Assembly: GCA_949752735.1 (NCBI GenBank)
Contig: OX457037.1
Span: 33,356,956-33,420,955, forward strand
DNA length: 64,000 nucleotides
Reading direction: 5' to 3'
DNA from: Lumbricus terrestris
Lineage: Eukaryota; Annelida; Clitellata; Crassiclitellata; Lumbricidae
Shown here: in pieces, positions 1 to 64,000 of the stretch
Position numbering within the stretch: position 1 is the stretch's first letter
Layout: the number at the start of each line of letters is the position of its first letter
Made by a program: the position numbers and the translations under genes
The notes under the pieces: generated by a model
The model's input: only the letters and a program-made list of their open reading frames with translations
The model's database searches: none
Told to the model about the DNA's origin: nothing

Positions 1-394
1 GGCAGTACCCGTAGTTTTGGGAATTAAATCCTTGTCTTGCGTTGGAAATGCTCGCACTACCTTCAAGGGCAGTTCGATCATTTTCTTTATGCTGAATATA
101 TACATCAATTTCATTCATGGCAATTTGTTCATCATCACATCTGGACAGATGACAGACACCGACAGCATGCTAAACAGATATTCAGCACCATTATGACTGG
201 TGTGGAAATTCTTCATGAACAACCCTGGGAGTCTTTCACTGGGAGGAGGCTGAAGACCAATAGATGTAGCAATTTCTTAGCGATACAGGAGCGAAGTAAT
301 CACAGTATTTTCCAGAACTTGGCCATTCCGCGAGTTGTCCAACCAAGCAGTTCAATGAACCGGAACTATCCGCTTTGTCGCAGCCAATGTCAGT
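1..394 (-). other. presumed 3' UTR / downstream flank of the cadherin
   Basis: Continues the terminal exon past the stop. A 203-codon plus-strand frame here overlaps the antisense of the terminal exon and looks like a shadow. I see no other feature. Confidence 0.45.
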
Positions 395-618
395 TCATCT
401 TAACTGCTGCTGCAGCTGCTTTTGTATCTTCTGGATCGTTTCATCTTCGTCTGTTGCGTCTAAGGAGCTCAGAGACCCCGCTAAGCTTCCAGAACCCTCG
501 TAAGCATACTCTCGAACACTGTCATATGGAGGAGCGCGGACGTCATCATCCGCTTTCCAGAGACGATGTTTCAAGCAGGCAACTAGATCTGCATCATCAT
601 CATCAGCACATGGCAATC
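395..618 (-). CDS. cadherin exon 34 (terminal): catenin-binding region and stop
   Basis: Acceptor tcttttttag|GATTGC. Encodes LVACLKHRLWKADDDVRAPP, YDSVREYAYEGSGSLAGSLS and ends DEDETIQKIQKQLQQQLR-stop. The acidic Ser-rich beta-catenin-binding core is clear. The usual ending of classical cadherins (LNxWGPRFxKLADMYG) is absent in all three frames, so the tail end is either lineage-specific or altered. Sequence below 395 would be 3' UTR; no polyadenylation signal is visible in it. Confidence 0.92.
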
Positions 619-3600
619 CTAAAAAAGACAAATCAGCTTCCCTATTAAATTACTTATCATTGCACAGAATTCAGACATTTTAATGGATCCATAATTATGC
701 GTTACTTTAGTAGCTTAAATGATATCTGATTTCAAGTGGATTTGCATAAGTTTAAACTTTGCCAACCGTTGACGACTGTATATAGAATCGAAATTGTACA
801 GAATAAAATTGAATCAGGCCATGATCTTATGCTAGCCAACTTCAGAATGGTCTGGTGATTCTAGCTCTCACAATACAATGTAAAAAGTTTCTAGCTGTAA
901 TTTGTAGCTTGTTCTCTGTTTGGAATAGCCTCCCCCATTGACCTGAGTTCCCTTTCGTGGGACTTGTCTAACTCTTTATATAAACTACTCAAGACTTTCC
1001 TCTATGGCGTGCCTCAGTTCGGAGCGTCTCTGAATAGTTAACCTGAAAAGATGCTATATAAATTCATTGGATGAATCGATAGATAAATAGATAGATAGAC
1101 AGGTAGGTAGGTAGGTAGGTAGATAGACAGACAGATAAGAAAACGACTTCCCTCAAGGGGCTTGTCTGAAAGAAGAGATAATAAATACACAGCATAAAAA
1201 AATATCAGCACGAAAACCTGTGTCTTGATTAACGATTCTGCTTCTGATGACCACACCGTCACCATGACAACCGGTGCCAATTGGTTTCCTCAGTTTGTTT
1301 ATGTCGTAGACTTCCTGGTCCTCCTCTCCTGACACAGCAACACAAGTTACAACTGAATTCAATAAATAAAACTATTGGCATGATTATGATGGTGCCTAGT
1401 CATTTTCTAAACCAATGCCACAGGACTTGAAGACTAAAATATGCCAAGCCAGTTCTAATAGTTGAAACACCCTCATAAAATGGCCACCTATTGATTTAAA
1501 TACAACTTTTCTGCTTTAAAAAAATTTTTTGCACTAAAGCGCTAATGATAAAAAAGATAAACAAAGTGAAACTGAAAAATTTACATTTAGAAAAACCTAT
1601 AAAAAATCCATGTTCTTAATTTCCTGCCTGGCATCTGTCATGCTCTCAACCTAAGATTTAACCATGATCATTTCATTTTGCCCCTCCAGCAAATTATCTG
1701 CAGGCGCCCATGTACAATTCAAGTTAATTAATAGGTAGGTCTAGTACTGGAAACGATGTTCTTACCAACTCCCTCTTCGTCATAGTGAATGATGTTTTCG
1801 CGGACGTCATCGAACGGATCAACTCCGGATGTGTACGAATCCATCTGACGACGACGACAGCGAAATCGACCGTAAATAATCGAAACCAAGACGAGCACTA
1901 AAATCAAACGTAAACATCAACTGGTAATGTAAACAGAAACAGGCACAACCATACGTACATACATTCATTATGACAATGCATGCAACACTGAATCTTCTCA
2001 CATATCAAACTAATTGTTTTGTTCTTGAAATGACATCTTTCTATATTCAGCTTCCCGCAACATTGGTCTGTCCTATCTTAATTTAAAATTATATCAGACA
2101 ATTTATGCAGCTCCTTTTGAGGACCCCATACCAGCAAATGGTGTATATGATCAAACGATACTCTCACTCTCTCTGTCATATCCCACATCAGGAGAGTGTT
2201 GGGTTCTTTGGATGTTTTCATTGGCTGGCCACGACTTCAAAAAAAGATGCCCAGTTTGCATTCTATCTGTATCTACTTGTCCATTCATACCTACTTCTGG
2301 TTTTCATGACCTATCAGACTTTGAAAGCGGCACTTTGAATTAACAAAATTTTAAACTCAGATTTCACTTATGGAAAGAATCGCATGATGCCTTTTCCATG
2401 ATGATTCCAGCATTATATAAGCAATTACATCAGATCAGATTTTAACAAATTAAGATTTTCTATAAGCAATCTGCTGTTTGGTCAAATTATCTGCAAGAGA
2501 ACTGCACAGTTAATGGTTCCAGCAAAACTTAACAACGTCTCTTACTAATTGTAAGTCACTGTGGTGGTGCAGTGGGCAAGCAACTTGTGTGGAGTAAAAG
2601 ATTATATTATGCCATATGGCATATGCACAAAAGTTGACCAATGAAACTCAATCACTGGTTAATTCTTGACAGTCATGCTGCTAAGCAGCCTTTTCAACCA
2701 ATCCGCTTTCTTGCTACAGAACTGAGAAGAACCTATTTTTTAGAGCATGAATTAACACATACGCAATATGACCATGGCACAGATGATGATTGTGATGATG
2801 ATGGCACTTTTGGCAAATAATATGGAAGGTGTTCCCTGTCTCTCAGTGCAGTGCGACCCGCCGTAGCCACTTTGACAGCGACAGAAGTAGCCCTGATCTG
2901 TGTCGTGACAAGACCCGTGGTTGCAGACGCTGGCGCTCTCGTAACATTCGTTAATGTTTTCACACAGTTCAGTCAAGTCAATCCTGACAAGTCTCTTGCC
3001 CACTGGACATCTACAGCAGTTTGCGATTAGCAAAGAGACGTTATGTTTCACCGCAACCATAAGAACTATGCAATTCTTTTGCAGATATTTTATCCAAGAT
3101 GGCAAGTTCAGTTCGGTGGAACAGGAGTGACAGGACTCTCGGCCAGAGCTAAATAATCTGAAGTTTTTATCTTCTGAGCCATTAACATTGTAGCAGGCAA
3201 TGTAGGAAAACATAAGATTAAAATGAGACTTTTTAACCTAATCGGCTAAGTGAAGTTCAATAGAAGAAGTTGCTCAATTCTTAGTCACAATCCAATTGAA
3301 GCGCACATTGCAGGCTAACATTAATAAGGTTAAAAATTAGATGCTGTTCATTTTGTGGACACAGGCCTCTGAGAATGCAGAGTATTAAAAACATGTTTAA
3401 CCTAAGAAGTTGCACAGTTTTTAGTCAGCAATCAATTGCGAAAATCAATTGAGAAAGAGACTGATCACTCGCCTGCACTCAGCGCGTCTCCAAAGGTCAA
3501 TACACTGCAGGCCAGCGGCACAACTCAGACCCTTCGGCCAGTTACAGACTTCAGACAGACAGCCATCAACAATGTTCTGACTCCTTATCAGATATTCGGC

Positions 3601-6600
3601 TGCATTGCTCTCTTTGTTCTGAGTCACATCCATTGGAAACCATTGACCATTAAATCGGATATCTCTCATGCAACCTGGAAGAAAAATAAACTAAAACTGG
3701 TTTCTGACTTTTAGCTCAGCAAAGACCACAAAGACCAGCAAAGACTCAAAAACGTTAGGAGAGGTTGCCAGTATTAACCTGAAAGCATCACTACTAATCT
3801 TCCGGTGACTTTTGTTGATAATACTGTGCACAGAATCCCCACAGCACTATGCAGCCTGCAGTATATATTCGTTCAATTCAAAGCAAGACAAATCCAGGTG
3901 ACATACCACACCAGGTTACAGGTCAGAGATGTAAAATAAAACAGAGAAGTAATAATACAGTTTAAAGAACAGCAAGTCTGTACCTGTACTTAAATTGAAT
4001 TTTATGCACAACACTTCCACTATGCAATTGTGCATAGAACCCATACTTTGGAATTATTTTTAACAGAAAATCGTAAATGTTCCCTTGGAAGCAGCTTGAT
4101 AAATATTTACACCTGTTCTCATGCTTCAGCACCTCTCAGCAGATGTTACGAGGCAATACATAAATGTTGAGATACATACGTACACACGTATAATTATGTA
4201 AATTGCTCAACTGTCCATCAATACATTCAAAACAAGTATGTTTGGTTCACCACCAGAATACAGAAAGTAAAAATCTTCTTACGCAAACAGAGACTACAAA
4301 TGCAAACAGATTTTGCACAAACAAAGTTCGAACATATAACTCATTATCAGGTGTTGTCTTATCATCTACCATTCACTCAGTTAATTAGTAATAATTTTTG
4401 TGGTATGTTATACCTTGAAACCCAATCAGTTTCAAATGCTATAAGAATTGTTATTTTAATTAAAAACTAAAGTTTTCAAAGTCTAGAAAGCAACGAATGG
4501 AAAACTGGACTCTTTACTATTTTCAAGGTCATAGTCAACCAAAGGAGGGTCTCTGGATGATGGAAATCTTGCTTCTCCACCAGCAAAGAGACTCCGTTGG
4601 CTGACATGGATTTCCAGATGACCACCAGGAATTCCAAACGACTGGTTAAAGTTGATGCCTTCCCCGCTGTCGAGCTGAAGCTGGACCCACTGACCAACAC
4701 GGTGGACACTGGCGCTGTGCCAAATGCCGTCCGATACATTTGCTCTAAGCAGGACCACCTGCTGCTCTCCACACCCAAGGTTGTAACGAAAGCGAAGATG
4801 ATAGTCATGTATCTAGCGAATGAACACAACTTGTGCAATACCAAACATCAATTCAAATTTAATTAAGTCACTTCAGCGTTAACTTCGAAAAAGCAAAAAA
4901 GACCAAACAGATTGCTATTATATATATATATATATATATGTATTTATCAATATTGGAAAAATTCCTACAATGCTGCTTTAATCTGAGTCTTTGCTCAGAC
5001 TCAGGTTATCACATACAAACAAAAAGCACGCTTAATACAACAGACCCTACCCATCATGCGATTCGTTTAAAACAGCAGCTGTCTAAGCTTGATCTGATTC
5101 ACCTCTCTGCTGAATTTCCCGACTATACTTTCTCCACCTCAGTCCGTGACCTTGGTGTTGTGCTAGACCAGGAACTTACTTTTGTACCTCACATTAATCG
5201 TCTCAGTCGCTCCTGTTTCTATCAGCTGCGCCAGCTTCGCACTGTCGCTCGCTCTCTCTCAACTGGTGCTGCAACTACGCTTGTACATTCCTTTGTCTCA
5301 GCTCGTCTTGACTATTGCCTATCCCTTTATGCTGGTTTACCATCTGGTCGATTATCTTCTCTTGACCGTATTCTGCGCGCTGCAGCACGCCTCATTGGTC
5401 ATCTGCCCAAATTTGGTCATGTTACAAATTACATGCTGGAGGTTCTGCATTGGCTCCCAGTCCGTCAGCGCATCGAATACAGAATCTCGTCCTTAATATG
5501 GCGCTGCCAGCTAGGTCTTGCTCCATCTTACCTACTCGATCTTTGTCGGCCTGTGTTAAGTGCTCGGACTGGTCGGTCCCTACGCTCGGCTGTTAGGGAA
5601 GTACTCTTTGTCCCATTTGCTCGTACCTCCATCATGCAGAGTCGTGCTTTTTCTGTGGTTGGCCCAGTGGTATGGAATGCCCTCCCACTTGAGCTGCGCC
5701 TGTTCCCTAGATCACTCTCTGACACATTCTATAAGCACTTAAAAACTGTTCTGTTTGTCCGTACTGGAGTCGGGAGCGCCTCTGAGTAGTTTCCTTGAAG
5801 AGGCGCTATAAAAATACTTGAATGAATGAATGAATGAAAACAAAGTCTGACAAAACATGAACATTCATCATGCACATTGCACAGGCTGCCACATTTGGTT
5901 AGCCTAGGCTTTAGACAATGACCTGAACATATAGCACAAGCTAATCATAAGGAAATAGATTGCAAAGACAGTATTATTAGGATGTTCCAGTATAAGAAAT
6001 TTGTATGAATAAACCACTCTGTAGATGTGCTTTAAATGAACTGCCAGTATACTTTCTTCAAACCTTCACATGATTGTAATTACACTAAATACCTCTAGGA
6101 CGATGTATTCAGATTTCTGAGCATTCTGTGCCTTGAACAATAACCCAAACTCGCGTCGCGTGCGAAACATCAGCTGGATGTCCGTTCGATGAGCTCCTTT
6201 CTTGTCGAGATTGGCGTAGAATTTGTCTTTGAAATCCCACTGAATGAAACTGTGCTGGCGAAAATCTCTGATCGGTGCCTCTGCAAATGCATATTTAAAA
6301 AATGCTCTTTATGGTAGCAGTTGGGTGATTATTATTTAAGTAAGGTGATTAATAAGTTATCATCATTTCGTAATTTTTATTTAATTTTATTTTTATTTAT
6401 TTCTGCATTTCTATAGTGCCTCTTCAAGCTCTTTACTCAGAGGCGCTCCCGACTACAGCGCAGACACTGCATCGGAGTTCAACGCTGAAACGTCTGAGCA
6501 ATTGCGAGTGAAGGACTTGTTCAAGGTCCCTACATGGCAGCTTGAGGTGGATTCAAGCCTCCGACTTCAAGACACCAACGCCACCACTACACCACCACGC

Positions 6601-9600
6601 CCCACAAAAGTAAAGTGCTTAATAAGTTATCATCATTTCATAAGTAAAGTGATTATGAGTTATCATCATGGGTGCCAAACATGGAGGCACGAGTGGGGCA
6701 CTTGTTCCCCCCCCACTGGAAAATTGACTCCTATGTTTTAACTAATAATTTGCGGAGTTTAATCAATTTACTAAAAGCACTAAATGATGCAATTAATCCA
6801 CAAAGTGAAACTGAGACATTTACAATTATAAACCTCTATGAAAAATACCAATGCTCTTAATTTCCTACTTTGCATTTTAGCTTTTGCAGCCTTTTTGCTA
6901 AAAGATTCAGACTCGACCGTTGCATTTTGCCCCTCCTGCAAAAATTTCTGTAGGTGCCCATGGTTAGCATAACTTCATAAGCAAAGTGATTAATAAATAA
7001 TCATCAGTTCAGTAGATTAGCATTGAAAGTTAATTGTAGAATGTGTTCTTTTCACACCATTATCAATTCATGAATTCAACCAATATACAAGAAAAATACA
7101 GAAGCTATGAAAAATTCCCTGAATTAAATGTTAACACTACAAAGTAAATGTCCATTAATTTTGTAGTCTTAAAAAAATTCTGAGATCACAATAACATTTG
7201 CTATCACCTGATAGGATTTTGAATCGATAATTCTACATATTTAATTTAAGCCACAAAGTTGGATTATATCAAAGCAAATTTCTAAGAAATCCACAAAGTT
7301 ATAAATATATTGTGTTATAAACAAAGCAAAAGCAAAATATCAAGAACGTTGCCAATACCGCAACAAAAAAGAGTAAAATCCATCTTTTTCATTATCTAAA
7401 TAAACTATCTATAGCCACGAAGCAAAACTAAAATGCCTATAGTGGAGCTCACCAACACTGCACTGGCTTCCTGTCCATCCTGGGTTACAGATGCAGTAAC
7501 GTGTATCACGAAAAGTACCAACACACTTTCCGTTGATGCCACAATTTGTTTGGACTGTCGTCGGTTCCTCACTGGAACTGTCATCTCGTCTTCTGCAGCT
7601 CCAGTCTTCCCTCTGGCAACCATCCTCCGTACCCCTCGCTTCTCCAACGTTACCAATGTGCAAGTCATACAACTGCAAAGTTGTATAAGCAAAAGCGGAA
7701 ATGTAAACAAGGAACATTAAGTTAACGATGATGAAAAATGAAGATGACGATAGCAGTGATGACGGAAAAATTAAGACAGAATCATTACTGAAATGGTAAA
7801 TTGAAGTTTATGGTTCTTAAACAGATAAATGGTGATGCCATGACAGAAATTATGATTACTTCCTGTCAAAAAAATCCATGGTTTCCAAGCAACTTGATGG
7901 GAAATGTGCTGCAGAAGGAAGACAGGTTTTATTCATTCTGTGGAGGTAGACTCAATAAGAGCGCAGCACAAATCTCTGATTGTGTCACCTTACCCAAACC
8001 AAATGGCTAAGCTGAGAATAACTACACAAAGACAAAGAGTGCAAAAACAGAGAATAAACGAAAATAAGGTCCCAACAAATCCATGTAACAAACATTTTGA
8101 AACCGTAGTGAAATAGACGCCACCTGCCTTTCCATTATGAATCAGGTTTTTGATGCAGCCGTTGAATCCATCCAGCGGGACATTTGCTGGAAAAGGAATG
8201 TCAACAACAGTTCGACCACCAAGTTGAAGTGGAGTGGTAACGGAAAGATAGACGTCTTCTCCTGGAGTCTCACTTGTCGCTTCACACGCTCGTCTGTCTT
8301 CATACGACGTCTGGTCATTCTCGTTCTCTGTTATCTTCGCATTCTCACATTCGTCAACCACCAAGCGGATATGCTGAACAGCAAAGCATGTATTCATTCA
8401 TTCATTCGGACATTTATATAGCGCTCCTTCAAGAAAAAAAACTACTCAGAGGCGCTCCCGACTCCAGCACGCCCAAAAAGAACAGCTTAGTAAGGAAGGA
8501 TCCTGGTAGAGTCCCAGGGTGTAGGCGTAGCTCAAAAGAAAGGCCATTCCAAACCGCTGGGCCAACCACAGAAAAAGCTCGTATGTGTAATGGATATTTA
8601 TATAGCGACCTACAATAACCTCATGAAGGCGCATACACATATCTCACCTGTCAGGCAGCACAACTATTGGTTATTGCAACTTCCAATGGAAATGAGCGCC
8701 TCTGAGTAGTTCCCCTGACGAGGAAGAGGCGTTATACAAATTCTTGGACTGAATGAAAAATTAACAGTATTATCACAGGCTCTAGAACAATAACTTCTAG
8801 ACAATAACCACTCGGTCAATAACCCAGACAAATAGACAATAACCACCATGGCACGCTTTGTTTTGGTAACGCTGCTACAATATTTTTCTAGACTTTTGCT
8901 GGGTGCACAGTGCTTAGTGCTTTCTACTGGGACTTCCTCTCCTCCCCCCCACGGGCAAGAGATTTCACACCACCCCATGGCAAGAGGATGAAGACTCATA
9001 AACATACGTTTTCTATGCCTTACTTCAGTTATGATTCCTACAGCCTATCCATGCACCCGACAATCTTCCCATCTTGACATTTGCAAGACAGCACAAGTTT
9101 TTTGTCCAGTCTCAGACTTTGTAACTCGTTTACTCTATAGCAGTGCCGATGTCGATTCTGCTAAAGTTGCTTTCTCTTAGATAACAGTTGAATACATATC
9201 TTATCTAGACTACACTATTCTGTGGGATGTCACTTTATTGCGGAGGGGATGCCACTGTATTGCGGAGGGGTAACTGTCCCAAGTTCAACCAGCGTAAAGG
9301 TGGCAGTTGATGTGATCTGTGAAATAATACGGGACAAATCTTCCTGGGAATAAAAATGTCTTTCCATACTTTACCTTTGCCGCTCATTTTAAATGGTTAA
9401 ATCCATTTAGCAGTGCTTTTGGTTCCATTTGCACGAGCCACAACTATACAGAATCGAACCTTTCCCATGGTGGGCCCAGTATTCTGGAACAGGCTACCAC
9501 AGGACTGTGACAGGAGCTATGTTTGCTTCCTGGGCTTTCACTGAAACATGTTTTATTCAACTCAAAACTATACTTTTTTGCATGCTAGAGTTGGAAGAAT

Positions 9601-12600
9601 TTCTGAGTAGTCCCCCTTGAAGAGGCGACATAGGAATTCTTGAATGAATGAATGAATGAATGAATTCATACTTTGCCATTTCTGATGACATCCACTTTGT
9701 GCCAGAGTCCGTCGTTCAGCTTCTCGAGACGAACATAACCCTGCTTATCTCGACCGTCAACCGTTAACTTCGCCTCCCCAGACCCATGGTTTATCCGCAG
9801 AAACGGGTAACCATTGCGAAGCTCCAGAATCATGAAGTCCTCTGGTTCCCTGTCTTGCAGTTCTTTCATCGGACCATTGTACAGAATCAGTCCGTTCTCT
9901 TTCAGCGTCACGAACTCAAGGCTCGTATGGCTCTGCTCACATTGTGTCAGTGGCTCGAACCACGCCCATCCGTTTCCGTGGAAACTGTGTCTCGTTTGCT
10001 GACATCGAGGTCCGTCGAAGCCTTCTTGACAATGACATCTAAAATATTGACAAACATAAGGGTAAAAAAATACGTATGCTCAGATGCATAGGCATACAGA
10101 AGATTTCAGCAGTGGGGAGGGGGGCAAAGATTTAACTTCTGCCCGAAAAATAAATCCTGAAATCTCGTGAAAAATATTACTTTTTCGCAGAAAAAAGTTG
10201 ACGACTTTTTTTAGTCATTTCCCGGTCTGCTTGCCTGAAAAACAGACTTGCCCGAAAAGTTGATGACCTTTTTTTAGTCATTTCCCGGTCTGCTTGCCCG
10301 AAAAAGAGTTTTTGCCCAAAATTTGGGGTGGCATTTGCCCCTCTGAACTCCCGCCTCGTACTCCTATGCTCAGATGTGCATAGTACATGTGAACATGTAT
10401 ACATACGTATGCATAAATGCAGTGTACGTACATTTAGAAAGTTAACCATGAGCTGATGCTTTCAACAGGACTATTTATTTCTTTAAACTCGTCATCAAAG
10501 GATAACCTATGAAAAGGAAACACTAGAAGACTACTTTCAAACAAAAAACCCCACCCTAATACGGGGTAATGACAAGAGATAAATCAATAGAAATAATTAT
10601 GCTCATGATACAAAATGCTTATGACACAAATGCTTATGATACAAAATTCTTATAATACAAAATACTTTTTATTCAAAATAATTGCACTTAAAATGGCTCT
10701 CTTCTCAAAATTCAGAAACGTGCATAAGGTCGTATAACAGAGCAACAATGTCACTGAGAAATTCTGCTCAAACTACCTTTAAGATTGACCCTTTCAGTGG
10801 AGGCTCAAACCTTAACCAATCAGCCACTTGATACAAGAGAAAAGTACATCATTAGCAAAAAATTAGAGGATTATTAGCACCAATATTGCTTATGTTTTAC
10901 TAACAATCATCAGCTGATACTCACTCAATTTTCTGTCGTCCCTGTTGCAGACAGGTCCCTCCGTTAAGGCAGCTATTTGGTAGGCAGTCGACCTCACCAC
11001 TCCCATGATCCTCTCTGCTGTTGCCGACGACTTCGATGGCACAGCGACACTCCGCCTTGATGTAGGTCATGACCCCAAGGAGTGACGTGTCGTTGGTGTT
11101 AATGAGAAGTGGCTGTGAAGTGGTGAGAAGGCGGTTGGAACAGCCATTGCTTTCACACAGTTTGTTAAGGCACTCGTCAATTGGTACTACAACCTTCCAC
11201 GCATTCAGTAAGACCTCAAGCTAAGAAAGAAATGAAACACACGCACACACAGCATGGATTAATTCAAATACCTGTCATGCGCAACCAGCATGAAATAGCA
11301 TGAGAGGTTACAACTAAATGGTTGGCCTATGTCCCCCAAACAATTTGTTAAGAGGAAACCCATAGAAGTGACCAGCAACTAATGTGATTCCCGGGCATTC
11401 CCACACCACATTCAAGGATCTCCAGATTCGTTCATTCGCTGATCTAAGATTGAAGTGTAGTTTTAAAAAGGCCATCACGTACTCAGCGACAATAAGTCTA
11501 GAATCGGAAATGCTACGAGTCAGGAGTCTAAGACTAGCAAATAGACTTTAACACTAAGTCATAAGAAGACTAGAAATTTCTTTTGTGGCTTAGTCAAGGG
11601 TATACGAGAGATGATTGCTTGAATTTTAGCTGGCACTTTTAAAATCACCAATACTTAAAGATATAGAAACTTTAATCTGCCTTTAACATCAAAAGAATAA
11701 GAGCAGAAAACTAAAGCTTAATTACAAAAAAGTGGTTTATTTGACAGTACAGAACAAAAAATTACGAACTGGTTAGTAGAACTTATGGGATCTTTCAAAC
11801 AGTTACATTATCAGTTGCAGCTTTGATTTGAGATATCATCTACTCTGAAATGCTTCTTTCAATTCTAGTATCATAGGTGGCAGCACAAGTTAGCCACTGT
11901 CTCTTAGAAGAACGCTGCTTAACACTTTAATACTGAGATGGTAGCAAATGGTATGGGAAATCCTATACCCTCCGGCATTAAAGGGCTGAGAGTTCGATTT
12001 AAAATTCTCACCTCGTTCCGAAAGAGAGCAAGAATTCCATTGAGTTTTATGCTTTGCAAGTATGAGGTGCTTTCCCGTGCCGAGTATCGCACGTCAACCG
12101 TCCTTGGCAGCGTGGGATGATTCATGACGGTAAAGATATCAACATTAAGCAGTGGGATGTCCAGCTTTTTTGCCACAGTCATCCGAAGCAAGTCGTACTT
12201 GCTCCAGCCGTAGTCAGTGGGAGTTGGTCCAGTCTTCGGACGACTCACGAAGGCCTCAGCAGTCAAGCCTATGCAGCAACAGCAGACATGGAAAAGAATC
12301 AACAGTAATAACATGATTAATAGAAAATATACTAATTTATGATAACATTCATCATAATAAGTGATAAGCAGTGCGCTTTGAATGCCACCAGCAACCCTGT
12401 GAATCAGGCAAGATTGGTGACTGCTCACTCATGCATTTGCCCTTCGTACTGGAACAGTCTTCCAATAACAATTCGCAACATTGCACTGAATGCATCTCCG
12501 GAAATCTCTTAAATCGCATCTGTTTAGATCTGATACAATAAGCACCTTCATACGATTCTTGTTAAGGCGCTATATAAATGGCCATATACATACACACATA

Positions 12601-12713
12601 CATACATACATAAATACAGACATACATACATACATACATACATACATACAATGTAAGTATGTATGTCATACATACATACATACATACATACATACATACA
12701 TACATACATACAT

Positions 12714-12744
<31 letters not shown>

Positions 12745-15700
12745 TACATGCATACATACATATAAACGTATGTACGTACATATGCATGCATGCACAAACG
12801 CGTGCGCGCGTACACACACACATACATACATACATACTTCCTACCCCACACTGTTTTCCCGGTCCCAGTAAGTGCAGCACGAAGGAATCACACATCTTTT
12901 GGGGACCAACAACAAGCAACAGGAAGATAATTAATGTAAAGATTTCCAAATTGTAATCATACATGTAGACCCAAAATTTCTGAACTGCTACTTAAAACGA
13001 AGTGCAGGAAACCAGATGATTCCTCAGATTGTGTTCAAAGATTGTATTCAAAGATTGTGTTCAAAGATTGTGTTCAAAGATCGTGTTCAAAGATTGTGTT
13101 CAAAGATTGTGTTCAAAGATCGCGTTCAAAGATTGTGTTCAAAGATTGTGTTCAAAGATTGTGTTCTGAAAGGGGTTGTTAAGAAATCTCAGGCGATGTC
13201 AATCATTGACATCTGCATAATCATTAATGAATTAATTTCTATATGATTCATTCACGCCATTTCCCTTACCGCTAATTCGAATTGATCCTGAGTTGATGAC
13301 CGCGTCATCGCTGATATCTTTGACCTGGATAGCAACCGATGACACGACCTCTCGCTTCCAAACGACATCGTGAACTCTGACCTTGAGTTCGTATGACCCC
13401 TCCATCAGACGACCTTTCGATTCCAGCATTCCGGTTTTATGGTCAAGTCTGAACAAAGGAAATGAAGAGATTAAGCAACAAATAAAAGAAATTGACTGGT
13501 GAAATGCAGAGTAATAAATTATAAATTATAAATACAATGCTCTGATGATAAATAACAGATTAATTTCCACACATACATACTATACATCGAAATAAGAATG
13601 ACGAATGACCATACGTAGGATATAAATTATATAATATATATATTATATTCTAGGTAGAATATAAATTATATAATATATATAATATTCTACGTAGAATATA
13701 AATTATATAATAGGCCCAGATATAATATTCTAGGTATGGTCATTTCTATATTATGCAATGTAATTCTTCCTGAGGGATCATTCCTATATCAGACAATATA
13801 TATAATATTATATATAATATATATATATAATATTAAATATTTTATATATAGTACATACATATATTTGTGTTTATCACTAATCAAGACTGACACACAGCAA
13901 TAAGAATACAAGTCACAATTTGATTGGAGGATTACAAGTCATTACGCGAGTCAAATATTATGGCAGCAATGCAAGGTATCACAACGTGCAACTACTCATC
14001 TAACTAACATCACCTGGAAAATAATAGGTTGAGTTGACCTTTGGAAAGCTAGTAGGAATCGATACCAGGTTCATGCTGATCATCTGCGCTTTACGCCAGA
14101 GGGTCATTATTTACCCAACCCACTAAATCTTCTAGTTAGTTCATCACTGCTGCATAAACCATCCTATCCAACTTCTATTCCCATGCTGCATCTTTTCCTC
14201 TCTCAGCAGAACCCAGTTACAGCACAAATAATTAAATAATTAATTAAACATGGGTGTCTGTCCATAGATAACTTTGCAGGAGGGAGCAAAACACCATGGT
14301 TACGGTTAAATGTTTAGAATGAGCTTCAAAAATGTAGAGCATTGCACAGGAAATTTAAAATATGGATTTATTTTCATAGAGATTTACAAATGTAAATGTC
14401 CCAGTTTCACTTTGTGCATCATATATATATATATACATATAGAATTATATCTATAATATATATATATATCAGTTCTTTAGTATGAAGAAATATGCTAAAG
14501 CCAAGAAGTAGCGGTCGAAAATAGGTGTGTCATTTTTCATTGAGGGGCAAGTGGCCCCCTCTTAACTCTATATGCAGTTGACCATAGGCAAAAGGGATGA
14601 TGAGTAGATGATAGACCTGAAGTATTTCTCTGCCTCCCTTGGATTGACAAATGCAAATGATTTACTCGTGACGTCCCAATCATCCTCATCCTCAGCGTAA
14701 ACATTACCAAGCGGAACATCCTCAAATTCACCTAAACAAAAACAGATCTACTAAACTACTGCTTATAATTATCTAAAATTATTGTAAAATCACCAATTTG
14801 CATAAGATAATAAATAATTATGCACCAATTGATTGATTGATAAATTTCTTCTTCATTCAATGTTTTCATTAGTTGAAAAGCACAACAAACTCAAATCCTC
14901 AAACGAAGATCAGACACCTGTATTTTCATGAATATTAATTGACCCAATTAACCTGGTTCTACACTGAAAATGTCAAAGATTTAAAAAATGTACATCAAAG
15001 TACCGATTACATTTTTCTACTGAATTTTAAATAACTCTTGACAAATTTTGCACCACAAATACACTCACCATTCCAACCTGCATGTCAGCATGAAAACAAA
15101 AAAATGAGCATCTGCTTAACTACAGTACAATAAGACTTCCCTCAACGCCAACAACCTAATGCCATTAACACTCAACAATGCACAGACAACAAAACAAAAC
15201 AAAGTTTTTGGTTACCAGACAAATAATCACAAGTCAAGAATCTCTTCTCTAGCTATCTCTTCACTTAAATCTGAAAGCACTGTTCTTTCGCAAATCAGAT
15301 CTGTCCTCAGCCCATCTCTCTCTCTCTGCTTCAATTCTAAGCAGTAAAAGCAGTAAACACACCAGCCATCAGGGGACTGTCTGCCTGCCTTACCCCTTTG
15401 CATCGATTTCTACCCCACCAGCCAGCAAATTCTGCTTTGAGCCTTTAGCTTTTTGATTATGCATCTGCTGCAGTACATAAGCGAGTAATCTTAACTGTAA
15501 TAGCAAATTTATATGGTGCCACTTCAAGAGAAACTTGTAAGAGGCGCTCGTATCCTAACAGAATGAATTTTAGAGGCTGAGGAGTTCATGCTGCAGATTG
15601 TTAGTCAATTTGTTCAGGGAGGATTGGTGGGTGGATCACAGCAAAACTTCTAAGCTTGACAATGGAAGTCCGGAGGAGGGGTGGAACAAACAAGTCGTCC

Positions 15701-18700
15701 TTGACAGTGGTTAAATTGCCCCTCCAGAGGTGGCAGATCTCTTTCACTCTAAGATATAAGCGCATCTGGCAGAAGTGTAAAGTGACACATGGTACACATA
15801 CCATTTGCTGTTTGAATAAGCATACAATACAATGCATGCAGTCTCCTATTGTTATAAATAAAGCAGGTAGTGACAGGTCTTCTTTCTTAGTTGGAGGATC
15901 TTATAGATGAGGTGGGCTGGTATCAAATCAGAAGCGTCCAATCTCAAATGCAGCTGAATTTAACTGCTGATTGTATTTAATTAGATAAGATTGTATACGC
16001 ATCCTTGCAAGACAATTACGGTCATCGGTCACCTTTGTAGTTGTAGAAGAGAACATTCTTGTGTCCAGGGGAGTGTCTATTGTCATTGCTATCTCCGATG
16101 ATGATGGTCAGTGTGTTTGTGCCGCTGACCGGAGGATGACCGCTGTCCTTCATGATGATCGGAAGATAGAATTCCTTGCGCTTTTCTCGGTCAAATGTCC
16201 TCAGGCTGGTCACCATGCCAGCCCCATAACCATTGTCACCACCATCTACAACGTAAGTAAGCTGTACAATGTACATCTAAGTGACATGTGACAAACACAT
16301 TCGTATGGCAGCACATGTGAAAACAGTGACACCACAGCATCTCGAAAAGCATATTCCTCTCCACATGGTACACGTACACTGCAGATGATCCACTTAAGTT
16401 CCATACTATTTGAGGAACAGCCACCCACTAAGGAACTCCAAACTCAATTCCAGACGGAAATCCACTAGGGTAGGGCGCATAGGCGTAGGAGGCGGGGATC
16501 CACAGGGGGAAAATGCCCCCAAATTTCGGGCAAATGTGTTTTTCGGACAAAGGAGGCATGAGCGGAAAAACCTTTTTTTCAAGAATTTTTCGGGCCATTC
16601 GGGCAAAAAATTTGTTGATGACTAAAAAAAGATCAGATTTTTTCGTGTGAGAAAACCTAAAAAAGTTTGGAAATTTTTTCTTAAATTTAAAAAAAAGTTT
16701 AACTTTTCGGGCAAAAGTTTTATCTTTGGCCCCCCCCTGCCGAAATGTCCCCTACGCCTATGGTAGGGCGGTTTGGTCATGTGTCTGTTGGTGCCCTCCA
16801 GTGGTGGTGTCTTTAGTTGTCATAGCACTGTTCAAAAATCAATTGATAAACTCCTAATGATTTTAACATCATTTAGGGCAGGCACAGATGTCAGTTCTTA
16901 AGTAGGGCATTTAAAGCAGCAAGACTGTCTATTTTTAAACGTGCATCTCATTTCCTTCCCATTCTTCTGCAATGAATTCTTATTCTCAACTGTCACCTCA
17001 CTTGACGCAGCAACCATTGATCTTGTGCCTCATACCTCATGACAGCAGCACTAGCGAGGTAATTGTATTCGATTCATATTTGTGGCAACATAAATGCTGT
17101 TGATTATTCATTCATTCATTCAAGTATTTATATAGCGCCTCTTCACGAAAACTACTCGGAGGCGCTCCCGACTCCAGCACCGCCAAACAGAACAGTTTTT
17201 AAGTTCATTCATTCATTCATTTCGAAAACTTATATAGTGCCCCTTCAAGAAGCCTACTCAGAGGCGCTCCCAGTCCAGCCACAGCTAAAAAGATAGGTAA
17301 GATAGATAAGTGCTTATAATCCTCACGAAAAAACTGAAAAACCTGTCTGATACTGAGCCGGTGTTAACACGCCGAAGCGCCACCATAGATAAAAATCACA
17401 ATGTGTATTCAAACAAACCTGTAAACACCTAACAAATTACAGGATGGAGTCTGCTTGCATGAATTAATACAACTAAACAGCTACCAACCTGGAAGGAACT
17501 TAAAGGAGAAGTCGTTACAGTTCGGGTTGACATGGCAAGGGCAACCTCCTCCGCATGGCAACCAGAACTCAAACGGAGGACCATTCGAGGTAGTGTCTCT
17601 GTCAACCGCGCTGATCAGTATTATCGTCTGTCCAGGCGTCTGGTTCTCGTATACCACGGGTCGATAATCGACGGCAAATTCCGGAAAGTTATCATTTATA
17701 TCCATGAGGTTAATGATCAGGGTACCAGTGCCAGTCTGCGAAGGAATACCTAAACAGAAAATTCCAGTGATGATAGGAATACCGTGTCTAAGAGTATTCA
17801 TAGTGACCAATAGTACCATTTGCTGTTTGACCTTCCACAGGCTTGAAAAATGAAGAATCACACAGATACTTACACTCATATGTGCAGTCCACATAAACAT
17901 GTCATGTATACATACAATACATACATACGCATACATACATACATACATACATACATACATACATACATACATACACAGATGTATGCACATTCTCTTTGAA
18001 TGCACTTTCTTCTTCTGTTCTTTATACAATTCTGTCTGGCAGTCACTCTTTTCCCTTTTCTCGTCTCAAAATCAGCTTTTTTTCCGCAACGACTTGCACA
18101 CTGGGAGTGCTTCTGAACGGTTAACAATACTTTATAAACAGTACTTTATAAATGCCTGACTTTAAAAAACTCGACAATGAGCATTCAGACCCTAAGTAAT
18201 AAGCATCCAGAGCAAGTGACTTCGAGCATGTGAAGATATAATGAGGGTTACCGATCTCCACACAGAGACTTTCTTGAGTTAGACAACAACTCTGTGAAGG
18301 TTCAACTAGGAGCATCAATAATTATTTCGTTCAGCACAGAAAACTCGAATCAGTAAGATCTGTGTGAGGAGCAATACTCTGCAACCTTTGTCAATGGCCA
18401 GAATGTGAATGCGATGACCCGGTAATGTTTCTCTGTCCAGCTGTTTTGCTGTCGTCACCAATCCATTGCTGTCGATGGAGAACTGCCGATCCGGATCCGA
18501 GTATTTGTCGATGGCATACCTAACGACGACAACAGCCACATCGTCCATTGATAGATCATTAAACCTTTTGCATTAGATCCCTAACCCAAACTGAGGCCTT
18601 CTGCATTTTGACACCATATCTCATATCAGCAAAGCAAGAATAAAGGAACGAAGGAAGAAAGGAACGAAGGAAGGAAGGAAGGATGGAAGGAAGGAAGGAA

Positions 18701-21700
18701 GGAACGAACAAACGAATGAGGGAAAGAAGGAACGAAGGAACGAAGGAAGGAAGGAAGGAATGAAGAAGGAAGGAACGAAGAAGGAAGGAACGAAGGAAGG
18801 AACAAAGGGTGGAAGGAACGAAGGAAAGAAGGAATGAAGGAAGGAACGAAGGAAGGCATATAATCAGTCGTTAAAGTGGTTTGGGCGAGCAGTGGAAATG
18901 CCAAATGTGTGAACCGTGGAAACAATGAAAGAAGAGTTTTGTTGGAGTGCATGTGCATGAAGGTGAGCGCTGAGCGCTGAGCAGTGGGAAACGCAAGCAA
19001 AGAATTTTGAGAGCAGTGGGAACACCGTTCCCATGCATTCCACCCACTTTTGGTTAGAACAGTTCCAATGTCAGCAAAATGCTAGTTGAGCATAATACAC
19101 TGACACCTGAATTTCCCTGAAGCACAACAAATCCATCCATAAAAACAGGCATATTGAAAAACTGAGAGCTCAAAGCCACCATTAAGACGTCTAGTCTCAA
19201 TTCTCATCTCATCTGTCATAAGAAGCAGAACCAAAAAAACAATTTAAATCTGAATTGAACCTCACGTAAACTGTTTATTTATGCCCGTGTCTTTGTCGGA
19301 GGCGCTGAATCTGTGAAGCGTTGTTCCAGTCGTTGCGTTCTCGTAGATCGTTATCTTCTTGCTGTTAGGAACGAACAACGGAGGATTGTCGTTGAAGTCG
19401 GTCACTTCAATCTCAATCGTCGCTGAACTGATGTGCGTTGGGTCGATGTCTTGAACGTAGACGGTCACGTTGAAGAAAGGCAACGTTAGAACATCAAAGT
19501 CAACCGACTACAAAGCAACACGAGAGAATATCAAAGTCAACCAACCAACTATGTTTTTTCAGAAAAGCTAAATATTACAATAGTGATTAGCTTATTTTCC
19601 CCACCTTACGATATGTCTTCGTATGTCTTGCAATGTAAAATCTTTTTGCTCTGGACTGTTCTCAAGGACTGCTTTGGTCAAAACTGGAGCTTTTGCGTTC
19701 ATTGGTCCTGCGCTTTGGAATCAGTTCTCTCTCTATTGACACGTTCTTTATTATTAACTGGTATCCGAGGCATATCTTTCGCTGTCCCAATTTAACCATT
19801 TTCAATTCTCTGGGTCTTTCGCAATGGGAGCGCCTCTGATTGGTTTGCTGTGAGGCGCTATACAAATTTACAGATACAATACAATACAATAAAATAATAC
19901 AATAAAATAAAATAATACAATACAATAAGATAATACAATAAAATAAAATAATACAATACAATAAAATAATAATACAATACAATAAAATAAAATAATACAA
20001 TACAATAAAATAATACAATACAATACAACAAAATAATACAATAAAATAAAATACAATACAATACAATACACTAAAACAATGTCCACACTCACTTCACCTA
20101 AAATAATCAGAAAAAATGGACAAATACATTTCAGGACTGCATAGTAAAGATGGTAAAAAATAAATAAATTAACATTACAAAACTCTACAATAATTAATTA
20201 TGAGAACAGCCTCCAACTTCCTTTGTTACAGTACCTTGAACACCTTGAGAACGCCAGAGTTGGTAACTTCCACGTTGCTCACAGAAAAGAACTCTTGGTC
20301 CTGTTCTTTAAGCATGTAAGTCAGCCGAGCATTGTTGCCAATGTCAAGGTCGGTGGCGGAAACGGAGGTTATGGAAGAGCCTGGAGGATAGCTCTCCGAA
20401 ATGGTTGCACGGTAGACGGACTGTGTGAAGTGAGGAGCGTGATCATTGATGTCATCAATCAGGATTGTAACCGTTGCGCTGGCTTAAAAGAACAGCAAAC
20501 AAAGACTAAAAAGAAGAGCAAACAAAGACTAAAAAGAAGAGCAAACAAAGACTAAAAAGAACAGCAAACAAAGACTAAAAAGAACAGCAAACAAAGACTA
20601 AAAAGAACAGCAAACAAAGACTAAAAAGAACAGCAAACAAAGACTAAAAAGAACAGCAAACAAAGAAGATACCAACCAGACCGAAGTCTCCTATCTAGAC
20701 AGCTTGTACAAAAAAGTCGGTGAAAACTACAAATGGTGCTTTTCAGGAATACTACGTACAAACATGCACTAGATAATTGCCCCAAAACGGGGGATACTGA
20801 AGTCATCATACCTTACTGAAAACTATGAACTTGAACTTCTTTGTCTTTCTTTGCCCCTTTTCCACAAGCATTTGAAAACCATTCTCTTTGATTGTGGTTT
20901 GGTGTCAGGTCGGGAGCACCTCTGAGGAGTTCTCTGGAAGTGGCGCTATATAAATATACGATTACAATTACAATTACTAATTATAATTTTGTTCTTCAGC
21001 CATAAGGAGCTCCATTGGTTTCTCAGTTTCTTTTAGCACATGCTTGTCTCTAAATATAGGGTGTGTTTTGTAAATGTAGGATTGCAATTTAACAATTCAG
21101 CAATTTGCAATTGTTCTAACACAAGTACAATGTGAACTAAACAAATAAAGCCCTTGCTATGTATGTTCAAGGCCGTAGCCAGGATTTGATTTCGGGGGTG
21201 TGTCTTCAGTTTTTTGGTCATTGGCCCAAAATCTTCAGAAAATGTCACCAATTCACATTCTATTTTTTTTACATTTTTCATTTTGGGGTGTTTTCATGGT
21301 TTTATTTCATGGTTTTTACATCATGAGCTAGCAAATGCATTCTATTATTTTTTCCATTTTCCATTTCGGGGGGTGTTCAAACACCCAAAACACCCCCTAG
21401 CTATGGCCTTGGCTATGTTAGTTTCTGTCTGACCTGACATAATACAACTCAACTGACGATTGCGTCATGAAGCTTACATGACTGTGGAGGTGAACCTCTG
21501 TCTTTCGCCTGAACAATGACAAAATACTCGGGCTGAGTTTCACGGTCAAGAGCATTGTTGAGGAGGGTAGATATCAATCCCATGTGCGAGTCAATGGAAA
21601 ACAATGGCTGACTTCCCTTCATTGGAACCTGCTTCAACGAGTAAGTCACAGAACCATTGTTTCCATTGTCAGCATCTGTTGCAATCACGGTCAGAACCGT

Positions 21701-24700
21701 CATTCCTAAGAACGGAAGAACATAATGCATTAATCTCAAAAATCATTCAAAATCTTAACCACAAAACATTGTCAAATTGCATATACAGCTAAGAATATTG
21801 GAGAAATAGTCTGATTAATGTAAATCTAATCATTCTAATGTACAGTTTCTGTACACTAGTTTGCTCATACCTCCATCATACAAAGCCGTGCTTTTTCTGT
21901 GACTGGCCTGGCGGTATGGAATGACCTCTCTCTTGAACTTTGCCTGTGTTCCAGATCACTCTCTGACACATTCTATAAGCACTATAAGACTGTTCTTTTG
22001 GCTGTGCTGGAGTCGGGAGCACCTCTGAGTAGTTTCCTCTTGAAGAGATGCTATATAAAAACTTGAATGAATGAATTAGTAGAAGGCAACTTGCATCTGT
22101 CGTGTAGCTGATGTGTAACAGCTAGAGGATCTAGACTCAGTGCCTAAAGTGTGGAAAAATAATTGCCTGGACGCCCCTTACCTATCCAAAAGAAGTGCCT
22201 GGACGCCCGTTACCTTTCCAGTCTGTGCTCGTCAATAAGTGGCTGGACGGCGTTCAGATTTTAAAACAAGTGCATGGACGCCGTCCATGACCGTCCAGGC
22301 ACACTTTAAGCCTTGGATCTAGTTGAGCAACAAGTCGACACAATGAGTGAAAACCAAAAGATTCTTACATCGTTGTCATTTGTCAACAGTCAAAGCCATA
22401 GAATCTTCAAACACTCTGCGAGTTCATAGAATCAAATCAATTTCCAGCCATGACAGAATTTAGCATTTAAGTACAATCTTGTCTGCATAATTTGCAGCTG
22501 TTTCTCTTACACCTGTCTCACCTGATTTTTAATGATACCTGCATTTGTTTCACCTGTATTTGTTTCACCTGCATTTGTTTCACCTGTATTTGTCTCACCT
22601 GCATTTGTTTGTCTCACCTGTATTTAATTGTCTCACCTGTATTTGTCTCACCTGTATTTAATTGTCTCACCTGTATTTGTCTCACCTGTATTTGTCTCAC
22701 CTGTATTTGTCTCACCTGTATTTGTCTCACCTGTATTTAATTGTCTCACCTGTATTTGTCTCACCTGTATTTGTCTCACCTGTATTTGTCTCACCTGTAT
22801 TTGTCTCACCTCCATTTGTTTCACCTGTATTTGTCTCACCTCCATTTGTTTCACCTATATTTGTCTCACCTGTATTTGTTTCACCTGTATTTGTCTCACC
22901 TCCATTTGTTTCACCTGTATTTGTCTCACCTGTATTTGTCTCCCCTGTATTTATTTCACCTGTATTTAATTGTCTCACCTGTATTTGTTTCACCTGTATT
23001 TAATTGTCTCACCTGTATTTGTCTCACCTGTATTTGTCTCACCTGTATTTGTTTCACCTGTATTTGTCTCACCTCCATTTGTTTCACCTGTATTTGTCTC
23101 ACCTCCATTTGTTTCATCTGTATTTGTTTCACCTGCATTTGTCTCACCTGTATTTGTTTCACCTGTATTTGTTTCACCTGTATTTGTCTCACCTGTATTT
23201 GTTTCACCTGTATTTGTTTCACCTGTATTTAATTGTCTCACCTATATTTGTTTCACCTGTATTTGTTTCACCTGTATTTGTCTCACCTGTATTTGTCTCA
23301 CCTGTATTTGTTTCACCTGTATTTGTCTCACCTGTATTTGTCTCACCTGTATTTGTTTCACCTGTAATTGTCTCACCTGTATTTGTTTCACCTGCATTTG
23401 TTTCACCTGCATTTGTTTCACCAGTATTTGTTTCACCTGTATTTGTCTCACCTGTATTTGTCTCACCTGTATTTGTTTCACCTGTAATTGTCTCACCTGT
23501 ATTTGTTTCACCTGCATTTGTTTCACCTGCATTTGTCTCACCTGTATTTGTCTCACCTGTATTTGTCTCACCTGTATATGTCTCACCTGTATTTGTCTCA
23601 CCTGTATATGTTTCACCTGTATTTGTCTCACCTGTATTTGTCTCACCTGTATTTGTCTCACCTTTATATGTCTCACCTGCATTTGTCTCACCTCTCACCT
23701 GTATTTTCAGTTATTGTCTCATCTGCAATTGTCATACCTGCTCTCGAGTGTTCTGGAATCTTCCCAACCAGTCGGTTCCTGTCAAACACTGGAGCATTGT
23801 CATTGACATCCTTTGGCATGACCCTGACTTCCGCATATCCGGTCAGTGATGGCTGGTACTGATCCAGTTCATCATGGGCTAAGACATTGAAATTCCAGAC
23901 CGGCCTGCCACGAGTCTGGTCGCGATCAAGACTGTGCGTGAGATAGACTTCTCCCGTGTGGTCGTTGATAAAGAACGTTCCTTCGTCAGCAAACTGACCT
24001 GTCAGACTGTAGCGTATGATCGAGTTTCGATCTGTGTCTGGATCGGTCGCTCGAACCTAAAAACCAAGCATCAGTGTCAAGGTTCAGCTCCGTCGAACAT
24101 TAACCTTATAACCTATAATAACCTAAAGGACTCTCTCAGGAGATACTAGTAGTAGTTGCAGTTTAACGCCACTGTGTGATAAAAAAAAGATCATTAGCAA
24201 CGCCCTCCTCCTTTATCCAGGCTTGGGACTGGCACTGGCAGAGTGCAACCAGTGGCAGAGTTCTCAGGAGATACTTCTTCCTAAGGCTCCACTGAAGCAT
24301 TTTTATTCAGCTAAAACAAGAAATGATTGGCCTATTAATTACCAATAATTATCATAGCAAGATTAAGAGTGATGAAGCACAAGCAATTGCACTGCTTATA
24401 TATTCTTTTGCATGTGATTTTAAGTGACTTTTCGGATGATCATGAAGCTATGATTATGTTATGCATATAAACGATTGTAAGTTATACCTCTCCACTCTCA
24501 TGCACCCAAGTAATGATTATATAATTTTAAATTCCTTCAATAAACAAAAATAGTATTTGTACAAATATTAACAGTTGTATGTTACGCTGGTTTGAACAGG
24601 CTGCTGCCTGTATTAAACTGCTTTCATGAGATAGTAAACCAGGCTGTTGCGAGAATTTTTTACACTTTTGGATTGCCATTTTGAACCCAGCACTTAAAAC

Positions 24701-27700
24701 GCCATAGGCAGAATTTCAATTTGATCTGATTTTTTGCATTGTGTAGTGTTTCAAAAACACAGTCAAAAATAAAAAAAAGCATAATTTTGATACTGTACTT
24801 ACCTCATCACTCTGGCTTATACAGATAATCTGTGACAAGCAAACCTTCGCATAGCCTTACCTTTATTCCATCTGCATCTGAAAACTGTTGCCAATTTATT
24901 CTAATCTGAAAACTGTTACACAAGTCTAATCTAATTTAATATAATCTAATCTACTCTAATCAAATTCAAAGAATTATAGAGCACCATTAACTTCATGCAC
25001 CAGGCATCAAATGCTGGTTGATTTAAACATACGGTATACCGTATGACAAAATATTCTGTCTAATGGTAGATCAGTGATTACACAGAGGGAGGTTCCACTT
25101 TCATGCAGTGGAACAACACAAGTATTTCATCACAATTATCGTAATTGTATTGTATTGTATATAAGCATTTATAAAGCGTCTCTTACTAGCTATTCAGAGG
25201 CGCTTTCAGTGTGACAGCCCCGAGGTTATATCAGTGATGCAAAGATTTCCCTTTTAGTTTTAAATTACAACAAACAAGTTGCATTTGTAGCAGATATTTG
25301 CTGCGTTGATAACTCACGGATAGCAGATACTTTGGGTTGTTCTTTGATATGCCTCGCTCTTCCTCGATCACATCTGTCACGTTGTAGATAGCGTTGTCAA
25401 ACTTTGGCGGGTTGTCATTCGCATCGACAACTTGGACGAGAACTATTGTTGTATTTGTAAACTTCTCATCAAACACTCGATACACCAAACGATATTCCTA
25501 AACAAACATCAACTACGACCACTAGCTTATTTAATTAATTAGGAATATTTATATAGCTCCTATCAAGACCATGCACCCTGAAGTGCTCTAGGCTCGACTG
25601 CTCAGATAGGACAGTCTTAAGACTAGGTGGAATGACCCTTGGACACTAGGTGAAGTGCCACTGGAAGTCCATTCGATGTTGCTGGGCCAGCGAGCGAGAA
25701 AAGCTCGGCGCTACTTTGCGGAGGTCTGTGAACGAGGGACAAGAAGCTCAGTCTCAACAGATGAATGAAGGGAGCCTTGGCGCAGGACATTTAAGACAGA
25801 ACTGCAACTAGTATAATCCATTTTAATTAATACTTTGCTGATGACATTTCTATAGATGCTAATAACTGCCACTCCACTTCTTCTCATTCTTCTGTTTGAC
25901 TTTACAGCAACTCAAGTCAACTTCGGGTGCAACACAGTGTTTGTAAACTACTGGTTTTGTGCACTTGTGAAGCAGAATCAAACAAAACAATATTACTGGA
26001 CTACACAATACAATGTTGGGTCGGGAGTACTCCTGTCTAGTAGCCTTGAAGGGCACTATATAAATCTCCAAAAATAAATAACGAATGAATGAACACAATA
26101 ACAGAGCAGCATCAAATACAACTAATGAAACCAAAACAGAACAAAATGACACAAGTGCCTTATTAAAAAATAGAAAAAAGAGTGACAGAAAGACAAAGCT
26201 GAATGGCGAGAACTCATACCCTTATGTCACTTTCGTAATCCAAATGACCTCGCACTTTAACCTCACCCAAATCCGGTACGACTTCAAATGCATTGCCTAT
26301 ATTTCCACCAATGATTGAGTACGTCAATCGATTTTCTAAACAAAATAATAATGTTAGCATATTTATCAACAGCTCTGCAAGAAAGATGAGAATATAAAGT
26401 TCATTGATATTCTAAATAGCTTTTGCTAAGGCAATAGCTCAATGAAAATTGGTCATGCAATACAGAGGGGCGCGGTGAGTAGTGGGGGCGTCGTCACCTT
26501 GAAGCCGGAAGGTTCGAGGTTGGAATCCACCTCAAGTCGCTGCATAGGGATCTTGAGCAAGTCCTTCACTCGCAATTGCTCAGCGCTTCGGCGTGAAACT
26601 CCGAGGCAGTGTCCACGCTGTAGTCGGGAGCGCCTCTGAGTAGCAGGCCTGAAGGGGCGCTATAGAAATGGAGAAATAAAAAAATAAGAGAGAGAGCTAG
26701 TTATAGTTAAACACACACAATAAATTTTGTCTGGATAATCACATTCATGCCATTTCTAATATTAAAATGATACTAATGGAAAATTCAAACCTAAAAGTAA
26801 TCATCAGCATAGTTCTAAGATCCTTTGCCCAAACGCTGTTCCATCATCTGGATCATCACATTGATGACAATACCTGGTAGCCCGGTGGTAGGACCATCAA
26901 CATGGAATAGACTTCCTTTGATGCTCAGCTCCCTTTCTAAAACTCCTTCCCAGGCATTCACCTCTCATCTTAACACAGCTTTGTCGGGCTGCACTGGGGT
27001 TGGGGAGCGCCTCTGAGTAGTCCCACTGAAGAGGCGCTATACATATTCACCCAATGAATGAATGAATGAATGAATGAATGAAGAATGATAAATAAAAATG
27101 CAGACGATGGAAACTTCAAATACAGGTTCACCACAACAACAGTTGATAAGGTTTCTCTACATCAATGCTCTGACTTATCATAACAATAGAGTGCATGGTC
27201 TTGCCCTCGTCTTTGTCTTCTGCTGTGATGGAGATGATGACGGTGCCTAGATCGGTATTCTCCGGAACTTGGACTGTGTACAGACGATCCTTGAAATATG
27301 GAACGTTGTCATTCATGTCCGTCACTTGAATCTGTACTTCAGCCTCACCTGAAGCAATAATGCACAATTGTACATTACAAGTTACTTCACAGTTAAGAGT
27401 CTTGTGTAAAGGATTCTAGTACTTTAGAACCCAAGAGTTGAATCTTAGCCATGTTATTTCATTTTATTCTACCATTGTTGAAGCCAATAATGCAGGCAAG
27501 CACATGACTAATCAGAATTCAATAACATAATCTCGAGACATATATAAATATGATTATATTCAGCGAGTGTCGTGAGAATTCAATAATAATATACAATTAT
27601 ATTAGGAAACAATGCAATCTTATATAATATGACTAAACATAAATAAGAATGTGTGTGTGTATATATATATATACATCAATTGGCCCCTCTCTTTGGAATA

Positions 27701-27938
27701 CGCTCTCTCCTTCTATTCGATCTCAACTTCTGACAGGTAATCCCTCCTCCTCATTTTCTTTTCTTAAAACCTATTTTTTCTCTCGTGGCCTTGCGCACTG
27801 GGAGCGCCTCTGAACGGTTCACCCTAGTAGAGGCGCTTTATAAATGTTTTTATACAATACAATACAATACAATAATATATATATGTATATATATATATAT
27901 TACATTAAATATTATGATTTTAGTCAGGTAGCAAGGAC

Positions 27939-28006
<68 letters not shown>

Positions 28007-31000
28007 ATGGCTAGCAACAGATGCTGCCTACCCTGATTAGGAGTACCGGATGGGTAGTGATTTGGTCTGACGGAAGGCGCACCATCTTCAGCAATCACAG
28101 TCACGTAATACTCGTTCTTTGTCTCACGGTCGAACGACATGAGTGTGCGTATGACGCCTGAGTGACGGTTGATGCTGAATTTGTTGAAGTCCGTTCCGGC
28201 CTCTTTGATGCGGTAATAGATCTGCACATAAACAGTTAAAAGTGCGATCATCAACAGCCTCACCTTTGCTCAACAGTATTGTTGTCAGAATGAATTAATC
28301 CCATCAATACAATATCATAATTATCATGACATGGTAGTGAGCAGTTGACGGAATGCACGAAACATGTATAGCATGGATTTAATGAGATGCTGAGTTTTTT
28401 AATTTCTTAACAATGATGCTGTTGCCTTTGGGAGCACTTTCGCCGACCAGGAAACAGGAGATGAGTAGGGTTTTTCCAGAGATTCTGATTTTTATATTAT
28501 AATTAGGTGGTGGTGAAGATCCTGAGGGATCCTGTATACCTCGGGGCAAATAAAAATAATAAAATAATAGTAAAAATAATAATAAAATAATAATAATAAT
28601 AATGATAATGATGATGAAAATAATAATAATAATGATGATGATGATGATGATAATGATCATCATGATAATGATAATAATAATAATAATAATGAAAATAATA
28701 ATACACACCAACAAATAAATAAATACACATCAAATAAATACACACCAACAATGCTAACACTACAAAACGTACCTTTCGGTATTCCTGAAATTCATCTTTA
28801 TCCGTGGCTGTCACGGTGATGACCTCTGCTCCAGGTTCAAGGTTCTCTGCGACGCTGCCTGGATATCGACCGTTCTCATCGAGACCAATGAACTGCGGAA
28901 TCTCATCGTTCTCATCGATCAGATCAATGATCAGACGAGTGTCGTTGTGAAGAGAACTTGTCGCACGATTCTGACGACGAATTTCATTAACAGTTGGATG
29001 TAGATGTATTGCAAATTGCAGAAACAATAATGTCGCAACCATTCACGCTTAAAGTAAATACAAGCAGTGAAAATAGATTTAATGCGAAAGATATTTCTTT
29101 GAATTGCCTTTGGGTTCATAGTTAGGGGTTGTTTCATTTTAAAGACACTGTGAAATATCAAAGATCATTAGCGTCAGTATGTCACCCTCCTCCTTTATCC
29201 GGGCTTGGGACTGGCACTGACAGAGTGCAAACAGTGGCGGAATTTTGTGATTCATGATATGAATGATTCTGGATATAGTTGCACGGCAATAATCGGCAAT
29301 TGCTGCCTTGAGACTTTAACACATAATTAAAAATATAGGCATGGGCGGAGTTTGGTTTCCCAATATTTTCTCGTGCCAGCCCCAAAAAAGTTGATGACCT
29401 TTTTTAGTCGTCTAGTTAAAATCTCATGAAAGTTACTAAATACATATTTACTGGCCGAAAAAGTTGATGACTTTTTTAGTGATTTGGTTGAAAGTTCTTG
29501 GGGGAGGGCAAGCCTGAAAAGGATACCATTTACACGGTAAAAAACATGAATCTTGGACTTCTTGGGAGCCCCCCTTTGCCCCTGATAAACTCCGCTCATG
29601 AATATAGTTTTTTTTAAAAATGCAGGCAATCTATGATCACTCAGTTTACTGAATGAGTGATATCCTAACACCCGAGCGAGATCTGTTAAGGTAGTAATCC
29701 ACAGGAAATGTAAAGTATTATGGGGTATACGGAATCAACATCAAATAAAATTAACATCAAATATCTATAAGCGCATAATTTTATTTTAAAACTAAACATT
29801 CAAGCATGAAAGCTTTGACTCACCGCGGCTTTGATGGTGAGCACGTACTGAGGCAGCGCTTCAAAATCGAGCGTCCTATACGTGAGCAGAACCATCTCGT
29901 TGGTGACGTCATCAATACGGATGTAGAAACTCCGCGGCTGGCCGTTCTGCTCCGGAGTTTCACCCGGTTGAATCACGTAGTGAACGACGGAATCGGGAAC
30001 AGAGGAAGTTGCCTTCAGTCGCTTTATGATTGTGTTAACTGGTACGTTCTCGCTGATGCGCACTGGTATGAGCGCGTAGTCCTCAGCCCACTGTGGATAG
30101 GCGTTGCTCAGCTCGGTTATCTCGATCTCAATGCGTGCGGACGTGCTCTGTGGAGGCATGCCTTTATCACGGGCTTCAACCTCAACAAGAACTTGGTTCC
30201 TCTATAAAAAAGATACCTCAGTCTGTAAAAATTAAGTCCATGTAAAAAGCTCGCTCACTTGAAAATACACCCTGAAACTTTGTCAAATAGTCCTCGAAAC
30301 AGTATTACAAGAACTTGTGGTTGAATCTAAAATGAGTGCATAGTACACCTAGAAATCGTCTAATTGCAAATCATTAAGAGGATCCTAACGATGCTAGAAA
30401 CAAATCAGGAGCATACAAAGAGAATTCAGATTCACAGCCAGAGAGCCATTCACAATAAATGCCTAAATTAACCTACCCAGCAGCTGATCATTGGAAACAC
30501 TGTTGCATATATCTTAGTGAAAACATAACTAACAATAAATACATTCACCATACAAAAAATAACAGTATGCTTCCCATCAAGTATGGTAACTGATATCAAA
30601 AGAGGATAACAGTGTGTCACCTGTGAAGGATATTAACAGTCACTATCCTCTTGATCATTGATCAATGTTTTGCATGCTTTCCACTGGCAATTCCCCTTTC
30701 TAAGACCACCATAATTTAGTATGTAATTATTGGGTGTCCATATTTAGCAGGATTCTTTCTTCCTGTTTTGTAGCTGAAATGTAATTATACATAATGATAC
30801 ATTGTAATACATTGTGGGGTGCGGTGGTATAGTGGGTGGGTATGCTCGTTGCCTTGCAGCCAGAGGGTTGCAAGTTTGAATCCACCTCAAGTCGCCGTGT
30901 AGGGACCTTGGGCAAGTCCTTCACTCGCAATTGCTCAGCCCTTCAGCGTAAACTCCGATGCAGTGTCCGTGCTGTAATCAGGAGCGCCTCTGATTAGATG

Positions 31001-34000
31001 GCTTGAAGGGGCGCCATAGCAAGTGCACACACACATACATAGACCCGATGAGTATATTTGATTCAATAGCAAAATAAACCATCTGATTGACTGATTGAAG
31101 TACCCCAGACATAGATCTTGCAATCGTGATCCATCCAGTGTACTGGTTGACCGAGAAGAATCCAGACGGGTCATCCCGAAGGAAGTATTCCACCTTTCCG
31201 TTGTCTCCAGCATCCCTATCCGTCGCGTAGACCTGCTTAACGCGTTTTCCCGCCACGCTCCTTTCCTCTATGCTGGCAGTGTAGTGCGGAAGGTTGAACA
31301 CCGGAGGATTGTCGTTCTTGTCGCCGATTTTAATTCGGAAAGTGCAGAACCCTGCGAGCCTCTGGTTGCCCTGATCCTCTGCCTTCACTGTGACGCCGTA
31401 ATCCGTGACACCGATCTGCGCCTCACGATCGAAGACATTTGCCGTTCTTATGATCCCCGTGACAGGATCGATGTCGAATCTGTCGCTAGTTTGATCGCTG
31501 GACTTCACTAATGAGTAGGTCACATTGGCATTTGATCCCGTGTCCAAATCAACAGCCTTTACCTAAGCAACAACAAAAAAGAATAGTCATTGTAATAGTG
31601 GGAAGCGGTGGCATGGTGGTACGTTTGGTGCCATGTTACCGGATGGTAACAGGTTCGAATCCATAATTGTCTCCTTTGCTCCTATGTTAAGGGAGCTCAC
31701 CACGCCGGATTCACGACCCGGCTGAGACATCTTAGTCTAATAAATGATGAGTAATGAGATCAGACAAAAGACGACAGGCATTAAAGTCTGATCAACTCAT
31801 CGTGTGACACTCCCATGTGGAGAAGGTGACAAATTAATTATTGTAATGAGATGTAATGTAATTATAATTATTAATTTCTATAGCTGCTATGGCTGTGAGT
31901 GATGCTATAGTATAGCATCACTCACATTGTCTCACAGCCATGTCCAATCAGCAGCGCTCCAAGTGCGAGAACCTTGAAAAAAAATTTCTTAAGAAGAGAG
32001 ATGTATATAGATAGTGATAAAAAAGAGTCCCACATAGAGTGCAGGGAAGGGAATTCCAAAAGGATGAACGCCCAATGACAGCAATTGTTACAAATGAATT
32101 AGAATAACTATGGTAGTTAATCGAGCGGTAGGATTGTATTACGCACTCAAAGTGTTAGTGCAAGTGCTTCAGTGCCAAAGTATCCAAAGCAGATGTAGAC
32201 TGAAGAAAGTGCTATCTTAAAAGCACTCTCAAATTGTTATCAATAGACAAATTGTAATATGTACAAAAGATAATTCAAAGCAGTGAAGTATTCAGTCATA
32301 GTCATGACCAGATTTAACAGACACCAATCCGAGACGAGATCCTCTGGACTGCGGTGATCACAGGTCTTCAGGAAGCAACACCACCATGCACACCATACAT
32401 TTGTTCGAACATATGTTACATCCTAATAGAGTTATAAACATGTATATTCTTCAAATATCCTTGTCACAATATTTTGTGTAACTGAAAAATTGGTCACCTT
32501 ATCTTACAGCCGTGCTTCGTGATATGATTGTGAATGGCGATGTGATAGGTCAGACGTATCACATTAACACGAAAACATAATGTTGCGAATATATATGCAT
32601 CAGCTCTGTCACAGGACACCTCTTGGGTGGCCTGTGTCTGTCAAAAGCCAGGATAAAAGAGGAGGATTCTGCATTGGGCTTGCAACCCACCCAGGTAAAA
32701 CACCTTACACAACAGAAGCGACACAGAAACTGTGTTTCCCGATGTACAACTCTGCACGGGAATGACTAACGCATAAGGTCTATTCATCCTTACACAACAT
32801 ACCTTTAAAGTACGCGTCAACTCCAGCAATTCTAGGAACACTTATATTCGTCAGTGACTAACAGCAAACATCATTAGATGTGGCTTGCAGCTAATTACGC
32901 TTTAAAAACTGTTGTCAATAGATTATTTCTGCAGTGGCTCAAAGCCACTGTTTGCCACGGCATTAAAAGTTATTCATGGCTGAAAAGGAACATAAAGTTC
33001 ATCCGCAGGCAAATGAGATTTTTATCAATCACACGACGCTGTCGATTTTGATGTGAAAGACCACATGCAGCTATGATATATTGACAATTTGAAAGGAAAA
33101 AGAAAAGATGACTTTAATGAAGAGCACTGACATAACATATCATAACATAATAACATAACATAGCATAACATATCAGAACATATCATAACATAACATATCA
33201 TAGCATCATAACCTAACATCATAACACAATATAACATAGCATAGCATAACATAACATCAAATAATATAACTTATAAGGGTTGAAGTGGTTCAGAGGACAC
33301 TGGGTCTTTTTTAGAACTACTAATCCAAATGAAAGTCCAAAGTTATGAGATGAAATTTAAAAAGATGTCCATGCGATTGAAAGACCTGTGGATGGAGGAG
33401 GATATAAAAGCAGCAATGTCATTCCATGTGGATCAACTGGAAAGATAAAGCTCAGCAATGTACAATTTGCACCTATGACCCTGAGTTGCTTTCCTTGGTG
33501 CTAATTCAAGTACTTCTCCCAGCGTAGTGCTTGCTTTCCAGTGATGATCTTATTTATGCTTCAATTACATCTCTTCTGCTCCTCCATCTCTCCAGTGTTG
33601 TTAGACCTCACACCTTTTCAACATAGTTCAAATCTTTGCAACCCCAAATCATCTTTGCAGCTCTTCTTTGCACTTTTTCCAGTTGATCTCGTTTAGTTAT
33701 GATATGTTATGTCATGGTATGTTATGCTACGATATGTTATGTTATGATATGTTATGGTATGTTATGTTACGCTATGTTATGATATGTTATGATATGTTAT
33801 GTTATGATAAGTTATGTTATGATATGTTAAGTTACACCATGTTACGTTATGATATACTATGTTATGATTTGTTACGTTATGATATGTTATGTCATGTCAG
33901 TGGCGTAGGCAAGGGGGGGTTTCGGGGGTTAAAACCCCCCCATTGGCTCTGGAAAAAGGTTTTTTTAAGGTTATTTTTCAATTTAAGTAAGAAAAATAGC

Positions 34001-37000
34001 AAAAAAAAGGGTTTCCGGCCATAAACCCCCCCCATGAAAAATTCCTGGCTACGCCACTGTGTCATGTTATGTTATGATATGTTATGTTATGCCTTGTTAT
34101 TCTATGATATGTTAATGTCTACAAGCGTGCAACGTCATACCTGGATCACCATTGTTCCAACATTTTCCCTTTCCATCACAACCGGATTGAAGTGAGAACA
34201 GTCGACAAACTTTGGAGCGTTGTTGTTGATGTCCTTCAATTCGATGCTGATCAGTCCGTTGCTACGGCGACTCGTTGTTCCACCGCAACAGCCACCGTTG
34301 TCCACAGCGGTGACGTTGATCCTGTACGACACCTGCGACTTATCCAAATGGTCAACGAGGGTCAGGATACCTGACTTGGGTTCGATGCTAAATGGTCCAC
34401 TCAAGAGACGCCCACCTAAATACGTAAAAACAAATAACTAGCTATAGGTCCGATACTGGTATATGAAATGTCTACCATACACACCATGTGTGGAGCATGG
34501 TGGTGTAGGGATATGTGAAAAGACCCTGGAATCAGTGGCCACATCAGACACTCAATCAGTCAGCCAGTCACTCAGCTGGCCTTAATTTCAGCTTGGCACT
34601 ATTGACAGCTAGATAAAAATATCTCTCAGTCAGTGGCATTTATTATGACGATTTATATAGCGCCCCTTCAAGATCTCTACTCATGGACTGGTAGTCCTTT
34701 TAAAAAATCTTTTTCATTTAATAATTAATTGTCAATTATAATTATAAAGTACATTGATAATTATCAATGTAGGGCCTACTTTAGATTTAGGTTGAGATCA
34801 AGAAAATCTGCCAAATTCAGTTAAAATTCAGTTTATAAATTCTTAGTAGTCAAATACTTTGCAATTGCAAATAAGAAATTATTGATGAATATGAATTTGC
34901 ATTAAGAAATAACACAAGCGCATACCTGAAAAGGCGTAGATGATGCCGTCCCCATCCGGATCGTAGGCCTGTACGACGTGTATGACGGTGTTGAGCGGTG
35001 CATCCTCGCTCACCTGTATCACCTCCACCGGTTGAACGAACACCGGATCCTCATCGTTGACGTTGGTCACGCTGACACGCACCATTGCATAGCCACGGTG
35101 GGACGGCGTACCGTTGTCAGTGGCCACAATCGTAAAGTTGTAAGTGTGGTTCGGAACATTGTCGTAGTCCAGTCGTCTGTAGAAGTTTTGAAAAAAAATA
35201 CACCCAACCAGTGGCGTAGACAAGGGGGTTTCGGGGGTTAAACCCACCCATTGGCCTCGGGGAAAAAGTTTTTTTTAAAGATTATTTATCCACTTGAATA
35301 AGAAAAAACAAAACAATTGCTTGTAGTAACAATTGTTTTTCTTACTTTATTCCCTTTGTTACTTTATTTCCTTATTATTTACTGTAATACTGTTGGGTTG
35401 GTGTCAGAAAGGGCATCCGGCCAGGCCATAACCCCCCCAAAAAACCATAAAAAATTCCTGGCTACGCCACAGCACCCAATGCTTTTCGAATGGCGCTTAA
35501 AATGCATCATAATAAAATCCTCTGCTCGTTGAATTCGGTAAACCTCTCTGTAAATGTGTTGCTTCAGTAAAGTCATATGAAACGGCTGCATATAAACGTA
35601 TTTTGATTAATGTATACAAAATTAGAATAGTGATCAATCAATCAATCAATCACATAAATTTATATAGCACTCTTCAAGATCTCTACTCAGAGGCGCTCCC
35701 AACTCAGGCCTGGTCAAGAAGAAAGTGATGAAACAATGGTATTTATATATTTTTATTTATTTATTAGGGGCACTTGCATAGCGCCCCTTCAAGACCATCT
35801 ACTCAGAAGATAACCTCAATGAATATTACTATTTGAAGCACAAACTATAGCATCTGCATTTAATGAACAAGTCATCAATGGACAGTGCTTCAAAACCACA
35901 AGCCATAATGAGGTCAGTTCATAATGAGGCCAACCCATAGTGAGGCCAACCCATAAGAGGGTGGACATGCATCAGTCCACCCAGACAGAGAAAGAGAATA
36001 AAGTGAAGGAAAGGATATTTTAGTTAAGAGTCATGTGTGTACGAGCACTTGTTAAAGCGAGAAATTGAAATAGCGCCCTTCAAGATTACTACTCAGAAAA
36101 ACTCCCAGCTGCAGCGCGGACACTAAATTGGAGTTTCACGCCGAAGTGCGTGAGCAATTGCAAAAGATGGACTTGCTCAGGGTCCCTACATGACAGCTTG
36201 AGGTGGATTCAAACTCGCAACCAAGAGTTAGTTAAATTATGTTACAAATCCTCTATTACTAAGCTATTTCTTCGTTATCTTTTGCATTCCTGGAATTGTA
36301 TGAACTGGCTGTATGCATTATTGTGTCTTTACTAATCTAATCTAACCTAATAAAGCATTTGTAAAGCGCTTCTCACAGCAGAGCTATTCAGAAGTGCTCT
36401 CAGCGTGACGGGCCCATGAAAAGAGAAATCTTTAAGCAGCGAAAAGATGCAGGTGAATTTCCTACAAGAATCCTGCCACGAATTTCAGAAGGAAAGTGAT
36501 TCTACTTTACTATAGACTAGGCAGTAATATTAGCGTGAATCTACATCCCTTCTGGGTCTAACCCTTGTTAGCCGCAAACAATGTCAATTACTATGTTCAC
36601 TGTCGTAATTGTATGATGTTGGTTGAGGAAATTGAAGCGAATTGAAAAAATTGAACATCTCAATGTTGCACGTACTTTGCGGTTTTGACGTATCCAATAT
36701 TATTCAGCGTCTGAACCATGAAGCTGTTGTCATTGACGCTGTATGTCAACTGGGAATTGGTAACTGAATCCAGATCAGTTGCTGTAACTGAAGGATGACA
36801 GCAACAGGTATTAAATAATGATGATGATGATGATGATGATGAAAAATAAATTTAAAATAATAATAGTAATAAGAGCAAGCATGTGGATTTCTACTGCTCG
36901 TGTTTTACTCTCTTGTCTGCGGCCAGTAATTAAGAATTTTCCAGTGGTAGCAGATGCTCAACTCTATCATTATGAACTCACCAAAACTTCACCTCTTTGT

Positions 37001-38949
37001 ATAATCCCCACAGGTATTTGACTCGAAACTAAAAGCACTGTTTTTCACAGATTCTATACTGATTCTTCCACTTCCCCTACTATACCCAAGGCATTTCAAC
37101 TCTAAACATCATCCACCATAGCCATCTGTCTAACTCCTCGCCTGAGTCTCCGGATCATGACCCCTGCCTATCGAATTTTTTGATTGAGCGCCTGCCTATA
37201 AGCTGGTTCCCGCAACTTAGCCTTTGTGGGCAGTGTAGAAATTCCGAGTTTTGATCATGATTATGATCACGGATTTGACTTTGTTTGGAACAATAAAAAA
37301 TAATGCTGAGGAATTGTGAGAAATTACATTGAGCTGCATTTAATTGCAACTGTAATCACCAGTATAGGCGTAGGAGGCGGGGGTCCAGAGGGGGCAAATT
37401 CCCCCCAAATATCGGGCAAATGTGTTTTTCGGGCAAAGGAGGCATGAGTGGAAAAGCCTTTTTTCGAACATTTTTCGGGCAAACACAAACGGCAGGATTT
37501 TTCGGGCCAAAAATTTGCTGATGACAAAAAATGTCATCAGATTTTTTCGGGTAAGAAAACCGGAACATTTTCGAATTTTTGGATGGATGAATAAAAAAAA
37601 GGTCAACAGATTTTTTGGCTGAGAACATCGGGATTTTCCCCCCAAAATTTAAAAAAAATTCTTAAGTTTCCTTTTCGGGCAAAAGTTTAATCTTTGCCCC
37701 CACTTCCGAAATGTCCCTACGCCTATGAATTCACCAGCACCATAAGAAAATCGACCACAGCCATCAAGGTGCCTAATCATAGATGCCACAATGTAGCTAC
37801 TGCAAAGCAATATGCGATCAATCATTTAATGAATGTTCATTTGCTGAACCCATTCCTCCCCACCGTTGAGGCCACAGCCTTACTCAATGAGGCCATCACT
37901 GAATGATCGAATAATCCCCGGGGAGGGGGCCACTTAGGAAGGAAATCATTCTTAACAAGGATGCTTTATCTTATTTAAATGTCATGTCATGAAAATCAAA
38001 GTGCTGTATAAATAGTTGGTCATCATAAGAACATACTCATATTTGATTTAGGATTATGTGCGTTATTTTAAAACATCTGACTTTTGATTGGCTCTATAGA
38101 TGATGTATTTTGGTATGTACGCCAAAATGTGGATTTGGTCAATTGGTCAATTACAGAATATTCTCAACTTACATCAATGCTAGTCAACGCTATAGCGTCT
38201 TGAAATAGATCTAAACGTTGACATATCTCTTGACCAATTTCAAACATGACAGTACTGACAAACCAACTATAACCACACCTGTTTAAAGGTTACTCATTTT
38301 AACATTGATAATACGTCATTTCAAACCCTTTTTTTTATCTCTAATGCTACCACAACTCTTATCCATTCCTTTGTTCCCATCCGCCACACTTTCTACACTG
38401 AGCAGTTGAGGTGCTTGAAGCGAGTCCTGTGCATGGCTGTGCATATTATTGGTCATATCCAAAAATTTGACCATGTCATCATCATCATCATTGGCGAGCC
38501 CCTCTCTGGAGCGTAGCCGTTTCCACCGTTCGTTGCCACAAGGCCCTGTCCTGTGCTCGTCTCCATGCCGTGTTATATAACTACAGATCAGCTTCCGTTC
38601 ACAGACAGCGTACAGGTCGGAAGCAATGCGAACATGTTATATGTTTTATGTTATATGTCACCAATGATATTTTATATATATATGCAAGATGTCCTGCATT
38701 GGCTATCTCTCCGGCAGCGAATAATACACCGGATCTCTGCTCTGGTGTGGTGATGCCTCCTAGGTGTCACTTCTGCATACTCTGTCTCTCTACTTTCGGT
38801 GTTAAGGGATGTTGTGCTCTCCACTCTTCCACAGAGGGTGAACTTCTTGTTCCCCGGGCATGAACTGCTCTTAGACAACACCATGGTCTCTCTCTCTCTC
38901 CCTCCCTCCCTCCCTCCCCCTCCCTTCCTCCCTCCCTCCCTCCCTCTCT

Positions 38950-39012
<63 letters not shown>

Positions 39013-39312
39013 ATTGGCCCCCATGGTATGGAATGGGCTTCCAATTGGCTCCCAATGTCTTCATGCCATATGCCAAGTGTTTACTTAGATGCATTTTATT
39101 GCAGCCTTAGAACCGTCCTTTTCAGCCGAGGTTGGGTCGGGAGCGCTCCTGAGTAGAACCTTGAAGGGCCAGTATATAAATTTCCGAAATGAATGAATAA
39201 AGAAAACTCTTTGGCAAAAGGCACATTTCACACAACTTGTAAACAGCTAAAATGTCGTAAACAACTCTAATTGCATCAACTACATATCTGCAATTACCAT
39301 CGACACTAACCG

Positions 39313-39375
<63 letters not shown>

Positions 39376-39922
39376 TCTGTGCATATATATACATATATAT
39401 ATGCATCTGTGCATGCATGTATATGTATAATTTACATTTATATCATTTATGAATAGTTACAATATACATATTCATATATTATATAGCACATGTACAAATG
39501 TACATATACATTTATATGTACATATATAATATATATATACCTGGTACATAAATAATGTGTATACCATGCCTTATGATTCTGGTGGGAGTTCCACGTATGT
39601 TTTAATATAGGAGCAACGCATGATATAGCGTGAGACTGGAGTTAGGACGACTGTCTGTCACGTATAATGTCTGTCACGTTCCAGTCACGTCTCAACGTTG
39701 TTTTCCGTCTCGTATTACGGATGACATTTGATTCGTTTCGAACGAGGAGTGGTATACGTCGTTTTAAGACTTGTTGTTTCTCGTCGTTTTAGCTGGATGA
39801 TATTTGTCAGCGCCGCATCTCCTTGCAACGGTGTCGCATGTGAACAACTGAATAGGATATTGTTTCTATATTAGACCTGGGTTTCATGCTGGCTCTCTCT
39901 CTAGACATAGTTGCGTGAATAT

Positions 39923-39956
<34 letters not shown>

Positions 39957-42900
39957 TATAATTTTTATATATATATATTGCAGTATGAAAAATATGCATA
40001 CATATATTTAATATACATTGTATAATTGCATATGTATATATATATATGGATATATTCCATGCTACACTAGCCACATGGTGAGATTGCTGCACAGAGAACA
40101 TCAGAGCACCAATAGTCACTTCCCTACTACCTCACCACAACTACTAACTCTTAATGCACGTTAGATTAAAACAGTGACCGAAATTATACCTTGAATTATG
40201 TCTGTTCCTATGGCAACCGTTTCAGCAATTCCCTGAACAATGTACTGCGACAAGGGAAATGTCGGAAAGTTGTCGTTCATGTCAACCAGATTGATGATTA
40301 GCTGGAAAAGAAACGGATGACAGATGAAAGCATATATATAAATTATATACATATTATATATATAATTATATATATATATATAAATTATATATTATATATA
40401 TATAATATATATATATAAATTACATATATTTAAATTACATATATAAATTATATATATATATATAGTATATATAATATATACATTATACATAATATATATA
40501 TAGTAAAGGCAAATTCAAAAGGGATTGGTATCTGTCAGCATCGTCACCACCAGCCTTCGTATCAACAACTCGTCACTGTTGACAACGTACTGTCCAATAT
40601 TATTCATCTTATCATCCTCAGCATCGAAATTTCCATTATGTAGCTCTAGCATGTAAATTCAAAGCGATGAATCAAAGACGTCTGCTTGGTTCAGCTTGGC
40701 CGAATAACCAGCTACTCTTACAGCTCATATCGCATGCAGGTCTACAAGTAAGTAAGTAAGAATATACATAAAGAAGAGCATTAACAGAATCTCATAAATG
40801 TACATTACTGTCGATCTGACATGAGGAATCAAAGGCAACTCCATACTGGACCACGGTACTCGAAAAACATTTAACAACTGGTAAAAGTTACCAGTAATTA
40901 AATGTCCCTTGACTAATGACAGCGACAATTCATTGTTCAAGAATTCAGGACCTTTCAGTCTGAAAATTTTAAAAAATCTTGAATTTGTGGCCTGTTTTAC
41001 AATTTGTAGAATTTTTTTAACAATATGTGGGTTATAATTACTGGACCTTTTTACATTGACAGCAGATCTTCTGCAATATAAAAAGCAATAAAATGCAAGC
41101 AGCTGCAGCAATTATGTGATAATGTCACAATTTGTCTTTGAGACATTGGTGGCTACTCATTCTACTGACTGACTGACTGACTGACTGACTGACTGACTGA
41201 CTGACTGACTGACTGACTGACTCACTGACTGACTCACTGACTGACTCACTGACTGACTGACACTCATAGCCAAATCCTCAACCATATTCAAAGTTCAAGA
41301 CCCTACTGATTGAATATTCAGTTTAACACTTTTGTGTGCATGTCAGATATCTTCACAGTTGAGTGATTGATTATTGATTGGTTGATTGATCAACTAACAT
41401 CTACTTATTTAAAAAGTTGAAAAGTAAAGAAATAATAGAAATTTTGCGTAGTTTTAAAATTCATCAAAATTTGTAGGATATAAGAATTTTTTAATTCGGA
41501 AATGTAGATTTTAGAACACCATGGCAGCGGTAATCTATAGTACACTGCGTTTGTTTATTAGTGAATGAGTTCCTAGGGCTTTCCACGTGAACAGCTATAT
41601 TACCAAAGGCATATCAAATTACCAATGCAGCGACGTAAAATTATTAATGCTGCTAGATCAAATTTCCAATATAGAGAAGATGAAGTTAATCAAATGACAG
41701 ACACAGAGCCAATTAAATGATCTGGAAGATGTATAGATTTATTGGATGGTCCCCAGAAGTAGCAAAAGGTTCCCACTGCTGCGTGTGTACCATGGATTTA
41801 TTCGTCCACAAGAAGGCATTTAACAACTTTTGTGATTATCCGAAATGGAGTTCGTAAGTTATTTATGCCTACGACGTCGAGTACATGACCTCAGAGGACA
41901 GAGGTCATCCATGTGATGTCGATAATAATAACAAAGACAATATTTCTATTGTGATGAAGCAACAGCAACAGCATGACACAATAAATGACAGCCTTTATTG
42001 CCCCATTACACAATCTGAGTAAAACTGTAATGGGTCTGTTAATTGGAAATCTGTATCAAATGTCTTTGCTTCTTCCATACAAGCAGTAATCTCACACTGT
42101 AAATTCAGCTGATGATACTGGACAAGCGATAATGAGGCTGAGGAGTCATTCAATGTTTCCACTTCAGGGAATGATGACTATAGGTTTTTCACAACTTCCG
42201 AATGGTTCACACATGCGGAATGCATTTAGTTGAGTGATAGAACATTGTACTATATTTTTACATAACTAAAGCCAGATAAAATTATTGTTGATTCATATTT
42301 AAGAATGGTTCACACATGCGGAATGCATTTAGTTGAGTGATAGAACATTGTACTATATTTTTACATAGCTAAAGTCAGATAAAGTGATTGCTGCTTCATA
42401 TTTAAGAATGGTTCACACATGCGGAATGCATTTAGTTGAGTGACAGAACATTGTACTATATCTTTTACATAACTAAAGCCAGATAAAATTATTGTTGATT
42501 CATATTTAAGAATGGTTCACACATGTGGAATGCATTTAGGTGAGTGATAGAACATTGTACTGTACTTCTTATAAAACTAAAGACAGATAAAATGATTTCT
42601 GGTTCATATTTAAGAATGGTTCACACATGTGGAATGCATTTATGTCAGTGATAGAACATTGTACTATATTTTTACATAGGTAAGCCAGAAAAAATGATTG
42701 CTGGTTCATATTTAAGAATGGTCCACACATGTATGCGGAATGCATTTAGGTGAGTGATAGAACATTGTACTATATTTTTACATAGCTAAAGTCAGATAAA
42801 ATGATTGCTGGTTCATATTCAAGAAAAGCCGCCATGCAATGATGTTTGGGGGAATTTCAGCGGTAGATAGGGCTGCCAACCGTCCCGGATTCGCCGGGAC

Positions 42901-45900
42901 AGTCCCGGAATCGGCCCTGTGCGTCCCGTGTCCCGGATTGATCCCAAATTGTCCCGGAATTTGCTGTAGAGACGCACTTCACAAAATGTTCTTAGTTTGC
43001 ACACTAAACTCAGCAAGTTCTACTATGATTTTGCGCTATCTGCTCTAACATGCCTGATGAGTTGTTAGCTGAACGTCGAATGTTGGACAGCGTTAGGATG
43101 AAGTCTTCGAAACGTAGGCTTAACAAGCCACTCACACTCAGTAGCATTGTCTCCTACGTAGGCCTGCTGTCAGTCCGTTTAAAATTACATAGGGCATTTC
43201 AAGTATCACCAAGTTGTTACACATTATTCAAACCGATAACTTAATTAGTTGACATAAATTATTCAGTGATATGGCCTAGAATGGGATATTCTGCAAAGGA
43301 GACGGCAAGAGCAAGATAGGGGTCTAAAGGAGGAATATATTTTAGTAGATTTTAGGTCCAATATTGTAATATAATTGTGCTGACACTAGGGCTGTTTTTA
43401 AGGAATTTTTAGAACTGCACAACTCCTTCTCTACTTTCCCATCCTCCATGGTAAATTACGTCCAATCGGACCTTTTTGATAGTTTTCACTGTACAGAAGT
43501 GCTTACACAATAGCAAAATCCATTTAGAACTGCACATTTTGTGTACAACTGCACGTTAAAAAAGTCCTGGCTGACACAACATTTGTTACATCATGCAATC
43601 ATGTACGTGACAGCGTAAATTGGTGACGGCGTATCGAGTGACTGCAGGCGTCCCGGAAAGGCAAAATCAAAAGTTGGCAGCCCTAGCGGTAGACAGTTTA
43701 AAAAAAGAGGTGAATAGTTGGGTGTCATTAGCATGGAGGTGGGTGATGTCTGACTTAAGAAGTGAGCCAAGTCAAGTACGGTACAGGGCCGTGCTTAACA
43801 TAGGTCCATTCGGTGCGGTGCACCGAATGCCTCTGAGTCCAGAGTTTTGTTGCTATTGGCCAAATGTCTTTTGCGAGTCTCAGTTTTGCTCAAACCTTTT
43901 GTGAAATAAGTAATTGTAAGAAAATATTAATTTAACTAAGTTCACTGACGTTGCGTGCTTGCTTACTGACCCGCTACAGCCGACAAACCACGTAGGCTAG
44001 CATATATCGAACAGCGGGTTTGTGCAAAATGACTAATCTTGTAAGACTGTCGAACGGCATTTTGCCCCCGCTATAATACTTTGCACCGACACTCGAAAGA
44101 CCTTAAACACGGCCCTGGTACGGTAGTGTAAGAGATGAACAAACGAAGTCTAAGAACAGAACAATATGGAACATTGCGAAGAGCATAGATGTAAAAAACG
44201 ATGGAAACGGAATAAAAAACGGTAAAAAACGTCGTTTTTTTCGAAAAAATAAAAAACGACAAAAAAACGATAAAAAACGGAAACGGTAAATAATTTGACT
44301 TTGCTACATCTAAAACCGCATTTTAACCTTGAAAACATTGATTAGGAACCTACTACACGCAGGCTATCTCTTAAATGATGATGTTAAACGATGAAATAAT
44401 GACTTTAGTTAGCTGAATTCTTGAGAGTTGGCGGAGAACATAAGGAATATCAGAAAAAATTAAAATTAAGGAAAATAATAACAGGAAGTAAATGAATAAA
44501 TAAAGTTAAAGAAAAAATAAAAAACGATAAAAAACGATGGGAAAAATAAAAAACGAAAAAAACGACGTTTTTTGGGAGAGAATAAAAAACGTTAAAAAAC
44601 GTTTTTTACATCTATGGCGAAGAGGTCACTACAAAGAGAAGATCAAGACCACAATATGTGTTTTGCCAGAAATGTCTCAATGTTCGCTTGACAAGGTTGC
44701 ATGTATAAAGTCCTCAATGGACATTGTCAGCCTCCTGTCTTAAGGCAAAGAAAATCTGCATCTCTGAGGGAGAGACGAGGGCCTCTGAAAATTTTCTATG
44801 GTAGCAAATTCAGAGAAACATTGAAGGACTCGAACCACAGTCAGCAATGCAAAACAATTTTGGTAAATAACCCAATTGCAGGTTTATCCTCTTGAAATAG
44901 CTTAATATGTCGATGCTTAAAATAGGTTTGCAGATGTTAAACATCCTTGGTAAGAGAAGTAATACGATGATCCATTAGTCTTGTACGTAATTATCTCGTG
45001 TTTTCGATGCACTGTTAGCGGTCCAAAATGGAAGAGAATGGGAGTCCGTACCATTAGAAAACCAATTTTGACATCTTAATCGTAATCTCCACATTTCTAA
45101 AGCGCCACTCGAAAGCCAAGCGCGGGGCACCAGCCAATACACGAGCGCTGCGTTGAGTCAAAAGAGTTGTCCGTAAGAGTAGTCCATGGTGGTCCGGTTC
45201 GACATCCTAGCTCCAAAGACCAAGGGTCAACTTGCAGCTAAGTGATGTTATATGTACTCCAGCGTTTGCAGTTTATGTATGTATGTATGTGCACTTGCTA
45301 TAGCACCCCTTCAAGCTCCCTACTCAGAGGCGCTCCCGACTGCAGCGCGGACACTGCAGCGGAGTTTCACACCGAAGCGCCCAAGCAATTGCGAGTGAAG
45401 GACTTGCCCAAGGTCCCTACGCGCGGCGACTTGAGGTGGATTCGAACCTCGAACCTTCCAACTTCAAGGCTACGACGCCACCACTACACCTCCACGCCCC
45501 ATGTTTAAGGACACTGCATCATATAAAAGATGATTAGTGTCGCCCTCCTCCTTTCTCCTGGCTTAGGACTGGCACTGGAAGAGAACAAACAGTGGTGGAG
45601 TTGATACAAGTACTTCAGTCGTCAGTTCATTTTAATCATCTGTATACATTTATTAGACGTCATATTTACTACGTGAGGAACGGCAACAATTTCAAGATGT
45701 CCTCCTGTCTCAGTGCTGTCTGTTCATTTCGCAGCACTCTGAAAGCTTATTTCCCTGCTGGGTCATATTTTCCACCTCAACTGGCAAAATGGTTTATCGC
45801 AGTTGACTATTACTCCCTCAGTTCTCCACTCCTTTTATCTGATTATAGCCACTCCCTTTCTCTAAGGTCATCTCGTGGATAAGTGCTTGTCTGACTGTCC

Positions 45901-46745
45901 TAGATCCGTCCAGATCTCCTGGAATGGACCACTCATAAAATTAATATCTACATTGACCAAATGACTGCATAAGGATATTAATGGCACTAGGACCTTTGCT
46001 GCAGTGCTGCTGCTGCTGTTGATGATGGTAATAACGCTGATGGCAAAGACCGTGAAGATGCTGGCATTGCACTAATGAAGAGTAATGATTATTCCGGAGA
46101 ACAAACAACGCAAGTTTGCGGTAGTTAAAACTGTATTTGTTGACACGTTCACATGTATGTTCGTGCACTTGTTATAGCGCCCCTTCAAGATTTCTCCGCA
46201 AAAGTGCTCCCGACTACAGCACGGACACTGAATCGGAGTTTCATGCCTAAGCGCTAAGTAATTGCGAGTGAAGGACTTCCCCAAGGTCCAAACGAGGTGT
46301 GGATTCGAACCTCCAACCCTCTTGTTGCAAGGCAATGATCATACCCACTACACCACCGCACCCACATAACCAGACAATGGAACAACAGCTGATGAAATAT
46401 TCTGCAAACTGATCCATTCCGCATAAGATAAAAACAAAACCTACATGACTACATGTATGCAACAACAAAATCGAGACTCTGTAGAAAAACTGTTTTTATT
46501 CTGTCCATGGACATGATGGACTGAGAGCATGTACAATGCACATGTCCATTTCATGTTCAGTTGTTTTCCAAGACCTGGATGGTCGATAACCCACACGACG
46601 TCCAGGTCATACACCTCCGCTTATTTTAGTCGCTTTCTCTGCAGCCAACATATACATAGAGTGGATGCAGCCACCAATTTGGCTTACATATACAGTTATA
46701 CAACATACACACTATGTATAAAATTATATATACAGTATACACTAT

Positions 46746-46778
<33 letters not shown>

Positions 46779-47515
46779 AAGTTTCTTTTCCCCCAAGGCA
46801 ACTGTGCTGAAAGTGCCTCTGAAGAGTCTATGCTGCAAGACAAGAGATGCTCTATAAATTTTTATATACGATACGATACGATACAATATGGCCGATGACA
46901 AAAATTCTGGGCTCCGGAAGAGCAGGCACCAGGATGCTGGTGGGCGTATGCTGTCAGCAGCCTTGCGGCTTCATGAGAGAAAACAAATTGAAATGATAAA
47001 AGTGTGTGTACAAGTCATACGACCATACAACATTATGCTTACGGTAGGTAGGCTATTTAAATAACTGATTTTCATGATTCATTAGAGGCAATATCTACTA
47101 CGTAAGAAGCGGCAATTCCAAGAAGCTGTACCATTAGTGGTCAATTAAAAAAATATCATATCATTTCATCATTAACTTTATATAACTGCCCATGTGCCGG
47201 AGCCCTAAAAGTCACTGGACCCTGGGCAACAATTGCTTCTCGTCACTTCTTGGCGGGTCTGGGAATAATTTTATGCTGTAAACAGAAGACATGATCTGAA
47301 ACAGTTTTCGGATACACGTGCAATTTCTTTTCTTACAAAGTCTGTCTTATTTAAGACAGAGAAATTGAAAGAAATCCAAACCGAAACAGAAGACATATAA
47401 TATAAGTCCATCCATCCTGCCTACAGAGTAACAGTTCTTACAGCCAGAAACGATGATGGCAAAAGAATTCGATAGCAATATATGTTGGGCAGTTTTGGAC
47501 ACACGACACGCACAA

Positions 47516-47546
<31 letters not shown>

Positions 47547-49538
47547 CACACACACTCATTAATGTTCATTAGGATTCATTTCGCTAAATTTGCTATTTTG
47601 GTCTCTCTTCTTCTATTCTGTAACAGTCATGTTACAGTGGCAACACTGTGCGTCTGTCTAGCCGCAATTGGACAGGACACGTGTTGTGTTTTTCGTTCTT
47701 TGGTTTCACTGTTTTCTCATTTACACAGAAACCAATCTATCTGTCGCAGGACTATGTTTTCGTCGGTGCCATCTCATTGCTTCTAAGATAAATAGGTCAC
47801 CCTAATTGGGCGTGACTCCCGCTGTCCCTTTTCGATAAGCCTTTGTATGCCAAGAAGCTGCACCATTGTCTTTGTATGCACCGTCAATTTCAATGTCTTT
47901 GGATCAATGAATGATTGATTGATTGACTGATGTACATACAATAAATAATATCTTATGTCATAATATTATATATATATAATATATATATTATTGTTACTAT
48001 ATTATACATAATATATATATGTATTTTATAATATTGGATATATCTGTTATCAACACATATATGAGGTTAAATCTGTCACTGGCTGCTGACCACATGATGT
48101 GATGCTATGGCTGGTACTTGTACCAATCCTTTCACAGTAATGGAGCATAGACTCAGTGGGCATCGCTCATTCAAATGATGAACATGCATGGGCAGGGCTG
48201 AAAGTGAGCCGGGTCGGTCCAGTTCTGCGACCCGGCATCGATTTTTACGAGACCCGCTGTTGCCGGGTCTCAGTCGGGTCGCTTGTTTACCAAAAATCAG
48301 ACTAAAAAAAGGTCATCAACATTTTTGGCAGAGAAAAAAGAACTTTTCATCGACATTTCGGTCGATGACCAAAAAAGTCATCAGATTTTTTGGCCGGCAA
48401 AAAGATGGAAAATTTTTTCGGCGACACTCAGCAAAAAATCTCGCGAAAGTCAGACCCGGCAACTTTTCCAAACCACTTTCAGCCCTGTGCAGTGTGCATG
48501 GGCATCTGAAGACCATATACCACTTCCCAGCATATACATATATATATATACAGGGTGGGCCAGCATAAATGTCCCGACTTTGCACGCGTATAACTTCGCC
48601 AATTTTTAACATTTATTTATACTTTATGCATCAAATTAAAGGTATTTCACTCTAGTATTATCTCTAAAAAGGTCGAACTGATACTAGTCTCGGTTTTAAT
48701 TATATGCCCGGAACAGCGCTAGCTACCATATTTTGATGTCATTTGTGACGCAACCTGGCGCCGTTGACAGACGATGATCGCGTTTCAATCTTAATTTTAC
48801 GAACTGGTAAGGGATTTAATTCGTTTGAAATGATTAACGAATATTCTAACAGAGGATGGAATAAACAATACCTTGTATTATCTGCTACGGAAAATTAATA
48901 AAACAGGACTTTCTACTTGCAAACCATGGGAATCGGAGCGCACGGCGCTCACATCCGCTAACATTGCTCGTGTGTCCGCGTACATTTGCAGTCAAGACAA
49001 TGACCAGGGCAGGCCCTGCATGCAAATTCAGCGCAAAACAGGCCGTCTTAGAAGCACTGAATAGCGTATTGGAAAAGATTATAGACCTAAAGTTAAAGTA
49101 ATTTGTCGATGAGAAGTCCCACGAACTCTCCAGCTCTTACGCAAAGAAACGACTGGCAGCGTGCAAGCGTCTGAAGCAGCGCATGGCAGTGCACGGCTGT
49201 TGGCAAAATTGAAAGGACGCGGTTTTGCGATTAGAATATATTCATGGTAGGGACCCTACAAACACCCAAAATGATCGTGTCTACGTGCGTTTTAGCAAAA
49301 AACGATAGAATTTTCCCGGGAAACGGCGTCATAATGCGTCAGTAATGACAAAAAACGGTAGCTAGCGCTGATCCAAGTATATAATTAAAACCTAAACTAG
49401 TATCAGTTCGACTTTTTTAGAGATAATACTAGAGTGAAATACCTTTAATTTGATGTTAAAAATTGGCGAAGTTATACGCCTGCAAAGTCGGGACATTTAT
49501 GCTGGCCCACCCTGTATATACCATATACCACTTCCCAG

Positions 49539-49574
<36 letters not shown>

Positions 49575-49601
49575 ATATACCACTTCCCAGCTTATATATA
49601 T

Positions 49602-49653
<52 letters not shown>

Positions 49654-52600
49654 GATTAGCATGTACACGCTAACGGAACTAGAGCACAGCATCGAGATGC
49701 ACATTCGTTGGGTTGTTGGTTGCCAGGTCCATTAGTGCTTCCCATCATCAGCAAACAAACAGCGGATGTAATCGAACCCTGGAAAGACCAGAAGACGACG
49801 GAATAGGATTAGAATTTGATGAAAGGCATATCTCATCGACTAATCCAGTTAGGCATGGTCAGGTGAGGAGGAGCGGGGGGGCAATCGCAGATGAAAGAAC
49901 CAGAATAGCCAAAAGCAGACGTCACCACCACCATCGTCCTCGTCTTCTTCTTCTTCGCAATGATTGAATTACCGATCGCCAATACAACATCCGGTCTTCT
50001 CCATTCCATTACACTGCCTTCGACAACAATGACCAAACAGACCTATCACCATATCAATCAGACAATACACTTCATGCCAGCCACCACCACAGCTGTCGTG
50101 CCAGACTGTAACAATACCCTACATTGCAATACTGTACATAGTGCAATTATTCGTCTAACAATGCTACGTGATCAATTCTATCACCCATAACACTGAACAC
50201 TCTCAATCAACTGACTGTCCAGACAAATCAATGACAGCATTGTCATTAGTGTAAACTTGTGTAATTTATCGACGGCCCAGTAATGCTCCCTTTCTCCTGT
50301 CCCCACATTCCCCTATTATGCCCGTAAACATTCCACTGGACATAAAGCTTCACCAGAAAATCCTGTAAAGCTGCTGCACCTTGTTTATGAAGTGCAGGTC
50401 AAATGCCATCTGTAGAGAATGCAGCGATGGCATCTATGGACTGCTAACCACAAAGCGTTCCACTTTGTGATTTCCTACGGATATACGGGGGTGGGGTGGA
50501 TTGGGGCAATGGTAAACACTCTTGTATAAAGAGCGCAAGGACATGGTATTGCCTCCCGCTAATAAAATCAGCTCAAATCAATTTACTCATAATATTAGTT
50601 TTTCTGAACATACACGTAGGCTATAGTGACAACAATGGCATATATATATATAAAATATATATATATAAAGCAATTAAAAATAATTAATTACCATACTCTG
50701 CAAGAAAATAATACAGTTACTACGTAAAGACACCAAGGAGAAAAACATCACAGACAGACGTGCAGGCAGGCAGGCAGACAGACAGATGTTGTCAAGCAGG
50801 CAGACAGAACGACTGGCATGTAAGCAGCTCGGGAAGGCATGCAGGCAGGAGTCCATACAGCATAGGTATCGGCAACGTGGGGCACGGTGGTGTAGTGGTG
50901 GCGTCGTTGCCTTGAAGCCGGAAGGTTCAAGGTTCGAATCCACCTCGCCGCGTAAGGACCTTGGGCAAGTCCTTCACTCACAATTGCTCAGCGCTTCGGC
51001 GTGAAACTCCGATGCAGTGTCCGCTCTGCATTCGGGAGCGCCTCTGAGTAGAGAGAGCTTGAAGGGGCGCTATAACAAGTGCACATACAAAAATGTCACA
51101 GCAAGCTGACAAGCTATGCATGCAACATATCTCTAAAAACAAAGATCTCAATGCCAAAAGGAGATAAGCAGCACTTATAAAGCAGGCAGACAGATCGACA
51201 GACAGACCGACGGACAGATAAGATTACAACAGAAGACAGAATGGTCTTAGACCTCATAGTCAAAAACAATTACCATCATCACTATGCCTACATACACGAA
51301 TGCACGAATGCACGTGTCCACAACCACACATCGTTATAAATATACATATCAAATAAACAACCGTTAGGGCAAACTATGCCTAAAACACGGGACACTGGGG
51401 ACAATCTAACTCAATCTACTCCCACCAAAGTGAAACTCAATGAGTTCGCTAAACAAGAAGTACCGCCCCCCTGCCATCCCTCCCCCTCCTAACCCTCGAT
51501 CTGTGCATGCTCACCTACTGTATTGGTCATTTGTCGTTCTATTTCTCTGCCGCTTTTGCAGATCAATTTATCTATATGCAGAATTTGCTATGCAGTTCCT
51601 GACATGTTACTAGTTTTACATTTGCGTATACTGCGCCTATTCGCCATTTATGCTGTGGCTCTTGTGCGGTTTGATGGTTTCTTCGTGTAGGCCCACATTA
51701 CTGCATGGGGAAAGGAAAGGAAAGGGAAGGATAGGGAAGGAGAGGAACGAATGGAGAAGGATGGGAAGGATGAGGAAGTGTCTCAGTTCAGTGCTTCTTC
51801 ACCGGTCAGAAGTGACATATTGCTTTAATTGACCATGACAGTGTATTTGCCTTGACCTCCAGTCATTGGTGGCGTTTTAACCCATCAACCAGCAGACAAT
51901 AAATGCCTGCTCAACATGCACTCAGTGGATAAATGGATGAGTGCCATCTCCTACCAATGACAGCCTGTTCTATAATAGTGGCGCTGCTCTGCTACTGTGG
52001 GAGGTGTGTATGCTACCACCTTCAGTGGGAAGGAAGGAAGACCTGTCATTCGCTAATCAACACGATCAGCCAGAGGCTAAATGCTCATCCAGAGGTAATG
52101 GATCTCCAAAGTTTCTGCAAAGCCAAAACCTACATCTTCATGGTGTATCTGTAACCGATATTCACAATTTCGATAGGCCTATAGCTAATAAATTATTATG
52201 ATCAATGATGCATATAACCAATTCTTGAAGCAAAGCATACACTTACTGTCACTTAGTTGGTGCCGATGGATAGTTAAAAAGATTTAGAAAGCTGCAGAGG
52301 CAAACATAATCAGATAATGTTAAGCGAAAACAGTTTGAGGGAAACTGAAGGAACCAAGACAACACAGAAGAATGAAGTGCTCTAAACACTTACGTTGTTT
52401 TAAAGACTTAGGGTACAATGTTTTAAAGACTTACAATGTTCTAAAGACTTACATTGTTCTAAATACTTACATTGTTCTAAAGACTTATGGTACATTGTTT
52501 TAAAGACTTCCCATATATTATTCCAAAGACTTGCATTGTTCGAAAGACATTACATTGTTCTAAAGACTTATGGTACATTGTTCTAAAGACTCATATTGTT

Positions 52601-54184: not shown

Positions 54185-54242
54185 CTGATGATAAGAAACA
54201 GGTATGAAGATAAAAGCATAAATGTCACAGACGTTCATAAAA

Positions 54243-54367
54243 ATTGTCTACTAGAACAATGTACAGTTAATAGAACAATGCACAGTTAATAGAACAATGC
54301 ACAGTTAACAGAACAATGCACAAAATTAATAGAACAATGCAGTTAATAGAACAATGCACAGTTAAGG
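54243..54367. repeat. 19-bp tandem repeat upstream of exon 1
   Basis: About six units of agaacaatgcacagttaat. On the sense strand each holds attaactgtg, weakly branch-site-like. It begins about 60 bp from the acceptor. Confidence 0.85.
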
Positions 54368-54622
54368 AAAATGGGAAACACAGTGTGAATTATTGCAGAT
54401 GAATTTTCTCAAGTCCGCAGTCTGAGAGTCTTTTCAAGAGCTGCGATAAAGATACTTTATAATTTTTGGATGCAAAGTATGAGATAATAATCTACAACAA
54501 TCCAGGAATCCAGCAAATATAGACTTCATTCTGGAAATTTGAATGACTGATACCGTTAAACTAAAATTGATCTTCAGGAAGAGTACCGAACAGCAGGCAT
54601 ACTTCTCAGAATGAAGCTAACA

Positions 54623-54824
54623 TGGGGCGCGGTGGTGTAGTGGGCATGTTCGTTGCCTTGCAGCCAGAGGGTTGCAGGTTCGAATCCACCTCCAGCCACC
54701 GTGTAGGGACCTTGGACAAGTCCTTCACTCGCAATTGCTCAGCGCTTCAGCGTGAAACTCCGATTCAGTGTCCGTGCTGTACTCGGGGGCGCTTCTGAGT
54801 AGAAATCGTGGAGGAGCGCTATAA
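54623..54824 (+). mobile_element. tRNA-derived SINE with LINE tail, copy 4
   Basis: Head ggggcgcggtggtgtagtgg, B box ggttcgaatcc and tail gcgcttctgagtag plus ggagcgctata. It lies upstream of the first visible cadherin exon. Confidence 0.84.
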
Positions 54825-55888
54825 CAAATGCACGTATACAAACATGGTCTGTGAAGAAGAAGACGCTACTCTGCCGAATAATTTCAAATAGCTTGACATT
54901 TTCATATTGAGTAAATTCAGGTGACACTGAAAAGACTTGGTTAAAAAACTTTGAAATATATATATATACATATATAATAATTATTATATATAGACATACA
55001 TTCTGACTGATGCCAGAATGCTTCAAGATAATCTGCTTTGGTGAGGTCGATAGTTATCAAGTGCTATCCACAGTTTAGTATCACAAAATCCTTATAATAA
55101 GAACAAAAAGCATTGCAGCACTGGCAGTTAGTTGTCTTCTCGGTATAACAGTGTAAGCTTAGTCTTTGTATAAAACAGATAAACTATACCAGTATACCTG
55201 GCGAGTGGCAACTAATCCCATCCTAGATCCGTGCACTTTGAGAAATTGGCAGCCAGATTGATAAGTTTCAATTCATTTTAAGAGTGTGAATGCGAAAGCC
55301 GAGAAAAACTGACAATCCACATATACGGAGTCTGGAGCAAATAATTTCGGTTTTTGAGGATGCGAATGATTGATTGAGTACAATGTCATTGAAAAATCGA
55401 TGGAAAGACAATGAACTCATGAACTATATTCATCAGATGTTGTGGTGTGTGTCTCTTATGCTATACTATCAGCTTCTTCCCAATTCTGTCAATTCGGTGC
55501 AAGCGAAAACTGTATACCCGGTACTTTCACTGTATAATTTTGCAGAATCTTGCAGAAAATGATGCTACAGTCTACTCATGTTATAAGTTGCTGTTTGTAA
55601 AATTAAAGTCGTCCAGTAAAAGAAACATAGGCCTACATAATAATAATGAGAAGCCCAGTGATTCGAATGGTTTGATTTATGCTACACAGTGATTCACAGT
55701 TAAATAAATGAAAGGTTCAAACAGTTCCTTGTACACCTCTTTGCAGATGCAGATCCCATGCAGACAAATGCTAGATTCTTCTTTTTGGGTTAAAGCCTAG
55801 AAAACCAGCAATTCACTCGACCTCTCAAGGTCCACTCAGCCTTCCATTCGCTAGGTGGCACTGGTAACTTGAGCAGTAGGACAGAATT

Positions 55889-56152
55889 CAAGGCCGTAGC
55901 TAGGGGGTGTTTTGGGTGTTTGAACACCCCCCGAAATGGAAAATGGAAAAAATAATTGAATGCATTTACAAGCACATGATGTAAAAACCATGAAACAAAA
56001 CCATGGAAACACCCCCCAAAATGGAAAATGTAAAAATTCAATTAATTGGTGACATTTTCTGACGATTTCGGCCAGATGACTAAAAAAAGTCATCAATTTT
56101 TCGGGCGGGAAAGAAACACCCCCCGAAATCAAATCCTGGCTACGGTCTTGGG
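55889..56152. mobile_element. hAT-like MITE, CAAGGCCGTAG type
   Basis: Inverted ends caaggccgtagc / gctacggtcttg. The interior is the inverse of the 21178-21414 copy (gaaatggaaaatggaaaaaa, atgtaaaaaccatgaaac) plus gatgactaaaaaaagtcatc. The flanks share ggacaga, but register is not exact. Confidence 0.7.
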
Positions 56153-56229
56153 ACAGATAGCGCCTTGCACGGCTGCGATACACTTGAATGTGACTCTTGT
56201 AATAACTTGCAATCATACATTAATACTAT

Positions 56230-56641
56230 CAAGGGCGGATACAGAGATTTTCGAAAGGGGGTCAACATTTTCGGTGATCTTTGCCAGAAAAAAATCTTAT
56301 GACCTTTTTTAGCGCATAGGACGCTGCCCCTCCCCACCCATTTAGTTTCAACAAGCATTAAATCTATGCAGTGGGAGAGAAAAGTAGGGTACGACGAGAC
56401 TAGAGAGGTCGTTTGGTTGAAATATCTGGAAATATATCAATTTCCTTGCCAAAATAACTGATGACCTTTTTTTAGTCTTCAGTCATCTGGTCGAATATGC
56501 TGTGACCTCTCTAGTTTCGTCGTACCCTACTTTTCTCTCCTGCTGCATTGATTTAGTGCTTCTGAAAAAAAATGGGGGGCACGTCCTGTGCACTTTAAAA
56601 TGGGGAGGGCCATGGACGGATTGCCCCCTGGATCTGCCCCA
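56230..56641. mobile_element. hAT-like MITE, CAAGGGCGGATAC type, with internal hairpin
   Basis: Exact 8-bp duplication aatactat (56222-56229, 56642-56649). Inside, arms of about 60 bp around gagagaaaagtagggtacga and its complement (about 56355-56560) form a large inverted repeat, suggesting a second element inserted or a long subterminal hairpin. Confidence 0.75.
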
Positions 56642-57499
56642 AATACTATGACATAAACTCATACTGTGGTAAGTCAGTTCGAATTAACCTCTTATATGTG
56701 AATGACAAGTATGTCTTGTCATGGAAATTCTTCGCTATAGGTCAGACCTGGAGGTCATAGCTGGCCAAGTCTAAGGTAAACCATGACATCATTTATTACA
56801 TATGCAGGTGCGATAAAACTACTTGCATTTTCGTGAAGTCTGTAAAGTTACAGAGTTTTCTGAAAAATCAGTGAATGAACATGATTATATTAAAGGACAC
56901 TCATAATAGAGAAAGTCATTCGTGTTGCTGAAAATATCAAAATATAAACATAAGATGACTACTGAGCAAAGTATTTGATATTTTATAGCGAAGGATGGTA
57001 GCAGATCGAGTATGATCAATTGAATGAGAATGACCCAATGCCGGAGAAGGTGATTTATAATATGGTGCAGAAGCAGATGAAGGCAATGTCATTGAGACTG
57101 CCTGTTGGCTTCAGGAGAAGACTTTGCAAATATTGTTCGTCCGTTCGTTAGAAAATCTGGTTTGCAAATAGGCAAAAAATTGAGGATTTGATGGATTTTT
57201 AAGACTGTTTACAGACAGTGATCCATACAATTGCTTTGCTGTCGAAATAAACCGATATGCCCCTGAATACTGAATGGATCGGAATCGAGACAAATTTGCA
57301 ATTTAGACATCGTAGTTGGGCAGCCATTTCAACAGAAGAAATGTTTACAACAAATTTATAGATCTCCGTAATTGAAATGTCCATAAGGATAATAGCTGTA
57401 TAAATACGATAAATTTATTTCATATTATCGTACACACATATATCCGTAGTCCTGCTGACAAAACCCTTTGTATATGGACATAAAAACATAGAATTTTTC

Positions 57500-57690
57500 A
57501 ATCAATCACAATATATACAGCGCTCCTTCAAGATCACTACTCAGAGGCACTCCCAGCCGAGGCCAAGCGAAAACAATTGCTGAAACTAAGAAAAATTTAG
57601 GAGTTGTTGTATAGAGATGCAAAGCCCATTCCAAGTTGTTGGACCAACGACTGAGAAGAAATAGCACCACATTGTCGCAGAGCGAGCATC
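57500..57690 (-). mobile_element. LINE 3'-end fragment
   Basis: atatacagcgctccttcaag and cagaggcactcccagccg, then antisense of the ORF2 end (gcaaagcccattccaag, ggaccaacgactgagaag). Confidence 0.7.
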
Positions 57691-59391
57691 TTTAATACAA
57701 TGTCATCTCACATCCTTAATATCTTTTACATGGCGCACATAGGGTTAACAGGCCGGCACATGCAAGAAGATTAAAAAACACGAATGTTAAAGTAAAATAT
57801 CAAAAGCCACAACAGCCAATACACGATCGGTGTCATCAAGAAAGAAAGCAACAGGAACAGGAAGCACTGAATCACTTAAACAAAAGCCTGAGACATTGCG
57901 AGACAATAGAAAAACAACAACAGCAACAAGAGCAATATAAAATCAACAAACGAATGTTATTGACTATGCATGGAGATTTCAGTCCTGCACAAACAGTCAA
58001 CTCTCTGACACAACCCAACGAGGGATGGACACGGTTCGTTCCATGTAATAAAGTGCAAAGCCAATTAGTTATAGATAATAAACAGCATTCAGCTATTCCA
58101 CCCAGGTGCTGTTCGCCAATAAAATCTTGTCGATTTTCATTACAGGGAAGATAAAATCTAACGCCCGAATCCAAGTTGATAAATGGATATCTACACATGC
58201 CCTGGCGCAATAATTCTATTTTCATTGTCCAAATCGCCGACTCAGAAAACCGAGATGGTTTTCCGCGGAAAACTAATCACGCGACAGAAAGAACTTAAAG
58301 CGTTTACACCATTACGGCGGAAGACATCCTGAGGGCATGCCTCACGCAGCGGAACGGCAGATTTCAATCAAAAGACAAAGCAGCCACTTTCAATCAAAGG
58401 ACAAAGCAACGACAGCACTTGCAATGACTTCACATCGCATTAGGAACACGTCTCTCGCTGCAGCGAGAAGCAACAGAACTATCGCTAACGCACTAACGCA
58501 GGTCCACAGCGATAATTCACAGAAACCACTCTCCAAAGCCTATTATCTATTAGAACTTAGCACTTATACTATTACACATTCAGTAGTTTACATATATGGA
58601 GTGTATGCATTATAGTTTACATAGTATGGAAATGGGGCCTCTAAAACAGTCAGTCTAATAATTATATACAAGGAAGGTTCTTAGGTTGCACACAAGCATG
58701 CATAAACAAACACCTTGCTAATTAAAGCCCATTCTGGTTGCAGTCTCCTGTGTCCAGAAATGACATCCACATTCTATATCCACTTTTACCACCGGTAGTC
58801 AATCCTTTCTACCAAGTGAGACCACACCCTCACAGCTTTGTGTTGCCTACTACAGATGGCAACACTACATCTCACCACAAGCCTAATATACAAAGCCACT
58901 CCATGTTCATTAGTGATGTCGTCTTATTATCTAATCTCATGAGCCTTGTATAATAATTATAAGCATAAAATGGTCACCTCAAATCATTCTTCATGTAATC
59001 ACCTACAGTCAGTAACTCACCATCAAGTGAATTCAATAATTTCAATAGACATTGACAAATACATTCTAAGGCAAATAGGTCGGCCAACATTCCTTCTCTA
59101 TCACAGTCAGTCTCTCCTATGGGAAAACGGTGTGCTTCTTAGCACTCAGCCGCCCTTGCGCTTGGCCGCCCTCGACTACAGTAACTGTCTCCATGAACCA
59201 GCGCCCATCCTTTGCAACTTGCTTCCAGCACTCAGTGACTTGTCTAGAGTAATCACTCACCTATTTCCTGCCATCGGTCACCTGCCTCTATCAACTAGCT
59301 TCCTTCCTTAACAACGTGTCTCTTTGACCGCCTGTAAAAGGTGCCACTTGGACAGCAAAGCAAGTGGTTCCCAGGATCTCAACGAAGACCC

Positions 59392-59692
59392 TGTAATTTG
59401 GAGACCCTGTAATTTGTAATTTGGAGACCCTGTAATTTGTAATTTGGAGACCCTGTAATTTGTAATTTGGAGACCCTATAATTTGGAGACCCTGTAATTT
59501 GTAATTTGGAGACCCTGTAATTTGTAATTTGGAGACCCTGTAATTTGGAGACCCTGTAACTTGTAATTTGGAGACCCTGTAATTTGTAATTTGGAGACCC
59601 TGTAATTTGGAGACCCTGTAACTTGTAATTTGGAGACCCTGTAATTTGTAATTTGGAGACCCTGTAATTTGGAGACCCTGTAATTTGGATGT
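59392..59692. repeat. tandem repeat of ggagaccctgtaattt units
   Basis: Units of 16 and 25 bp (with or without gtaattt) alternate in blocks, giving a higher-order pattern. Confidence 0.9.
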
Positions 59693-59979
59693 GACGCAAA
59701 GGCTATTGGCCACTCTGCTGAGCATCACCACACCACCGCACATGTAGTTAAACTTTTGTTGCAGACTGTGGGTTCGATTTTTGTTAGAAGTAATAAACAC
59801 TAACACTACAATAGACCTTCATTGATTTACCCTTCTGATCAACCATTGGAGCCCTGCTCACAATGGGACCGAACATAAACAGAGCATTGAAAGAGGTCAT
59901 ACTGACTGAGGTCGTCAATTGAACAGCTGCACCAGCAGCACCACTGGAGCATTAGTCACTGGATAGTGTCATAGCATAG

Positions 59980-59980
59980 T

Positions 59981-60031
<51 letters not shown>

Positions 60032-60193
60032 TCTAAGTAGTATCAGCAGCTGTAGAAGAAGCAGCAGCAGTAGAAGTAGTAGTAGTAGCAGCAGCAGTAG
60101 AAGTAGCAGCAGCAGTGGTACGAGTAAGAAAATTATGATAATGATGACAACAGCAAAGACTATGATGATGATGATGACGATGATGATGACGAA

Positions 60194-60225
<32 letters not shown>

Positions 60226-60245
60226 CGACGATGGTGATGATGATA
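59980..60245. repeat. (CAG)n, (AGT)n and (GATGAT)n trinucleotide block
   Basis: About 14 cagcag units, then agcagtagaagtag variants, then gatgat runs. Confidence 0.9.
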
Positions 60246-60773
60246 ATATTAATAATTGAATACAATCGCAAAATGATTGCAAATTGGTCTCTAAAATATT
60301 GTAACACTTGGGCGCTGTGAATAAATAGTCTCTACGTACGTATTGCATGTACATAACGTGTGTGCATTAATTTAATTAAAATAAGTCAATCAAACAAACT
60401 TTGATCTGCCAAAATAAAACTGTTTCAAAATAAATGGTTTATTGATTAAATGCCATTTATGGCGGCGAGTTCTTCAATAACAATGTGTGCTGTACACGTC
60501 AAAAGCAGGACGACGGAGGACGACTGTGACGAAAATTCCCGAGTGAAGACTATTTCGAGAAGAAGTGAAACAATTCATCATCATCCATCAAATGTCCAGA
60601 TGGTTTGGGGACATTATTCATCGCAATTCAGAGCCAGAAACGGTGAAAAATTTGACACAAAAGTTTGGTCCACTGAGCCCGACCATTCTGACCATTCAAG
60701 TCTCAGTTGGCTATTAAGATTTCTTCCAGATTTTCCATGACGGAATCAAATGTAAGGCAAAGAGTGGCCCGGT

Positions 60774-61280
60774 CAGTGGCGTAACAACCTAGCCGGGGGC
60801 CCGTGGACAATGGAGCTCGGGACCCTATACCTATTAAGGACGTTTTCCCTCATGTTTTGCAAGTAGGCAATTAAGAGGAATTCGGTCAATATTGGCATTC
60901 TCAATAGGCTAAGTCTTGTTCAAACGTACAGTCGTTGAAGCACTTGTCTGACACAGTTGCTTCGGTACTTAATGCTGTCTAATAGAATCGTTTCCTGTGG
61001 TCTTGAAATTCCTGCCATCAACTCATTTCTGCAGTAAGAATTCTTCTCTCATCCTGTTTTCGCATTGTCTAGCATTCTGGTGAGCATAGGAAGATCGGTC
61101 GTATCATCATCTAGTAGGCCTATCTTTTTTTTCTTGGTTTTCTTTTATCGTCCTTAAAAATGGCCCCTAAATGGAAAAGCAAGTCTATACGGGAATATTA
61201 TTTTAAATGCTCGGGGGCCCTTTGAACCTCGGGAGCCCGTGGACTTTGTCCACCCTCGTTATATGGTTGTTACGCCACTG
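60774..61280. mobile_element. hAT-like element, CAGTGGCGTAACAACC type
   Basis: Exact 8-bp duplication ggcccggt (60766-60773, 61281-61288) with perfect inverted ends cagtggcgtaacaacc / ggttgttacgccactg. Subterminal cgggggcccgtggac and cgggagcccgtggac are direct repeats. No coding frame. Confidence 0.86.
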
Positions 61281-61599
61281 GGCCCGGTTGGTTTGAACAG
61301 ACTTCAAACGACAGACCATGGCAAATAGGTAGTCAACGCAAAAAACTTAACACAATTGTAAAACTAAGAGCAGCGTGGTTGATTCAGACTTCAAAAGACA
61401 GACCATACAGTATTAGGCATTTAGCTGTAAAAATTAAAAACTTAATGCAAGTGAAAATTACGTTAGTAGCCTACTTTGTTAGAACAGCATTCCATAAAGC
61501 AAATGCAAGTTTTATAGTTTTGACCCCTATAGTCTATAGGCCTAGTTTAAAGTTTTGTTGTACTACTTTCAACAGTGTAGAACACTGTAGATCTACTAT

Positions 61600-62040
61600 T
61601 AATTAATTAATTAATTAATTATGGAGATTTATATATAGTTTATAGATATCACTTTCAACTAAGTATTATTAATTCATTCATTCATTTATGGAGATTTATA
61701 TATAGTTTATAGATACCACTTTCAACTAAGTATTATTAATTCATTCATTCATCATGGAGATTTATATATAGTTTATAGATACCACTTTCAACTAAGTATT
61801 ATTAATTCATTCATTCATTTATGGAGATTTATATATAGCTTATAGAATATAGATACCACTTTCAACTAAGTATTATTAATTCATTCATTCATTTATGGAG
61901 ATTTATATATAGTTTATAGACACCACTTTCAACTAAGTATTATTAATTCATTCATTCATCATGGAGATTTATATATAGTTTATAGATACCACTTTCAACT
62001 AAGTATTATTAATTCATTCATTCATCATGGAGATTTATAT
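61600..62040. repeat. 73-bp tandem repeat ending in LINE tail
   Basis: Six units containing attcattcattc, atggagatttatatatag, atagataccactttcaac and aagtattatta. The last unit merges into a LINE 3' end (atggagatttatatagcgcc). Confidence 0.9.
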
Positions 62041-62260
62041 AGCGCCGCTTCAACGTCATTACTTAGGAGCACTACCAACTTATAACCTTGGCTGAAAAGA
62101 ATGTTTTTAAGGCTGCCATAAAACGCATCTTAGCAAACCCTAAGCATGAGACGCGTAGATGGTGGAAGTCCATTCCATACCATGGGGACAATAACAGAGA
62201 AAGCATGTCTAAGAATTAATGGAGAAGCCACTGACAGCTCCATCAGGTTATTCACCAAGG
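62040..62260 (-). mobile_element. LINE 3'-end fragment
   Basis: tatagcgccgcttcaacg and ttaggagcactaccaac, followed by antisense ORF2 end (tggaagtccattccatacc). Its GAAT tail side leads into a 73-bp tandem array at 61600-62040. Confidence 0.7.
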
Positions 62261-63034
62261 AGCAAGTTCCTTGCTAAAGCAAGAGGCTTTATTATTATTA
62301 AGACAGCCGCACTTGGCTCAGAAGTTAATAAGTGGACAACTTGAATCATAATATTATTGGTAAACCACACATTGGCACCAAACGAGTCATTAGATAGGCC
62401 TAATTACAAAATCTTAAATGTAATTATAATAACTTGCTAATAGCTAATAGCTGCTTTGAACTTTTCCTGGAATGAATGAGTGCAGTAAAAAATTTACAAA
62501 AATTATTATATTAAAAAATTTGCTGATAATCAAATGACTATTTTTTAATTTTTCTGATCAAAATATTAGGTGGAATGAGAAGGTGGAATGAATGAGTGCA
62601 AATGATTTTGGCCTTATACGTCGAATGCATCCATTTCAGCAATGTGAATGCCTCAGAAATTGTAAAGTAATAACAATAAGATTGTAGTGTAGAAGGACAA
62701 CATGATGGAAAGTACAAACGAAAGTTAATTAAAAAGTACGGTAAAGGTAGACATTAAAAAACACAGAATATGGCATTAAACAATGGACATGAAGCTGTGT
62801 TAATTACACAACAACATGCAGAAGATAATTAGGATCAAGTGACAAAACCCTATACGCCACGCAAACGAGTCTCATTAAGACCAGAGACTTCCGACTGTTA
62901 GACAAGACTTATCCGGCTTCTTTCAATAACAAACTCAATGAGCTTTTAATATGTAGGCCTTTTACGGCTATCACATTATCATTTATATGCTGCTAAATTT
63001 GCTGCTGGCTGGAGTAAAATGAATACCCAGTACT

Positions 63035-63080
63035 AAAACTACCATTATTACAATTATTATTACTATTATGATTATAATTA

Positions 63081-63123
<43 letters not shown>

Positions 63124-63138
63124 TATTATTATCATTAT
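63035..63138. repeat. (TAT)n microsatellite
   Basis: tattattatt run with interruptions. Confidence 0.9.
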
Positions 63139-63415
63139 GCATTTAATAAGCACTATTATCCAGTGACCAATCAGCAATCAGTGCAACACAAAGCAATTTA
63201 GCAATTACTGGTAAGTTGTCTTTTAATAATGCAAGTCAAATGCTGAAATTTTGCAAAACAGACAGGTACGTAAACTGCAACTGTTATTGGATCAGGAATC
63301 GTTCAAAACAGCTATTGGCTAATACAGGTGGTTTACCAGCAGCTATCTCTATGCTATGAGCAGCTGTTATTTATTAACAGCTATATAGGCCTACTGTGAA
63401 CTCTACTGACGCTTG

Positions 63416-63621
63416 CAGGGCTTTTTTAACGTGCAGTTGTACACAAAATGTGCAGTTCTAAATGGATTTGTGCAGTTGTAGAAGCACTTCTGTCACAAGT
63501 TCTGTGCAGTTAAAACTAGCAAAAAAGGTCATTGTTCTCCGATTGGAAGTAATTTACCATGGAGGATGGGAATGGAAAGAAGGAGTTGTGCAGTTCTAAA
63601 AATTCCTTAAAAACAGCCCTG
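63416..63621. mobile_element. hAT-like MITE, second copy of the nested family
   Basis: Flanks gacgcttg / gacacttg (7 of 8). The sequence is the inverse of 43387-43569: gtgcagttgtacacaaaatg, ggaagtaatttaccatggag and gtgcagttctaaaaattcc. Confidence 0.82.
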
Positions 63622-64000
63622 GACACTTGTTTCCAGATGGCAAAATTCATTGGTAGCCGATGATGCAAAGTCTACGTCAGTGCTGTTCAACCTGCGGCCT
63701 GCAGGCCACTGATTTTAATTGGCACGCCTGAGCTAGTGATGTTTTTTCAGATTTAGTGAAGATGAAAAAAACAAATCGCAAACCAACTAATGGCTATATA
63801 CTATAAGTTGTTGTGTTATAATTAAAGTGAATACAAAATAAAGTTTTCATGGCGGATCCTGTATGATTGACTATTCCATAGTAAATTTTAATATAGCTTA
63901 AGCAATTTACTTTAGATTTTAGTTATTGCTTTTCAGTTCACCAGCATGGCCCTAGGCTTCAAGAAAAGTCCTTTGGTAACTTGCGGTGTCAAAAACGTTG

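Follow-up and report, generated by a model that had tools for sequence, protein, structure and literature searches.

How did three minisatellites in one gene of the earthworm Lumbricus terrestris come to adjoin exons, each with a splice signal inside its repeat unit? Most of the window (the whole stretch of 64,000 nucleotides that was analysed) is filled by a classic cadherin gene, CadN, which lies on the minus strand and was recognized with Pfam by its cadherin repeats, a laminin-G exon, and a C-terminal cadherin motif. A total of 7985 candidates were scored and 968 protein relatives were found; among the best 120 listed, the top three were annelid, namely Helobdella neural-cadherin (53% identity, with 96% of the query covered), Owenia, and Dimorphilus, on which ground amphioxus was rejected as the source. 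The exon chain came out ordered in tblastn with annelid cadherins, and from it a model of 34 exons and 67 boundaries was set in the window, in which the exon end at 27191 is arbitrary. Further 5', beyond the edge of the window, are two additional CadN exon blocks, whose distances from the first modelled exon are about 16 and 29 kb. Eight arrays are listed between these blocks and that exon, and none was found at an exon edge in the seven of eight 10-kb stretches that were read. The arrays and the exons next to them are the following:

20483..20666, minus strand: array A1, 8 units of 23 bp, TCTTTGTTTGCTGTTCTTTTTAG; the true 3' splice site is formed by its last unit (..TTTTAAG).
22500..23737, minus strand: array A2, 15-bp unit GTGAGACAAATACAG (TRF span 22537-23693); the diverged first unit is the true donor.
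52375..52738, minus strand: array A3, 18-bp unit GTAAGTCTTTAGAACAAT, some units being 23 bp long; it begins at the true donor of the exon ending at 52739.
20235..20482, minus strand: cadherin exon with the last A1 unit as its acceptor (Pfam PF00028, 4.7e-7; Helobdella 874-958).
21478..21705, minus strand: exon flanked by the introns that hold A2 and A1 (Pfam 6.7e-15), joined without gaps to both neighbors against Helobdella, as judged by eye.
23738..24056, minus strand: cadherin exon ending ..GCAG at A2 (Pfam 7.2e-13; Helobdella 692-801).
40190..40301, minus strand: exon next after the A3 intron (Owenia 625-663).
52739..52955, minus strand: cadherin exon ending ..CAAC at A3 (Pfam 6e-9; Owenia 548-615).

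As originally predicted, arrays with units of 15, 18, and 23 bp adjoin CadN exons at these places, and the junctions are backed by protein homology. With a slash marking the junction, the join reads ..IPEHSRAG/MTVLTV.. across the A2 intron and ..RGSPPQS/SSATVTI.. across the A1 intron, both gap-free against Helobdella by eye, and the A3 junction is bridged by Owenia matches, the alignment across it being judged in the same way. The splice signal is present within the unit of all three arrays, A1 representing a 3' splice site and A2 and A3 representing 5' splice sites, and both site types are affected. The A1 unit is a pyrimidine tract followed by AG, and its consensus contains no A other than that of the AG; it is repeated exactly eight times in 184 bp, and the final unit stops at the acceptor AG, the exon beginning at 20482. 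The A2 unit matches the 5' splice-site consensus CAG/GTGAGA, most copies reading CAG/GTGAGA or CAG/GTGAAA, and the array comprises about 75 units, 68 of them 15 bp long and 7 of them 19 bp. In the A3 unit the signal is GTAAGT, and both edge units of the array have the GTAAGT form. The arrays had been described as being in register with the true sites, which holds for the edges of A1 and A3 and is loose in A2, where the diverged first unit, that is, the true donor CAG/GTATGA at exon end 23738 (12 of 15 positions identical to an array unit), is separated from the regular array by degenerate units spanning about 31 bp. They had also been described as having unrelated units; the unit lengths do differ, but A3 has the word TAGAACAWTG in common with the arrays at 42200 and 54252. 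Within A2 (22500-23737) there are internal block repeats, such as H-I-J-I-E-E occurring twice in the unit order, a sign of multi-unit duplication.

The window also holds repeats of other kinds. The dispersed element end GAGCGCCTCTGA was matched 29 times, with up to 2 mismatches, vs 2.06 expected, at sites such as 5774, 19828, 27005, and 51036; some of these are followed by a short tandem tail, and the repeat at 19869-20080 comes after one copy. An open frame at 4863-5789 on the plus strand (308 aa) has by eye the appearance of part of a retroelement protein, and its inner 265 aa gave no Pfam match. In a separate stretch, L010 (about 3237-6009), a 2.8-kb array of AGAGTGGGTGGAA lies in a CadN 5' intron, away from exon edges.

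One explanation of the pattern is a uniform origin of arrays throughout non-coding DNA, in which case a gene so rich in repeats and exons would merely have its expected share of them at exon edges; being in register would then be automatic once an array touches an exon. For the edge test, 10 arrays in the gene with a period of 13 or more and about 3 copies or more were hand-picked, most simple and AT-only repeats being omitted and three repeat-of-repeat arrays retained. Compared with random intronic placement, 2 of the 10 were within 5 bp of a boundary vs 0.17 expected (P 0.012), and 3 were within 45 bp vs 0.81 expected (P 0.047), values that the post hoc choice of the pattern weakens in favor of uniform origin. 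The coverage test points the same way, since local tandem context was detected at 2 of the 33 donors and 1 of the 34 acceptors vs 9.1% and 11.6%, respectively, of 6000 random intron positions, so that 3 of the 67 boundaries stand against 9-12% of intron positions with no coverage excess in the gene over whole introns; without positions in or near listed arrays, the control drops to 1.2% (donors) and 2.7% (acceptors). Also consistent with a uniform origin, 3 of the 18 listed CadN arrays adjoin an exon when the upstream introns are included. On the other hand, random founders covering the splice core would give 0.014-0.126 junction arrays in CadN, where three were seen (Poisson P 5e-7 to 3e-4, post hoc). 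The nulls disagree, and the window statistics by themselves are ambiguous; because the pattern was picked after being seen, the window alone is insufficient to decide.

The search was therefore read at the scale of the worm's own genome (1,056,305,194 bases in 331 contigs), with a pattern of a 9-letter word occurring three times exactly, the copies 4-30 bases apart. Four words yielded 30 arrays: the donor words CAGGTAAGT (32 matches, 7 arrays) and CAGGTGAGT (83 matches, 13 arrays), and the control words CAGTAAGGT (39 matches, 3 arrays) and CAAGTAGGT (9 matches, 7 arrays). Both control words were built on the dinucleotides of CAGGTAAGT, and the array count of CAGGTGAGT was set against these alone. 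The flanks of all 30 arrays were inspected, those of L056-L058 on one side only. A homology-proven junction, inside the array or at its edge, was found in 6 of the 30:

L051, donor word: donor of a Wnt exon; the last 30 coding nt and the donor are repeated at 32-34 bp (Pfam 2.2e-28).
L056, donor word, other strand: acceptor of a second Wnt exon; the acceptor and 8 coding nt are repeated at 31 bp (2.3e-25).
L059, control word: acceptor of a Rab11 exon; the acceptor and 14 coding nt form a 38-bp repeat that extends for about 2.5 kb.
L070, donor word: donor of a CTNNBL exon (5e-18).
L076, donor word: donor of a GPCR exon (7.4e-12).
L075, donor word: donor of a CLC-3 exon; 14 exon-like nt with one mismatch (PDB 7.8e-12; Pfam 0.0034, below the cut-off).

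The pattern thus recurs at exon edges of unrelated genes in the same genome and cannot be put down to an accident in CadN alone. By word type, the proven junctions were 5 of 20 for the donor words and 1 of 10 for the control words. Five further arrays had weak or ORF-only junctions, L057, L071, L081, and L082 with donor words and L069 with a control word; if these are included, the junction cases become 9 of 20 vs 2 of 10, which are small numbers. There was no Pfam or NCBIfam match for L057, which we take to be NBAS; the only Pfam match of L081, presumably FAM3, was ILEI at 0.029, and a PDB search gave nothing; for L071, L082, and L069, a Pfam match was absent. In the 19 remaining arrays no junction was found, and three of these are by eye near a likely exon edge (L052 at about 19 bp, L061 at about 28 bp, and L055 at about 72 bp). 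Six proven junctions among 30 arrays, including one among the 10 with control words, tend, as a bare count, to speak against a uniform origin. Together with the founder expectation in CadN, we consider a uniform origin unlikely.

Several candidates were rejected as junctions. L047, which is outside the 30 arrays, and L052 at first had the appearance of sense exons at the array; for L052, however, the other strand gave the higher score (11.2 vs 8.9), L047 scores on both (13.2 sense, 10.7 other), and neither has a Pfam match. The open frame of L018 terminates in a stop at the array, the exon donor of L055 is about 72 bp off by eye, and the 20-bp array of L061 ends, also by eye, about 28 bp short of the acceptor of an ankyrin exon. 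This neighboring exon of L061 (C12:16729300-16730400) has a Pfam value of 5.5e-6. In L052 (C4:76526600-76529200), the other strand has a likely acceptor that the 24-bp array precedes by about 19 bp, and the unit of this array holds, by eye, the branch-point-like word CTATTAAC. A mechanical coding score found coding sequence at the 5' edge of 5 of the 13 CAGGTGAGT arrays vs 2 of 13 at the 3' edge (Fisher 0.19), a comparison that gave the 3' side the benefit of more offsets and of both strands and in which the 3' end of L090 was not reached; among the control arrays, 2 of 9 had a coding edge, the Rab11 array being outside these nine. Raw match counts were discarded as a test of donor enrichment, being inconsistent between words, with reversed words that resemble simple repeats: the counts vs the reversed word were 271+240 vs 4076+3907 for AGGTAAGT, 32 vs 160 for CAGGTAAGT, and 83 vs 23 for CAGGTGAGT. 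From about 100 listed places of the 511 AGGTAAGT matches, 14 loci were hand-picked, one per distinct-looking array.

The direction of copying can be read from the exonic bases inside the units. In 4 of the 6 proven cases (both Wnt, Rab11, and CLC-3), the units carry 8-30 coding bases. In the array at the Wnt donor, AAGTCTTGGCTCAATGGGCACTCACGACAG, which codes for PSLGSMGTHD, precedes the GT in seven units with at most one change, and the eighth unit is partial. Three full units in the part of the Rab11 array that was read contain ATATTACCGTGGTG, the 14 bases with which the exon begins; the identity of this exon is given by Pfam (Ras, 9.3e-21) and PDB (Rab-11A, 6.2e-38). Because an intronic repeat is a very unlikely source of conserved coding bases, these four arrays must have originated from junctions, and the exon-edge origin proposed in the original prediction is borne out here by arrays outside CadN. 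For the CadN arrays themselves we infer the same origin, and with it the direction of copying, by analogy, because the copied exon part there is 0-4 bases (0 nt in A1, 4 in A2, and about 3 in A3). The units of L070 (CTNNBL) and L071 end in GCTCAG, identical to their exon ends, and the first A2 units end in GCAG, as does the adjoining exon; these matching ends may reflect either copied exon bases or microhomology, fitting both alike.

The coding bases in the units of the two Wnt, Rab11, and CLC-3 arrays bear equally on the opposite course of events, in which a splice site was recruited from a unit of a pre-existing minisatellite carrying GTAAGT, or a pyrimidine tract and AG, and replaced the old site. 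They argue against it, as does the GTAAGT form of both A3 edge units. In its favor, the true A1 acceptor and the true A2 donor are weaker than most of their copies, and TAGAACAWTG is common to A3 and arrays elsewhere in the gene. This word was matched 21 times in the window vs 0.68 expected, with no match in the window outside the following three arrays:

42200-42825: array with TAGAACAWTG.
52381-52742: array A3.
54252-54365, plus strand: 19-bp array in the neighboring intron, complementary to A3 in the sense RNA.

That A3 shares a motif of 10-12 bp with two arrays touching no exon counts against a junction origin of this array. Taking both sides together, recruitment seems quite improbable to us. 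The array at 54252 is not at an exon edge, the closest modelled exon starting at 54184. It flanks two cadherin exons together with A3, in opposite orientation, and the duplex of both in the sense RNA had a predicted energy of -104.5 kcal/mol vs -48.9 (sd 4.4) for shuffles, an energy that no control attained (200 shuffles, 300 unit permutations, and 400 random segments). The score of their unit alignment was reached by 44 of 6000 shuffles, which is not significant after 55 pairs. Such pairing could loop out the exon pair, in a possible circular-RNA or exon-looping arrangement.

Splice sites in A1-A3 were scored with a generic position matrix. Besides the true donor, A2 has 78 GT sites, 47 of which score at least as high as it does, and A3 has 35, with 8 reaching the score of the true donor, while all 7 extra acceptors of A1 score higher than the true one (3.7-4.6 vs 3.0). 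Of the 79 A2 donors above the threshold, including the true one, 76 leave a stop and 3 are stop-free in frame; a stop also follows from 10 of 10 extra A3 donors and 7 of 7 extra A1 acceptors. As nearly every duplicated CadN site would give a premature stop if used, a role of the copies in alternative splicing is unlikely, and the suggestion that the arrays are a route to alternative boundaries finds no support in these counts.

The same stops are what a splicing-linked decay switch would need, and they are one of the points that favor selection for the repeated sites, either for such a switch or for extra U1/U2AF landing sites. Others are the intact state of the copies, GT being retained in 66 of the 68 15-bp units of A2, and the predicted pairing of A3 with the array at 54252 around two exons. 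Several other positions of the A2 unit are, however, as constant as GT, so homogenization suffices; by itself it already predicts that GT should be no better conserved than they are. In addition, the donor words gave 7 and 13 arrays vs 3 and 7 for the control words, with no clear excess. Selection, which the original prediction had offered as one cause, is not supported, and we regard it as very unlikely.

The reading that we prefer, with a probability of about 0.75, is that the arrays are mirages, that is, minisatellites founded by a short tandem duplication including the junction and then expanded. The founder would be a tandem duplication of about 15-38 bp spanning the exon-intron junction, probably produced by replication slippage or microhomology repair. 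The copy adjacent to the exon would remain the working splice site, and the copies on the intron side would be free to multiply and to be homogenized by slippage or unequal exchange. Such arrays would persist as long as the exon-proximal site continues to be chosen, through exon definition, so they are probably tolerated rather than useful.

Mirages were reportedly first described in NAR in 2002. Human introns composed of tandem arrays carrying splice signals are said to have been reported by Zhuo et al. in 2007 and proposed to make new introns; the worm arrays differ in that existing junctions are copied inside existing introns. In the available parts of the reports on amphioxus, mirages are minisatellite-like duplications of exon-intron boundaries in the Adh3, globin, TnC, and PGBD5 genes, with units of 10-72 bp in Adh3 (PMC3087553, PMC3902484). 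As in the worm, they involve 5' and 3' sites and several genes of one genome, as far as those parts go (PMC3087553, PMC3902484), and both site types are hit in the globins BflGb6 and BflGb9, according to the portion available (PMC3087553). The amphioxus type is further marked by undisturbed regular splicing and by arrays whose length is unstable between alleles or cells, an instability described for Adh3. The host differs, the worm being an annelid and amphioxus a cephalochordate. Judged from the same partial texts, the CadN arrays also differ in that their units contain almost no exon sequence, in that three arrays are found within one gene, and in copy number, with about 75 units in A2 vs 6 and 3 in two BflGb6 haplotypes (PMC3087553, PMC3902484). 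Intron gain by tandem genomic duplication has been described, and resembles the worm case in that the duplication copies splice signals; in the worm one junction is multiplied and a new intron is not demonstrated, a difference drawn from the accessible part of that paper (PMC4974935). Closer to the host, intron 1 of an earthworm metallothionein gene has minisatellites, and copied splice sites are not described in the part of that source available (PMC12783039). Our searches of the open-access literature turned up no report of such arrays from annelids or outside amphioxus, save the human tandem-array introns cited in PMC3087553. The worm arrays are most likely a structure of the mirage kind, here extended from lancelets to an annelid.

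A broader proposal, which we consider possible without holding it probable, is that splice junctions act as a general source of new minisatellites, with a bias of founders toward exon edges in phyla as distant as lancelets and annelids, at donors and acceptors alike, and that a large part of the minisatellites in the genes of this worm arose in this way. The origins of minisatellites are mostly obscure since their founders get erased, and a junction array retains the founder, its coding half being anchored by the exon. The arrays also pose a puzzle for splicing, as one weak exon-proximal site has to prevail over dozens of copies that equal or exceed it in strength and that would, in most cases, introduce a stop if used. 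In a genome rich in junction arrays, one could measure how such arrays are founded, how this step is biased, and what it costs splicing.
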